Shown here in pieces: positions 1 through 54,071 of a DNA stretch of 54,071 nt. The DNA is from Lachnospiraceae bacterium (GTDB lineage Bacteria; Bacillota; Clostridia; Lachnospirales; Lachnospiraceae). Positions within the stretch are counted from its first letter, which is position 1, and each line of letters starts with the position of its first letter. Made by a program: the position numbers and the translations under genes. The DNA is taken from assembly GCA_017441265.1 (NCBI GenBank), contig JAFRYE010000059.1, positions 1 through 54,071 on the forward strand. Direction: 5' to 3'. Under the pieces are notes generated by a model. The model was not told the DNA's origin. It made no database searches and saw only the letters and a program-made list of their open reading frames with translations.

Positions 1-44
1 ACCTCAGGAGGTTTTTTTCTTGAAGCTAAAGCTCACTGGGGACA

Positions 45-69
45 CCCCTGCATAGCAGGGGGTTTTATT
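45..69 (+). terminator. Rho-independent terminator of a gene left of the window
   Basis: A 7-bp stem (CCCCTGC/GCAGGGG, loop ATA) is followed by GTTTTATT. It fits a terminator for a plus-strand gene that lies outside the window. Confidence 0.6.
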
Positions 70-89
70 GGTTCTTCAAACCAAAAACA

Positions 90-121
90 GCCCGTCGGAA
101 ACTTCTCCGGCGGGCAATTTT
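90..121 (-). terminator. Bidirectional terminator after the 89-aa gene
   Basis: The arms GCCCGTCGGA and TCCGGCGGGC form a stem of about 10 bp. A T-run follows on both strands (CTGTTTTTGG on minus, AATTTTTG on plus). On the minus strand it stands just after the small gene ending at 135 and closes that transcript. Confidence 0.75.
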
Positions 122-134
122 TGTCATCTTTGCC

Positions 135-404
135 TTACTGTTTCAGCCAAGGTAGCAACTTGACCGGATACGGTCGGCCGTTATTTTCCGCGACATACAG
201 AGGGCCGGGAATTCCGCCCGGAATCCACACGTCCTTCTTCTGCCGGAACGGCCAAAAGATCGTCGATCGGACACACAAAACCGTCCGATCGCCGGAGGTG
301 CGGACGCGGACGCGGCAGATTTTCTCCGCCGAGCTCATCGATTCCAGATGCAGCATCACGCCTTCCGGCGACTCTTCCGTCAAATGTACCGAGATATTTC
401 CCAT
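135..404 (-). CDS. Small hypothetical protein (89 aa), companion of the secreted protein upstream
   Basis: I do not recognise this family. The ATG at 404 has an AGAGGA ribosome binding site 5-6 bases upstream, and the gene begins 14 bases after the stop of the secreted protein (419-1084), so the two are probably cotranscribed and end at the terminator at 90-121. The protein has no signal peptide or membrane segment. Its N-terminal half (MGNISVHLTEESPEGVMLHL) looks like a beta-rich domain, and the C-terminal part contains WIPGGIPGPLYVAENNGRPY, rich in Gly and Pro. It could be a cytoplasmic partner or immunity-like protein for the upstream product, but nothing in the sequence proves that. Confidence 0.6.
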   Translation of the reverse strand: MGNISVHLTEESPEGVMLHLESMSSAEKICRVRVRTSGDRTVLCVRSTIFWPFRQKKDVWIPGGIPGPLYVAENNGRPYPVKLLPWLKQ

Positions 405-418
405 AGTCTTCCTCTGGA

Positions 419-1084
419 TCAGCTGCCGAAGCTGCTACTGCTGCTTCCGCCCGTGCCGGAAACCGGCGTGTTCTGTCCGTTCGTCTTATGGCGAAGGACA
501 AGGCTTAAGTTCGTGCCGACGTATGCCTTCGAAACGCTCTTCTTCACAGCGTAGCCGGAGATCTTCTTGATATTCTTCGACAGCGTTGCGGGCGTCGGGA
601 TCAGGCCTGCCGACAGCTTCTTGTTGGACGGGCAAACCTTGTTCCAGGCCTGGGTCACGAACCAGGAGCAGTTCTTCGTCAACGTCCATTTGTTGTTGCT
701 CTCCATCACGGAATTGACCGAGTTGAGCTGCGACTGCGTCAGGTTAATCGTGAGCGAAACACGGTTGGAGTAACCGTCGTTGTGCTCGATGTCATATGCT
801 TCAAGATTGATGTAGATGCCGAGACCGTCGGACTTGTTGCCGAAGGTACCGACCGTGATGCCCTTGCCGGGCGTGATCACATTGCCGAGCACCGAGATAT
901 TGTGGCCGGAAATGTTGACAAAATACAGAAATGCATGCGTTCCTACCCCAAGCGTACCGCCGCTGCCGTCCGAGAAGATCGTCATCTCGGCAACCTGCTC
1001 CTCACTTGCCTTCGCAGTGTTGCCCGGCACGAGGACCATCAAAGACAGAACGAGAATCGCCAGAACCTGAAATACCCTCTTCAT
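419..1084 (-). CDS. Secreted protein with conserved-looking His and Cys, possible peptidase fold
   Basis: The start is placed at ATG 1084 because AGGAGG stands just upstream; the longer reading frame to 1138 runs into the leader. Residues 1-27 form a signal peptide (MKRVFQVLAILVLSLMVLVP, then NTAKAS), so the mature protein is exported. The mature part contains GTHAFLYFVN near its start and NCSWFVTQAWNKVCP near residue 145. A His early and a Cys later, next to aromatic residues, recalls permuted NlpC/P60 or papain-like folds, but this is only a resemblance. The C-terminus ends in a Gly/Ser-rich tail (GTGGSSSSSFGS). A promoter and a leader hairpin lie upstream, and the 89-aa gene follows directly. 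Confidence 0.65.
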   Translation of the reverse strand: MKRVFQVLAILVLSLMVLVPGNTAKASEEQVAEMTIFSDGSGGTLGVGTHAFLYFVNISGHNISVLGNVITPGKGITVGTFGNKSDGLGIYINLEAYDIEHNDGYSNRVSLTINLTQSQLNSVNSVMESNNKWTLTKNCSWFVTQAWNKVCPSNKKLSAGLIPTPATLSKNIKKISGYAVKKSVSKAYVGTNLSLVLRHKTNGQNTPVSGTGGSSSSSFGS

Positions 1085-1107
1085 AACATCCTCCTGAAAA
1101 ATAATAT

Positions 1108-1140
1108 AGGTGGACGACCCCCGTACGGAGCCCTCCACCT
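1108..1140 (-). other. Leader hairpin at the 5' end of the secreted-protein mRNA
   Basis: The arms AGGTGGA and TCCACCT are separated by about 19 bases. With the promoter at 1144-1172 the transcript would start at about 1137, so this hairpin would be the very 5' end of the mRNA, a position typical of stabilising 5' stem-loops. Confidence 0.45.
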
Positions 1141-1143
1141 AAC

Positions 1144-1172
1144 AAGTTATCATATTCAATTATGCAAGTCAA
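1144..1172 (-). promoter_or_regulatory. Sigma-A promoter of the secreted-protein gene
   Basis: On the minus strand TTGACT (1172-1167) and TAACTT (1149-1144) are separated by 17 bases. Confidence 0.5.
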
Positions 1173-1237
1173 TCGTCCGCCGCTTGCAATTCTGTAAGTC
1201 TGTTTCGGAAAACGAGTGCATTCACCGTTACCGAAAC

Positions 1238-1633
1238 TCAGCGGTACAGGTTTCTCCATTCGAGGTCACCGTTGTTCATGCCCTTTAAAAGCATCTCGGC
1301 CGTCGCGATGTTCGTCGCCAGCGGAATGCTGTATTCGTCGCACAGCGGGATCACGTAGTTGAACTGCACCTCGTAGTTCACCGCCCGGTCCGTATTTCTC
1401 AGGAAAATGACCATGTCCAGCTGGTTCTGCTCGATCATCATCGCAAGCTGCTGCTCGCCGCCCAGGCTGCCCGAAAGAAACTTATGAATGTGAAGGTTCG
1501 TCGCCTCCTCGATCATCCGGCCGGTAACGCCCGTCGAATACAATTCATGCTTGCACAATATTCCTTTATATGCGATGCACAGATTCTGCATCAGCGCTTT
1601 TCTTGTATCATCTGCTATCAATCCGATGTTCAC
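1238..1633 (-). CDS. mgsA: Methylglyoxal synthase homologue with substituted active site
   Basis: 131 aa, the normal length. Methylglyoxal synthase converts dihydroxyacetone phosphate to methylglyoxal and phosphate in the cytosol. The fold is clear from MNIGLIADDTRKALMQN, CIAYKGILCKHELYSTG, TGRMIEEATNL, LGGEQQLAMMI and IPLATNIATAEMLL. The start is GTG at 1633 with GAGGGG about 8 bases upstream. Compared with the remembered E. coli and B. subtilis proteins, the four catalytic positions all differ: the Asp of GGDQQ is Glu, the Asp of the FxxDPL segment is Asn (FLRNTD), and the His and Asp of the PHxPDV segment are Tyr and Gln (NYEVQF). The rest aligns without gaps. It may be inactive, altered in specificity or regulatory. 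It has its own promoter at 1724-1752. Confidence 0.85.
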   Translation of the reverse strand: MNIGLIADDTRKALMQNLCIAYKGILCKHELYSTGVTGRMIEEATNLHIHKFLSGSLGGEQQLAMMIEQNQLDMVIFLRNTDRAVNYEVQFNYVIPLCDEYSIPLATNIATAEMLLKGMNNGDLEWRNLYR

Positions 1634-1723
1634 GACAACCCCTCGCTTTCCGATACGCTCACCCCGAATACGTTATCCCCAAATCACCGGCGTGCCGTCG
1701 GCGTCTCCAAAAAATCCACATAA

Positions 1724-1752
1724 AATATACCATAACTCCTTTTACCCGTCAA
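1724..1752 (-). promoter_or_regulatory. Sigma-A promoter of the mgsA homologue
   Basis: On the minus strand TTGACG (1752-1747) and TATATT (1729-1724) are separated by 17 bases. It predicts a leader of about 80 bases. The 312-base gap between 1633 and 1946 holds only this promoter and the divergent one at 1843-1870. Confidence 0.6.
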
Positions 1753-1842
1753 TTTACCATTTTTCGAAACACAAAAAATCGCCGTAAGACCAAAAGGATA
1801 TGACGTAAAAACTTGCTTTCGTATAAAAAACATAAAAAACCC

Positions 1843-1870
1843 TTGCTTTTTTATTGAAATGGGCTACAAT
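1843..1870 (+). promoter_or_regulatory. Sigma-A promoter of the cation/proton antiporter
   Basis: TTGCTT (1843-1848) and TACAAT (1865-1870) are separated by 16 bases. The leader to the ATG at 1946 is about 70 bases. A-rich DNA lies upstream and could act as an UP element. Confidence 0.55.
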
Positions 1871-1945
1871 CGGTTAGGATTCAGAGTCAGATGTTCATAT
1901 ACGTAAGATCGGCCATAGGGTGACGCCGGTCTCAAGGAGAGTTTT

Positions 1946-3190
1946 ATGGGTTACGAAGTTTTTTTGGATTTGGCATTAATTATCATATTCGCAAAGGTTT
2001 TCGGTATTCTGGCCAGAAAGCTGAAAGCACCGCAGGTCGTCGGCGAGATTCTCGCGGGACTTTTGCTCGGACCGGCCGTTCTCGGCTGGGTGCAGGCATC
2101 GGAGTTTCTGGCAACCATGGCGGAGATCGGTGTCGTCCTTTTGATGTTCTCCGCAGGACTTGAGACCAACCTGCGCCAGCTCGCGCGCTCCGGCCTCGTG
2201 GCAACGCTGATCGCGTGCTTCGGCGTGGCTGTTCCGATGGCAGGCGGCACGGCATTGTACATGCTCTATTACGGCGTGCACTCATTTTCCGGTCCCGCAT
2301 TCCATGAGGCGATCTTCATCGGCTGCATCATGACCGCCACAAGCGTCGGCATCACCGTTGAGGCGCTGCGCGAGATGGGCTACTTAAAGGGCCGCGTCGG
2401 CACGACCATCTTAAGCGCCGCCATCATCGACGACGTCATCGGCATCATCGTGCTCACCTTTGTGCTCGGCTTAAAGGACGAGTCCCTAAGTCCCTTGACG
2501 ACGATCCGCAACACGGCGCTCTTCTTCGCCGCTGCGTTTCTCCTAGGTTACGTGTTCTACCGTCTCTTCCGCAAATACGACCAGATGCACCCGCACACGC
2601 GCCGCATCCCCATCGCGGGCCTCGCGCTGTGCCTTCTGATTTCCTACTCCGCCGAAAAATTCTTCGGCATCGCGGACATCACGGGAGCATTTGTCGCCGG
2701 TATCATTCTGTGCAACATCCGCGACTCGAAATACATCGCGGAGAAGATGGACATCAACTCCTACATGCTCTTCGGTCCGGTCTTCTTTGCCTCGATCGGT
2801 ATCAAGACCTCGATTGACACGATGAGCGTAAGCCTTCTCGTCTTCTCCGTCCTCTTCGTCATCGTCGCGATGGCCACAAAGGTCATCGGCTGCGGCGCGA
2901 TGGCAAAGCTTTGCAAATTCAAGAACAATGAAGCGCTCAAGATCGGCTGCGGCATGATGACGCGAGGCGAGGTAGCGCTGATCATTTCCCAGAAAGGCCT
3001 GAAGGTCGGCCTGATGACGTCGGACTACTTCACGGCAGTCATCCTTTTGATCATCGTCTCCTCCATCGTGACGCCCATCACCTTGAAGCTTTGCTTCAAC
3101 AAATGGAAGGACGCGGAGTGCGAGGATGCCGGAGAAGACAGCAAAGCCGCACCGACGGAAACTCCTGCCGACAGCACCGCAAACGCATAA
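1946..3190 (+). CDS. Cation:proton antiporter, CPA2 family
   Basis: 414 aa with about 12 hydrophobic segments, typical of CPA2 (KefB/NapA-like) antiporters, which exchange Na+ or K+ for H+ across the membrane. Signature stretches are VVGEILAGLLLGPAVLG in TM2 and SAAIIDDVIGIIVL (residues about 167-180) with the paired Asp expected for ion binding. A short hydrophilic tail rich in Glu, Asp and Ala (from about residue 388) replaces the regulatory NAD-binding domain of the longer Kef proteins. The start ATG has CAAGGAGA upstream. It is a single-gene unit with its own promoter and terminator. Ion preference cannot be read from the sequence. Confidence 0.9.
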   Translation: MGYEVFLDLALIIIFAKVFGILARKLKAPQVVGEILAGLLLGPAVLGWVQASEFLATMAEIGVVLLMFSAGLETNLRQLARSGLVATLIACFGVAVPMAGGTALYMLYYGVHSFSGPAFHEAIFIGCIMTATSVGITVEALREMGYLKGRVGTTILSAAIIDDVIGIIVLTFVLGLKDESLSPLTTIRNTALFFAAAFLLGYVFYRLFRKYDQMHPHTRRIPIAGLALCLLISYSAEKFFGIADITGAFVAGIILCNIRDSKYIAEKMDINSYMLFGPVFFASIGIKTSIDTMSVSLLVFSVLFVIVAMATKVIGCGAMAKLCKFKNNEALKIGCGMMTRGEVALIISQKGLKVGLMTSDYFTAVILLIIVSSIVTPITLKLCFNKWKDAECEDAGEDSKAAPTETPADSTANA

Positions 3191-3213
3191 CCGGAAAATA
3201 AACATAAAAATAC

Positions 3214-3256
3214 GGACCGTCGATTCCTCTTCGGGATCGGACGGTCCTTTTTGTAA
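3214..3256 (+). terminator. Terminator of the antiporter gene
   Basis: GGACCGTCGATTCC and GGGATCGGACGGTCC form a long stem with loop TCTTC, followed by TTTTTG. The ZIP gene on the other strand ends at 3266, so the hairpin may serve both. Confidence 0.85.
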
Positions 3257-3265
3257 TTCGGGATT

Positions 3266-4051
3266 TCAACCGAGCGCCACGTCAAGTGCCATCATCAAAG
3301 TAAAGCCCAGCGAGAACATCAGCACTCCGATGTTTGTATGCTCGCCCTCGGACATCTCTGGGATCAGTTCTTCCACCACAACGTACAGCATTGCGCCGGC
3401 CGCGAAACTCAGCAGGTACGGCATCGTCGGAACCAGCACTGCCGCCGCAAGGATCGTCAGCGCTCCGAATATCGGCTCCACCGCCCCGGACAGCGCACCG
3501 TCGCGAAATGCCGCAAGGCGGCTCTTGCCGTTCGCATGCAGCGGCATCGAAATGATCGCACCCTCCGGAAAATTCTGGATCGCAATACCGATTGACAGCG
3601 CCAATGCCGCCCCGGCCGTGATCTCCGCATTGTCCGCAAGGAAGCCCGCGTAAACGACGCCGACCGCCATGCCCTCGGGAATGTTGTGCAGCGTCACCGC
3701 CAAAACCATCATCGTCGTCTTGGCAAAGTTGCTGTGAAGGCCCTCCGGCTTATCGCTGTCCACATGCAAATGCGGGATCACCGAGTCCAGAACGAGCAAC
3801 AGCAGCACACCGCACCAAAAACCGATGACCGCCGGCAGGAATGCCCATCGTCCCCGATCCGCCGACTGCTCCATCGCCGGGATCAAAAGGCTCCAGATAG
3901 AGGCAGCCACCATCACCCCTGCGGCAAATCCCGTCAGGGCGCGCTGCACTTTCCGGTTCAGTTCCCCCCGCATGAAGAACACGCAGGCCGCTCCGCCCGT
4001 GGTGCCAGCAAACGGGATCAACAATCCGAGAATGACGTCTTTACTCCACAT
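3266..4051 (-). CDS. ZIP family divalent metal transporter
   Basis: 261 aa, normal for GufA/ZupT-type ZIP proteins, which carry Zn2+, Fe2+ or Mn2+ into the cytosol. The two metal-site motifs of TM4 and TM5 are visible: LHNIPEGMAVGV and IQNFPEGAIISMPL. A short His/Asp loop (VIPHLHVDSDKPEG) precedes TM4. The start is taken as ATG 4051 (MWSKDVI), because AGGAGA lies 9 bases upstream of it but touches the alternative ATG at 4060. No GTTAGC-type palindrome is present, only a single GGTTAGG half in the leader. It stands alone between the antiporter and the P-type ATPase, another metal gene. Confidence 0.9.
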   Translation of the reverse strand: MWSKDVILGLLIPFAGTTGGAACVFFMRGELNRKVQRALTGFAAGVMVAASIWSLLIPAMEQSADRGRWAFLPAVIGFWCGVLLLLVLDSVIPHLHVDSDKPEGLHSNFAKTTMMVLAVTLHNIPEGMAVGVVYAGFLADNAEITAGAALALSIGIAIQNFPEGAIISMPLHANGKSRLAAFRDGALSGAVEPIFGALTILAAAVLVPTMPYLLSFAAGAMLYVVVEELIPEMSEGEHTNIGVLMFSLGFTLMMALDVALG

Positions 4052-4119
4052 GTACAACATCTCCTAACCGCATGTATTTCCGATACTACCTTACCGCACT
4101 CCGACGGTTTTTGCAACCG

Positions 4120-4144
4120 CGGAAAATGAACTCCGCATTTTCCG
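4120..4144. repeat. Inverted pair of the GGAAAATG motif between genes
   Basis: CGGAAAATG (4120-4128) and CATTTTCCG (4136-4144) form a perfect 9-bp inverted repeat with a 7-base loop. It lies between the stop of the P-type ATPase (4156) and the ZIP start (4051). It can fold as a weak terminator after the ATPase, but has no clear T-run. Confidence 0.7.
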
Positions 4145-4155
4145 TACGCTTATCG

Positions 4156-5301
4156 TCATCCGGCTTTCGTTTCGTCGTGCAGAAGATCCGTCATACAATC
4201 AATTCCGAGAAGGATCGTTGATGTATTATGCAACAAAGCCGACGTTGCCGGCGGCAGCAAACCGAGTGCGCCGAGCAGGATCAGCGAGCCGTTAAATCCC
4301 ATGACAAACCGGTAATTGCGATCGATCCGCCGCATCAGTCCTGCCGCGAGTTTTCGCAGGATGACAAGTTCCCGCAGATCCTCCGCGGCGATGGTGATAT
4401 CCGCAACCTCCCGCGCAATGTTGGCACCGCTTCCGATGGCGATTCCGATGTCCGCCAGGGAAAGTGCCGGCGCGTCGTTGATACCGTCACCGATCATGAT
4501 GACCTTGTGGCCCTTCTCCTGCTCCTCCCGGATAAATCGTGCCTTGTCCTCGGGCAGCACCTCAGCGTGGAAATCGTCGACGCCGACTTCGGCCGCGACA
4601 GCTTTCGCCGTGTTGGCTCCGTCTCCGGTGAGCATGATCGCACGCTCGATTCCCGTCTCGTGCAACAGTGCAACCGTCTCCGCCGCCTCCGGACGAAGCG
4701 GATCGAAGATGCCGATCGCCGCCGCGAGTTCTCCGGCAATTGCAAGATACAGCCACGAGCAGCTCGGATCCAGCGACTCGAACTTCTCCTTCTCACCCTC
4801 GGGGATCCGCACATTCTCATCCTCAAACACAAAATGCCGGCTGCCGATCACGGCGCGCTCGCCGTCGATCGTCGTCGCGATTCCGTGGGCCACCACGTAT
4901 TCCACTTCGCTGTGCAGTTCCGTGTGCAGAAGCCCCCGCTCCTCGGCGGCTCTGACCACGGCGTTGGCCACGGAATGCGGAAAATGCTCCTCCAGACACG
5001 CGGCAACCCGAAGCATCTCCGCCTCGTCGTTCCCGCGGAACGGAACTACCGCTTTCACTGTCGGGCAGGCGTTCGTGAGCGTCCCCGTCTTGTCGAAGAT
5101 CACAGCGTCTGCCTCGCTCAGGATTTCCAGGAATTTGCCGCCCTTGACGGTAATCTTGTATCGCCCCGCCTCACGCATCGCAGACAGGACACTGAGGGGC
5201 ATGGAAAGCTTGAGCGCACACGAAAAATCGACCATCAAAACCGACACGGCGCGCGTGGTATTGCCGGTCAAAAGCCATGTGAGAAGGCTTCCGCCGAGGC
5301 A
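4156..5301 (-). CDS. P1B-type metal ATPase, C-terminal part (after in-frame TGA)
   Basis: This is the continuation, in the same frame, of the ATPase reading frame 5302-6252: the two are separated only by TGA at 5304-5302, followed by TGC CTC GGC GGA. The only start codon close to the break is TTG at 5271 with no good ribosome binding site, so independent translation is doubtful. The part holds a membrane helix with SCALKLSMP where other P1B ATPases have CPC or similar, the phosphorylation site DKTGTLT (Asp at residue 60 counted from TTG 5271), the ATP-binding domain, GDGINDAPALSLADIGIAIG and two C-terminal helices. The catalytic motifs are intact, so the interruption looks recent or is decoded in some way. 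Confidence 0.85.
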   Translation of the reverse strand, partial: CLGGSLLTWLLTGNTTRAVSVLMVDFSCALKLSMPLSVLSAMREAGRYKITVKGGKFLEILSEADAVIFDKTGTLTNACPTVKAVVPFRGNDEAEMLRVAACLEEHFPHSVANAVVRAAEERGLLHTELHSEVEYVVAHGIATTIDGERAVIGSRHFVFEDENVRIPEGEKEKFESLDPSCSWLYLAIAGELAAAIGIFDPLRPEAAETVALLHETGIERAIMLTGDGANTAKAVAAEVGVDDFHAEVLPEDKARFIREEQEKGHKVIMIGDGINDAPALSLADIGIAIGSGANIAREVADITIAAEDLRELVILRKLAAGLMRRIDRNYRFVMGFNGSLILLGALGLLPPATSALLHNTSTILLGIDCMTDLLHDETKAG

Positions 5302-6252
5302 TCACGGAACAAGCCGGTCCGCCAGATTGTACGCTCTGCTCTCCGCGCCGGACTTCAGCCGCTCGGACTCCTCGATCATTCGCACGATCCGGTCATAGCG
5401 GTTCTCACCCGCAACGCCGGTCACGCGGACGACACAGTTGCCCTCCTCGACGACACTCCCGGCATACACCGCGGCGCCCTCGTGCTTCTCCACGGGCACC
5501 GACTCGCCGGTCAGCGACGCCTGGTTGAGCATCACGTCTCCCTGCTCCAGAATGCCGTCGAGCGGGATCACGTGCCCGGTATTTATCACGATCCGGTCTC
5601 CTGCGACAATCTGTCCGATGGGCACAAGCACCTGTGTCCCGTCCGCACCGATGATCCACACGCGGTCAACCTGCAAGGACATGCTTCTCGCCAGATCTTC
5701 CACGGACTTTTTGTGCGTCCACTCCTCTAACGTCTCACCGATGCTTAAGAGGAATCGAACGGAACCTGCCGTCACATGGTCGCCGGTCAGCAGTGACGTC
5801 CCGATGGCTACGCCGTCAAGGACATCCACCGTCAGTCTGCCCTGCGCCAGCGTCTTCCCTGCCCGCACGATCCGAGGCACGGCGCAAACCGTGTTGATCG
5901 CGCACCGTACGGACATCGGCAGAAACCACCGTTTGGCATAGTGGCGCAGGATCTGGAATACCAATTTCTCCTTGTATTCACGGTTCGTCGCGCGCCCGGA
6001 GTGAATTCCCGCAGGCAGTTCGTCCGCCGCCCTCTCATAGGAAAATGATGCTATTTTCCGATACAGCTCCTCCCGGTCACCGGTGAACCGGACTGTGATC
6101 CCGCAGATTCTCTCGTGGATCTTCACCTGCTGCACCGCAGGGATCGCCAGAAGCCATCCCTCCAGAGCGTCCGCCTGCTGCATCGTCATGGAGCGCTGAA
6201 CGGCGCGAAGCCGCACACGCCCCGCACTTTCATGAAGGATCGTAAACTTCAT
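5302..6252 (-). CDS. P1B-type metal ATPase, N-terminal part, ends at in-frame TGA
   Basis: 316 aa. Residues 1-70 form an HMA-like domain without the CxxC pair (MKFTILHESAGRVRLRAVQR). Hydrophobic segments lie at about 105-130 and 140-170, and the actuator domain carries LTGESVPVEKHEG at about 247-259. The frame stops at TGA after NLADRLVP, a point where the family continues into the next membrane helix; the remainder is in frame downstream. The gene starts 15 bases after the 6268-6537 gene and shares its operator-controlled promoter. A small glycine-zipper protein followed by a P1B-type ATPase recalls the fez (ferrosome) loci of anaerobes; I infer an iron-related role but cannot prove it. A sequencing error, a nonsense mutation or recoding are all possible. 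Confidence 0.85.
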   Translation of the reverse strand: MKFTILHESAGRVRLRAVQRSMTMQQADALEGWLLAIPAVQQVKIHERICGITVRFTGDREELYRKIASFSYERAADELPAGIHSGRATNREYKEKLVFQILRHYAKRWFLPMSVRCAINTVCAVPRIVRAGKTLAQGRLTVDVLDGVAIGTSLLTGDHVTAGSVRFLLSIGETLEEWTHKKSVEDLARSMSLQVDRVWIIGADGTQVLVPIGQIVAGDRIVINTGHVIPLDGILEQGDVMLNQASLTGESVPVEKHEGAAVYAGSVVEEGNCVVRVTGVAGENRYDRIVRMIEESERLKSGAESRAYNLADRLVP

Positions 6253-6267
6253 TGTTGTTGCCTCTGA

Positions 6268-6537
6268 TCACGCCTCTTCGCCGATCTCGATATCGGTCAG
6301 TTCCTTCTCCTCTTCCGCCGCGCGCGCATCATTAATCGCTTTCGCGTCCGCGAGGATATCCGAGCAGTTCTCCTGAACCGTCTCAACAGTGCTCATCACA
6401 TCGTCCTTGCCGCGCAGCACAGCCGCAGTGATGTGGGTGTATACTTTCTTCGCAGTCTTACCGCTCAGTATCCTGACGCCTGCCGAGCCGAACAGTGCGC
6501 CTCCTAAGAAAAGTGCGATCTTACTTTTGCTTACCAT
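6268..6537 (-). CDS. Small DUF6110-like membrane protein, partner of the P1B ATPase
   Basis: 89 aa. Residues about 6-24 form one membrane helix with glycine-zipper spacing (FLGGALFGSAGVRIL), followed by a long amphipathic, acidic helical region (KKVYTHITAAVLRGKDDVMSTVETVQENCSDILADAKAINDARA). From memory this matches the DUF6110 family, often found next to heavy-metal P-type ATPases. AGGAGGATGGAG precedes the ATG. It is the first gene of the unit with the ATPase, under a strong promoter with a GTTAGC palindrome at the expected transcription start. The role may be a membrane scaffold or regulator for the ATPase. Confidence 0.75.
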   Translation of the reverse strand: MVSKSKIALFLGGALFGSAGVRILSGKTAKKVYTHITAAVLRGKDDVMSTVETVQENCSDILADAKAINDARAAEEEKELTDIEIGEEA

Positions 6538-6564
6538 ATCTCCATCCTCCTGTGAACATTTTAC

Positions 6565-6618
6565 GGTTAGCGTTCGCTAACCACAAAAGATTATAGCACT
6601 GCCGTTTCTCTTTTTCAA
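6565..6618 (-). promoter_or_regulatory. Promoter and metal-type operator of the P1B ATPase unit
   Basis: On the minus strand TTGAAA (6618-6613), 17 bases, TATAAT (6595-6590). The perfect palindrome GGTTAGCGTTCGCTAACC occupies 6565-6582, from 7 bases after the -10 box, covering the transcription start. This is the clearest example of the shared operator in this window. Confidence 0.8.
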
Positions 6619-6746
6619 TTGCAAACGCCGAAAAAATATGCTTTTCGTGTCACGGCCGTCTACTTAAAATCTGGTTTATCCTTCCTTCACTACACTATAT
6701 AGTTACCTCGCAGTATCGGCCAACGGACAATGTTGACAGCAAACAA

Positions 6747-6784
6747 CACGGGGAAGGTCCCCTTTGTAGGTCCTCTTCCCCGTG
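6747..6784 (-). terminator. Terminator after the first FtsX-type permease
   Basis: CACGGGGAAG and CTTCCCCGTG form a 10-bp stem, followed on the minus strand by TTGTTTGC. It separates the exporter operon from the P1B ATPase promoter. Confidence 0.7.
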
Positions 6785-6814
6785 CCTCATCCGAAACTCG
6801 CGTTGTTCACAGGA

Positions 6815-9079
6815 TTATTCCCGGTTCTTTAACGCCTCGGTCATATCAATCTTACGGACATGCTTTACGTGGATCATATTGGTGATCAGGCAGGTCGCCG
6901 TACCGAGCACAACGATGATCGCCATGACAAGCGGCGTTACGCGGAAATAGAAGAAACCGCTCATCGAGTTGAGCATACCCGGCCAGACCTTGCCGATGAG
7001 GAAATACTGAAGCGGCAGGAACACGATCACGGAAAGAATGATGATCCACTGCGTCTGGGAAAGATACAGTTTGTTGACTTCTTTGTTTCGGTATCCGAAC
7101 ACCTTAAGGAGCGAGATATTCAGGGCGTTTTTGTCGATGACCATCTTCGTGAGCATAAACATGACGATGACATAGCAAATGATCCCTACCGCCGTGAGCA
7201 TCACGATCAGGGAGGCCATGAGTGTCTTCATCTGCTTGGCGCTGTCCGCCACCTTATCCTTGGTCACCACCGTGGAGACGAAGCGTTCATCGATCCCGGA
7301 GATCTCGCTGTCGGAAAATACCGTATTGTAGTAACCTTCCTCTTTTTCGAGATGAGAATTCAGTATCTTCTGCGAAGTAAACACATAGACTCCGAGTTCA
7401 AAATCGACGACTTCGACGATCTTAGCATTCCATTTATGGAGCGTCAGTTTATTGTCGATCTCAATGGTGTCACCTTTATTCACTCCGAGTTTCGCCGCCA
7501 TGATATCGGAGATGATGATCTCATTTTCTGAAAGACCGGACACGGCAATATTCTGCAAATACTTCGAGTCGCTGCAGATACCGAGAACATTCACCGGAAG
7601 CATTCTGCCATTATACTCGGTTTCATAGGTGCTGATCGTATCCTTTTCCGCTTCCGCCGGAATGACAGTCGGATTAAGAAGCGGTGATTTCAGAACATAT
7701 TGATACTCCGCAACCGCCGAATCCGGAAGGGTATCAATGTATCGGTCAAAGGAAGATCGCATGCCCAGACCGAACATGCAAAGAAGACCTGCGAGCAAAA
7801 CACCGATGATCAGGGAGATATACTGGCCTTTGCTTCGAATGACCGTACGGATGCGGAAACGGTTGAGGAACCCGAGTTTCTTCATCTCGTGAGCATTCGC
7901 CGCGCGCTTCTCTTTTTTCGTATCCCTGCGGATCAGACGAAGCGGTGTGAGATTCAGCTTTCTTCCGAATACGATCAGGTTGATCAGGATGACGGCAAGG
8001 ATTGGGAAGCCGATCATGAAAGCCATTCTTGCCGGATCGATCGTATAGAGCATTTTCGGAACCACGTAATAAGCATAAACACTCTGCGTCGCGACCTTAT
8101 AGACAAACGTCAAAGCCAGCAGCAGTCCGATACCGGTAGAGATCAGCGTAACCAGAACCGGGATCGTCAGATAATGACGGAGAATCGTCTTTTTCTTATA
8201 CCCGGTGGCAATCAGAACACCGACAAATGAACACTCATCCTCGAAGGTATGCACCGACACCAGCGCGAACAGGAAGGCGACGATCACCATCGAGAGGACC
8301 AGGAAGTACGTGGACATATTGATATTCAGTTCCAGCTTGGAGATCAGGTTGTTGACTCTGTTGTTGTCGCCGATGGCGCAGAAGTCGGTAAGAATGCCTT
8401 TGTCTCCCAGTTTCTTGATGATGTCCCTGTTTGCCTGATTGATTTCTTCTCTGGAAAGGTCGTTTTTGAACTTATACGCATACTGGTAAGTCATCTTCTC
8501 TTCATCAAGCTTCGCGAAGAATCCGTCGCTGACGATCGAGACACCGAAAACTTCGCGGTCCGCCAGAAGGTCTCCCAACTCCTTAAAGCTGACGATATAC
8601 TCGGGAAGTCCGATAATACCGGAGACTTCCATATTTTCCGTCCCGACCTGAAGGTGATCGCCGAGTTTAAGGTCATGCGCTTCTGCGTAGAGGCGATCCA
8701 GTGCGATCTCCGTATCGCTGTCCGGCAGGCTTCCTTCCAGAACAAACGGAATATCAATGGACTTCCGCATTTTGAACGCCCGTACTTCCGACCCGTCCGA
8801 GGAAGGAATGTCAACGTAGGGCTGATATTCAAACTCGAGCGAAGGCCCCAACAGGTCGGAGAGCTCGGCTGCATCCACCGGTGAGGCAACAGCGAAAAAT
8901 CCGTCTTCCAGCCGATTCTCCTCTTTCACATCGTTGAACGCTGCCCGGATTCCCTGATTGCCGATCACATATGCGGCCGCCAGACTGGTCATGAGGATGA
9001 TGAATAACGCAATGCCCCCGTAGATTCCGATGTTTTTCCGAAGGAACCGGGGAAGTCTTTTCTTAAGAACATTTTTCAT
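6815..9079 (-). CDS. FtsX/MacB-type ABC transporter permease
   Basis: 754 aa. One N-terminal membrane helix (about 19-41), a large outer domain, three helices in the middle, a second outer domain and three C-terminal helices: the duplicated FtsX layout of large type VII ABC permeases. Such proteins move antimicrobial peptides, lipids or haem-like compounds by mechanotransmission rather than by a channel. The start is ATG 9079 (MKNVLKKRLPRFLRK), with GAGGTG about 8 bases upstream; the longer frame to 9106 would overlap the ATPase. It forms a pair with the ATPase at 9100-9798 and is paralogous to the permeases at 11677 and 22162. Substrate unknown. Confidence 0.9.
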   Translation of the reverse strand: MKNVLKKRLPRFLRKNIGIYGGIALFIILMTSLAAAYVIGNQGIRAAFNDVKEENRLEDGFFAVASPVDAAELSDLLGPSLEFEYQPYVDIPSSDGSEVRAFKMRKSIDIPFVLEGSLPDSDTEIALDRLYAEAHDLKLGDHLQVGTENMEVSGIIGLPEYIVSFKELGDLLADREVFGVSIVSDGFFAKLDEEKMTYQYAYKFKNDLSREEINQANRDIIKKLGDKGILTDFCAIGDNNRVNNLISKLELNINMSTYFLVLSMVIVAFLFALVSVHTFEDECSFVGVLIATGYKKKTILRHYLTIPVLVTLISTGIGLLLALTFVYKVATQSVYAYYVVPKMLYTIDPARMAFMIGFPILAVILINLIVFGRKLNLTPLRLIRRDTKKEKRAANAHEMKKLGFLNRFRIRTVIRSKGQYISLIIGVLLAGLLCMFGLGMRSSFDRYIDTLPDSAVAEYQYVLKSPLLNPTVIPAEAEKDTISTYETEYNGRMLPVNVLGICSDSKYLQNIAVSGLSENEIIISDIMAAKLGVNKGDTIEIDNKLTLHKWNAKIVEVVDFELGVYVFTSQKILNSHLEKEEGYYNTVFSDSEISGIDERFVSTVVTKDKVADSAKQMKTLMASLIVMLTAVGIICYVIVMFMLTKMVIDKNALNISLLKVFGYRNKEVNKLYLSQTQWIIILSVIVFLPLQYFLIGKVWPGMLNSMSGFFYFRVTPLVMAIIVVLGTATCLITNMIHVKHVRKIDMTEALKNRE

Positions 9080-9099
9080 GATGACACCTCTTCCCCTGA

Positions 9100-9798
9100 T
9101 TACCACGCCAGATCTCTGGCATGCATTTTCGAAGGATTCTTCTCGTTTTTGGTGATCCGTCCGTCCTTCAGGTGGATGATACGGTCGGACATCCGGCTGA
9201 TCGCTTCGTTGTGCGTAACGATTAGGATGGTCGTATTGTATTCACGATTGACGCCCTCAAGAAGTTCCAGGATTTCCTTGGACGTATCATAATCCAAAGC
9301 TCCGGTTGGTTCATCGCAAAGCAGCAGAGTCGGGGCTTTGATCAATGCTCTTCCGATCGAAGTCCTTTGCTGCTGTCCTCCGGAAAGCTGTCTCGGGTAC
9401 TTGTTCTGATGCTCTTTCAGGCCGAGATCCTTCAACAGTTTCTGGATGTCCAGTGAATTCTTGCCGAGAAACCCGCAGACTTCTATGTTTTCCTTGACTG
9501 TCAGATCCGGGATCAGATTGTAGAACTGGAACACAAAACCCAGGTGATCTCTTCGGTATTCAAGCAGTCCGTCTTTGTCATCCAATTCGATCTTCTTCCC
9601 GTTGATACGGATCTCGCCGGACGTGAGTGTATCGATACCTCCGATCAGGTTGAGAAGTGTCGACTTGCCTGCTCCGGACGGACCCAGGACCGTGCAGATC
9701 TCTCCTTTTTCGAGTTGAAAATTCAGGCCCTTCAGCACGTGGACAATGTTCTCACCGATGCCGTAATCCTTCTTCAGATTCTTTACTTCTACAAACAT
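9100..9798 (-). CDS. ABC transporter ATP-binding protein (MacB/LolD type)
   Basis: 232 aa. Walker A GPSGAGKST, the Q-loop within FVFQFYNLIPDLTV, signature LSGGQQQR, Walker B LLLCDEPTGALD and the H-loop THNEA are all intact. It powers the FtsX-type permease downstream (spacing 20 bases after the corrected start). The leader contains a GTTAGC-type palindrome (9838-9855), and a TetR gene lies directly upstream in the same direction, so both a metal signal and a ligand-sensing repressor may act on the exporter. Confidence 0.92.
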   Translation of the reverse strand: MFVEVKNLKKDYGIGENIVHVLKGLNFQLEKGEICTVLGPSGAGKSTLLNLIGGIDTLTSGEIRINGKKIELDDKDGLLEYRRDHLGFVFQFYNLIPDLTVKENIEVCGFLGKNSLDIQKLLKDLGLKEHQNKYPRQLSGGQQQRTSIGRALIKAPTLLLCDEPTGALDYDTSKEILELLEGVNREYNTTILIVTHNEAISRMSDRIIHLKDGRITKNEKNPSKMHARDLAW

Positions 9799-9837
9799 AT
9801 CTCTGTCGCGGCTTAACCGCCGCCCCTCCTTTTTGTT

Positions 9838-9855
9838 GGTTAGCCTTGGCTAACT
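9838..9855. promoter_or_regulatory. GTTAGC-type operator before the first FtsX exporter
   Basis: GGTTAGCCTTGGCTAACT is a near-perfect 18-bp palindrome 40 bases upstream of the ATPase start. I see no convincing -10/-35 pair just upstream; a small GC hairpin with a T-rich tail (about 9873-9888) after the TetR gene lies there instead. Confidence 0.65.
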
Positions 9856-9899
9856 GTATTCCAAAAAGAAATCGGCTCATCGCCGGTTTCCTGTTCGGT

Positions 9900-10514
9900 C
9901 TAAATTCCCAAAACCGCATGCCATCCGGAAGCAAAGAACAATTCCAGCGTCTTTGCGTAATGCATGGCTTCCTCCTCCGTAAAATCATGCTCGATCGCAG
10001 ACACCACGGCATTCACATTGGCCGTCACCAGAAGATGCATTTCCCTCTCCGGAAGTTCTTTTACCACGAATCCGTTCTCTTTCGCCTGCGCAAAATAAGC
10101 CTTGGTATTCTTCTCCTCCATCTGTGCCGCTTCATGTACAAAACCTGCATATTTTGTCCCCTCAGAACAGCAGACGACCAGCTTGAATGCCTCATAGTGG
10201 GAGTAGATATACCGAAGCATCCGCTCCGTGGAAGACACTTCCTGCGCATCTTCCCCGCGCTTCACCGCGTCAATTGCGGCATATTCCTCCTCCGCTAAGG
10301 TATCATACAGGCTCCAAAAACCCGACACCGCAGGCTCCACTAACGCGGCAAACAGATCCTCCTTGCCGTTAAAATGCTTATACATGCCCTGCGCACTCAT
10401 TCCTGAAGCCTTGGCAATCCTGCGCATGGAGGCCTCCGCAAAACCATACCTGCGAAACTCCTCCGCGGCCGCCTTGAGAATGCTTTCGTGATGCATTGTT
10501 TTATTTCGGATCAT
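9900..10514 (-). CDS. TetR family transcriptional regulator
   Basis: 204 aa from ATG 10514 (MIRNKTMHHESILK), with GAGAGG about 8 bases upstream; the longer frame starts inside the operator. The N-terminal helix-turn-helix is typical (ILKAAAEEFRRYGFAEASMRRIAKASGMSAQGMYKHFNGKEDLF). The C-terminal ligand domain ends with HYAKTLELFFASGWHAVLGI and closely resembles the TetR protein at 37453-38097, so they are paralogues. It precedes an FtsX-type exporter, a common arrangement of repressor and controlled efflux pump. A palindrome in its own promoter region suggests autorepression. Confidence 0.9.
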   Translation of the reverse strand: MIRNKTMHHESILKAAAEEFRRYGFAEASMRRIAKASGMSAQGMYKHFNGKEDLFAALVEPAVSGFWSLYDTLAEEEYAAIDAVKRGEDAQEVSSTERMLRYIYSHYEAFKLVVCCSEGTKYAGFVHEAAQMEEKNTKAYFAQAKENGFVVKELPEREMHLLVTANVNAVVSAIEHDFTEEEAMHYAKTLELFFASGWHAVLGI

Positions 10515-10530
10515 TTCTTTTCCTCTCTTC

Positions 10531-10588
10531 TTAGGGAACACTGTTCCCTAACTTTGATTAATTTAACTCAGGATACGGAAAATGTCAA
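10531..10588 (-). promoter_or_regulatory. Promoter and 21-bp operator of the TetR gene
   Basis: On the minus strand TTGACA (10588-10583), 17 bases, TAAATT (10565-10560). Eight bases downstream lies a perfect palindrome (10531-10551) with arms TTAGGGAACA and TGTTCCCTAA around one central base. A GGAAAATG motif (10577-10584) sits in the promoter. Confidence 0.75.
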
Positions 10589-10663
10589 CATTTTTTATAA
10601 GAACTCGTCGACTTTTTTCGTTTTCTATTCCGGACCAAACCGAACAATCTTGTTGTTCGGAAA

Positions 10664-10692
10664 TTGCAACAGGCCATCCGATGTGCTATAAT
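10664..10692 (+). promoter_or_regulatory. Sigma-A promoter of the lipoprotein gene
   Basis: TTGCAA (10664-10669), 17 bases, TATAAT (10687-10692), 55 bases before the ATG. Confidence 0.75.
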
Positions 10693-10747
10693 GAAACATC
10701 AATCATATGCCAACAGGGGACATTGAAAAAGCAAGGGGGCTTACACA

Positions 10748-11548
10748 ATGAAATCTGCGAAGAAAATCACGGCGGTGCTGATCTGTTGTCTGCTTGCAGT
10801 CGTGCTGTCAGCGTGTTCCGGTACGAATGACGCGAAAGCTATGAAAACACATTCAGAGGCAGCACTCAAAGAAATGCTTTCAAAATACTACGGGCTGCAG
10901 GAGGACGCTTACAGATACAAAGTCCATGAACTGAATGAATTTTCCGGACCGAATTGCGGAGTAATCTGGAGCGTGACAACGGAGAAATGTCTCGAAGGGA
11001 ACGGGAACGATGAGTTCCTGATTTTCTTGCATGGGGATGAGATGTGGGAGTATACAAACGGCGATGTCTTCTCCGATCGGTATTCAGCGCAGTTTGTCCA
11101 ATACCTCAAAGAGGAGTTGGAACGGCGACTGTTGCTTGCCGAGTATTTTACCGATCTGTCATACTCGGTTTTGCCCTATTTCTCAGAAGGCAGGTATTTT
11201 TCCAATTATTCGAATCTACTACCCATTTATGTAAACCCGGATAATTTTGAAACATACCTAAAAGAAAAATATATAAGCACAGGGGGCGGAATCCGAATTG
11301 AGATTCAAGTCCTCTCCGGGGAATCGCTTTCCGTGACAAAAGAACAACTGGCGACGTTGATAGAGCGGTCGATGTCGGATCTTCCAATCTGCTCGATCAT
11401 CGTATCGCGGTATACCGATCGGGAAAAAACCAGGAGCGACCTTTATGCGGAATCATTCACATACTATTATTCCTGGAATAATACATGGGAGTTTGAACAG
11501 TTGCCGTCGCCGGAACCGAAGGAAGCATCCAAGTCCGACGCACAATAA
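10748..11548 (+). CDS. Predicted lipoprotein of unknown function
   Basis: 266 aa. The signal peptide ends in the lipobox LSAC, with the lipidated Cys at residue 23, so the protein should be anchored on the outer face of the membrane. The mature part contains a KYYGLQEDAYRYKVHELNEF segment and a C-terminal region rich in Tyr and Ser; I recognise no family. GC content is lower than in its neighbours, and it is the only plus-strand gene between 3.2 and 47 kb, with its own promoter and terminator, which may point to separate acquisition. Confidence 0.75.
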   Translation: MKSAKKITAVLICCLLAVVLSACSGTNDAKAMKTHSEAALKEMLSKYYGLQEDAYRYKVHELNEFSGPNCGVIWSVTTEKCLEGNGNDEFLIFLHGDEMWEYTNGDVFSDRYSAQFVQYLKEELERRLLLAEYFTDLSYSVLPYFSEGRYFSNYSNLLPIYVNPDNFETYLKEKYISTGGGIRIEIQVLSGESLSVTKEQLATLIERSMSDLPICSIIVSRYTDREKTRSDLYAESFTYYYSWNNTWEFEQLPSPEPKEASKSDAQ

Positions 11549-11585
11549 AAAAGCCTTTTTTGACAAAAAATCTCTTGAGTAAGAC

Positions 11586-11622
11586 ACCGCCGCCCCATCA
11601 AGGAGCGGCGGCGTTTTCTCTT
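11586..11622 (+). terminator. Terminator between lipoprotein and FtsX permease
   Basis: A GC-rich hairpin with arms near CCGCCGCCCC and GGAGCGGCGG is followed by GTTTTCTCTT. The permease on the other strand ends at 11677, so it may also work for that gene. Confidence 0.65.
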
Positions 11623-11676
11623 CTCTTTTTCCCGTCATTTAGGCAACAATTTCCCTGCTTCACTCTCTTCCGTCCT

Positions 11677-13884
11677 TCAGCGCATCCACATATTCACCCG
11701 GTTCACGCGACCCCGTACAAGGATCAGCGAGATCGCATAGGCGAAGACTGTCAACGCCGCCGTAAGGAGAATGCTGACCGGCTTGAGCGTCGCCGGGATC
11801 ATAATATTCTCGACCTCGACAAATTCCACGCAATACCAGTACATGACTCCGTACGCGGCCGCAATTCCTGCCGCGATGCCCGGGATCAGCAGAAGATGAT
11901 TTGAAGATATCATCATGGAATTGATCCTGCCGTCCTCCATTCCGAGAACCTTCAGCATGGAGATCGTGTAGGCATTTTCCGAGATCAGCGTATTGATCGT
12001 CGCGTACAGGGCAGCGACACAGACGATAACGCCGATCACCATAAGTGCATCGATGACGCCTGCCATGGACTGCTTCATGTTTTCCATCTGCGTCCGGTAA
12101 GTGGAATCGGTGATCATCTCCGTGGCCTCGGCTTCGATGTCCGGAAGCGCCTGCTCGGAGAGCACCGCGTTGTAGCAATTCTCCGGGAGGCCGCACAATT
12201 CCGCGATGATCTCACGCGAGGCAATCAGATAGCTCTCGTAGCCGTTTTTGATCACGCCGCGGACGGTCACGGTGTGTTCCTCCAGCGTGGCGATGCTCCG
12301 GAAGGTAAAGGTGTCCCCCTCGTGGACGCCGAAAATTGCTTCAAACAGCGTGCTGATATAGAACCCGTTCGCGATGTCCGCACGTTTCCCATCTGTCGTT
12401 GTCAGGTTCCAGAGTTCTGCGTCCTTATCCATTCCCATCGCGGTAAACCGCCGGGATTCCAAATCCTCAAACTGCATCGCCAATACGGCCTCCGCGCCCT
12501 CCGGCGTACCCTCCTTCAGCGTGCCGAGAATATACTCGTACTTAAAGCTTCCGAACTCCTCGTGTGCCTTCTCGCCGACAGCATCCACGGAATCCAGGAA
12601 CGAAAACGCGAACGCCACAAGCATCGCTCCGAGGAAAATGCCGGCAAAGATCACGATGCTCCGCCCGGGATTACCGATCAGCTGGCGGACTGCCATTTTC
12701 CGACGAATGAGAAGCTTTCTCTTCGCGAGGATCCGGCGGGATTTGCCGTCATTGCCGACGGCTCCGGCCAGAAGCTCCACCGTGTCCGCCTGAAGCAGCG
12801 CGCGCACCCGGAGCATGGATGAGATATAATAGATCGCGGTGGGGATCACAATGCCCGCCACGGCCACCCACAGGGGCAACCGGAAATCCGGTTTCATCGG
12901 CTCGTAATCCGCAAGACCGATCTTTCCGAAGGGCTCCGCAAGCAGCAGGGACAGCACTGCCGTCAACAGTCCTCCCAGAGCTCCGGGGATCACCGCGAAC
13001 AGGCTGTAATGCCGCATCAGCCGGCCCCGGTCATATCCCATCGCCGACAGCGTTCCGATCAGTTTCTGCTCCGAGCGGATGCGCCGGCCGAGCAGGATGC
13101 ACACCAGCGCCACCGTCAAAAGAGGAAACACGACAAGCTCGATCCACGAGGACATGATAAACATATCCGCCTGCTCGTGAACAAAAGTGATGCGCTTGTT
13201 ATTGTCCGCATTGAGGTAGCCGGACATGTAATACTTCTCGTTCACCTCGCGGCGGAACGCTGCCTCGTCGGTCTCCTCACCGTAGATCACCTTGTAGTTG
13301 ATCGTTCCGGTTCCGAACTGCCGCTCAAACTCCGCGGCCGTCATGTACGCGAGAAAAAAATCCGAAACGTTCTTGTAGTCGTCGGAGACATTTTCCACCA
13401 TGTACAGATAGTCCGGGCGCAGGAAGGTTCCCGCGATCGTGTACTCCCGTCCCTTCAGGACAATCGTATCTCCCTCCCCGAGGCCGTGTTCCTCCGCGTA
13501 GCCTGCGGAGATCAGGATTTCCCCGTCAGACGAGAGATCATGCCCCTCCTGAAGCTCGTAGAGGTCAACTTTCCTGTTCGAAGCAAATACGCGGGCATGG
13601 TACTTCCCCTCGTCGATCGCCGCGCAGTGCTCCTTCTCCATGGTGAGCACGTATTTCGTCTCCAGCTCTGCAACCGCCTCCTCCGGGATTTCCGTGTATG
13701 CGGAAAATGTTGCATCCTCGCATCGGTTTCTCGCGAAGAAGCTGTCCCCGAACTCATTGATGCCCGTACCGGCCACGTAAAACAGATAGAACAGCAACAA
13801 AGTCAGCATGGTGAGAACCGTGGCCGAGGCATAAAAAGGCAGATTGTTGCGTATATTTCGCTTATAGCGTCTGTTCAGTTTCAT
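11677..13884 (-). CDS. FtsX/MacB-type ABC transporter permease (second copy)
   Basis: 735 aa from ATG 13884 (MKLNRRYKRNIRNNLPFY), which has GAGGTGG upstream; the longer frame to 14004 only reads through the ATPase gene. The layout is as in the other two large FtsX-type permeases: an N-terminal helix, two outer domains and two sets of membrane helices, here with a particularly long first outer domain. It pairs with the ATPase ending 10 bases upstream. No GTTAGC palindrome precedes this pair. Substrate unknown; peptide or lipid export is typical of the class. Confidence 0.9.
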   Translation of the reverse strand: MKLNRRYKRNIRNNLPFYASATVLTMLTLLLFYLFYVAGTGINEFGDSFFARNRCEDATFSAYTEIPEEAVAELETKYVLTMEKEHCAAIDEGKYHARVFASNRKVDLYELQEGHDLSSDGEILISAGYAEEHGLGEGDTIVLKGREYTIAGTFLRPDYLYMVENVSDDYKNVSDFFLAYMTAAEFERQFGTGTINYKVIYGEETDEAAFRREVNEKYYMSGYLNADNNKRITFVHEQADMFIMSSWIELVVFPLLTVALVCILLGRRIRSEQKLIGTLSAMGYDRGRLMRHYSLFAVIPGALGGLLTAVLSLLLAEPFGKIGLADYEPMKPDFRLPLWVAVAGIVIPTAIYYISSMLRVRALLQADTVELLAGAVGNDGKSRRILAKRKLLIRRKMAVRQLIGNPGRSIVIFAGIFLGAMLVAFAFSFLDSVDAVGEKAHEEFGSFKYEYILGTLKEGTPEGAEAVLAMQFEDLESRRFTAMGMDKDAELWNLTTTDGKRADIANGFYISTLFEAIFGVHEGDTFTFRSIATLEEHTVTVRGVIKNGYESYLIASREIIAELCGLPENCYNAVLSEQALPDIEAEATEMITDSTYRTQMENMKQSMAGVIDALMVIGVIVCVAALYATINTLISENAYTISMLKVLGMEDGRINSMMISSNHLLLIPGIAAGIAAAYGVMYWYCVEFVEVENIMIPATLKPVSILLTAALTVFAYAISLILVRGRVNRVNMWMR

Positions 13885-13894
13885 GCCCGCCACC

Positions 13895-14596
13895 TCACAG
13901 CTCGATCTCGTCCGCAGTGCGGCGGGTCTCATTCTGCCGGACGGACGCCACAACGCCGTCACGGATGCGGACCACGGTGTCAGCAAGCTCTGCGATCGCC
14001 TCATTGTGTGTGATGATCACGGTCGTCGTCCCGTACTCCCGGTTCATCTTCTCCACAAACCGAAGCACCGAGCGAGAGGACTTCGTATCAAGCGCCCCTG
14101 TCAACTCGTCACACAGCAGAAGCTTCGGATTCTTCACCATCGCCCGCGCAATGGCCACACGTTGCTGCTGTCCGCCGGACAGTTCTCTCGGAAAACGATA
14201 CCGGTATTTTTCGATGTCCAGCGCCCTCAAGATCTCGTCCGTATCCAGTGGGTTCTGTGCGATCTCCGCGACGACCTGGACATTTTCCTCGACCGTGAGG
14301 TCGGGGATCAGGTTATAAAACTGAAATACAAAGCCGATGCTCCTCTTGCGATACCCCGTCAGTTCTTTCTTGCTCCGGCCGGTGATCTTCTCTCCGTCGA
14401 CAACGATCTCGCCGGAATCCGGACTGTCCAATCCACCGATCATGTTCAAAAGCGTGCTCTTGCCCGACCCCGACGGTCCGAGGATCACGCACAGATTTCC
14501 CTTCTCAAGCGAAAAATTCACCCCGTCCAGCGCATAGACTGCCGCCTCTCCTTCCCCGTACTGTTTCTTTGCTCCCTGAATCTCGATAAATGCCAT
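13895..14596 (-). CDS. ABC transporter ATP-binding protein (MacB/LolD type, second copy)
   Basis: 233 aa. Walker A GPSGSGKST, FQFYNLIPDLTV, LSGGQQQR and THNEA are present. The Walker B region reads LLLCDELTGALD, where the family, including both paralogues here, has DEPTG; the catalytic Glu remains, but the following Pro is Leu. It pairs with the permease at 11677-13884. The ribosome binding site is weak (ACGGAAA). It follows the ABC/ECF operon and is separated from it by the hairpin at 14609-14630, so it may depend on read-through or on a weak promoter near 14667. Confidence 0.9.
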   Translation of the reverse strand: MAFIEIQGAKKQYGEGEAAVYALDGVNFSLEKGNLCVILGPSGSGKSTLLNMIGGLDSPDSGEIVVDGEKITGRSKKELTGYRKRSIGFVFQFYNLIPDLTVEENVQVVAEIAQNPLDTDEILRALDIEKYRYRFPRELSGGQQQRVAIARAMVKNPKLLLCDELTGALDTKSSRSVLRFVEKMNREYGTTTVIITHNEAIAELADTVVRIRDGVVASVRQNETRRTADEIEL

Positions 14597-14608
14597 TTTC
14601 CGTAAACA

Positions 14609-14630
14609 GCGCCCGCACTACGGCGGGCGC
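14609..14630 (-). terminator. GC-rich hairpin after the ECF/ABC operon
   Basis: GCGCCCGC and GCGGGCGC form an 8-bp stem with loop ACTACG. The minus-strand tail is TGTTTACG, a poor T-run, so it may be a partial terminator or a processing site. A second inverted repeat, TCCGGT/ACCGGA (14646-14663), lies just before it. Confidence 0.5.
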
Positions 14631-14674
14631 ATCATTCCTTTCCTCTCCGGTTACGCGACCGGAAATATTATAGT

Positions 14675-16408
14675 TCACATCCTCCAGTTCTGCGACACCA
14701 GCTGCTGCGCGAGCATGCTGCCGTAGATGCTGTTCTTATTCGCGCCGAGTTCCTTCGGGCTTCCCTGCTCCGCCACGACGCCGTCCTTCAATACGACGAT
14801 GCGGTCCGCATTCGCCACCGTGCGCATGCGGTGCGCGATGATCAGCACGGTCTTGTCCTTGATCAGACGGGACAGAGCCTGCTGGATGGCGGTTTCATTT
14901 TCCGCATCGAGAGATGCTGTCGCCTCATCGAGAAGGATCACCGGCGCGTCCTTCAGGAACGCCCGTGCGATAGAGATGCGCTGGCGCTCGCCGCCGGATA
15001 GCTCGCTTCCGTTCTCGCCGATGGCGGTGTTATAGCCTTCCGGCAGGAGGTTCACAAACTCATCGCAGTTGGCCAGTTTAGCCGCCGCCATAACCTCCTC
15101 GTCCGTCGCACCGGCACGGCCGATGCGGATATTTTCCATAACCGAGTTGTTAAAGAGCGTGACATCCTGAAAGACGATGGAATACTTCTGTAAAAGCGTC
15201 TCCGGATCGATGCCTGAGATGTCGACACCGCCGAGGCGGATCTTCCCTTCCGTCACATCCCAGAAACGGGCCGCGAGGCGGGAAACAGTAGTCTTGCCGC
15301 CGGACGGGCCGATCAGCGCCGTGACTTCGCCCTGTTTTGCCGTAAACGTTACGTCGCGCAACACCGCCGTGTCATCGGAGTAGGAAAATCCGACATGGTC
15401 AAATTCGATGTCGTAGCCCTTGTTGCGAAGTTCCTCGCTTCCGGTCTGGATCTCGTGGGACATCACCTCGTCGAGGCGCTCGCACTGCACACCGGTTGCG
15501 ATGATCGCCGCAAAATTCTGCAGCGTGATCTGCATCGGGTCGTACAGTCGCGATACCAGCATCAAGAACATGAAAAATGTGAGAAGCGTTATCTTGCCGT
15601 CCGCAAACAGCGCTCCGCCGACCACCGCCGTCGTGCCGATCCCGATCTTTAAGATGATCGCTGCCGAGTTCACGTAGACCGCCATCTTCAGCTCCGTAAA
15701 CAGCGCCATCTTTTCAACGTCCTTGATCTTGCCCTCCAGACCTTCCATGTAGCGATCCTGCGCGTTATTTGCCCGCAGGTCTCGGATAGATTCCAGACAC
15801 TCCTGAACGCCGTCCGAAAGCGCCAGTTTCACCGCCGAATTCTTTCGGACTGCCCGTTTCTCCGCGCCGGAGCAGGTGATGATGATCAGGAAGGCAACCG
15901 GGATCACCCAGAAGCTTGCGAGGACCATGCGCCAGTCAAAGAACAAAAACAAACTGATGCCCACGAGACTTGTGGAGATGACCGCACCGATCAGCTCCGG
16001 GATCCAATGGGAGGAAGCCGTCTCGATCTGCGCACAATCACCCATGATGTTGGTTGTCAGATCGGCGATGTTTTTCTTCCCGAAGTATGACAGCGGAAGC
16101 TTGCGAAGCGTCTCCGCAAGGGATGTTCTGCGGACTCCGCTCTCCCGGTATGTCGTGAAAAATGTCGCTCCGTACTGAACATAGTTCAATATTGCGATCA
16201 GGATGATCACGCCGGCGCAGCATGCCGCGTACACCGGGATCCGCGCCTTCGTGAGGTTGTCCGAAAGAAGGTCCTTGATCAGAAGATACAAAACTCCCGA
16301 GGACATCATAAACGCCAAGTTTGTGCAGGTAACACTGATGCATGCCCGGATCATATCCTTCGCGCCCTGTTCGGAGAGCGCGTACTTGTGTTTCAATCTC
16401 TCAACCAT
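14675..16408 (-). CDS. ABC exporter-fold half transporter with shortened Walker A
   Basis: 577 aa from ATG 16408 (MVERLKHKYALSEQ), two bases after the stop of its partner. Six membrane helices (to about residue 310) are fused to an ATPase domain. The P-loop reads GPSGGKTT, one residue shorter than the GxxxxGK[ST] of every other exporter here; the nucleotides show GGC GGC AAG with one Gly codon missing. Signature LSGGERQR and Walker B VILLDEATASLD are intact. It is the second half of a heterodimer with 16411-18174. Such pairs usually export lipids or drugs, but the YbtPQ/IrtAB members import siderophores, and the ECF and iron-type context here makes an import role conceivable. Confidence 0.92.
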   Translation of the reverse strand: MVERLKHKYALSEQGAKDMIRACISVTCTNLAFMMSSGVLYLLIKDLLSDNLTKARIPVYAACCAGVIILIAILNYVQYGATFFTTYRESGVRRTSLAETLRKLPLSYFGKKNIADLTTNIMGDCAQIETASSHWIPELIGAVISTSLVGISLFLFFDWRMVLASFWVIPVAFLIIITCSGAEKRAVRKNSAVKLALSDGVQECLESIRDLRANNAQDRYMEGLEGKIKDVEKMALFTELKMAVYVNSAAIILKIGIGTTAVVGGALFADGKITLLTFFMFLMLVSRLYDPMQITLQNFAAIIATGVQCERLDEVMSHEIQTGSEELRNKGYDIEFDHVGFSYSDDTAVLRDVTFTAKQGEVTALIGPSGGKTTVSRLAARFWDVTEGKIRLGGVDISGIDPETLLQKYSIVFQDVTLFNNSVMENIRIGRAGATDEEVMAAAKLANCDEFVNLLPEGYNTAIGENGSELSGGERQRISIARAFLKDAPVILLDEATASLDAENETAIQQALSRLIKDKTVLIIAHRMRTVANADRIVVLKDGVVAEQGSPKELGANKNSIYGSMLAQQLVSQNWRM

Positions 16409-16410
16409 CG

Positions 16411-18174
16411 TCACGCACCTACCTTCCACTCGATCGATCTCGTATACTCGTCGAACATTCGCTTGTACAGACCGCCTGCGGCCATCAGCTCCGCGTGCGT
16501 GCCCTGTTCCGTCAAGGCTCCGTTGTCCATCACGAAGATCCGATCCGCGTTCATGACCGTGCTCAGTCGATGCGCGATCATGATGACCGTCTTTCCCTTG
16601 GAAAGCTCGGCAAATGCCGCCTGCACCCGCGTTTCATTGTCCGGATCCGCGAAGGCCGTCGCCTCGTCGAGGATCAGGATCGGCGCATCCTTCAGAAACG
16701 CTCTCGCAATGGCGATACGCTGTTGCTCACCGCCGGAGAGATACGTTCCCTTCTCTCCGATCACGGTTCGTATCCCGTCGGGAAGTTTCTCGACGATGTC
16801 CGTGCACTGCGCTTTCGCAAGCGCTACCGCGACATCCGTCTCCGACGCTTCCGGTCGTGCCATACGAACATTCTCAAGGATGGAAGTCCGAAGCAGCCGG
16901 CTGTCCTGGAACACAAAGGAGATCTGCTTCATCAACTCTGCCGACGGAATGTCTTTCACATTCACGCCGCCGATGCGGATCGCGCCGTCGGAGACATCGA
17001 AGAAGCGAACTATCAGCTCCGCCAGCGTCGTCTTGCCCGAACCGGAAGGACCAACAAGCGCCACGTGTTCTCCCTCAGCGATCCGAAGTGTCACGCCGGA
17101 CACTGCGTCTCTCGTCGCATCTTTGTACCGGTAAGTGACCGCATCCAGCGCAACGTCGTGTCCCTGCGGCTTCGCGCCGGTTCCGTTCTCTGGGAGCGGC
17201 TCCAGTCCGACAATGCTCTCAACCCGCTTGAGCGCATCGATCAAGGTCATCTCCGCCTCGCCGGAATACGCGATCTTCGTGAGGCACACTGTGACGAGCG
17301 GCGTCACGATGATGTAGTACATGATATTCAGAATGTCCTTGGCCGTCGTTCCGTCCTTCGTGACAAAGAACGCCGCGATCACAATGAAGATGAAAATGGC
17401 GTTGATGCATGTCATAAACCCGGTCATCGGCTTTCGGAGCATGATCGTGTAGTCGGTGGTCCATTTTCCGAAGTTGTCGATAGCCGACTTGAACCGCTTG
17501 AAGGAGTGCACGGTCTGACCGAAGGTCTTGACTACGGGGATGCCGCGCACGTACTCCGTCGCCTCGCTGCTCATGGTATCGAGAGCGTTCTGGTACTCCG
17601 CCATCTTCTGCTGCATGTTCTTGCCCATCATGGACATCATGCACGCAAAGCCGATCAGCGCGGGGATCATGCAGAACAGACCGATCTTCCAGTTGAAGGC
17701 AAAGATCAGCACAAAAAGTCCCACAGGCGTCACCGCCGCCACGGTCTTGTCCGCAAGATTATGCGCGATGAACGTCTCTGTCGCCGCCGTGGAATCGTTC
17801 ACGATACGGCGAATCTTGCCGGTTCCGTCCTCGTCAAAGATTCCAAGCGGAAGTGTGATGATGCGGCGCATCAGCGCGCTTCGCATGTTCGCCTGAACGC
17901 GGAACGCCGCAATGTGCGTGCACATCAAAGCCGCGATGTATACAAGCAATGAGCCCACCGTCCATGCCACGGCTCTCCATGCGTAGCTGCGGATTTCCGC
18001 TGCATCGTCACCGTTCACGGCGATGCGGATGATCCTCCACAGATCGTAGTACGGCACAAGCGCCATCGCAGCGCTCACCGCCGCCAGGCACCGTCCGATG
18101 GTGATCAGTATACGGTGCCCTCCCGCGTACTGTCCGATCAGCTTCATGTGATCGAATTTTCCGGTCTTACTCAC
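16411..18174 (-). CDS. ABC exporter-fold half transporter (heterodimer partner)
   Basis: 587 aa. The start is GTG at 18174, seven bases after GGAGGA. An N-terminal membrane domain with six helices is followed by an ATPase domain with GPSGSGKTT, LSGGEQQR and ILILDEATAFADPDNE. It is the fifth gene of the operon beginning with the ECF S component and lies 23 bases after the HMA-methyltransferase gene. Both halves are paralogous to the pairs at 27797-31287 and 32940-36439. Confidence 0.93.
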   Translation of the reverse strand: MSKTGKFDHMKLIGQYAGGHRILITIGRCLAAVSAAMALVPYYDLWRIIRIAVNGDDAAEIRSYAWRAVAWTVGSLLVYIAALMCTHIAAFRVQANMRSALMRRIITLPLGIFDEDGTGKIRRIVNDSTAATETFIAHNLADKTVAAVTPVGLFVLIFAFNWKIGLFCMIPALIGFACMMSMMGKNMQQKMAEYQNALDTMSSEATEYVRGIPVVKTFGQTVHSFKRFKSAIDNFGKWTTDYTIMLRKPMTGFMTCINAIFIFIVIAAFFVTKDGTTAKDILNIMYYIIVTPLVTVCLTKIAYSGEAEMTLIDALKRVESIVGLEPLPENGTGAKPQGHDVALDAVTYRYKDATRDAVSGVTLRIAEGEHVALVGPSGSGKTTLAELIVRFFDVSDGAIRIGGVNVKDIPSAELMKQISFVFQDSRLLRTSILENVRMARPEASETDVAVALAKAQCTDIVEKLPDGIRTVIGEKGTYLSGGEQQRIAIARAFLKDAPILILDEATAFADPDNETRVQAAFAELSKGKTVIMIAHRLSTVMNADRIFVMDNGALTEQGTHAELMAAGGLYKRMFDEYTRSIEWKVGA

Positions 18175-18197
18175 CTTATTTTCCTCCGACTTAGCAT

Positions 18198-19226
18198 TTA
18201 TTTCTTTCCGACCAGCAGTGTCGACCCGCGCAGCATCAGCCTCGTCGCCTCAAGGCGGGACATAAACACACCGTTGTCCGTAGGGATCAGTTGAACGTCC
18301 TCATACCCCTCCGCCTTCAGTTCGGAGACAAACTTCTGCATGTCGCCGTATCGCCCTTTCGACATGATGTCGTGAATTGCGAACGTGCCGCCTTTCTTCA
18401 GCACCCGAAGCGTCTCGCGCAGCAGCGCCTGCTTGTCATAGCCTCCGATGTTATGGTAGACGTAATTGCTCACAACCGCATCAAAGGTCTCGTCCGGAAA
18501 ATCAAGTTTCGTCGCATCGCCCTTGCGAAACTCCGTGTTGCTCACTCCCTCCGCGACGGAATTGCTCTCGCAGAGATCCTTGCTGAACGACGCATACTCC
18601 TTGCCCCACCGGTCGATCCCGATAAAGCGTGCCTGAGGATTTCTCTTCGCGCAGGCGATCGTCAGCGCACCGCTGCCGCAGCCGACATCAAGCCCCGTGC
18701 CGTCCTTCGGAAGCGTGGCATACCATGCCGTTCCCTCGACGATCTGCTTCGAGAGTTTCCGGATTCCGTTGTAGGAGAACTTGTTGTACGCAACAAGGCA
18801 CCATTTCACCATCATCACACACGCGAAGAAAATGAGCCCCGTCACGATCCCGACGACGATCCGAAGCGTCTGCGAGGAATCCTTGAGCAGGATCAAGAGC
18901 CCGAAGAACAGCGCCGCGGAAACCACGGTCGCCGCAATAAATCCGTAGATCATTCCCTTCGGAACCCAGTTCTTGTAATCCGGCTTTGCGGCTCGCTCAT
19001 TCCCCACGGTCTCGTCGACCGCCGACACAAAATGATATCCCGTTGCCTCGATCACCTTGCGAAGCTCCTCGTTCGTCGGCAGCGTCGCGCCCGAGATAAC
19101 CGCGGTTCCCTTTTTGTGCGAGACCGTCACCTTCTTTACCTCGGAAAATGCATTGCGGATCGCGTCCGCGACATGTGCCTCGCACATACCGCACATCATG
19201 CCCTCAATAGTTATCGTTTTCGTCAT
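18198..19226 (-). CDS. HMA domain / two-helix membrane anchor / SAM methyltransferase fusion
   Basis: 342 aa in three parts. Residues 3-70 form a heavy-metal-associated domain with the metal-binding pair in GMMCGMCEAHV (Cys12, Cys15). Residues about 91-114 and 121-145 are two membrane helices. From about 165 on lies a class I methyltransferase with motif I GLDVGCGSGAL, motif II around FIGIDRWG, DATKLDFPDETFDAVVSNYV and a post-motif region LRVLKKGGTFAIHD. HMA domains carry Cu+, Zn2+ or related ions; the methyltransferase suggests modification of a small molecule at the inner membrane face. The ATG overlaps the stop of the ECF ATPase gene (ATGA), so translation is coupled. The fusion is unusual; I know of no described function. 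Confidence 0.85.
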   Translation of the reverse strand: MTKTITIEGMMCGMCEAHVADAIRNAFSEVKKVTVSHKKGTAVISGATLPTNEELRKVIEATGYHFVSAVDETVGNERAAKPDYKNWVPKGMIYGFIAATVVSAALFFGLLILLKDSSQTLRIVVGIVTGLIFFACVMMVKWCLVAYNKFSYNGIRKLSKQIVEGTAWYATLPKDGTGLDVGCGSGALTIACAKRNPQARFIGIDRWGKEYASFSKDLCESNSVAEGVSNTEFRKGDATKLDFPDETFDAVVSNYVYHNIGGYDKQALLRETLRVLKKGGTFAIHDIMSKGRYGDMQKFVSELKAEGYEDVQLIPTDNGVFMSRLEATRLMLRGSTLLVGKK

Positions 19227-20650
19227 ATGATCATCTCCTTTTTCTCCCCGTGCTTGATTCCGGCAAACGGGATTATGTATGTGCAGGCAGTTTTGATCAA
19301 TTCCGTGTCATGGGTGACAAGAATGACCGTTCTGCCGTTTTCTCGCAGTTTTTTCAACAGTTCCGACACCTGAAGCATATGGCTGTAATCCAGTCCGCTG
19401 GTAGGCTCATCAAACAGGATGACGTTCCGTCCCGAGGCGATCGCCGAGGCCACCGCCACCCGCTGCTTCTGACCGCCCGAGAGAGCCAGCGGATGTTTGT
19501 CCGCATAAGCCTCTAGGTCCAACGATCTCAGGATTTCAAGAGCCTCTTCCCGGTTCTCATTTTCCTGCGAGATCATGACCTCCTCCAGCACACTGTCCGT
19601 GAAAAGCTGATGGTTCACATCCTGCATGACCAGATAGAGATTCCGACGCCTTTGCTTGTTATTCCAAAGCTCATCGCCGACTTTGAGTGTTGCCTTACAG
19701 GATTTCTCCATGCCGCACAGGCAGCGCAGAAACGTGGATTTGCCGGCGCCGTTGGCCCCGACGATCCCAACGATCTCACCTGCGGGGATCTCCATGCGCG
19801 GGATGTCAAACACAGGCTTCTCTTTCCTGTAGGAGTACTTCATGTTCGACAGGACCAGCGTATCGGTGTTTCCCCTCCGCATGTCCGTGTCGATCCGTAT
19901 TTCCGACGGATCCTCCGCCTGTTCCGCCCGCAGCCCGAGGCTGTGCAGTTTCTCTTCGGAAAGCTCCCGGATCTCATCGGCCGAGTATTCCCGGACGATC
20001 CCACCGTCCTTCATGAGGAGCGCTCTCGTGATATACGGAAAAAGGTATGCGATCCGATGCTCCGCGATCAATACGGTCTTGTGATCCTCTTTCCACGCCG
20101 CGATCATCTTCTGAAGTTCACGGATCCCCTGATAATCCAGATTGGCCGAGGGCTCGTCCAGTATGATCACGTCGACCGGCTCCACGGCGATGCTGGCACA
20201 GGCGATCTTTTGCTTTTCCCCGCCGGACAGTCGGAAAATGCTCCGGTCCATCAGGTAACCGATCTCATGCCGGTTCACCACGGAATTGATCCGCTGCTCG
20301 ATCTCCTCCGGCGGCAATCCGAAGTTTTCGCACCCGAAGGCCAGCTCACTGGTGGTGTCCACATTGAAAAACTGGCTTCTCGGGTTCTGAAAGACCGTGC
20401 CGACATGTCGCGAGATCTTCCGAAGCGTGGTCTGCGCGACGCACGTTCCGTTCACCGTGACGGTTCCCGTCAACTCGCCCCGGTAAAAGTGCGGGATCAG
20501 TCCGTTCACGCATCGCACAAGCGTTGATTTGCCGCAGCCGGAGGGGCCGCACACCAGCACCACATCACCATCGTTCACGGTCAGGTTGATGTTTTTGAGA
20601 CATTCCTGCTCCCCGGTGTATTGAAACGAAACATTTTCAAAACTGATCAT
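19223..20650 (-). CDS. ECF transporter double ATPase (EcfA-A' fusion)
   Basis: 475 aa from ATG 20650 (MISFENVSFQYTGEQE), which overlaps the stop of the T component (ATGA). Two ABC ATPase domains in tandem: the first has CGPSGCGKSTL, LSGGEKQK and VIILDEPSANLD, the second VGANGAGKSTFLRC, LSGGQKQR and VILFDEPTSGLD. Together they form the energising part of a group II ECF importer. The order S, T, A with coupled starts defines a complete ECF system dedicated to one substrate. The longer frame to 20722 reads through the T gene. Confidence 0.93.
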   Translation of the reverse strand: MISFENVSFQYTGEQECLKNINLTVNDGDVVLVCGPSGCGKSTLVRCVNGLIPHFYRGELTGTVTVNGTCVAQTTLRKISRHVGTVFQNPRSQFFNVDTTSELAFGCENFGLPPEEIEQRINSVVNRHEIGYLMDRSIFRLSGGEKQKIACASIAVEPVDVIILDEPSANLDYQGIRELQKMIAAWKEDHKTVLIAEHRIAYLFPYITRALLMKDGGIVREYSADEIRELSEEKLHSLGLRAEQAEDPSEIRIDTDMRRGNTDTLVLSNMKYSYRKEKPVFDIPRMEIPAGEIVGIVGANGAGKSTFLRCLCGMEKSCKATLKVGDELWNNKQRRRNLYLVMQDVNHQLFTDSVLEEVMISQENENREEALEILRSLDLEAYADKHPLALSGGQKQRVAVASAIASGRNVILFDEPTSGLDYSHMLQVSELLKKLRENGRTVILVTHDTELIKTACTYIIPFAGIKHGEKKEMII

Positions 20651-21366
20651 ACGTAAAACCTTCCGATCCCCCACCAGATGAAGCAGGCCGCGCAGAGTGC
20701 CATGATGATCCGGTCGAACCATCCGAACCGGATGTTCCAGATGCAGCTTCTCTTCTTGCCGACGTCCAGTCCACGTGTCATCGCGGCGGCCGACAGTTCC
20801 TCTCCGATGATCGAGCAGGATGCGATGAGCGGCACCAGCCGGTATTCAACCGCCTCAGTCGCCTTCTTGGCTCCCATCTCAATCCCGCGCATGCGCATCG
20901 CGTCATTGATCGACCTCGATTCCTCCGCCACCGTGGGGAAGAATCGGAAGATCACGCTGATCGGTATAGTCAACTTGTCGGTCACATGCATCCGGCGCAT
21001 CGCCGTGAGAAACTCGGACACCTTCGTCGTCCTCACAATGTATCTCGCCAGGATGACCGTCGGCAATATCTTGGTGATGACATACAAAAGCAGTGCAAGC
21101 GCGGATTCCACCGCCGTCAGGTCGTGCTGCAACGCCCTCTGGGCGAAGTAACATCCGACGTAGATTGCTCCGGCAACCGCGGCAGTAACCCACTCCTTCT
21201 CGACCAGCAACAGCAGCACCGGAAGATAAACCAGGATCCAGTAGAAAACAACCATCCACCGTTCCCCGGCGTTGCCGACGACAAACACCGAGCTGGTGAA
21301 GAGAAGCAACAGCTTCGTCCGCGGATCCAGCAGCGAATGAACATTTCTGTCAAGTCTGTATTCCAT
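20647..21366 (-). CDS. ECF transporter transmembrane T component
   Basis: 239 aa from ATG 21366 (MEYRLDRNVHSLLDPRTKLL), two bases after the S gene. The start LDPRTKLL is typical of EcfT/CbiQ proteins. Coupling-helix motifs with Ala-Arg-Gly character are seen as MRMRGIEMG and AAAMTRGLDVG. It links the S component to the double ATPase. Confidence 0.93.
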   Translation of the reverse strand: MEYRLDRNVHSLLDPRTKLLLLFTSSVFVVGNAGERWMVVFYWILVYLPVLLLLVEKEWVTAAVAGAIYVGCYFAQRALQHDLTAVESALALLLYVITKILPTVILARYIVRTTKVSEFLTAMRRMHVTDKLTIPISVIFRFFPTVAEESRSINDAMRMRGIEMGAKKATEAVEYRLVPLIASCSIIGEELSAAAMTRGLDVGKKRSCIWNIRFGWFDRIIMALCAACFIWWGIGRFYV

Positions 21367-21368
21367 GA

Positions 21369-21968
21369 TCAGGCAATCCCTGCCTTCGTAAAATGCTTCT
21401 TCAAAACCTTCGTGCCGATCCATCCGCCGATGATACCGCAGACCAGGTCAACCACGAACAGCACCGGGCACATCCAGGTCGGCAGCATCTTCGTGACAGC
21501 GTCGATATATTCCTGTCCGAAGTTCTGTCTCGTCGAAAAATAAGCGTCCGCATTGAAGAAGATGCCGAAATAGTTGGCCCAGCAGTAAAGCCCCGAAACC
21601 GCATAAGCGATGATCCCGTGCCATTTGCTGTTGTACTTGCCTGCGCGGAAGATCAGCTCCGCGAGGAGACCAGCGATCGTTCCGACGATCAGCGCATAGT
21701 AACTCATGCCCGTAACCCACATCAACAGACCCATGAGGATATTCAGGATCAGGATCATTCCGAACTTCTTGACCTTAGTCAAGAACATCATGTACGGAAT
21801 TCCGGTGAGGATCGGAACAAATACCACCAGCAGTACCATCATGATCGGGATCACGCCGGTCATGGCGATGGCACAGCACAAAACCGCGCAAATGGCGGTG
21901 TAAATGCCTACATTGATCAGGTCTTTTGCATTCAGACGATTTGATTCCATGTTAGATTCTCCAATCAT
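21369..21968 (-). CDS. ECF transporter S component, MptD (Trep_Strep) family
   Basis: 199 aa (193 if ATG 21950 is used; both starts have GGAG 8 bases upstream). Six hydrophobic segments and the stretches LINVGIYTAICAVLCC and the C-terminal LFVVDLVCGIIGGWIG fit the MptD/Trep_Strep family of substrate-binding S components. Their substrates are not established to my knowledge; some ECF systems of this broad type are linked to haem or metal-chelate uptake. The gene opens a six-gene operon (S, T, AA', HMA-methyltransferase, two ABC halves) under a promoter with GTTAGC-type operators, which supports a role in metal or tetrapyrrole acquisition. Confidence 0.88.
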   Translation of the reverse strand: MIGESNMESNRLNAKDLINVGIYTAICAVLCCAIAMTGVIPIMMVLLVVFVPILTGIPYMMFLTKVKKFGMILILNILMGLLMWVTGMSYYALIVGTIAGLLAELIFRAGKYNSKWHGIIAYAVSGLYCWANYFGIFFNADAYFSTRQNFGQEYIDAVTKMLPTWMCPVLFVVDLVCGIIGGWIGTKVLKKHFTKAGIA

Positions 21969-22003
21969 TTTTCTTTCTCCGCGGCCGTAGCAGTCGCGTT
22001 TTC

Positions 22004-22120
22004 GTTAGCTTCGGCTAACTGTACAACATAAGGAAAGGCTGCCGTTGCATGGCAGCCTTTTTAAACACAGTTACCCTTCGCTAACGCAGCAATCATAGCA
22101 CCGTTTTTACTATGCGTCAA
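22004..22120 (-). promoter_or_regulatory. Control region of the ECF operon: promoter, two operators, leader hairpin
   Basis: On the minus strand TTGACG (22120-22115), 17 bases, TATGAT (22097-22092). Six bases on lies a first, imperfect box (22085-22070, GTTACC/GCTAAC). A hairpin follows at 22060-22034 with 10-bp arms AAAGGCTGCC/GGCAGCCTTT, then a second, good box GTTAGC-TTCG-GCTAAC (22004-22019), then the start codon at 21968. The hairpin may be a leader attenuator or the terminator of the permease gene on the other side. Confidence 0.7.
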
Positions 22121-22161
22121 CAGGTATTTTCCGCATTTGGGGAATTATTCCGCCCGATCGT

Positions 22162-24405
22162 TCACTCTCTGTCCTTCAGGATCTCCGCGGGCGTGATTCG
22201 GTTGATCTTGCTCACCAAAATCCGGTTGACCGCGAGATACACAAGCAGGATGCATCCGTAGATGCCGAGATAGTAATACCACGGATACGCCAGATCCATC
22301 GAGCACGCGACATTTGCGATAAAGGACGGATACAGTTTATCGATGATCCCCTTCGCAAGAGGTATCGTGAGCAAACCTCCGACGGCGATTACCAGAAGGT
22401 TGCCGTTTAAGTACAGACTCCGGATCTCACCGGGCCGGTAGCCGAAGATCTTGATCAGGGAAATGCCCATTGTCGAGCGGTCGATCATGACGGCCAGCAT
22501 CAAAAACATCACGACACAGAAGATCACGATCCCTGCAGAGATCAGTGTAACGGTCATCGGCACCATCATCGTCAGGAACACGGCGGAACTGTGTTTGATC
22601 TCTTCCTTCGTCGTCACGGAATACAGTCTCGCCTCGTCGATCGCAAGTTTCTCGTCGGAGTACACCGCGTTGATGTAACCGTCATTTTTCCCGAAAAGCT
22701 CGCGCATACTGACGATGTCCATGAAAATCGTGAAGCCGACACGGTACTCACTGATGTCCGTTGCGGTAAAGCAGTAGTCCATGTCCGCTGCTGAGTCGGT
22801 CAGAACGATCTTATCCCCGACATCATAGCCGAAGCGCTCCACCATGGAGCGGTTGATCACCGCACGGCTCTTGCCGGTCTCAGGCACAGCGTCAAAATAC
22901 CGGCTGCCCTTGTTTCGGTCGATACCGATCACGGTCACGTCGAGCATGTACCCCTCGCAATCGATGCCGAGGGTCTCCACGAAGGTTCCCTCACCGCCGG
23001 CGGGTACTTCACTGTCCGGAAATTTGTAGAGATACATGTAATTGTACTTCGTGTCCTCAGTGTTGTAATCCCGCACCCGCGAACACAGCACATACGTGTT
23101 GACCCCCAGCACGATGACCATGAGCGTGATCACCATTCCGAGCACCAGCGTGACCGACGAACGCATCTCGCGGATCAGCTGACGGACCGCAAAAAGCACG
23201 CTGAAGTTTTTGATCTTCAGGTTGACGCGCCGGTAATTGGAAGCGCTCTGTTCGTTTCGCAACAGCGACAACGCCGTGCGCGACAGTTTCTTATTGATCG
23301 TCAGCAGATTGACGAGAGCGCAGATGACCGGCGGGATAACGATCCCGTACACCACCAGATACGCGGGGTACACCATCTCATACTCGGGGATCGAAAAATA
23401 ATCATACGTGCTCTGTTTCATCACTCCGATCCCCAGCGGCGAGAATCCCAGTGCGGTGCCGGCAACGCCCGCCAGAAGCGCCACCGCCGTCGGCAGGACG
23501 ATATAGTGCGCCATGAGCTGCCGCTTCTTCACGCCGAGCGCATACAACGCACCGATCACGCTCTGCTCCCGCTCGATCTGGTGCAGGACGAACACGGAGA
23601 TAACGTATGCAAACAGGATCAGCACGATGATCCCTGCGACCAGTCCGACTCTCTTGTCCATGATGACATCCCCCGCGGCGCCCTCGATGCGAAGATTGTC
23701 CGCATAGGTCGTGAAGGAGAGCAGGACAACATTTTCCGATTTTGAAAGAGCATCCTTGAGGTCATCGTCGGTCGTATCACCGAGGCGGTACGCATAGGTG
23801 TAGGTTTCAACCTTCTCCGACAGATCGGCGCGAATGCCGGCATACTCCTCCTCGGAGACGAACATCACGCCGAAGGTATCCACGTCCACCGCAGGACTTG
23901 CAAAGGTCTTCAGCACCTGGTCGTAATCCGGCACCGAACCGAGCCCGCAGACCGTATAGGTTCGGCCGCTCACGTTGAAACTGTCGCCGACCGCCAGACT
24001 ATGGGCTTTCGCATAGTTTTTCTCAAAGACTGCCTCCCGCGCGCCCTCCGGAACACGTCCGGAGTCCAACACGATCAGGTCGATGTCCTTTCGGGCCGCG
24101 AAAACACGGACCGTCGAGTTATCCTCTCCGACAAGGTCAGTCGAGAACAGTTTCTCGATGTACGTTCCGTCCGCGGTCAGCCTGCCGACCGTCTCATCGG
24201 ACAGCGGCGCGAACACGGAAAATTCCCCGTCCTCGGCCTTGTTTACTTTCTTCATATTTTCCGTTCCGATGATGACGAGCTCCGATGCTCCGACAATACC
24301 GACCACCAGATAAACGCCCAGGACGATCATCAGAAACAGCGCAAGATAGCGCCCGAAATTGGCCTTCAGGTCACGCAGAAGGCGCCTGTTCAATGTGCGT
24401 TCCAT
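22162..24405 (-). CDS. FtsX/MacB-type ABC transporter permease (third copy)
   Basis: 747 aa from ATG 24405 (MERTLNRRLLRDLKANFGRY), whose A overlaps the TGA of the ATPase gene (TGATG), with GGAGG seven bases upstream. An N-terminal helix, outer domain, three helices, a second outer domain and three C-terminal helices give the same design as the copies at 6815 and 11677. It pairs with the ATPase just upstream, and the unit has a GTTAGC-type operator. The transcript may end at the hairpin at 22034-22060. Confidence 0.9.
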   Translation of the reverse strand: MERTLNRRLLRDLKANFGRYLALFLMIVLGVYLVVGIVGASELVIIGTENMKKVNKAEDGEFSVFAPLSDETVGRLTADGTYIEKLFSTDLVGEDNSTVRVFAARKDIDLIVLDSGRVPEGAREAVFEKNYAKAHSLAVGDSFNVSGRTYTVCGLGSVPDYDQVLKTFASPAVDVDTFGVMFVSEEEYAGIRADLSEKVETYTYAYRLGDTTDDDLKDALSKSENVVLLSFTTYADNLRIEGAAGDVIMDKRVGLVAGIIVLILFAYVISVFVLHQIEREQSVIGALYALGVKKRQLMAHYIVLPTAVALLAGVAGTALGFSPLGIGVMKQSTYDYFSIPEYEMVYPAYLVVYGIVIPPVICALVNLLTINKKLSRTALSLLRNEQSASNYRRVNLKIKNFSVLFAVRQLIREMRSSVTLVLGMVITLMVIVLGVNTYVLCSRVRDYNTEDTKYNYMYLYKFPDSEVPAGGEGTFVETLGIDCEGYMLDVTVIGIDRNKGSRYFDAVPETGKSRAVINRSMVERFGYDVGDKIVLTDSAADMDYCFTATDISEYRVGFTIFMDIVSMRELFGKNDGYINAVYSDEKLAIDEARLYSVTTKEEIKHSSAVFLTMMVPMTVTLISAGIVIFCVVMFLMLAVMIDRSTMGISLIKIFGYRPGEIRSLYLNGNLLVIAVGGLLTIPLAKGIIDKLYPSFIANVACSMDLAYPWYYYLGIYGCILLVYLAVNRILVSKINRITPAEILKDRE

Positions 24406-25109
24406 CACAGATCCTCCAATTCCGCCGCGGGCACGCGGACCGCATTTTCATACTCCTCTCGGATCATACCGTCCTTGAGGCGGATGACCTTGTGAACCAT
24501 GTTTTTGATGGAATTGTTGTGCGTGACGATCAGCATCGTCGTGTTGTACTTGCGGTTGATCTCCTCCAAAAGGACGAGGATGTCCCGCGAAGTCGAGGAA
24601 TCCAGAGCGCCGGTGGGCTCGTCGCACAGCAGAAGCTTCGGGTTCTTGATCAGCGCCCTCGCGATCGCGCATCGCTGCTGCTGGCCGCCCGAGAGCTGCG
24701 CCGGAAACTTGTTCTGATGCTCCGTAAGCCCCAGAGTCTCTAAAAGATCGTCGAGATCCAGAGGATTTTCCGCAATGTGCTTGCAGATCAGGATATTTTC
24801 CTTCACCGTAAGGTTCGGAACCAGATTATAGAACTGGAAAATGAACCCGAGATTGTCGCGGCGGTAGTCCGACAGCTGCGCCGGCTTCAATCCGAAGATC
24901 TCCTTCCCGTCGACCTTGACCGACCCGCTGTCGATGGTGTCCAGCCCGCCGACACAGTTGAGAAGCGTGGATTTGCCGGAGCCGCTGGTGCCCTGGATCA
25001 CGCACATCTGCCCGCGCTCCACCCCCGTGGAGACGCCCTTCAGCACACGGATAAAGCTCTCGTCCTTACCGTAGCTCTTCTGCAAATTTTCAATCTGAAG
25101 ATACATCAT
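24405..25109 (-). CDS. ABC transporter ATP-binding protein (MacB/LolD type, third copy)
   Basis: 234 aa. GTSGSGKST (with QGTS rather than LGPS before it), FQFYNLVPNLTV, LSGGQQQR, LLLCDEPTGALD and THNNS are present. Two ATG codons stand in tandem; the second (25106) is better spaced from AGGAGG. The gene is followed without gap by its permease. A palindromic operator lies 39 bases upstream and a TetR gene beyond it, the same gene order as at 9-10.5 kb. Confidence 0.92.
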   Translation of the reverse strand: MMYLQIENLQKSYGKDESFIRVLKGVSTGVERGQMCVIQGTSGSGKSTLLNCVGGLDTIDSGSVKVDGKEIFGLKPAQLSDYRRDNLGFIFQFYNLVPNLTVKENILICKHIAENPLDLDDLLETLGLTEHQNKFPAQLSGGQQQRCAIARALIKNPKLLLCDEPTGALDSSTSRDILVLLEEINRKYNTTMLIVTHNNSIKNMVHKVIRLKDGMIREEYENAVRVPAAELEDL

Positions 25110-25147
25110 TTTCCTCCTATTATACGCTTGATTTCGTTCTACCCGCC

Positions 25148-25165
25148 GGTTAGCTTCGGCTAACC
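25148..25165. promoter_or_regulatory. GTTAGC-type operator before the third FtsX exporter
   Basis: GGTTAGCTTCGGCTAACC is a palindrome with perfect 7-bp arms and four central bases. It lies between the TetR stop (25234) and the ATPase start (25109). I could not assign a clear promoter. Confidence 0.7.
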
Positions 25166-25233
25166 ATGCGATAAAAAATAAACAGCCCGAACCATTATGA
25201 GATTGTTCCGCTCCCCCTAAACGCTCCCTGCAG

Positions 25234-25839
25234 TCACCTCACGGCATACTGAAGCCAGCCCACGATGATGTGCTCCATCACGGGCTTGATATCACGAAGC
25301 GCCTGCTCCCGGTCACGCTCATGCGTGATCAGATGCACATACGCCATGACCGACATGTGCGAGAGCCAATGCGTCATAAAAGGATTGACCTCACGCCCCG
25401 TCGACGCTGCGTAGCGAACCGCCATCGCGCCGAAGTTCTGCTCCAAGAGAGCTATTATCTGATCCACGATATTCTCGTACTTCGACCCGGCGGCACACGT
25501 CAAAAGAAGCGTCACCGCATCATAGTCCGCGTAGAGCGCGTTGATGAGCATCTCCGCGAAATCGTCGTGATCCCCGGGCGTATGCACATACGTCGTAAAA
25601 TCCTCCTCCGCATCCTCCGCAAAATGCTTCGCAAGCGCGGCCATAAGCCCCCGGTAGGCTGGTTCCACCAACGCGGAGAACAGTCCCTCCTTGTCATGGA
25701 ACAGAAAATACACCGCGCCCGTCGTCACGTCGGCCTTCGCGCAGATCGTGCGAAGGGATGCCTTCTGAAACCCGTTGGCCAAAAATTCCTCTTTCGCGCA
25801 GGCAAGCAATCGTTCTTTTGTATCGGTTTCAATTCCCAT
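25234..25839 (-). CDS. TetR family transcriptional regulator (second)
   Basis: 201 aa from ATG 25839 (MGIETDTKERLLACAKEEFL), preceded by GGAGGT; the longer frame runs through the operator side. The helix-turn-helix is ASLRTICAKADVTTGAVYFLFHDKEGLFSAL. The ligand domain differs from the other two TetR proteins. Its own promoter carries a long palindrome just after the -10 box. It probably controls the FtsX-type exporter directly downstream as well as itself. Confidence 0.9.
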   Translation of the reverse strand: MGIETDTKERLLACAKEEFLANGFQKASLRTICAKADVTTGAVYFLFHDKEGLFSALVEPAYRGLMAALAKHFAEDAEEDFTTYVHTPGDHDDFAEMLINALYADYDAVTLLLTCAAGSKYENIVDQIIALLEQNFGAMAVRYAASTGREVNPFMTHWLSHMSVMAYVHLITHERDREQALRDIKPVMEHIIVGWLQYAVR

Positions 25840-25915
25840 GGCATCCACCTCCGGGCACCTAAGACGCAAAAAGCGCGGCGTACGGGAAACCGGGATCGAA
25901 TCCCCGCCTCCTCAC

Positions 25916-25968
25916 ATAACAGCGTTACGTAACGCCGTTATCTTACGCCGCGCGAGTTCATTTGTCAA
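25916..25968 (-). promoter_or_regulatory. Promoter and operator of the second TetR gene
   Basis: On the minus strand TTGACA (25968-25963), 17 bases, TAAGAT (25945-25940). The 26-bp inverted repeat at 25916-25941 (core GCGTTACGTAACGC perfect, outer arms ATAAC/GTTAT, one mismatch in between) begins at the -10 box and covers the start site. Confidence 0.8.
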
Positions 25969-25987
25969 GTACTTTTTTGAAAAATGA

Positions 25988-26782
25988 TCACCACATTTTC
26001 CGAAGAATATCTCCCTTTCGGAACAGACTGCCCTTCACTTCCTCGCGGATCGGCTGCAGCTGGCCCTGTTTGATCAGGTAGGACAGATTCTGCCGGGAGC
26101 ACTCGAGTAGTTCGCAGCTCTGCGAGGTGTCGAGGGCATTTTTCGCAACATAGGAGGTGAAATCATCCGGACGGAGCGGGATCAGCGTTCCTGCATCGTA
26201 CAGCACGGAAGCCGGGATATCATAGGCATCGTCCAGCGTCACAAAATAGCCGTCCGTACCGATTTTAGCGGATCGGAGCAGCTCCGGCTTATCCGGAATA
26301 TGCAGGTCTTCGTTGGCCCAGAGTTTCAGATAGCTCACTTTGCGGACGGTGTCATCCGCGAAAAAGCATATCCAGTAACCATGCTCCGACACCAGACAGT
26401 CCGTCAGGTTCTTCCTGCGACGCTCCGTCACATACGCCGGCAAAGCGTCAATTCTGCGGATGATCATGCTGTCCTGAGGACATCGCCCCTCGGTGATCTC
26501 CAGCAGCTTCATCTCGTCATATTCTTTCAGCTTATGCGCTCGTAAAATCGCCTGAATATTCTGTCTCTCGCTCGGAACAACGCGCCCCTTTACCCAGAGA
26601 AAACTGATGTCACGGGGAATTGTGTATACTCCCCGTTTAACCTGCGCTGTCAGAAGAAGCGGAGCTGTCCACTCGTCCAGATTAGGCGCGAGCTCGATGA
26701 TGAAGCTTTTTTCCTTCTCATAGTAAAGCAGCACACCGACCGACAGCTCGATTTCCTGATCATAGATTTCAAATGTTTTCAT
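25988..26782 (-). CDS. HTH protein with DUF2442-like domain, partner of the HipA-like kinase
   Basis: 264 aa from ATG 26782 (MKTFEIYDQEIELSVG), which has GGAGAG 8 bases upstream and overlaps the kinase gene by 14 bases. The N-terminal part is beta-rich and unrecognised. At about residues 140-200 lies TVRKVSYLKLWANEDLHIP...VTLDDAYDIPASVLYDAG, resembling DUF2442. The C-terminus has a helix-turn-helix of excisionase/MerR type (SCELLECSRQNLSYLIKQGQ). It probably binds the twin operators in front of the kinase gene. This would be a toxin-antitoxin-like pair with the kinase first, opposite to classic hipBA; the assignment rests on pattern alone. Confidence 0.7.
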   Translation of the reverse strand: MKTFEIYDQEIELSVGVLLYYEKEKSFIIELAPNLDEWTAPLLLTAQVKRGVYTIPRDISFLWVKGRVVPSERQNIQAILRAHKLKEYDEMKLLEITEGRCPQDSMIIRRIDALPAYVTERRRKNLTDCLVSEHGYWICFFADDTVRKVSYLKLWANEDLHIPDKPELLRSAKIGTDGYFVTLDDAYDIPASVLYDAGTLIPLRPDDFTSYVAKNALDTSQSCELLECSRQNLSYLIKQGQLQPIREEVKGSLFRKGDILRKMW

Positions 26783-27596
26783 ATACTTCACTCTCCAACG
26801 ATATGTATCGCGTGTAAATCATTCGCCAGATGGCATCGAGGAACGTCTCCGACAATACACCATCCAGTCCGGCCAAAAGGTTCTCCTTATCCTTCTTACG
26901 CAGTTTGCCCGGGAACAGCTCTTTACGGCCGTCTATCAGTTTTAAATTATCCCTGCAGGAGAAACTGCCCACAAAATTCTGGCATTTTCGATCCGCCATA
27001 ACATCGAACTTCAACGCTTCTTCATCAGTCGCACAGGAATACAGAAGTGACAACCCGTGATCGAACAGCGGCGCGATCCTCACAGTGTGTGCGCGTGAAT
27101 TACGCAGAATCTCGATATTTGCCCCGTGACGATCACGGTTCTGAATAATATAATCGATCGCGATCATCGTATCGATATAATCTTTCCAACCGTTCCGCAC
27201 GCAGAAATCGTAATGCGACTCCCCCTGCAACGCATTGTTGCGATAATAATCGTCCAACGCGACTTTGCTCTCACCGCGCTCCTTAAAATCTTTTGATGCG
27301 CACAGATACGTCTCGTACGTTTTCCCCTCCACGAGGATATCCGCATGGAGCAGTTCATAGGGCAGATGCTCTACCCGCAGGATTGTCAGCAACCGGTCAA
27401 CGATGATCTCATTGACACATTCGTGTCCCACCACACCCCGCACCGGATCGAAGTTAGACAACTTATAGTAGATTTTCTCGCCGGACAGTGACGACTCCGC
27501 CTTCAGGAACGTCCCTGCTGTGCCACTGGAATTGCGCATATGAGACCATCTCAGATAGGTCAGATCCTGCTTTTCTCTCCGTACCGTTCCACTCAT
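26769..27596 (-). CDS. HipA/CtkA-like Ser/Thr kinase
   Basis: 275 aa. The kinase core is visible: the catalytic loop in DYIIQNRDRHGANIEIL (DRHxxN), and the metal-binding loop FDHGLSLLY in place of DFG. The N-terminal part YYKLSNFDPVRGVVGHECVNEIIVDRLL fits the nucleotide-binding lobe. HipA-type kinases phosphorylate translation factors or aminoacyl-tRNA synthetases and arrest growth. The protein is shorter than HipA and closer in length to single-domain CtkA-like kinases. The start ATG has AAGGAG five bases upstream. It is first in a two-gene unit under an autoregulated promoter. Confidence 0.8.
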   Translation of the reverse strand: MSGTVRREKQDLTYLRWSHMRNSSGTAGTFLKAESSLSGEKIYYKLSNFDPVRGVVGHECVNEIIVDRLLTILRVEHLPYELLHADILVEGKTYETYLCASKDFKERGESKVALDDYYRNNALQGESHYDFCVRNGWKDYIDTMIAIDYIIQNRDRHGANIEILRNSRAHTVRIAPLFDHGLSLLYSCATDEEALKFDVMADRKCQNFVGSFSCRDNLKLIDGRKELFPGKLRKKDKENLLAGLDGVLSETFLDAIWRMIYTRYISLESEVYENI

Positions 27597-27610
27597 ACCT
27601 TCTCCTTTCT

Positions 27611-27673
27611 ATTTGACGCTCGTCAAATACATTCTTCTCGATATGATATCATCTTATTTGACGTGCGTCAAGT
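27611..27673 (-). promoter_or_regulatory. Promoter with two operators for the HipA-like kinase unit
   Basis: On the minus strand TTGACG (27671-27666), 17 bases, TATCAT (27648-27643). One palindrome, ATTTGACGTGCGTCAAGT (27656-27673), covers the -35 box; a perfect one, ATTTGACGCTCGTCAAAT (27611-27628), lies between the start site and the ribosome binding site. The distance between centres is 45 bases. Confidence 0.8.
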
Positions 27674-27796
27674 GCGTAACAAAAGAAGCACCGAAAATCG
27701 ATATGCTACCCTGAAGTAGAATACCGGGTTCGATGCTTCCCGTCTTTCTCTATCACAGTTCCACTGTTATGAGAACACAGTCCGAAGATCCTCCGT

Positions 27797-29533
27797 TCAC
27801 GACATCTGCAACTCCACCAGATGTGCATACGTGCCGTTCGCGGCTATCAGGGAATCGTGTGTACCGCTCTCCCTGATCCGACCGTCCGTGATGACGAGGA
27901 TCTGATCCGCGTCGCGGATCGTCTTGAGACGGTGCGCGATGACCAGAAGTGTCTTGTCACGGCACAGCTCAGAGATTGCCTCCTGGATGGCACGCTCATT
28001 GTCCGCGTCCACGCTGGCTGTCGCCTCGTCGAGGATGACGATCGGTGAATCTTTGAGGATGCAGCGCGCGATGGAGATGCGCTGCTGCTCACCTCCCGAG
28101 AGCGATGCTCCGCCCTCGCCGATCACGGTGTCAAAGCCCTGCGGCAGCTGCATGATAAAGTCGTAGCAACGCGCCTTCTTCGCCGCCTCCATGACGTCCT
28201 CGCGGCTCGCGTCCGGACGCGCCATCGCAATGTTGTTGTACACTGTATCCTGAAACAGATAAACCCGCTGGAACACCATGCTGATCTGCTCCATCAACGC
28301 GCCGAGCGGCACGTTGCGGATATCCTTTCCTTTCACCCGGATGCTTCCGGAGTGAATGTCCCAGAATCGCGCAAGGAGCGAAGCGATGGTGGATTTGCCG
28401 CCGCCGGATGGTCCGACAAGGGCAGTCATGCTGCCCCTGTCCACCCGGAAGGAAACGTCATGAAGAACGGTTTTATCGGTATAGCCGAAGGAAACGTGCT
28501 CGTACTCGATCTCGGGCACCGGGGAACCGGCATTTTCCGCGCTCTCCTCAAAGGAAAATGACCCCTTGTCCTCGAGTTCCTTCGCCCGGAACACCTCCTC
28601 GATCCGGTCGAGGCTCGCAGAGGTGACCGTAAGCCGCGCCATCTGCGCGTAGTAATTCTTGATGGAGACGAACACATCAAACAGAAACAGAGACATGCCG
28701 ACCATGTACACGTCGGTGATCGTACCGCGGCGGAACAGAAACGCCGTGAGCGCCAGGACTGCGGCCGTTCCGATACCGAAGCACAGGTTCAGAGCGCGGG
28801 ACCAGGGCGTGAAATCCTGCTCGAAGGAAATGCTGTCGCGGCAGCTCTTCGCAAACTCATCCGTCAGGCGCTTCGAGCGGTCACCGAGCATGTTGTAGGA
28901 CTTGATGATGCCGATGCCCTCGGCGAAATCAAGCACCTCCTCCGTCAGGGACTCGCTGCACTCCTGCTTGCTCTTTGAATGCGCAAGCGTTGTCTTGAGC
29001 ATCAGGTTGCCGACCAGCACGAACGCCCCCGTGAACAGTAGAGCCAGAAGACCGATCCGCCAGTCCATCACGAACATCATCACGACCATGAGTCCCTGGG
29101 AGATCAGAAACGTCACGAGCTCCGAAAGAACGCCCATGCAGTTCTCCTCGATGAACACCATGTCCGTCGCGAGCACGGAGCTGATCTTGCCGATATTTCC
29201 CTCTGTAAAATAACCCATCGGCAGTTTGCGGAGATGGTCTCCGAGCCGCATGCGCATGTCTGCGAACACAAGGTACCCTGCCGCCGACTGCAGGACGTTG
29301 TTGGTGTGCTCGAGAATAGCCTGAAGGATGACGCTCGCAACCATCGCGATGCCGATGTACAGACATTTGGTGCGGGTCATGGAGCCCTCCATAAACCAGC
29401 TGACCGTAAGGAAACATAGGATCAACGGCACCTTCATCATGATGCCCTTGAAAAATGCGGTCACATACGATGCGCGGATGCGCTTTTTGTACTGTCCGGT
29501 GACGTTGACCAGACGATGTAGGATTTTGATCAT
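27797..29533 (-). CDS. ABC exporter-fold half transporter
   Basis: 578 aa. Six membrane helices to about residue 310, then the ATPase with GPSGGGKST, LSGGEQQR and IVILDEATASVDADNE. The ATG overlaps the stop of the partner gene (ATGA), so the two halves are translationally coupled. Most similar in the window to the half transporter at 32940-34676 (shared QLPxGxxTVIGEGGASLSGGE), and likewise the second gene of its pair. Substrate unknown. Confidence 0.93.
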   Translation of the reverse strand: MIKILHRLVNVTGQYKKRIRASYVTAFFKGIMMKVPLILCFLTVSWFMEGSMTRTKCLYIGIAMVASVILQAILEHTNNVLQSAAGYLVFADMRMRLGDHLRKLPMGYFTEGNIGKISSVLATDMVFIEENCMGVLSELVTFLISQGLMVVMMFVMDWRIGLLALLFTGAFVLVGNLMLKTTLAHSKSKQECSESLTEEVLDFAEGIGIIKSYNMLGDRSKRLTDEFAKSCRDSISFEQDFTPWSRALNLCFGIGTAAVLALTAFLFRRGTITDVYMVGMSLFLFDVFVSIKNYYAQMARLTVTSASLDRIEEVFRAKELEDKGSFSFEESAENAGSPVPEIEYEHVSFGYTDKTVLHDVSFRVDRGSMTALVGPSGGGKSTIASLLARFWDIHSGSIRVKGKDIRNVPLGALMEQISMVFQRVYLFQDTVYNNIAMARPDASREDVMEAAKKARCYDFIMQLPQGFDTVIGEGGASLSGGEQQRISIARCILKDSPIVILDEATASVDADNERAIQEAISELCRDKTLLVIAHRLKTIRDADQILVITDGRIRESGTHDSLIAANGTYAHLVELQMS

Positions 29534-31287
29534 ATCGGCTGCACCTCCCCGTTAACGGCTTCCTTGATCCGCCATGTGCTGGCGCCGACCGAAGCTTTCC
29601 AGAGTTTGCTGTATTCCTCGCAACCCTGCAGCAGCTGCGCGTGTTTTCCGATGGCAATGCACTCGCCGTCTTTCATGACACAGATCTGATCGGCATTCTT
29701 GATCGTTGCAAGACGATGCGCGATCACAAGAACCGTCTTGTCCTTGATGATCTCATCGATCGCCGCATTCATCTTCTCCTCATTTTCCGGATCCATGAAG
29801 GCGGTTGCCTCGTCGAGAACGATGATCGGAGCGTTCTTCAGGATCGCGCGGGCGAGGGAAATCCGCTGGCGCTCGCCTCCGGAAAGCTGCTTTCCGCCGT
29901 CACCGGCCTGCGTCTCGATACCCTTCGGAAGACGCGCGAGGAACTCGTCGCACTGTGCCCGGCGGGCCGCCTCGAGCACCTGCTCGCGGGTGGCATCCGG
30001 CTTACCGATCAGGATGTTCTCATACAGCGTCGTGTTGAACAGGAATTGCTCCTGCGACACGTACGCCACCTGATCGTTCAGCGCCTCCAGCGTCATGTCG
30101 GTGATATCCTGACCTCCGATGCGGATCGCGCCGCCGTCGAGGTCATAGTAATGGACAAGCAACTTGGCGAGGGTTGATTTGCCGCTGCCGGACTCTCCGA
30201 CCAACGCCGTCGTCGTGCCCTGCCGCAACTTAAGACTCACGCCGTGCAAAACCTTCTTGTCCTCATACGCAAAATGAACGTCCTCAAACAAAACATCGCG
30301 GTTCTCGCCGCGGAACTGCGACGTTCCGACTTTCAGCGGGGCATGCTCCATGTATTTTTCGAGCTCCGCGATCTTGTAATCAAGCTGCGGGAATTTGCCG
30401 GCAAAGTTGAGCGCCTTCAGGACGGACGGTCCCACCGCGAAAGACATGCACAATACCAAAACCAGCTCGCTTAAGGAGATCGTTCCTTTGATCACCCACA
30501 GCGATCCTATGGGCAACATCAGCATCGCGAGACACGGCAGGATGCTCGTGTACGATGCCATCCACGGCCAGCAGACACGATACCAGTCGAGCGTGAAATC
30601 CCGGTACTTTCGCACCATATCGCCGAATCTGCGGTACGAATCGCCGTCCTTGTTGAAGACCTTGACGACCTCCATGCCGTTGACGTACTCGATGATCGTG
30701 TTGTTCATGCCGGCGGCCGCCTCGTAGTAAGCGCCCATTTTTGACATACCGGACTTCATCATCTGCCCCATGGCATACATTCCCGCCACCAGAGGCACCA
30801 GCGACAGCAGTCCGAGACGCCAGTTCACGACGAACATCAGGATGATGATCAGCGCCGGTATGAAGATGTTGGCGATGCCCTCCGGGATCGCATGTGCCAG
30901 TAGCAACTCGATCTGGTCGATATCGTCCGTGAAGATCTTCTTGATGCGTCCGGTGCCCATCTCGCGGATGTTCCCGAGAGGCTGCCGCTCCAGTTTCCCC
31001 TGCAGCGACACACGGAGGTTTTTCAGCGTGTTGTACGCACTGATGTGGGAAAATACAAGTCCCTGCGTATACAGTACGGCGAAGAGGATCTCGCACACCG
31101 CGACCGCGATCACGCGGATCACGATATACTTCGCGTCGATGCTCTCCCCGCGAGTGAGCGGCGCGATGATCTGATAGAGAAAGAAATACGGTACCACATT
31201 GGCCACGATCCCGACAGTCATAAATACTACGGCCAGTATCGTGTATTTGCGGTATTCCCCGATGTACGGGGCAACTCGCTTGAACAT
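29530..31287 (-). CDS. ABC exporter-fold half transporter (heterodimer partner)
   Basis: 585 aa from ATG 31287 (MFKRVAPYIGEYRKY), with AAGGAG 8 bases upstream; the longer frame to 31323 has no such site. Walker A GESGSGKST, LSGGERQR, IIVLDEATAFMDPENE. It lies 151 bases after the enolase gene with a GC hairpin in between, so it may be partly cotranscribed with enolase from the metal-controlled promoter. I found no promoter or GTTAGC box of its own. Confidence 0.93.
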   Translation of the reverse strand: MFKRVAPYIGEYRKYTILAVVFMTVGIVANVVPYFFLYQIIAPLTRGESIDAKYIVIRVIAVAVCEILFAVLYTQGLVFSHISAYNTLKNLRVSLQGKLERQPLGNIREMGTGRIKKIFTDDIDQIELLLAHAIPEGIANIFIPALIIILMFVVNWRLGLLSLVPLVAGMYAMGQMMKSGMSKMGAYYEAAAGMNNTIIEYVNGMEVVKVFNKDGDSYRRFGDMVRKYRDFTLDWYRVCWPWMASYTSILPCLAMLMLPIGSLWVIKGTISLSELVLVLCMSFAVGPSVLKALNFAGKFPQLDYKIAELEKYMEHAPLKVGTSQFRGENRDVLFEDVHFAYEDKKVLHGVSLKLRQGTTTALVGESGSGKSTLAKLLVHYYDLDGGAIRIGGQDITDMTLEALNDQVAYVSQEQFLFNTTLYENILIGKPDATREQVLEAARRAQCDEFLARLPKGIETQAGDGGKQLSGGERQRISLARAILKNAPIIVLDEATAFMDPENEEKMNAAIDEIIKDKTVLVIAHRLATIKNADQICVMKDGECIAIGKHAQLLQGCEEYSKLWKASVGASTWRIKEAVNGEVQPI

Positions 31288-31360
31288 TGGAAACTCCTTT
31301 CCTCTGCGTGACTGCGGCCGCAACTGTCCTGAGCCGCAAAATGTTCTCTCAACGGCAAGC

Positions 31361-31386
31361 GCTCCGCAACGATTCCGCCGCGGAGC
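31361..31386 (-). terminator. Hairpin between enolase and the ABC pair
   Basis: GCTCCGC and GCGGAGC form a 7-bp stem with a 12-base loop after the enolase stop. No T-run follows on the minus strand, so it may be only a weak terminator or an mRNA processing site. Confidence 0.4.
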
Positions 31387-31437
31387 CTTGAGTTGAAAAC
31401 AATGTGTTGGGAATCGACCGAGACATAAACTCCGGTA

Positions 31438-32893
<1,456 letters not shown>

Positions 32894-32939
32894 CCGCTTT
32901 TTAACAATTTCTCAATGTCGTAACCCTACGACAACTCAA

Positions 32940-34676
32940 CTACGCGATCTTCCAGGAAGCAGCCTCGCTTCGCTCGGAGACAAACCGCCGATAGATACCG
33001 TCCTGCTTCATCAATTGCTCATGAGTTCCCTGCTGCGCGATGCGCCCCTGATCGATGACAAGGATCTGATCGGCGTTCCGTACCGTCTTCAGGCGATGTG
33101 CGATCATCAGGATCGTCTTGTCGCGGGTGAGCTCCTGCACGGCCTTGACGAGCTCCGCCTCATTTTCCGGATCGACGTTGGCGGTCGCCTCATCGAGAAT
33201 AATGATCGGACTGTCCTTAAGAATTGCCCGGGCGATGGAAATGCGCTGCTTCTCGCCTCCCGAGAGCGATGCTCCGCCCTCGCCGATCACCGTCTCGTAG
33301 CCTTCCGGCAGCTGCATGATAAAGTCGTGGCAGCGCGCCTTCTTGGCCGCTTCGATCACGCGTTCCATCGAGGCCTCCGGCTCTCCGAAGCGGATGTTGT
33401 TGGCGATCGTGTCCTCAAAAAGGTACACGCGCTGGAAGACAAAGCTGAAGTTCCGCATCAGGGAATCGAAACTGTACTCTTTCACATTTCTGCCCCCGAG
33501 GAGAACCTCGCCCTCCTGAACGTCCCAGAACCGCGCGATCAGACTGGTGAGCGTTGTCTTTCCGCCGCCGGAAGGTCCGACGATCGCCGTGGTCGTCTTC
33601 TCCGGGATCCGCAGCGAAACGTTGTCGATGATCCGCCGCGATTCGTACGCGAAGCCGACATTCTTAAGCTCGATATCGCAGCGCTTCGGCGTGATATCTT
33701 CGCCCTCGGTGTCCATGGCGGGCTCGTCGAGAACGCTCTGCGCCTGCGTGACCGCAATGTCGATCGTGCGCAGAAGTGCCGAGAAGTTGCCCATCAGATC
33801 GAGACTCTCGTAGATCAAAAACGATGAGACGGTCATCATGATCGTATACAAAAGATCCATCGTCCCCGCAAAATAAAACTTCACCGAGGCGATCGCCATC
33901 GCGATGCCCATGATCTTCGTCGTGATGTTCTGCAGCGTCATGAACGGGATGACGGAGTACTCCAGAAGCGTATCGCCCTTGCATTTGTTTTTGATGGCTT
34001 TGGAGAGCTTTTTGGCCTCCTTGCCGGTAAGGTTGAAGTTCTTCACCTCGGCGATGCCCTGTACATACTCAATGACGGCGGACACCAGCGCCTCGTCGGC
34101 TGCCGCTTTGCGCGGTGCCGAGCGTTTTGCGGACGCCTGCATCAAAGCGTTGAAGAGACCAAACAACGCCACACCGATCACGAGAATGATACCGATCCGC
34201 CAGTCAAAGAAGAAGATCATGACGACGATGACCGCCGTTGTGAGAATTCCCTGCGTCGTCATCATGACAACCCGGGCCGCAACGTCCGCAAGCCCCTCCA
34301 TCGTGTTGGTAGTGATGTTGGTAATGCGCCCCAAGCTGTTTTGATTGAAAAAGCCCATCGGAAGATATCGCAGATGCTCCGCGAACTCCATTCGCTTGTT
34401 GCAGCTGCTGTGGTATCCGGCTTCGCACTGTAGCATGGTTGTCTTCAGGGATACCAGGATCTGGCCGATGACGGACAGACACATGATCCCGAAGGAACCC
34501 CAGATATGTTTCGCACTCATATCGCCGTTCACGATGCCCATGGCGACCACGCCGATCGCCGGGATGCGAAGCGCCGTAAACATTGCCCGGAGCACGCCTA
34601 AGATCATGGACAACCGCAGTTTGCGGCGGTCTTCCTCATTGCAGAAATGAAAGAATTTTCGTAAAATCGCAAGCAT
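32940..34676 (-). CDS. ABC exporter-fold half transporter
   Basis: 578 aa from ATG 34676 (MLAILRKFFHFCNEEDRRK), overlapping the stop of its partner by one base (TGATG), with GGAGGTGG upstream. Six membrane helices, then GPSGGGKTT, LSGGEKQR and IIILDEATANVDPENE. Second half of the pair controlled by the operator at 36455-36476, and a close paralogue of 27797-29533. Confidence 0.93.
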   Translation of the reverse strand: MLAILRKFFHFCNEEDRRKLRLSMILGVLRAMFTALRIPAIGVVAMGIVNGDMSAKHIWGSFGIMCLSVIGQILVSLKTTMLQCEAGYHSSCNKRMEFAEHLRYLPMGFFNQNSLGRITNITTNTMEGLADVAARVVMMTTQGILTTAVIVVMIFFFDWRIGIILVIGVALFGLFNALMQASAKRSAPRKAAADEALVSAVIEYVQGIAEVKNFNLTGKEAKKLSKAIKNKCKGDTLLEYSVIPFMTLQNITTKIMGIAMAIASVKFYFAGTMDLLYTIMMTVSSFLIYESLDLMGNFSALLRTIDIAVTQAQSVLDEPAMDTEGEDITPKRCDIELKNVGFAYESRRIIDNVSLRIPEKTTTAIVGPSGGGKTTLTSLIARFWDVQEGEVLLGGRNVKEYSFDSLMRNFSFVFQRVYLFEDTIANNIRFGEPEASMERVIEAAKKARCHDFIMQLPEGYETVIGEGGASLSGGEKQRISIARAILKDSPIIILDEATANVDPENEAELVKAVQELTRDKTILMIAHRLKTVRNADQILVIDQGRIAQQGTHEQLMKQDGIYRRFVSERSEAASWKIA

Positions 34677-36439
34677 CACGCCACCTCCGAATCCTTCGTG
34701 CTGGTGTGGGCTTCCCACATCTCACGGTACAGTTTGCTCCCGGCAAGCAGTTCCTCCTGCGTGCCTTCCGCCTCCACGCAGCCGTCGTTGATCAAAACGA
34801 TGTGATCGGCCGTTGCGATCGTGGACAGGCGATGCGCAATGACGATCAGCGTCTTGCCTTTTACGAGTTTTGCGACCGACTTCTGGACGAGAGCCTCATT
34901 TTCCGGATCGGTGTAGGCGGTCGCCTCATCGAGGATAACGACCGGCGCATCCTTGAGCATCGCGCGGGCAATGGCGATCCGCTGGCGCTCGCCGCCCGAG
35001 AGATGGGCTCCCGAGCCGCCGGCGATCGTCTGGTAACCGCTCTCTAAGTTCATGATAAAGTCATGGCAGCCGCACGCCTTCGCCGCGGCAATCACTTCCT
35101 CATCGGTCGCTCCCGGGCGTCCCATGCGAATGTTTTCCATCACGGAAACGTCAAAGAGGTAGTTGTCCTGCGAGACGTACGCGATGCATTTGTTGTACTC
35201 CGAAAGAGCCATTTTCCGAATATCCGCGCCGCCGTAGGTGATGGAACCGCCGTCGACGTCCCAGAACGACGCGATCAGCTTTGCAACCGTCGATTTTCCG
35301 GCGCCGGACGGTCCCACAAGCGCCGTGACCGACCCCTCTTCGATGGTGAGATTCACTCCGTGCAGAACTTCCTGCTCCTTGTAGCCGAAGTGCACGTCCC
35401 TGAGGACGATCGCATTTCCCTCGGGTTTGACAAGCGAGCGCTCGGGTCTCTCCAGATCGCGCATCGTGAGGATTGCCGTCGCCTCGCCGATGATGACGCC
35501 CATTTTGTTGGCGTCGTCCATGTAGCTCGCGACGCGAACGAACGGTCCCACCAGGCCGAGCGCAAGGATGATGATCATCAAAACGTCCGGCCCGGAAGTC
35601 CGCCCGGTTATATAAAACCATGCTGAGAAGGGAAGCAGCGAAAGAAGCTGCGCGGGCATCAGCGTCATGCCCACATTCTGGTCGATGTTGCAACGGCGCA
35701 TCCACTCGACGAAGCAGTCGGCGCCTTCCTTTGCGGCACGAACGAACTTCTCGTAGGAGGTTTTGGATTTGCCGAAGGCCTTGATGACTTCGATGCCGTT
35801 GATGTACTCGACAGCCGTGTCATTGAGCGCCTTGGTCTTCTGGATCGCATTGTCGAAATCCTTCTTCGAGCCGACCATCATATGCATGAAGAAGATCATC
35901 CCCACCGGAAGGCTCAGCAGCGATAGAAGCGCCAGCCGCCAGTCGACGATCAGCATGAGGATGAAGATACCGAGCGGAACCACCGCGTTGGAAAGCACCT
36001 CGGGGATCATATGCGCGAGCGTCGTCTCGATAGAGTCCACGCGCTCGATGATGATATTCTTGTACGTTCCGGACGACTGTTCCAACACATCCCCGAGAGG
36101 CATGCGCGCAAGTTTTGACGTCAGGCGCCGGCGGATCTCCGCCAATACTGAAAATGTCGCCTTGTGGGACAGTGTCGTGGAAAAGCAGTGAAACAGCCGG
36201 TGCAGGATCCAGAACAACGCCATCCATGCAATCCGGTTCATGCAGTACGATTCGTCAGCGGTATGCTCCACAAGCCCCTTAACCATGTCGCCCAGATAGA
36301 GATACGGGACAAAGCCGCAGACTACGCTTCCGAACGCGAGGAAAATGCTCGCAAGGTAGTGAATGCGGTGAATGCCCGCAAACTCCGCCACCCAAGACAG
36401 CGTCGATCTGCTTTTCCCGTCCTTCTTAGATTGTTCCAT
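34676..36439 (-). CDS. ABC exporter-fold half transporter (heterodimer partner)
   Basis: 587 aa from ATG 36439 (MEQSKKDGKSRSTLSW), with AAAGGA 9 bases upstream; the longer frame to 36478 would begin within the operator. Walker A GPSGAGKST, LSGGERQR, VVILDEATAYTDPENE. First gene of the pair, directly behind a perfect GTTAGC-type palindrome. The paired design with metal-type control recalls siderophore-related ABC systems, but export of another compound is equally possible. Confidence 0.93.
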   Translation of the reverse strand: MEQSKKDGKSRSTLSWVAEFAGIHRIHYLASIFLAFGSVVCGFVPYLYLGDMVKGLVEHTADESYCMNRIAWMALFWILHRLFHCFSTTLSHKATFSVLAEIRRRLTSKLARMPLGDVLEQSSGTYKNIIIERVDSIETTLAHMIPEVLSNAVVPLGIFILMLIVDWRLALLSLLSLPVGMIFFMHMMVGSKKDFDNAIQKTKALNDTAVEYINGIEVIKAFGKSKTSYEKFVRAAKEGADCFVEWMRRCNIDQNVGMTLMPAQLLSLLPFSAWFYITGRTSGPDVLMIIILALGLVGPFVRVASYMDDANKMGVIIGEATAILTMRDLERPERSLVKPEGNAIVLRDVHFGYKEQEVLHGVNLTIEEGSVTALVGPSGAGKSTVAKLIASFWDVDGGSITYGGADIRKMALSEYNKCIAYVSQDNYLFDVSVMENIRMGRPGATDEEVIAAAKACGCHDFIMNLESGYQTIAGGSGAHLSGGERQRIAIARAMLKDAPVVILDEATAYTDPENEALVQKSVAKLVKGKTLIVIAHRLSTIATADHIVLINDGCVEAEGTQEELLAGSKLYREMWEAHTSTKDSEVA

Positions 36440-36454
36440 ACGGAATTCCTTTCC

Positions 36455-36489
36455 GCGGTTAGCCTCAGCTAACCGCATTGCATATTTTA
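36455..36489 (-). promoter_or_regulatory. GTTAGC-type operator and -10 box of the ABC pair
   Basis: GCGGTTAGC (36455-36463) and GCTAACCGC (36468-36476) are perfect 9-bp arms around CTCA. A -10 candidate TAAAAT lies at 36489-36484 on the minus strand, 7 bases before the palindrome; the -35 region is poor. Confidence 0.7.
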
Positions 36490-36508
36490 AGGCTGCCTAC
36501 CGCAGCCT
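36490..36508 (-). terminator. Small hairpin after phosphoglycerate mutase
   Basis: AGGCTGC and GCAGCCT with a 5-base loop, followed on the minus strand by TAAAATATG. A second inverted repeat, CGGCGAACG/CGTTCGCCG (36523-36531 and 36560-36568), lies closer to the gpmA stop. Either may end the gpmA transcript. Confidence 0.45.
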
Positions 36509-36616
36509 CACAGACGCAAAAACGGCGAACGATGTTCGCTTGCGTTACCAAGGGTACACCGTTCGCCGCAGGGAGTCAAGACACACTTCTGTCTTTTTGT
36601 TCGCCGAAAAACGCCG

Positions 36617-37369
36617 TCACTTTGCGGCTTTTTTTCCCTGGTTCGCAACAGCCTCCATCTTTGCCTTGAGAGCCTCCTGATCACCCAGATAATAGTGGCG
36701 GATCACCTTGAAATCATCGTCGAGCTCATACACCAACGGCACCGCCGTGGGGATGTTCACGCCGAGGATCTCCTCCGGCGTAAGGTTGTCCAGGTATTTC
36801 ACGAGGGCGCGGAGGGAGTTTCCGTGCGCCGCAATGATCACGCGCCTGCCGGCCTCCATGTCCTTTTTGATCACTTCCTCATAGTACGGGATCACGCGCT
36901 CGATGGTCGTCTCGAGGCTTTCGTTCGCAGGCAGAAGCGCCGGATCCACGTCGCGGTACATCTCCTGCTTCTTCGCGCTCCGCTCGTCGTCATCGGTCAA
37001 TGCCGGCGGCTTCACGTCGTACGAGCGACGCCAGATCTTCACCTGGTCCTCGCCGTATTTTGCGGCTGTCTCCGCCTTGTTAAGGCCCTGCAGTGCGCCG
37101 TAATGACGCTCGTTCAGCTTCCACGACTTGACGACCGGAAGCCATGCGCGATCCATCCGATCAAGCGCGATCTGCAATGTGTGAATGGCGCGCTTTAAGT
37201 ACGACGTGTAGCATACGTCGAAATCGTAGCCTTCCTTCGCAAGCGTCTCACCTGCTTGTGCCGCCTCCTCGCGCCCCTTGTCACTCAGATCCACGTCCGT
37301 CCACCCGGTGAACAGGTTCAGTTTGTTCCACTCGCTCTCGCCGTGGCGAATCAATACCAATTTGTACAT
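36617..37369 (-). CDS. gpmA: 2,3-bisphosphoglycerate-dependent phosphoglycerate mutase
   Basis: 250 aa from ATG 37369 ([20 protein letters not shown]), preceded by GGAGGG. The enzyme interconverts 3- and 2-phosphoglycerate. The catalytic His is in [10 protein letters not shown], the second active-site His in [14 protein letters not shown], and substrate residues in [14 protein letters not shown]. The Lys/Ala-rich C-terminal tail is usual. This type needs no metal, unlike the Mn-dependent GpmI. It lies near the metal-regulated enolase, which acts on its product, but has its own promoter with only a single GGTTAG half-site. Confidence 0.97.
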
Positions 37370-37422
37370 AGTTCCCTCCGAAATCAACAGGCCGCCGAAG
37401 CCCGATCGCTTCGCGCACCTTT

Positions 37423-37451
37423 ATTGTACTAACCGACATCCGCGTTGTCAA
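37423..37451 (-). promoter_or_regulatory. Sigma-A promoter of gpmA
   Basis: On the minus strand TTGACA (37451-37446), 17 bases, TACAAT (37428-37423). A single GGTTAG lies in the spacer, without a matching second half. Confidence 0.7.
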
Positions 37452-37452
37452 A

Positions 37453-38097
37453 CTACGGTTTGCGCTCCCCGGCATTTTCCGCCGGAACGCCCATCACATT
37501 GAGCCAGCCGGGCATGAAAAAAGCATCCAGCGTATCCGCATAGTGCATGGCTTCCTCTCTCGTAAAATCATGCTTCACAGCCTCAAACACTGCATTCACC
37601 TGCGCCGTCACTAAAAGATGCACTTCCTTTCTCGGAAGGTCGATCGTGTTCTCTCCCCTCTTGCGAAGCTCGCTGATAAACGCAAGCGTCGACGCCTCTT
37701 CGATCATCGCCGTGTCGTGGATATAATTCTCGTACATGGTACCGCCGGACTTGTTGACCAGAAGCCGGAACTCATCGATATGATCGTAGATAAATCCCAT
37801 CGCCCACCGGTTTCCGCCGGTCTGCTCCGCCAGGATCTTCGCGTCCCCGCTTCCGAGTTCCGCGTACTCTCTGCGCTCCCGATCCCTGTACTCCCGCTCG
37901 AACTCCTCTTTCACAGGTTCCACAAGGCTTGCAAACATCTCTTCCTTACTCGGAAAATGCTTATACAGCCCGGACGCACTCATCCCCGCCTCCACGGCGA
38001 TATTGCGCATCGAAGCCTCCTTAAAACCGTATCTTCCGAACTCTTTCTTGGCCGCCTCCACGATCTTTCCGTGGCTGACCGTTTTCATCCTCGGCAT
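37453..38097 (-). CDS. TetR family transcriptional regulator (third)
   Basis: 214 aa from ATG 38097 (MPRMKTVSHGKIVEAAKKEF), with AGGAGG upstream; the longer frame to 38217 crosses a terminator-like hairpin. The helix-turn-helix is ASMRNIAVEAGMSASGLYKHFPSKEEMFASL. The C-terminal stretch HYADTLDAFFMPGWLNVMGV shows it is a paralogue of the TetR at 9900-10514. Unlike that one it is not next to an FtsX-type exporter; its targets cannot be read from position. A hairpin with a T6 run lies in its leader. Confidence 0.9.
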   Translation of the reverse strand: MPRMKTVSHGKIVEAAKKEFGRYGFKEASMRNIAVEAGMSASGLYKHFPSKEEMFASLVEPVKEEFEREYRDRERREYAELGSGDAKILAEQTGGNRWAMGFIYDHIDEFRLLVNKSGGTMYENYIHDTAMIEEASTLAFISELRKRGENTIDLPRKEVHLLVTAQVNAVFEAVKHDFTREEAMHYADTLDAFFMPGWLNVMGVPAENAGERKP

Positions 38098-38130
38098 TCG
38101 AATCCTCCTATCATTTTGCGAAAAAACACT

Positions 38131-38157
38131 GACGGGAGCCTCAGGAAGGCTCCCGTC
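38131..38157 (-). terminator. Terminator hairpin directly in front of the third TetR gene
   Basis: GACGGGAGCC and GGCTCCCGTC form a perfect 10-bp stem with a 7-base loop, followed on the minus strand by AGTGTTTTTTCG. It ends about 20 bases before the ribosome binding site. It is either a second terminator of the flavodoxin unit or an attenuator of the TetR gene. Confidence 0.75.
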
Positions 38158-38248
38158 GGAATGGTATAACAATGGCAAGAAAACAACACGCCTGACCGAC
38201 ATAGTAACGGGTGCCATTTCATTGAAACCCTTTCCGGGAAGACAGGAA

Positions 38249-38278
38249 GGGCTGCGTGCGTACGAACGTACGCAGCCC
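38249..38278 (-). terminator. Terminator after flavodoxin
   Basis: GGGCTGCGTGCGT and ACGTACGCAGCCC pair nearly completely around a 4-base loop; the minus strand continues TTCCTGTCTTCC. Confidence 0.6.
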
Positions 38279-38343
38279 AGGATTCCAATGGCCGAAAATC
38301 AACACTTCCCTTGACCGCTTTCGCGGTGTCACGCGGACGCTTT

Positions 38344-38766
38344 TTACGCGAGTGCCTCGCCCAGATTGCGGCATTCCTCAAGCGCCGTATCGTTCGGGCA
38401 ATCATTGCAGATCACAGGCTCTGCCGCCATGATCGCGCCATCCTTCAAGCACTGATCCTGCCAGTTTCTCATCCACTCGCCGTCGCCCCAGCCGTAGGAA
38501 CCGAACAGGCCGATCTTCTTGGCCGAGAGCATCGGCTCACAGCGAGAGAACATCGGTTCAAACTCGCCTTCCTCCAGCTGCTCGGAACCCATGGACGGGC
38601 AGCCGAACGCTACCGTATCAAAGCTTCCGAGAATATTCGGATCAAACTCCGCGGCCGTGTACAATGCTCCCTCGGCCCCGGCTCTTTGAACACCTTCCAA
38701 AACCGCACCGGCCATCGCTTCCGTGTTGCCGGTTCCGCTCCAATATACGATTGCTACTTTGTTCAT
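38344..38766 (-). CDS. Flavodoxin
   Basis: 140 aa from ATG 38766 (MNKVAIVYWSGTGNTEAMAG). The FMN phosphate loop is WSGTGNTEAMA, and FGCPSMGSEQLEEGEF and GLFGSYGWGDGEWM are the two flavin-ring loops. Flavodoxin is a short electron carrier that replaces ferredoxin when iron is scarce. It lies 40 bases downstream of the DUF3793 gene and shares its metal-type promoter, which fits that role. The nearest ribosome binding site (AAAGG) is rather far, about 12 bases. Confidence 0.93.
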   Translation of the reverse strand: MNKVAIVYWSGTGNTEAMAGAVLEGVQRAGAEGALYTAAEFDPNILGSFDTVAFGCPSMGSEQLEEGEFEPMFSRCEPMLSAKKIGLFGSYGWGDGEWMRNWQDQCLKDGAIMAAEPVICNDCPNDTALEECRNLGEALA

Positions 38767-38806
38767 CGTTGTTACCAACCTTTCCGTTTATGTAGTTGCC
38801 TCGGGC

Positions 38807-39349
38807 CTACCGATTGACCGTAAGCCGTTCCACGGACTCCCCGTTCCGCAACCGGCGGCAATACAGATCCGTACATTTGCGGTACTTTCGAAATGTCCGT
38901 TCCGCTTTTCCGGCATCACCGTACACCTTCCAGTACCCCACCGTCTTAAAGCCTGCCGCCCGGTTTTGTATGAAGCCTTCGACATCCTCCGGCGGATATC
39001 CCAGGAACAGACCGATCTCATGAGGAAACGACTCCATGTCCCGTATCCGCTCGATCAGTCTCGAAAGACATCTTCCGCATTCGGCGGAGCCGTACCCGAG
39101 TTCCCGCAAAATGCAGGAAGCTCTCTCGCACTGCAGATCCCCCCGAAGCAAGGCCGGTCGGAAGAGATACAGAAGCGCCGTGCCGGCGGAGAACCGCAGC
39201 GGTATCAGACATACTCCTTTTTGCCGCAGCCTCCGGTTCCATCCGCGGACGGATTTCATCATCGCCTCGCGGTTTGAATAACTGTAGTTGTAAAGGCTGC
39301 CGGTCTTCATCCCCGCTAATGTCGGGGCGCACAGGCGAACCATCGTCAT
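38807..39349 (-). CDS. DUF3793 family protein
   Basis: 180 aa from ATG 39349 (MTMVRLCAPTLAGMKTGSLY); ATG 39343 is an alternative better spaced from GAGGA. The sequence CAPTLAGMKTGSLYNY near the start, then LCLIPLR-like and LYLFRP segments and LFLGYPPEDVEGFI in the C-terminal half match what I remember of DUF3793, a family of unknown function often found beside flavodoxin in Clostridia. Four Cys in the middle (QCERASCILR, ECGRC) could bind a metal or cluster. First gene of the unit under the operator at 39439-39456. Confidence 0.85.
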   Translation of the reverse strand: MTMVRLCAPTLAGMKTGSLYNYSYSNREAMMKSVRGWNRRLRQKGVCLIPLRFSAGTALLYLFRPALLRGDLQCERASCILRELGYGSAECGRCLSRLIERIRDMESFPHEIGLFLGYPPEDVEGFIQNRAAGFKTVGYWKVYGDAGKAERTFRKYRKCTDLYCRRLRNGESVERLTVNR

Positions 39350-39438
39350 ATCCTCAGGCACCCGGTTCTCCTCTCCGTGCACCCTCGGCTGCGCTTTTCG
39401 CGTTCCGTTCCGGTGCCGCAAGTTTCTTTCTCTCTTTC

Positions 39439-39492
39439 AGTTACCCTCGGCTAACTGATGCGGATTATATCACACACTTTTTCATCTTGCAA
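39439..39492 (-). promoter_or_regulatory. Promoter and metal-type operator of the DUF3793-flavodoxin unit
   Basis: On the minus strand TTGCAA (39492-39487), 17 bases, TATAAT (39469-39464), then 7 bases to the palindrome at 39439-39456 (AGTTACCCTCGGCTAACT, one mismatched pair). Confidence 0.78.
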
Positions 39493-39519
39493 GTACTATT
39501 TTGCAAATTTTACAAAAAA

Positions 39520-39552
39520 GTTGCAGTGCGGTAACCGACTCCGCACTGCAAC
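39520..39552 (-). terminator. Terminator of the alcohol dehydrogenase gene
   Basis: GTTGCAGTGCGG and CCGCACTGCAAC form a perfect 12-bp stem with a 9-base loop, followed on the minus strand by TTTTTTGT. Confidence 0.92.
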
Positions 39553-39575
39553 GGGGATATTTCATTTTTCGATTG

Positions 39576-40754
39576 CTACATGCTCATGCGGAAGATCGCC
39601 AGCATATCCTCCTCGCGAAGGAAGCGCGCGGAACCCATGCCTCCGTTCACGCCCACCGCGCACTTGTGCGCCATGAGCCTAAGATCCTCCTCGGTCGCCT
39701 TTACGTCGAGTTCGCGCAGGTTCGTCGGCATCTTGATCTCGCGGTAGAACTCCTCCATGGCCTCGATTCCGCGAAGTGCGACCTCCTCGTCGGTCCCCTC
39801 GGCCGCAACGCCCATCACGTTGATCGCAAAGCGCTTGAAGCGAGGCAAACAATTCCTGTATACATAGCGCGCCCAGCTGCCCCAGATCGCCGCGAGGCCG
39901 GCGCCGTGCGCCACATCGTAGAGGCCGCCCAGCTCATGCTCGAGCTTGTGCGTCATCCAGTCGCCGCCGTCGTTGCCGCAGCCGGTGAGCCCGTTGTGCG
40001 CGAGGCTTCCGGCCCACATCACTTCGGCGCGGGCATCGTAGTTGTTCGGATCCTTAGCAAGGATCTTCGCCTGCTCTTTCACGGTCCGCAGAAGCCCTTC
40101 TGCCAGCGCGTCCGTGATCTCCATGTTGCCGCCGTTCGTAAAATACCTCTCCATTGTGTGCATCATGATATCGGTGCACCCGCACGCCGTCTGGTAATCC
40201 GGCAGCGTCATCGTGAGTTCGGGGTTGAGGATCGCGAACTTCGGTCTGCCGTAATCACTGCTGTAGCCGCGCTTCACAAGTCCCTCCTCCTTCGTGATAA
40301 CGGAGGAATCGCTCATCTCGCTGCCCGTCGCGGCGATTGTGAGAATGACGCCCAGAGGCATGCTTCCCTTGGCCTTTCTCTTGTAATCATAGAAATCCCA
40401 GACATCGCCTTCGTTCGCAAGGCCGTATCCTATGGCCTTTGCCGAGTCGATGGCACTGCCGCCGCCGACTGCCAGAAGGAAGTCTACGCCTTCATTACGG
40501 CACAGCTCGATGCCCTCGTACACAAGCGAAAGATGCGGGTTCGGCACCGCACCGCCGAGGGTGATATACGCGATCCCCGCGTCGTCGAGCACCTTCGTGA
40601 CGCGCGCCAGAAGCCCCGAGCGCACCACGCTGCCTCCGCCGTAATGAATGAGAACCTTCGTTCCTCCGAATTCCCTGATCAGGTCAGCCACCTGATACTC
40701 CGTCTCTTTTCCGAAAACCACCTTGGTGGGCGTAAAATAACGAAATCCAAACAT
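39576..40754 (-). CDS. Iron-containing alcohol dehydrogenase (butanol dehydrogenase type)
   Basis: 392 aa from ATG 40754 (MFGFRYFTPTKVVFGKETEY), with GGAGAGG upstream. Group III alcohol dehydrogenase of the BdhA/YqhD branch, reducing aldehydes to alcohols with NAD(P)H. The nucleotide-binding stretches VGGGSAIDSAKAIGYG and TIAATGSEMSDSSVI are present, and the iron ligands fit ACGCTDIMMHTMERYF, THKLEHELGGLYDVAHGAGLAAI. A single-gene unit; no operator of the GTTAGC type is seen. A fermentative role in ethanol or butanol formation, or detoxification of aldehydes such as methylglyoxal, is likely. Confidence 0.95.
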   Translation of the reverse strand: MFGFRYFTPTKVVFGKETEYQVADLIREFGGTKVLIHYGGGSVVRSGLLARVTKVLDDAGIAYITLGGAVPNPHLSLVYEGIELCRNEGVDFLLAVGGGSAIDSAKAIGYGLANEGDVWDFYDYKRKAKGSMPLGVILTIAATGSEMSDSSVITKEEGLVKRGYSSDYGRPKFAILNPELTMTLPDYQTACGCTDIMMHTMERYFTNGGNMEITDALAEGLLRTVKEQAKILAKDPNNYDARAEVMWAGSLAHNGLTGCGNDGGDWMTHKLEHELGGLYDVAHGAGLAAIWGSWARYVYRNCLPRFKRFAINVMGVAAEGTDEEVALRGIEAMEEFYREIKMPTNLRELDVKATEEDLRLMAHKCAVGVNGGMGSARFLREEDMLAIFRMSM

Positions 40755-40874
40755 TCTGTCCTCTCCTTCCCTGCGTTGCATATGGATTGTATGATCATCG
40801 TATCATACCGGATTCCCCGAAAGAATAGTCAATATTATACTTCTCATGCACTCTTTTGTCGTGACGACAAAAAA

Positions 40875-40902
40875 CGGAGCGCCGCATGCCAACGACGCTC
40901 CG
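40875..40902 (-). terminator. Terminator of the GH3-GH10 operon
   Basis: CGGAGCG and CGCTCCG pair around a 14-base loop; the minus strand continues TTTTTTGTCG. Confidence 0.8.
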
Positions 40903-40921
40903 GGTCTTATTTTTCGAAAAA

Positions 40922-42991
40922 TCAGGCCAGTTTCACAAACACATCGTCCACGAAGAAGTCTGCGCGGCCGTCGGTCTCCACGTACAGTTTCGCCGAGAGA
41001 ACGCCGTCCGGAAGCGTCGCTGTCGTGTGAACTTCGGTCCACTCGCCGATCTTCGAAGCGACCTCCGCGCAGAGCACGGGCTCGGAGCCGTCGATACCGA
41101 CGCGGATCACACTGTCGGACGTCTTGACAAACATCGTGACGTCGATGGTCTTGCCGATGTACGCGGACACATCCAGCGAGATCGTCGCATCCTTCTCCTG
41201 GCGGGTTACGCAAAGAGATTTGCCCTTGCCGTCCACGGATTCCTGATCCGTAACGAAGATGAACGGCAGGTGGCCTGCTCCGCGGATTGCCGCGATGTTG
41301 GTCTCCTCCTCGAAGCTCTCCTCCTGGCCGATCAGCGAGATCTCAAGGTCATCGAGGAACAGCGGACTGCAAGGTCCTTCGTGCTCCTCCTTCGTCCCGA
41401 AGAACAGCCGCAGCGAATGCTGGCCGCCCGGCACCTTGTAGGACGCACTGATTTTCTTCCACTCCGTGCCGCCGTCTACCTTCGCGATCTGCGGGAAAAT
41501 GCCTTCGATGTCTGCGCCGAGGGTAATCTCCTTCGCCTCGCTGTACACCCACGCGTCGATCTGGATCGTCTGACCGATGAAGTCGGACACGTCGCATGTG
41601 ATGCCCATCCAGTCGGCAAATCGCGGTGTCGTCGTGAGCGAATAGCGGCCGCTGTGCGCCTTCTCCTCCGAGAGGATACACTCGCCGAAGCCGCGCATCT
41701 TGAAGCCATACTCCTCGGGCTTCTTCGGCTCCTCGCCCTCGGGCGTCTCGAAGTCGTACACATGCTTGCCGAGGTCTCTCGCCACGTACTCCGGCTCGCC
41801 CAGATCGCCGCCGGTCACCGCATACACAAGCGCCTCATGCGACTTCTTCGCCGAAAGGTCCTTGCGGAACAAAAGCGGATCGGCGCCGCGGATCCAGGAG
41901 TTGTCGTCCGTCAAGCCCCAGACCGTCACGGACGTGAGGTTTGCGCCGGCCTTCTTCGCCGCGATCAGGCGCTCGAAGAACTCCTTGTAAAATACGGCCT
42001 GATAGTACTCGCGGTTTTGGTTGGTGCAGGTGCATTTTACGTCGAGCTCGGTGATCTGAACCTCGCGGACAAGGCTCGCGTACTCGTTGAGAGCATCGAT
42101 GTATTCGTCGATGTCGTTATTGTCCGAAATATGGCCCTGCATACCGATGCCGTCGATCAGCCCCTCACCGAGGATGCTTCCGTGGCCGTGACCCTCACGC
42201 TTGAGAGCCGCGATGATGGCCGCCTTCTTGTCGGGCTGCCACTCGTTGTAATCATTGTAGACCAGCGTCGGGCGAATGCGCGCAAGCGCAGCCTCATCCG
42301 CCGCATCAATGCCGTACACTCCGGCGTACTTCACGGAATGCTTCATAACCGCCGCCTTCGCGAAGCGGAACGCCCAGTAAATGAAATCGTCGCCGATGAC
42401 CTGGTACCAGTAGCTGTTGCGAAGACCGGTCTCCGTCTTGTCCGCAAGCTCGATTGCCTCATTGACAACGTCCCACGCATAAATCTGCTCCGCGTAGCCC
42501 TCGCGGTAGAGATAGTCGAGCATCGAATCGATGTAGCTCTCGAGACGCTTGAGCATCGTGTCGCGATCAACGAAGCAGACCGGATCGAGCTTCTGGAAGA
42601 ACCGAAGGCGCGGATTCTCCTTCAACTTCTCCGGATCCACCGGAACAAATACCGGCTTGTACTCCTTACAAAATGCCTCCTGAGCGCACTGGCTGTGCCA
42701 TACCATCACGTGAGCGCGCATCTTCATGCCGTGCTCACGTCCCCAGTCGAGCATCCTCTTTGCGTTCGGATTGATCACGTACGGCAGGTAATCCTCCCTC
42801 GCATCGGGGCTGTTCCAGCCCATGTTGTACACGGGCTTCATCTCATTGGCGCACGTCATGCTCGAGAACTCCCGGGCGATCAGCGCCTCCTTGTCCGGGT
42901 TACCGATCTCATTGTTCTCGAACCGGTCGTGTATACTCTCTACAGCCGTTCCGATCTTGAACAGATCCTTGTAAACCTCTTTTAAAACCAT
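40922..42991 (-). CDS. GH10 endo-xylanase with two C-terminal carbohydrate-binding-like domains, no signal peptide
   Basis: 689 aa. Residues about 1-360 form a GH10 barrel that cleaves beta-1,4-xylan or xylo-oligosaccharides: acid/base Glu178 in WDVVNEAIE, nucleophile Glu315 in QITELDVKC, and MRAHVMVWHSQ. Two beta-sandwich domains follow (about 390-530 and 540-689), each of the CBM4/22 kind as far as can be seen. AGGAGGAAGGAAA precedes the ATG. There is no signal peptide or membrane segment, so the enzyme should work in the cytosol on imported oligomers, although binding domains are more usual on secreted enzymes. It starts 12 bases after the GH3 gene; they form an operon. Confidence 0.93.
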   Translation of the reverse strand: MVLKEVYKDLFKIGTAVESIHDRFENNEIGNPDKEALIAREFSSMTCANEMKPVYNMGWNSPDAREDYLPYVINPNAKRMLDWGREHGMKMRAHVMVWHSQCAQEAFCKEYKPVFVPVDPEKLKENPRLRFFQKLDPVCFVDRDTMLKRLESYIDSMLDYLYREGYAEQIYAWDVVNEAIELADKTETGLRNSYWYQVIGDDFIYWAFRFAKAAVMKHSVKYAGVYGIDAADEAALARIRPTLVYNDYNEWQPDKKAAIIAALKREGHGHGSILGEGLIDGIGMQGHISDNNDIDEYIDALNEYASLVREVQITELDVKCTCTNQNREYYQAVFYKEFFERLIAAKKAGANLTSVTVWGLTDDNSWIRGADPLLFRKDLSAKKSHEALVYAVTGGDLGEPEYVARDLGKHVYDFETPEGEEPKKPEEYGFKMRGFGECILSEEKAHSGRYSLTTTPRFADWMGITCDVSDFIGQTIQIDAWVYSEAKEITLGADIEGIFPQIAKVDGGTEWKKISASYKVPGGQHSLRLFFGTKEEHEGPCSPLFLDDLEISLIGQEESFEEETNIAAIRGAGHLPFIFVTDQESVDGKGKSLCVTRQEKDATISLDVSAYIGKTIDVTMFVKTSDSVIRVGIDGSEPVLCAEVASKIGEWTEVHTTATLPDGVLSAKLYVETDGRADFFVDDVFVKLA

Positions 42992-43003
42992 TTTCCTTCC
43001 TCC

Positions 43004-45817
43004 TTAATTACCGTGCACAATTCCGGGAATTCCCATGACTTCCTCAAGCGTGCCGATATATTTCAGTCTCATGCGAACCAGTTTCAATCCTTCCTGCGAA
43101 AAATGCATCCGCTGCACCGCGTGGTTCGAGTTGAAGAACAGCGTGCCCTTCTCCGTCACTTCCTGTCCGTTGGTTCCGTGAAACACGAAGGAAAATACGG
43201 GAATCCCCGCGAAGAACCAGGTTACCGGCAGCTGAGCCGCCTCAGTGCCCTCGCCGATGACGGTCAGCTCGATCTCGTAGCCGCCCATCTCATCGATGTC
43301 CAGACCGTAGGAATAGTCGGCGCCGCGCACCGCTCGAACATGCGACAGATCGATGGTCGTGTCGCGGGTGACGGTGAAGTACTCGATGTTGCTGTCCGCG
43401 GTGGTCTCCCACTCCGGTCCGCGCCCTAGGATCTCAACCGCTTCGTCCTCGCCGCACATGCGAAGCATCGTGGGCAGGCGCATCAGTACACCGCACACAT
43501 TTGCCGCCGTGCGAAGGAGACACGCTCTGGTCACCTTGCCCGAAGCGATCGCCTCCGGCAGATTGTCGCCGTGGTTGTTCTTCGAGCCGTCCGGGCAGAT
43601 CATGTAGGTATCATTTTGCGCAAGAACCATGTCCGCGAAGTTCGTGTGGCTGCCGCCCGCGGTTTCCGCACGCCCGGTAGCCGCGTCCTCGTTGATCGCC
43701 GCCCACCAGTCGGTCATGACGAAACCGTCGAAGCCCCACTGCTCGCGGAGAATCTTCGTGTTAAGTTCCGCGTCGCACGACGTCCACATGCCGTTCACGC
43801 GGCCGTAGGTCGTCATGACGGTGCAAGCCCCGCCCTCCCGGATCGCAATCTCAAAGCCGCGAAGGTAGAGCTCGCGCAGAGCCCGTTCCGAGACGACCGA
43901 GTCGGATGCATAGCGGTTCCACTCCTGGTTGTTGCAGCAGAAATGCTTGATCGTTCCGGTCACGCCGGCGCGCTGCAGACCCTCAAGCTCCGCTGCCGCC
44001 ATCGCTCCGGTGAGGAGAGGATCCTCGCTGAAATATTCGAAATTCCGTCCGTTGAACGGATGTCTGTGCAGGTTCATGCCGGGTCCTAAAAGGCAGTCCA
44101 CCTTGTTGATGCGCATTTCCCGGCCGACCATCTCCATCAGATCGGCGGCGAGCTCGCGGTTGAAGGAACATGCGATCAGCGTTCCGATCGGAATGGCCAT
44201 CGCCTTGTCGCCGCAGTCGAGGCGCAGACCGCTGGGGCCGTCCGAGCAGCATCCGCAGGGCACTCCGTGCGCCTTCAAAACCTCGCTCGTTCCGCCGTAC
44301 GCGGACGCCGTTCCGGGCGTGACCTTCGGGCTTCCCATGCCCTCACCGCGAACAAACGGCAACAGCTCCTCGTCCGTAAACTGCGCTAAGAACGCATCCA
44401 TCGTCACCTTGCCGTCGCGCACGTCGCGGAGCATCCAGCCCCGATCGCCCGTGTACGCAGGCGCCTCGGGGAGTTCCGGTTTCGCCCCCTCGCCGCAGCC
44501 GAAGGAATTCGTCCGAAGCGGTGTCGGCTCGCTCACATACATATACCGGTCGCCGTCCCGGACCGCCTTGCGCCGCTCATACGGCACCGCCGGTTTCATC
44601 GCTGACTCGCACTCCTCGACAACCTCGGTCTGCTCCAGCGTAAAGCGGTACACTTCCGCCGCGTCGCGCACATTTTCCCCGAGGAAAATGACATACTCTC
44701 CGGCTTCCATCACAAAGCAGCTCTCGTAGCCGCTCGCGCCGGAATCGTCGTAGGACGAGAGGTTTCTGCGCTCGATCGTCAGCACCGCCGTCTCGCTCTC
44801 TCCCGGCGCGATCTCGCCGGTCTTAAGGAATCCCGCCAGCACGCGCGCGGGTTTGCCGAGAGCTCCTTGGGGAGCCTGCATGTAACATTGGAGGACGCAT
44901 TTTCCGGCGTATGCCCCCGTGTTCTTCACCGTCGCCGAGACATAGAGATACTCGCCGTCGTACTGCGACTGCCCGGACTCAATCGCAAATGTCGTGTAAG
45001 ACAGGCCGAAACCGAAGGGGAAGCGCACGCGCTCCTTCGCCGCCGTCTCAAAATGCCGGTAACCGACATAGATATCTTCCGCATAGATGTTGCGCACCGG
45101 GCTTCCGAAGTTCGCGTCGGCAGGATAGTCTGCCGCATCATACGCGATGGTGTCCGCGAGATGACCGCTCGGGCTGACGCGCCCCAGAAGCACATCCGCA
45201 ACGCCGGCTCCCGTCATCACGCCGCCCTGCCAGATGTACATCACCGCCGCCGGGTTGCACTCATCCATAAAACTCATGTCGACGATATTGCCCGTATTCA
45301 GTAAAATGACGGTTCTCGGGCAGGCCTCGCACACCGTCCGGATCATCGCCGTCTCCTCGTCCGTGAGAAGGTACGAGCCGGAAAGATTTTTGTTGTCCTG
45401 GTCCTCGCCGGCGCTTCTGCCGATGATCACGAGCGCCGCGTCCGTCCGCTCAGCCACCGCTTCCGCAAGTTCTCTGTCCACAGGCATCTCCGCCTGCGAC
45501 CATGGTTCTTTGCCCCAGCCGATGCCGACTTCGCGGGGATTTGCCGCTTCCCATTCGCGGTAGATCTTCGCGAGATCCTCATCCACGGTGACGCCGTCCT
45601 CCGCGGCGAGAGCATCCAAAAGCCTCACGCGCTTGGGGATGTTCACCAGACCGCCCGAACCGATGCCGGCGATGTATTCCTTGCTCTGGATCCGCCCGTA
45701 AACCGCAACGCGGCAGGGCTTTTGCAACGGCAGTGCGCCGTCATTTTTCAAAAGTACAACACCCTCGGAGATCACTCGCTCGGCCAACTGTTCGTAGACC
45801 TTGTAATCCAGTTTCAT
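43004..45817 (-). CDS. GH3 family beta-glycosidase with permuted domain order
   Basis: 937 aa from ATG 45817 (MKLDYKVYEQLAERVISEG), with GGAGGGG upstream; the much longer frame to 46372 overlaps the MntP gene and is not real. The usual C-terminal domain comes first (ISEGVVLLKNDGALPLQ, IIGRSAGEDQDNKNL, FGFGLSYTTF), then an FnIII-like domain. The catalytic barrel is at the end (CSDGPSGLRL, LGPGMNLHRHPFNGRNFEYFSEDP, KHFCCNNQEWNR), with nucleophile Asp in FVMTDWWAA. This permutation is known from beta-glucosidases of Ruminococcus and Butyrivibrio. No signal peptide. It probably removes glucose or xylose from oligomers made by the GH10 enzyme. Confidence 0.95.
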   Translation of the reverse strand: MKLDYKVYEQLAERVISEGVVLLKNDGALPLQKPCRVAVYGRIQSKEYIAGIGSGGLVNIPKRVRLLDALAAEDGVTVDEDLAKIYREWEAANPREVGIGWGKEPWSQAEMPVDRELAEAVAERTDAALVIIGRSAGEDQDNKNLSGSYLLTDEETAMIRTVCEACPRTVILLNTGNIVDMSFMDECNPAAVMYIWQGGVMTGAGVADVLLGRVSPSGHLADTIAYDAADYPADANFGSPVRNIYAEDIYVGYRHFETAAKERVRFPFGFGLSYTTFAIESGQSQYDGEYLYVSATVKNTGAYAGKCVLQCYMQAPQGALGKPARVLAGFLKTGEIAPGESETAVLTIERRNLSSYDDSGASGYESCFVMEAGEYVIFLGENVRDAAEVYRFTLEQTEVVEECESAMKPAVPYERRKAVRDGDRYMYVSEPTPLRTNSFGCGEGAKPELPEAPAYTGDRGWMLRDVRDGKVTMDAFLAQFTDEELLPFVRGEGMGSPKVTPGTASAYGGTSEVLKAHGVPCGCCSDGPSGLRLDCGDKAMAIPIGTLIACSFNRELAADLMEMVGREMRINKVDCLLGPGMNLHRHPFNGRNFEYFSEDPLLTGAMAAAELEGLQRAGVTGTIKHFCCNNQEWNRYASDSVVSERALRELYLRGFEIAIREGGACTVMTTYGRVNGMWTSCDAELNTKILREQWGFDGFVMTDWWAAINEDAATGRAETAGGSHTNFADMVLAQNDTYMICPDGSKNNHGDNLPEAIASGKVTRACLLRTAANVCGVLMRLPTMLRMCGEDEAVEILGRGPEWETTADSNIEYFTVTRDTTIDLSHVRAVRGADYSYGLDIDEMGGYEIELTVIGEGTEAAQLPVTWFFAGIPVFSFVFHGTNGQEVTEKGTLFFNSNHAVQRMHFSQEGLKLVRMRLKYIGTLEEVMGIPGIVHGN

Positions 45818-45860
45818 AAACCCCTCCTTCCCGGTTTTTCCCGGAAAATGTAGTAAAAAT

Positions 45861-45884
45861 GCCGGGCATCTGCCGATGTCCGGC
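45861..45884 (-). terminator. Terminator of the MntP-like gene
   Basis: GCCGGGCATC and GATGTCCGGC pair (one mismatch) around TGCC; the minus strand continues ATTTTTACTAC. It lies between MntP and the GH3 gene. Confidence 0.8.
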
Positions 45885-45906
45885 CTGTTTTCAAAATTCC
45901 CTTGTC

Positions 45907-46485
45907 TTACGGCAAATGCGGGATCGTCCCCAGCTCTTCCAACAGTTTCACGACGCCCAGAACGATCAGCAGAACTCCGCCGAGCACCTGAATCGTCGCG
46001 CTGTAGCGCGTTCCTTTTTTGCGTCCGATCCACACGCCTGCGAACGACGCCAGAGCCGTCACGCAGCCGATGATCAAAGCCGCGATCACAGCCACGCCGA
46101 TGCTTTCCTTGACAAACAACAGACCGATCAGGAACGAATCCACACCTGTCAGCACCGCCGGCGTGAACATGTTGATCGCGTCGATGTCGTCCGTCTCCTG
46201 CGGAACCGGCATCACCAGCGATTCCATGATCATAAACAATCCCGCCAGCGCCAGCATCGAGCACGTCAGCCAGCGGAACGAACCGTAGTCGTAAATCTTG
46301 GAGATCAATCCTCCGAACACCCGTCCGCCGACCGTCAGCGCCGCCTGAGCGCAGCCGAACCACAGCGCGCACACAATGGCGATCCGCTTACCGCGGTATT
46401 GACGAAGCAGACTCTTCTGCGCGGCAACTCCCAGCGAGTCCGTGGACAGGCCGATCGCCGCCAAAAGCAAAATGATATATCCCAT
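45907..46485 (-). CDS. MntP/YtaF family manganese efflux pump
   Basis: 192 aa with six hydrophobic segments and the two conserved acidic halves, GLSTDSLGVAAQKSLL in TM1 and LTGVDSFLIGLLFV in TM4. The family pumps Mn2+ out of the cell, although the YtaF branch is linked to sporulation. GGAGG precedes the ATG. I see no riboswitch of the yybP-ykoY type and no GTTAGC palindrome in front of it. Confidence 0.88.
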   Translation of the reverse strand: MGYIILLLAAIGLSTDSLGVAAQKSLLRQYRGKRIAIVCALWFGCAQAALTVGGRVFGGLISKIYDYGSFRWLTCSMLALAGLFMIMESLVMPVPQETDDIDAINMFTPAVLTGVDSFLIGLLFVKESIGVAVIAALIIGCVTALASFAGVWIGRKKGTRYSATIQVLGGVLLIVLGVVKLLEELGTIPHLP

Positions 46486-46554
46486 AGCATCCTCCCTCGG
46501 TAGGTCTTAAAACACCCCGCGCGGCTCTCATTTTACCACACTCCCGAGGCCCCG

Positions 46555-47229
46555 TCAAATTCGATGGAGGATCTCCCGAAGCAGCGCGAACGCCTTGGCT
46601 GCGCTGGCCGTCACGTTGGCCACAAAGTCGCTGCCGTCGCCGTCGAAGGTATCGCTGATGCACTTGATGGACAGCGCCCGAACCCCGTTGAGAAACGCGG
46701 TGCGCGCGATCGCGGCCGCCTCCATATCGCAGATGTCGCATCCGAGCTCCCGAAGCGCGATCTTCGCCTCCTGCAGCTCAACGAACTTCTCGCCGCTGGC
46801 CACGACCGCCTCCCGCAGATCCGGGCGGATCTGCTTCGCAAGCGCGATCAGCCCCTCGTCAAAAGGTATCTTCGTGTCCGCAAATTCTTCATACTGATTT
46901 TTCACCACCGGATCGATCGGCGAGACATCGTAATCGTAGTTCACGGCTCCCGTCGCCACGAACAGGTCGGCAACCGCCAGTTCCTCCCGGAGTGCTCCGG
47001 TCACGCCGAAGTTTAAGATCACTTCGCAGTCAAACTCCGAGATCAGCAGCTGCGTCGCCGATGCGGCGTCAATCTGACCGCAGCCGGATTTTACGGCGTA
47101 GACCTCATTGCCGGCAATTTCCGTGCGGTAGGCTTCACGCCCCCGGACAGAAAGTGCCTCCACCGTGTATTCACTCTCGAGAAATGCCTGCAGTTCGCGG
47201 GCAATTGCGATGACAATTCCGATCTTCAT
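46555..47229 (-). CDS. mtnN: 5'-methylthioadenosine/S-adenosylhomocysteine nucleosidase
   Basis: 224 aa from ATG 47229 (MKIGIVIAIARELQAFL). The enzyme hydrolyses MTA and SAH to free adenine, recycling products of methyl transfer. Signature regions: KSGCGQIDAASATQLLI, NFGVTGAL, the specificity region CDICDMEAAAIAR with the ribose-binding Glu, and KCISDTFDGDGSDF with the catalytic Asp. Its promoter diverges from the Crp/Fnr gene; a small GC hairpin (GGCGCC type) lies in the leader at about 47250-47266. Confidence 0.95.
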   Translation of the reverse strand: MKIGIVIAIARELQAFLESEYTVEALSVRGREAYRTEIAGNEVYAVKSGCGQIDAASATQLLISEFDCEVILNFGVTGALREELAVADLFVATGAVNYDYDVSPIDPVVKNQYEEFADTKIPFDEGLIALAKQIRPDLREAVVASGEKFVELQEAKIALRELGCDICDMEAAAIARTAFLNGVRALSIKCISDTFDGDGSDFVANVTASAAKAFALLREILHRI

Positions 47230-47283
47230 CAACTTTCATCCCCTCACCGGCGCCCTACGCGCCTTTTTTGTTCGTACTTTCTC

Positions 47284-47312
47284 ATTATAGCCCATTTTCC
47301 GTTTTATCACAA
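47284..47312 (-). promoter_or_regulatory. Sigma-A promoter of mtnN
   Basis: On the minus strand TTGTGA (47312-47307), 17 bases, TATAAT (47289-47284). A GGAAAATG motif (47293-47300) fills the middle of the spacer. Confidence 0.7.
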
Positions 47313-47314
47313 CG

Positions 47315-47348
47315 GTAGCATATTGATATTTCATGTCAAATATGCTAC
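47315..47348. promoter_or_regulatory. Inverted repeat in the mtnN-crp divergent region, probable operator
   Basis: GTAGCATAT (47315-47323) and ATATGCTAC (47340-47348) are perfect 9-bp arms, with partial symmetry further inside. It lies upstream of both divergent genes and is a likely site for the Crp/Fnr-type regulator itself. Confidence 0.6.
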
Positions 47349-47381
47349 TTTTAACTCAATGGTAGCTCACTGGAGGGGCAT

Positions 47382-48059
47382 ATGCTGAACGATAAGGATT
47401 TTTCCGCTATGACTGCCTTGCTTCCGTTCTGGGAGCATGTATCCGAACCATTGGCTGCGTCGGTTCGGACTCATTCCTATGTCCGGGATTTCTGTGCCGG
47501 CGAAAAAGTTTCCGATGTCAGCAGTTCCAACATCGGTCTTGTTGCGGTGCTCTCGGGGCGCATCCGCGTCTCCCTGGTGTCCGCGAACGCCCGTGAAGTC
47601 ACCATCAGCGTGTGCAAGCGGGGCGGCGTCATCTACGTCAGCGGCAACCCTTCGCCCCACGTTCTCAACAGCTACGAGATCGAATCCGAAGTCGATTCCC
47701 GCACCGTCATCATTCAGGCATCCGACTGCGAGGCTTTGCTGCGCTCGGACTGCCGCATCGAGAACACCGTGCTCCGCGCCGTTTTAGGGCAGTTCAACCG
47801 GATCATCTTCGACATGCAGAACTTCCTCTTTCAGGATCTCGACCAGCGCCTGGCCGGTCATCTGCTCTTTGAGCATCGCCAGCAGGGGTCGTTCTCCCTC
47901 GTCACAACGCACCAACGGATCGCCAACAGCATCGCGTCCTCCCGCGAGGTCGTATCGCGCATGCTGAAACAGTGGGAGCGCCTCGGCATCGTCAAACTCT
48001 CCCGAGGATGTGTCAAGATCTGCGACCTGAATGTATTAATACAACTTTCCGGCGAATAG
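47382..48059 (+). CDS. Crp/Fnr family transcriptional regulator
   Basis: 225 aa. An N-terminal cyclic-nucleotide-type beta-roll (about 15-125), a long dimer helix (VLRAVLGQFNRIIFDMQNFLFQDLDQRLAGHLL) and a C-terminal winged helix with TTHQRIANSIASSREVVSRMLKQWERLGIVKLSRG. The SREVVSRMLK recognition helix resembles FNR/CRP. It has several Cys (DFC, SVC, SDC, SDC), but not the N-terminal cluster of FNR, so its signal is unknown. GGAGGGG precedes the ATG. Confidence 0.92.
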   Translation: MLNDKDFSAMTALLPFWEHVSEPLAASVRTHSYVRDFCAGEKVSDVSSSNIGLVAVLSGRIRVSLVSANAREVTISVCKRGGVIYVSGNPSPHVLNSYEIESEVDSRTVIIQASDCEALLRSDCRIENTVLRAVLGQFNRIIFDMQNFLFQDLDQRLAGHLLFEHRQQGSFSLVTTHQRIANSIASSREVVSRMLKQWERLGIVKLSRGCVKICDLNVLIQLSGE

Positions 48060-48085
48060 CAAAAATCTCCGAATACGAAAAATAA

Positions 48086-48118
48086 CGGGTGGAATCATCA
48101 GACTCCGCCCGATTTTTA
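48086..48118 (+). terminator. Terminator of the Crp/Fnr gene
   Basis: CGGGTGGA and TCCGCCCG pair around a 10-base loop, followed by ATTTTTATG. Confidence 0.8.
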
Positions 48119-48171
48119 TGCATTTCCTTTGTCCTGTTCCCCGCGCTTGAAAAACCCTCTGAAAAGTGTTA

Positions 48172-48238
48172 CTGCGTTTCATAACCGAAGTTATGAAACG
48201 CAGCTTGTGTGGGGGAGAAATTACTTCTGAGAAGTAAT
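48172..48238. repeat. Two inverted repeats in the long gap before cellobiose phosphorylase
   Basis: CTGCGTTTCATAAC (48172-48185) and GTTATGAAACGCAG (48190-48203) form a perfect 14-bp inverted repeat with 4 central bases. A second, ATTACTTC/GAAGTAAT (48220-48238), follows at once. Each is followed by CAGCTTGT (48201-48208 and 48243-48250). No T-run follows. They lie more than 200 bases upstream of the promoter of the next gene, so they could be operators or belong to a small RNA. Apart from these, the palindrome at 48320 and the promoter, I see nothing in the gap 48119-48514. Confidence 0.75.
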
Positions 48239-48319
48239 GAATCAGCTTGTATTATTGTTTTCGAGTATACATCTCTCAACCTTGCAAATGCAGTATATCA
48301 CAGAAATTTAATATTCAGT

Positions 48320-48332
48320 GTGACTTAGTCAC
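48320..48332. promoter_or_regulatory. Small palindrome upstream of the cellobiose phosphorylase promoter
   Basis: GTGACTTAGTCAC is a perfect 13-bp palindrome 88 bases upstream of the -35 box, a possible activator or repressor site. Confidence 0.35.
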
Positions 48333-48420
48333 AAAGATAAGCATTTTTCTTCGCTGAACGAAATAATGAAAAAAAATGACAAATTACCTGTCCGATTTTT
48401 ACCCATCCCGTAGATTCTGC

Positions 48421-48449
48421 GTGACAACCCACTCTAAGTAGGCTATAAT
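48421..48449 (+). promoter_or_regulatory. Sigma-A promoter of cellobiose phosphorylase
   Basis: GTGACA (48421-48426), 17 bases, TATAAT (48444-48449); the leader to the ATG is about 60 bases. Confidence 0.72.
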
Positions 48450-48514
48450 AAGCCGATGGGTTTTTTCCCGTAAGCAAGAATACAGCCAAAGTTAATCATT
48501 AAGGAGGACTCGGA

Positions 48515-50995
48515 ATGAAATACGGCTATTTCGACGACGCACGCAGAGAGTACGTCATCACCACGCCGCGGACACCGTATCCGTGGATCAACTACCTCGG
48601 TATGGAGGGATTCTTCTCCCTTATCTCGAATACCGCCGGCGGTTATTCCTTCTATAAGGATGCCCGCCTGCGCCGCATCACCCGCTATCGCTACAACAAC
48701 GTACCGATCGATATGGGTGGTCGCTACTTCTACATCAAGGACGGTGATACCGTATGGAACCCCGGCTGGTCTCCGGTCAAGACCGAGTTGGACAGCTACG
48801 AGTGCCGTCACGGTATGGGCTACACGATCATCACCGGCAAGAAGAACGGTCTCAAGGCTGAGGTTACCTTCTTCGTGCCGCAAAATTACGACGGAGAGGT
48901 TCAGCAGGTTGTTCTGACCAACGAGAGCGACGCTGCCAAGTCCTTCAGCCTCTTCTCCTTCGCCGAGTGGTGCCTCTGGGACGCTCAGGACGACAGCAAC
49001 AACTTCCAGCGCAACTTCTCCACCGGACGCGTCGAGGTTGTCGGCTCCACGATCTACCATAAGACGGAGTACCGTGACCGCCGCGATCATTTTGCGTTCT
49101 ACACGGTCAACGCCGACATCGACGGCTATGACACCGACCGCGATTCCTTTATCGGACTTTACAACGGTTTCGGCGATCCGCAGGCCGTTCTTGCCGGAGA
49201 GGCGAACAATTCCTTCGCCGACGGCTGGGCTCCGATCGCTTCGCACTACAAGAAGATCACCCTTGCTCCCGGCGAGACGAAGACGCTTGTCTTCATCCTC
49301 GGTTATGTTGAGATGCCGGCCGATCAGAAGTTTGAGGCCGACGGCAAGACGATCAACAAGACCAAGGCTCTTGCCATGATGGAGAAATACAATACTCCGG
49401 AAAAGGTTGCCGCAGGCATGGCGGAACTCCGCGCAGCCTGGGACAAGCTCCTCGGCATCTTGAGCGTCGAGACACCCAATGACAAGGTCGACCGCATGGT
49501 CAACATCTGGAACCAGTATCAGTGCATGGTCACCTTCAACCTGTCCCGCTCCGCGTCGTACTTCGAGTCCGGCATCGGCCGCGGCATGGGCTTCCGCGAT
49601 TCCAACCAGGATATCTTAGGTTTCGTTCATCAGATTCCGGACCGCGCAAAGGAGCGTATCATCGATATCGCTTCCACGCAGTTCCCGGACGGCGGATGCT
49701 ACCATCAGTACCAGCCGCTCACCAAGAAGGGCAATGCCGACATCGGCGGTGACTTCTCCGACGATCCGTTGTGGCTGATCCTCTCCGTCTCCGCTTACAT
49801 CAAGGAGACCGGCGACTGGTCCATCCTCGACGAGATGGTTCCTTACGACAACGACATGAGCAAGGCGCAGACGATGCTCGAGCATCTGAAGGTTTCCTTC
49901 TATCACATCGTTAACAACCTCGGACCGCACAAGCTTCCGCTTGCGATGCGCGCCGACTGGAACGACTGCATCAACCTCTCCTGCTACTCCGATACGCCGG
50001 GTGAGAGCTTCCAGACCTACACGAACCCGAAGTTCAAGGCTGAGGGCGGCTACTCCAAGGTTGCCGAGTCCGTCATGGTTGCTGCGCTCTTCACCTACAC
50101 CGGTCCGAACTACGTCGCGATCCTCAAGCATCTCGGCAGGGACGATGAGGCCAAGGCCGCTCAGGACGCCATCGACGCGATGAAGAAGGCCATCATGGAT
50201 TCCGCGTGGGACGGCGACTGGTTCCTTCGTGCATACGACGCCAACGGCGAGAAGATGGGCTCCAAGGAATGCGAGGAAGGCCAGATCTTCATCGAGCCGC
50301 AGGGCTTCGCGATCATGTCCGACGTCGGCAAGGAGCAAGGCACCGCTCAGAAGACCCTCGCCGCGATCGACGAGAGACTCAACACGAAGTTCGGTCTCGT
50401 ACTCAACAACCCCGCGTACTCCAAGTATTACATCCAGTACGGTGAGATTTCCACCTACCCGGGCGGTTATAAGGAAAATGCAGGTATCTTCACCCACAAC
50501 AACGCATGGATCATCTGCGCGGCTGCTTACGCAGGACAGGGTGACCTCGCGTTCAAGTACTATTCCGAGATCGCTCCGGCATTTACCGAGGAGACCAGTG
50601 ATATCCACAAGACCGAGCCGTTCGTTTACGGACAGATGATCGGCGGCAAGGATGCCGGTTCCGACATCGGACGTCCCGGCAAGAACTTCGGTCAGGGCAA
50701 GAACTCCTGGCTGACCGGTACCGCTGCATGGAACATGGTTGCCATCTCGCAGTACATTCTCGGCATCATGCCCGACTTCGACGGTCTGAAGGTAGATCCT
50801 TCGATCCCTGCGGAATGGGACGGCTTCACCGCAACGAGACAGTTCCGCGGCGCAACCTACAACATCACGATCAAGAATCCGAACCACGTTTGCAAGGGTG
50901 TGAAATCCCTCACAGTGGACGGCAAAGCTGTGGACGGCAACATCATCCCGGCACTTGCTTCCGGTGCTCACGAGGTTGTCGTAACCCTCGGCTGA
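48515..50995 (+). CDS. Cellobiose phosphorylase (GH94)
   Basis: 826 aa, the normal length. The enzyme splits cellobiose with phosphate to glucose 1-phosphate and glucose in the cytosol, saving ATP. Typical stretches: the N-terminal [58 protein letters not shown], and the catalytic Asp in [10 protein letters not shown]; the phosphate site fits FTHNNAWI and GTAAWN near the end. GGAGG precedes the ATG. Codon choice is strongly biased (AAC, GGC, CTC), suggesting high expression. A strong promoter and a perfect terminator enclose it as a single gene. Confidence 0.97.
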
Positions 50996-51027
50996 TACTC
51001 TTAACCGAGATCGATACTACAAAGAAA

Positions 51028-51072
51028 ACGGTCGTCAAAAGTCATTCCGACTTTTGACGACCGTACTTTTTT
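51028..51072 (+). terminator. Bidirectional terminator after cellobiose phosphorylase
   Basis: ACGGTCGTCAAAAGT and ACTTTTGACGACCGT are perfect 15-base arms with a 7-base loop, followed by ACTTTTTT. On the minus strand it is followed by TTTTCTTTG and can also end the small gene at 51131. Confidence 0.93.
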
Positions 51073-51130
51073 GATTCCTTAGCAATTCAACAAGCTATTC
51101 CATCCCACAACAAGCTTCGATCCTGCGTTT

Positions 51131-51427
51131 TCAGCCAAACGCTTCTCTTACGGTCGGCTCAAGACGCTCTACATACGAACCCACTTCAAGAATGTCATAC
51201 TTGTCCAAAAGGCGAATAATATCCGAAATACTCTCCTTCGAATTGTAGATTACAAGCATGGAACCGTCGAACAGTTTAACCTGTTCATCCTGCAACAGTT
51301 TCACCGCCTCGTCTCCTGCGAGATGCGATGCGAATTTGATGAAGCAATTGTCATTCTTCTGCTCGCATTCCTCGGAAACAGACAACCCGGAATCATTGAC
51401 GTGCTGCAAATAATCTTTGTCATTCAT
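51131..51427 (-). CDS. Small hypothetical protein (98 aa)
   Basis: I do not recognise the family. AAGGAG lies about 12 bases before the ATG. The protein is soluble, acidic and mixed alpha/beta (FIKFASHLAGDEAVKLLQDEQVKLFDGSMLVIYNSKESISDIIRLLDKYDILEVGSYVERL). GC content is clearly lower than in its neighbours. No other gene shares its transcript as far as can be seen. Confidence 0.65.
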   Translation of the reverse strand: MNDKDYLQHVNDSGLSVSEECEQKNDNCFIKFASHLAGDEAVKLLQDEQVKLFDGSMLVIYNSKESISDIIRLLDKYDILEVGSYVERLEPTVREAFG

Positions 51428-51518
51428 AGTACATGTTCTCCTTTGGTTGGGTTAATTCTAACTCTACAACATTCTGCGGGAAATACAATTACTTTTGGAT
51501 GAACGACAGATTATTTTG

Positions 51519-51541
51519 ATGAACGACACAGTTCCGTTCAT
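51519..51541 (-). terminator. Possible terminator after the GH25 gene
   Basis: ATGAACG and CGTTCAT form a 7-bp stem; the minus strand continues CAAAATAATC without a T-run. The sequence GATGAACGACA occurs twice in tandem here (near 51499 and 51518). Confidence 0.35.
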
Positions 51542-51548
51542 TTCGGGG

Positions 51549-53480
51549 TCAGTTCCAGGGTTTCACCAGCACGTTGAGGTCGAACTTGCATGTGAGACCG
51601 TTCACCTTGCCTTCGCTCGTGTACTGCCAGATGTTGAAATCATAGCGGTACGTCACTTTATCGGTATAACTTGCGAGCCAGAACGGATACTCCGCAAGCT
51701 CGTCGCGGTTGATGTTGAGGATTGACCAGTTGATGCTCGTGTAGACCATTGCCTGGTAGCCCGCCGCCGCGATCCGGTCGAGAAATGCCTTCGTGACCGC
51801 GGTGCGCTGATCCCTGCTGATGCGGTTGCCGCGAGGACCGTCCGCCAGGGAAGGATAGTTCTTCGGGTCCCATTTTTCGGTGTCGAAGACGATGGGCCAG
51901 TTGATGTCGTAGTCCTTGATGAAATCCAGCACGAACTCCGCCTCGGCGATGCCTTCCGCCTCGGTGATCGCCTGCGTGCAGAAGTACACGCCGACATCCA
52001 GCCCGTTCTCAAGAGCACCCTCGATGTTGTCCCTTGCGTTCTTGTCCGCCTCCAACGTTCCTTCGCCGGGGCCGCGGTAACCGACGCGGACGATCGCGAA
52101 CGAGATGCCCGCATCCTTCATCTTCTTCCAGTCGATCTTGCCGTCGTGCTCCGAGACATCGACACCCATGCGGGAAATGATCTGCCTCTCGTCGTTGCCG
52201 AAATAGCGGAACCCTGCGGAGTCCTTCCAGTAATGGTCGTCGTCAAAGTTGAGCGTCTGCTTCGCGACACGCTTGTACTCCGGCAGGAACAGCTTCTCGC
52301 CGCTGCCGTTGCCGATGGAAACCGGATTCTCGATATAGTCGATCGACGGGGTGTTGATCCCGTTGAAATCCATGTCATTGTAGTTGAAGCTCACGTACGC
52401 TCCCACCGTCGCGTCCACAACCTTCAAAGTCGCCTGAACCGGCGCCAGCGTGGCCGTCACGACGCCGTAGTACTCGCCTTCCTTGACGTACAGAAGCGAC
52501 GTCACCACGATCCCGTCGTCCGTGAATTCACACGAAAAATGCTGCCCGCAAGCCAGCGCGTGTCCGCCCATGTTTCGCACGAGCTCACGCACCTCCTCCG
52601 ATGCGGAAAATGTATACTGATTTCCGTGACCGGTCGTCAGAATGATCGTCTCGTTGGAATTCTCCGCCAGCGGGTTGACGTTGTTGCCGATGGACAGTCC
52701 GAACCAGTTGCGGACCGCATCGTACACATTCTGCTCGCGCCCGGCGTTCATCATGCCGGGCTCCAGGACCACGACGGAAGTTGTCCCGTCATTTTTCGTC
52801 TGCACGAAGAAAATGTACTTTGTACCGTTGATCATCGTGGGCTCCGGCGTGAGCAGCGACCAGTCGTCCTGCAGCGTGTACGGCACGCTGTAGCTGATCG
52901 TCTGCGACGCTTCCATCCAGCAGCTGTACTCGCTCTTCGTGGCTTCATTGACCGAGGAGTACTCGTTCCGGTACAACAGCGTGAACTCCGGATTGGAGCT
53001 TCCGCCGTAGGAAAATGCCACGTATTCCGCGTCCAGGATCGTCCGTTTGGTTGCGACATACGTCCCGTTTTTGGAGTTGAACTCCGCGATCTTCGACTCG
53101 ACGTCCTCGCAGAGACGATACTTCGTGCCCGTCTCCGTCGTTCCGTTCTCCGGCTCCTTGCCACCGTTGTTGCGGTTTCTCGAGGAAATGAAAAATACGA
53201 TGCATAACGTCAGAAGGATCGTCGCCGTCACAAACGTTAAGATCATCCACAACTGCTTGCGCGACCGCAACTTCTGGTTTTGCTCCTCCAGGCTGTCGCG
53301 CTCCTGCTCCATCTCCCGGAATGTCTGTTTTCCGGACTGCGTCTGAAGCACCAGTTCCTCGATATCGTACCCGCGCTCGTACGCCTCCTGCTCATCTCTC
53401 TCTTTATCAATCATGCGCATTACCCCCAAAACAGTCTCGCCGTCCGGCCGCTTCTCCCGGCCGCACAACGTTTGGTACAT
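51549..53480 (-). CDS. Membrane-anchored GH25 lysozyme-like muramidase
   Basis: 643 aa from ATG 53480; ATG 53420 (MRMIDKERDEQ) is a possible shorter start. Residues about 25-75 form a charged coiled coil in the cytosol, residues about 78-98 one membrane helix (LWMILTFVTATILLTLCIVFF), then about 300 residues of unrecognised outer domain. The GH25 domain starts at about 430: GVDVSEHDGKIDWKKMKDAGISFAIVRVGYRG with the conserved DVSxHxGxIDW start, and WPIVFDTEKW with the acidic pair. It cuts the glycan strands of peptidoglycan, here probably in its own wall. Type II orientation with a cytosolic coiled coil suggests a tether to a cell-division or growth complex. Confidence 0.9.
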   Translation of the reverse strand: MYQTLCGREKRPDGETVLGVMRMIDKERDEQEAYERGYDIEELVLQTQSGKQTFREMEQERDSLEEQNQKLRSRKQLWMILTFVTATILLTLCIVFFISSRNRNNGGKEPENGTTETGTKYRLCEDVESKIAEFNSKNGTYVATKRTILDAEYVAFSYGGSSNPEFTLLYRNEYSSVNEATKSEYSCWMEASQTISYSVPYTLQDDWSLLTPEPTMINGTKYIFFVQTKNDGTTSVVVLEPGMMNAGREQNVYDAVRNWFGLSIGNNVNPLAENSNETIILTTGHGNQYTFSASEEVRELVRNMGGHALACGQHFSCEFTDDGIVVTSLLYVKEGEYYGVVTATLAPVQATLKVVDATVGAYVSFNYNDMDFNGINTPSIDYIENPVSIGNGSGEKLFLPEYKRVAKQTLNFDDDHYWKDSAGFRYFGNDERQIISRMGVDVSEHDGKIDWKKMKDAGISFAIVRVGYRGPGEGTLEADKNARDNIEGALENGLDVGVYFCTQAITEAEGIAEAEFVLDFIKDYDINWPIVFDTEKWDPKNYPSLADGPRGNRISRDQRTAVTKAFLDRIAAAGYQAMVYTSINWSILNINRDELAEYPFWLASYTDKVTYRYDFNIWQYTSEGKVNGLTCKFDLNVLVKPWN

Positions 53481-53577
53481 GACTCTCCCAGTATACCAAT
53501 TTCCCGCCGAAAAGACAACCGATTTGCGACGGATTTGCCGCTTTCGCGCCGAAGTCCGTTTATTTTTCGATTGCGCA

Positions 53578-53607
53578 TTGACAAACCTCCCGCGTTGCGG
53601 TTATAAT
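53578..53607 (+). promoter_or_regulatory. Sigma-A promoter of the T-box transcript
   Basis: TTGACA (53578-53583), 18 bases, TATAAT (53602-53607). Confidence 0.8.
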
Positions 53608-53612
53608 GGCGC

Positions 53613-53895
53613 CATGACAAATGCTTTAACGGGAAAGAGTACCGTTTTCACGAACCTACAGAAAGCTGCCGGCTGATGAGAGGCGCAGGGAACAGGGACG
53701 GGAATACATCCCCGAGCATCGCACCGAACGCTCGTCCAGTAGGCTGCGACGGCTTGCCGCCGTTACTCGGCAGAGTATTATCGGAGTTTCTTTTCCGCGA
53801 TACTCACAAAGGTCACGGGTGTGAGCCCGCGGCGAAGAAAGGTGGTAACACGAGCGCGCCCTCGTCCTTTTCGATTGGACAGAGGCGCTATTTTA
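53613..53895 (+). promoter_or_regulatory. T-box leader (tRNA-sensing riboswitch)
   Basis: The T-box sequence AAAGGTGGTAACACGAG lies at 53837-53853 and continues to CTCGTCCTTTT. The terminator stem GCGCCCTCGTCC (53855-53866) pairs with GGACAGAGGCGC (53876-53887), followed by TATTTTAG. The start GGGAAAGAGTACC (53631-53643) fits the beginning of stem I. T-box leaders bind uncharged tRNA and then allow read-through into an aminoacyl-tRNA synthetase, amino acid transporter or biosynthesis gene. The gene itself is beyond the window. The TGGT in the bulge would pair with an ACCA tRNA end; I could not fix the specifier codon. Confidence 0.85.
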
Positions 53896-54071
53896 GTTTG
53901 CGCGCTAAGCGAGAGTTCTCACGCCGGCGGACGGCCGGCGGCCGGGAGAGACGCCTGCTCACGAAAACAACGTTTTCGATGAGAGGCGGATTGACCGGAC
54001 GGAAGCGAACGAAGTTCGCGTCGTGAGAACCGAGCGCACGTACACCGAGCGAACGAGCGAAGCGAAGTTCG
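53896..54071 (+). other. Gap after the T-box with short inverted and direct repeats
   Basis: No gene is supported here. It holds CGAAAAC/GTTTTCG (53962-53978), a GCCGGCGG-rich stretch near 53923-53945, and repeated CGAAGTTCG and GAGCGAACGAGCG units up to the window end. It may be the long leader of the gene controlled by the T-box. Confidence 0.5.

Follow-up and report, generated by a model that had tools for sequence, protein, structure and literature searches.

A stretch of 54,071 nt from Lachnospiraceae bacterium GCA_017441265.1 (contig JAFRYE010000059.1; hereafter the window, from the genome labelled G000) raises the question of why a single octamer, GGAAAATG, recurs in it so often and in both orientations, and what the word may do for the cell.

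Abundance of the word in the window and in the genome

The initial annotation had reported about 40 copies of the octamer in 54 kb where about one was expected, in both orientations and within the range 2283..53017. Counting yielded 42 copies, 19 on the plus strand and 23 on the minus strand, compared to 1.33 expected from base composition, and the range was correct overall except for one copy outside it, at 1402. Dinucleotide shuffles of the window (n = 100) contained 2.14 copies on average (sd 1.49, largest 7). Among the 280 anagrams the octamer was the commonest (42 copies), followed by a word with 12, the mean of all the others being 1.5. The 9-mer CGGAAAATG was found 26 times vs. 0.91 in the shuffles. 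The sites are as follows:

1402..1409, plus strand, GGAAAATG
2283..2291, minus strand, CGGAAAATG
4120..4128, plus strand, CGGAAAATG, left arm of inverted pair with 4136-4144
4136..4144, minus strand, CGGAAAATG, right arm of inverted pair with 4120-4128, between called genes
4978..4986, plus strand, CGGAAAATG
6040..6047, plus strand, GGAAAATG
10576..10584, plus strand, CGGAAAATG
11973..11981, minus strand, CGGAAAATG
12633..12640, plus strand, GGAAAATG
12694..12702, minus strand, CGGAAAATG
13389..13396, minus strand, GGAAAATG
13701..13709, plus strand, CGGAAAATG
14281..14288, minus strand, GGAAAATG
14594..14602, minus strand, CGGAAAATG
14896..14904, minus strand, CGGAAAATG
17462..17470, minus strand, CGGAAAATG
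19142..19150, plus strand, CGGAAAATG
19558..19565, minus strand, GGAAAATG
20232..20240, plus strand, CGGAAAATG
23730..23738, minus strand, CGGAAAATG
24836..24843, plus strand, GGAAAATG
25107..25114, minus strand, GGAAAATG
25994..26002, minus strand, CGGAAAATG
28531..28539, minus strand, CGGAAAATG, inverted pair with 28553-28560, within a called gene
28553..28560, plus strand, GGAAAATG, inverted pair with 28531-28539
29781..29789, minus strand, CGGAAAATG, D-P-E-N-E segment of an ABC exporter gene
33161..33169, minus strand, CGGAAAATG, D-P-E-N-E segment of an ABC exporter gene
34897..34905, minus strand, CGGAAAATG, D-P-E-N-E segment of an ABC exporter gene
35210..35218, minus strand, CGGAAAATG
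36340..36347, plus strand, GGAAAATG
37473..37481, minus strand, CGGAAAATG
37951..37959, plus strand, CGGAAAATG
41494..41501, plus strand, GGAAAATG
42989..42996, minus strand, GGAAAATG, its ATG being the listed start codon of ORF 40922-42991
44671..44678, minus strand, GGAAAATG, inverted pair with 44683-44690, within a called gene
44683..44690, plus strand, GGAAAATG, inverted pair with 44671-44678
44898..44906, minus strand, CGGAAAATG
45842..45850, plus strand, CGGAAAATG
47293..47301, minus strand, CGGAAAATG
50473..50480, plus strand, GGAAAATG
52604..52612, plus strand, CGGAAAATG
53010..53017, plus strand, GGAAAATG

Four copies had been assigned to a DxENE segment shared by the ABC exporters; when five places were translated, three of them (29781, 33161 and 34897) read D-P-E-N-E. 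The enrichment was not confined to the window, as the whole genome (2,585,061 bases) contains 1042 copies of CGGAAAATG, 531 in one orientation and 511 in the other, or one per 2.5 kb, compared to 9 copies of the reversed control word. The excess also withstood a third-order Markov model with the word masked, which in a 762 kb sample predicted 19.75 copies of CGGAAAATG and 45.9 of GGAAAATG, vs. 293 and 492 observed. The outcomes that the initial annotation had named as refuting were not seen.

That a preference for codons, codon pairs or dinucleotides in this genome of 55% GC could account for the word is scarcely conceivable. Such a preference is in keeping with the fact that one sense frame makes up the largest class of copies within genes (139 of 368) and with the two- to fourfold excess of GGAAAATG over the synonymous null, with no clear word, in other members of the family (16 vs. 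4.0 in G178, 13 vs. 7.0 in G328). Nevertheless, synonymous shuffling gave 43 copies instead of those 368, all six frame and strand classes were raised over this null, as had been argued from the window, and the density was higher between genes (0.91/kb) than in coding DNA (0.58/kb). The word reached 8-10 times its synonymous null, whereas the reversed control stayed at 0.8 of its own in G000 and in its relative G189. Specificity for single bases was also sharp, with positions 1 and 3-7 of the word (numbered 0-8) nearly strict and positions 0, 2 and 8 tolerant, a profile that fits receptor-like or dsDNA-like recognition. As the sole cause in the window's genus codon preference is refuted, but it may be part of the weak family-wide excess. 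In G295 and G178, whole-genome counts seemed enriched, but samples of 70-80 kb gave a small or unclear excess.

Orientation and spacing, which the initial annotation had proposed to check, bear on whether the word is a recombination hotspot of the Chi type or a polar, KOPS-like motif for chromosome segregation. Chi and KOPS sites are short, over-represented and chromosome-wide, as is the word, but their action is strand-specific and they tend to be polar. The word showed no strand heterogeneity over 39 loci (chi2 36.9), and its share on the G-rich strand was lower than that of its anagrams both in G000 (57.1% vs. 68.9%) and in G189 (59.2% vs. 68.4%); no orientation bias along replication was detected, as judged by the strand skew of stretches and not from a mapped origin. 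As Chi sites without polarity bias have been reported in some species, this lack of polarity is not final against Chi, although a role of either type appears very improbable. A different process that generates or preserves the word, for instance a modification system or a repair-linked bias, has a precedent in HIP1 of cyanobacteria, an over-represented word without a settled function. HIP1 is palindromic, whereas CGGAAAATG differs from its own reverse complement, and the flanks of 155 sites showed only a weak TT..A conservation, so that the sites are not part of a repeat element; we consider a process of this kind improbable. Spacing of the word was dispersed and near-exponential (mean 1379, sd 1301), with 19 close pairs vs. 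18.7 under a Poisson model, 16 of these 19 being inverted. Inverted pairs were too few to be the main cause of the excess.

Distribution in genes, prophages and related genomes

The density of the word was lowest in the genes of the most conserved proteins (0.35, 0.47 and 0.64 per kb; Spearman -0.21, p 0.008), as measured on the 157 of 536 genes with a homologue in the sampled 400 kb of G189. In the congener G300, two prophages carried 2 copies of CGGAAAATG in 44.6 kb vs. 12.1 expected from the genome mean (p 0.0005), while the adjoining chromosomal DNA carried 9 in 15.4 kb, an approximately sixfold depletion based on this one genome. The phage portal PF04860 was detected in one of the 11 genomes searched and the relaxase PF03432, a marker of conjugative elements, in none of the 11.

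Conservation in relatives, another proposed check, also exceeded that of control words, as sites were kept between G000 and G189 in 11 of 43 and 11 of 29 cases vs. 14% for anagram words. With regard to an origin of sites by point mutation instead of insertion, 37 of the 43 G000 sites could be aligned ungapped to G189, with 11 intact and 6 having one mismatch, although the strongly diverged ones are possibly misaligned. The few sites comparable in other relatives were kept in 2/12 and 2/5 cases in congeners, 0/2 and 0/1 in sister genera, and 1/2 and 1/1 in G328.

When related genomes were compared for the word itself, 15 of 30 (MAGs reached through PilB, one of the 15 being again G189) carried 212 to 1060 copies, and other genera carried altered words. 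CGGAAAATG is the form of the window's genus, whereas CGGNCAATG was found 1107 times vs. 49 in G073 and 572 times vs. 24 in G154. GGNCAATG reached 9.9 and 5.4 times its synonymous null in these two genomes, respectively, and GGKCAATGNC is a further word in G154. The strict positions of the words in other genera differ from those of CGGAAAATG. Apart from the word-poor L131/L105 clade, word counts tracked the PilB tree, which has 37 rows, places G073 and G089 on open forks and does not contain G154 or G209. Across the class, 291 genomes were scanned, comprising G000, nine further members of its family and 281 from elsewhere; none of them resembled G000 in its count of CGGAAAATG, and outside the family the maximum was 152 vs. 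17. No prominent other word was detected in 59 and 80 kb of the low-GC, PilB-bearing genomes G055 and G101, respectively. The word-bearing organisms are uncultured.

Competence and pilus genes

Competence genes, which the initial annotation had suggested looking for, are encoded in G000. Pfam searches revealed a type IVa pilus operon with PilB, PilC, PilM and five prepilins. A PilT-like T2SSE, ComEC and ComEA are encoded as well, and Tad-type genes are also present. ComEA was found in 27 of 27 genomes and ComEC in 19 of 20 genomes other than G154, and neither discriminates by word. Presence of the pilus was ruled out as a single explanation, as type IVa pilus genes and the word are distributed differently among the genomes: the MshEN domain of PilB had no match in word-bearing G154 (87% complete) and G209 (98%), and the word-poor L131/L105 sister clade retains the pilus operon. 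Of the genomes picked by eye for a moderate excess of CGGNCAATG, G295, G072, G126, G291, G260, G289 and G292 had no MshEN match, and G293, G286, G257 and G240 had one. The PilB-less G154 and G209 have T2SSF gene pairs, which from their size and pairing we read as Tad type.

The pilus operon of G000 (contig C30) is almost free of the word, with one copy at 39815, in the PilT gene, and the next at 53390. One candidate for the receptor of the word is a GspH/ComGD-like minor pilin. Its model has a mean pLDDT of 76.9, and its sequence similarity to GspH and known pilins lies mostly in the N-terminal helix. Where complete, its C-terminal end reads LTGKVSY, LTGRVSY or LTGKVTY in word-bearing rows and YTGKISTK in two word-poor rows, a difference from a single clade contrast that may serve as a lead.

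A putative uptake sequence and known systems

The absence of polarity, the altered words of other genera, the prophage depletion, the intergenic surplus, the lower density in conserved genes and the competence genes together favour the view that (T)(T)CGGAAAATG(A) probably functions like an uptake sequence for DNA. On the cell surface, a DNA receptor, most likely one of the minor pilins of a type IVa or Tad pilus, would prefer dsDNA bearing the word, which pilus retraction, ComEA and ComEC would import for recombination with the chromosome. Copies would arise by point mutation; because fragments bearing them would be taken up and recombined more often, molecular drive would multiply them in either orientation and every frame, within the limits imposed by gene function. 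Of the roles suggested from the window, uptake is thus the one favoured, while a polar Chi or KOPS site finds no polarity to support it and a chromosome-organising protein stays as the main rival. If the word were the site of such an abundant nucleoid protein, with selection keeping hundreds of sites, the strand symmetry, the dispersed spacing, the intergenic surplus, the prophage depletion and the dsDNA-like tolerance profile would also fit. By itself, however, this would not lead one to expect that the words of other genera have other strict positions or that one nested clade lacks the word, and sparser sites in conserved genes suit neutral accumulation better than required sites; we regard it as rather unlikely. 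Several observations also count against uptake: the type IVa pilus and the word are distributed differently, the pilus operon carries hardly any copies, close pairs do not exceed the Poisson number, and GGAAAATG is in two- to fourfold excess in genomes with no clear word.

Under the uptake reading, it seems somewhat likely that a monoderm family evolved a self-DNA tag for transformation independently, with at least three dialects and a pilus type that differs by genus, being type IVa in that of the window and perhaps Tad in G154 and G209. This would be a third case of uptake sequences, now in Bacillota, meaning that self-DNA tags arise without an outer membrane and that transformation in uncultured gut Lachnospiraceae is frequent enough to reshape their genomes. 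It would also provide an independent dialect and pilin set for testing ideas on receptors and molecular drive, and word-bearing DNA might aid the transformation of hard-to-manipulate bacteria.

Uptake sequences are so far on record in no families other than Neisseriaceae and Pasteurellaceae (PMC12616744, PMC7811141), and their published distribution properties match those of the word (PMC7811141, PMC7371117). Among the literature matches listed none concerned this specific word, nor did any contradict the earlier remark that Clostridia have no known word of this kind. DNA uptake in Micrococcus luteus and Liberibacter, one of them a monoderm, depends on Tad/Flp pili, and the available parts of these accounts mention no uptake word (PMC4322843, PMC8513845); the Tad-type T2SSF pairs of G154 and G209 are a possible parallel.

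Like the word, the USS of Pasteurellaceae (Hin-USS AAGTGCGGT, Apl-USS ACAAGCGGT) has 9 bases, is non-palindromic and very numerous, is scarcer in acquired segments and constrained genes, and has two versions between species groups (PMC3630211, PMC7811141). In contrast, its letters are unrelated, it belongs to another phylum than the monoderm Bacillota, and the word studied here is a putative uptake sequence. CGGAAAATG is also sparser, at its one per 2.5 kb, than the USS of H. influenzae (about 1 kb spacing, PMC7811141) or the DUS of Neisseriaceae (one per 400-1100 bp, PMC7371117). The latter (GCCGTCTGAA and its dialects) has a core CTG that is absent from the word and a receptor, ComP, where here there are only candidate pilins, and inverted pairs are a minor class in our case. 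Conversely, its dialects have part of the core in common (PMC3630211), as here, its drastic reduction in genomic islands (PMC7371117) is counted as a shared feature, and a type IV pilus is common to Neisseriaceae and G000.

Abundance and sequence constraints of the word

The octamer GGAAAATG, the short form of the word, was found 42 times in the 54,071 bases of the window (19 copies on the + strand, 23 on the - strand), whereas 1.33 copies were expected from base composition and 2.14 (maximum 7) from 100 dinucleotide shuffles. It ranked first among its 280 anagrams, the runner-up having 12 copies, and its nine-base form CGGAAAATG was present 26 times vs. 0.91 expected. The excess claimed in the initial annotation was therefore confirmed, and the range given there held for all copies except one, at 1402, which lies outside it. 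In the whole genome (G000; 2,585,061 bases, 79 contigs, completeness 97.4%, contamination 4.35%), CGGAAAATG was detected 531 times forward and 511 times reverse, so the word does occur in both orientations as had been proposed, and the backwards-read word was found 4 + 5 times. In 762 kb sampled from this genome (40 stretches, one reading as N, in addition to the window), 492 copies of GGAAAATG and 293 of CGGAAAATG were counted, where a word-masked third-order Markov model predicts 45.9 and 19.75. The word is real, and its excess in its clade is extreme. At 155 sites in a 376 kb subset, the flanks showed no conservation beyond a weak preference for TT on the 5' side and A on the 3' side, so the word is not a repeat family. 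CCTTAGC was also frequent in 376 kb of G000 (28 vs. 6.3).

Codon preference cannot account for the word, as anticipated in the initial annotation. In 536 predicted genes of G000, 368 copies of GGAAAATG were found vs. 43 after synonymous-codon shuffling within genes (20 times), and 200 of CGGAAAATG vs. 20.6, with all six strand × frame classes raised; 198 copies were sense and 170 antisense (p 0.16). With simple gene calls made for this analysis, density was 0.91 per kb in intergenic DNA vs. 0.58 within genes, and 1.3-1.5 per kb in gaps below 600 bases between genes.

Most single substitutions in CGGAAAATG at positions 1 and 3 to 7 (counted from 0) occurred about as often as expected or less often. 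Those that departed furthest from this were A to C at positions 3 (40 vs. 15.5) and 4 (26 vs. 10.5) and, again at position 3, A to T (15 vs. 7.2). At positions 0, 2 and 8, substitutions were enriched 2.8- to 9-fold, except for T at 8 (26 vs. 14.9). This profile looks like the tolerance that a protein reading double-stranded DNA might show.

The gene content of the window was also recorded, 9 of 10 long ORFs being matched in a Pfam scan:

6815-36478 and 40922-50995: FtsX-type permeases and ABC exporters, then GH10, GH3 and GH94 glycoside hydrolases

Such a content would fit a plant-fibre degrader as host.

The word and its variants in relatives

Among 299 family genomes (298 genera), the sole close match was the congener G189, with 763 copies of the word and 14 of its reversed control (763/14). 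It was followed by G073 (401/15), G209 (340/5), G089 (337/20) and G293 (233/19); the rest had lower counts, or were large genomes in which both the word and its control were numerous (e.g. G253, 339/93), and a gradient of intermediate counts was seen (e.g. G114, 170/19; G188, 169/21). A class-wide sample of 291 genomes, including 281 from other families, showed no similar case, the top count outside the family being 152/17.

A PilB search of genome contigs yielded 63 loci, the close ones belonging to uncultured Lachnospiraceae MAGs, many with buffalo, yak, goat, sheep or horse in their titles. Of 30 genomes from these loci, 15 (including G189) carried 212 to 1060 copies and 15 carried 33 to 112, so the comparison of related genomes suggested earlier did reveal further carriers. 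The highest counts corresponded to RGIG10172 (1060/8), SRR12081299_bin.56 (1019/11) and RGIG8148 (1005/7). As the word-rich genomes stem from several MAG projects, an assembly artefact is unlikely. In a PilB tree of 37 rows the word-rich genomes grouped in a single clade, and genomes with intermediate counts formed its sister clade. Loci L131 and L105, which lack the word, made up a clade of two nested between those clades and L107 (253/17), which suggests that the word was lost there or gained twice. These two (G328 and G307), in which the word was lost or never gained, retain the pilus operon, ComEA and Tad-type genes.

Other genera carry related words. The strongest gapped word in G073 was GGNNAATG (225 vs. 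39 in 116 kb), and GGGCAATG, GGTCAATG, GGCCAATG and GGACAATG each exceeded their expected counts 10- to 24-fold there. In whole genomes, CGGNCAATG reached 1107 vs. 49 in G073, 572 vs. 24 in G154 and 177 vs. 54 in G000, and was moderate elsewhere (G295, 322/46; G072, 258/36; G126, 218/31). The form preferred in G154 is GGKCAATG followed by N and C, with C at that spot in 59/79 sites. Excesses over synonymous shuffling are listed below.

Fold excess over synonymous shuffling
GGAAAATG: G304 9.2, G000 8.2, G189 6.3, G209 5.6 (15 copies), G089 4.2, G178 4.0 (16 copies), G293 3.5, G308 3.5, G305 3.3, G310 1.9; word-poor G328 1.9, G307 1.2
GGNCAATG: G073 9.9, G154 5.4, G089 4.4, G000 1.4
Reversed control: G000 and G189 0.8; small samples up to 3.0 (3 copies) and 2.4 (7 copies)

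A mild excess remains family-wide. An excess of 2-4 times for GGAAAATG or GGNCAATG was seen in G178, G295 and others without a clear uptake-like word, and in G089 (L085-L088) another word, GGCTAAGA/TCTTAGCC, was strongly over-represented (13 vs. 0.6 in 77 kb).

Turnover and prophage DNA

Over 134.7 kb aligned between G000 and G189 (74.7% identity), 11/43 G000 sites and 11/29 G189 sites were intact, compared to 14% for anagrams (p 0.047 and 0.0016), that is, retention 1.8 and 2.7 times background. Most sites nevertheless turn over; comparisons with other relatives covered at most 12 sites each. Density decreased with protein identity to G189, from 0.64 per kb (<65%) to 0.47 (65-85%) and 0.35 (85% or more; Spearman p 0.008, 157 genes). 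It was 0.62 per kb in 270 G000 genes unmatched in the sampled stretches, which are not a foreign-gene set because the relatives were sampled only in part.

The HK97-type portal PF04860 was found only in G300 (two) among the 11 word-bearing genomes searched, and relaxase PF03432 in none of 11 (G000, G189, G300-G304, G316, G325, G073, G154); MAG binning may explain both. Two G300 stretches, one being L226 and the other L227 together with bases 1-4571 of L228, are prophage, with phage-family matches for 10/10 and 8/9 tested proteins, respectively, including terminase, portal, major head, tape measure and two serine integrases. Their 44.6 kb contained 5 copies of GGAAAATG and 2 of CGGAAAATG, whereas the genome mean predicts 12.1 of the latter (p 0.0005), a depletion measured in this one genome. 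The count is conservative, since one of the two copies, at base 28 of L226, falls past the last tested phage gene. Immediately past the integrases, 9 copies of CGGAAAATG were found in 15.4 kb.

Competence genes and possible roles of the word

The competence genes looked for were present in G000, which encodes ComEC, ComEA and a type IVa pilus operon:

C30 (a G000 contig), 37.9-52 kb: type IVa pilus operon
PilB with MshEN
PilT-like T2SSE
PilC
five N_methyl prepilins
PilM domain
PilD, PilO and two other large genes, named from position and by eye alone

In our reading, G000 also has a putative Tad-type T2SSE and T2SSF set. The presence of such genes does not decide the question of uptake, because ComEA (27/27 genomes tested, 26 over the cut-off) and ComEC (19/20, G154 lying outside that set) were found in nearly all genomes tested, word-poor L131 and L105 retain the pilus operon, and MshEN, found in 123/299 family genomes, was not detected in two carriers of the word, G154 and G209, where Tad-type T2SSF pairs are present instead. 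A minor pilin of either the type IVa or the Tad pilus may read the word, a GspH/ComGD-like one being one candidate. The GspH-like pilin of L098-L109 and L131 (near 21,200-22,460) ends in YTGKISTK in the two word-poor species, whereas species that carry the word have LTGKVSY, LTGRVSY or LTGKVTY at this end (the L099 sequence is truncated). Along the C30 operon (L038:1-13389, i.e. C30:40001-53389), the copy at 39815 is followed by no further GGAAAATG until 53390, a distance over which the sample mean predicts about nine; the GC content of the operon is low (0.499), a hint that it arrived recently or changes fast.

Regarding function, polar sites of the Chi or KOPS type would be expected to show a strand bias. 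The G-rich strand carried somewhat more copies (279 to 210 in G000, p 0.002; 100 to 69 in G189, p 0.02), but this is because the word itself is G-rich: same-composition anagrams were more biased (68.9% vs. 57.1% in G000; 68.4% vs. 59.2% in G189), and no strand heterogeneity was detected across 39 site-bearing loci (chi2 36.9). The process maintaining the word is close to strand-symmetric, which speaks against such sites. Spacing was near exponential (mean 1379, sd 1301), with 19 neighbouring copies at most 60 bases apart vs. 18.7 under Poisson; 16/19 of these close pairs were inverted, several with few-base gaps between genes. Terminator-like pairs occur as a small share of copies. The leading alternative would be a chromosome protein that binds the word at dispersed sites. 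Of the candidates in the initial annotation, the uptake sequence is favoured: judged by its distribution, the word probably behaves as DNA uptake sequences do, dialects included.

The word itself appeared in no paper of the literature searched, and no uptake sequence in Firmicutes, Bacillota, Clostridia or Lachnospiraceae was among the literature matches listed, subscription journals being thinly covered in both cases; nothing there contradicted the earlier statement that no such word is known for Clostridia. Published work places uptake sequences in Neisseriaceae and Pasteurellaceae only (PMC12616744, PMC7811141). Excerpts of it describe them as scarce in newly acquired segments and in coding sequences under constraint and as evolving by point mutation (PMC7811141), DUS density as dropping in islands (PMC7371117), and DUS dialects as tracking core-genome phylogeny (PMC3630211). 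Phylogeny and point mutation aside, the distribution properties tested for the word agree with those published for DUS/USS, except that no tie to one pilus type was seen.
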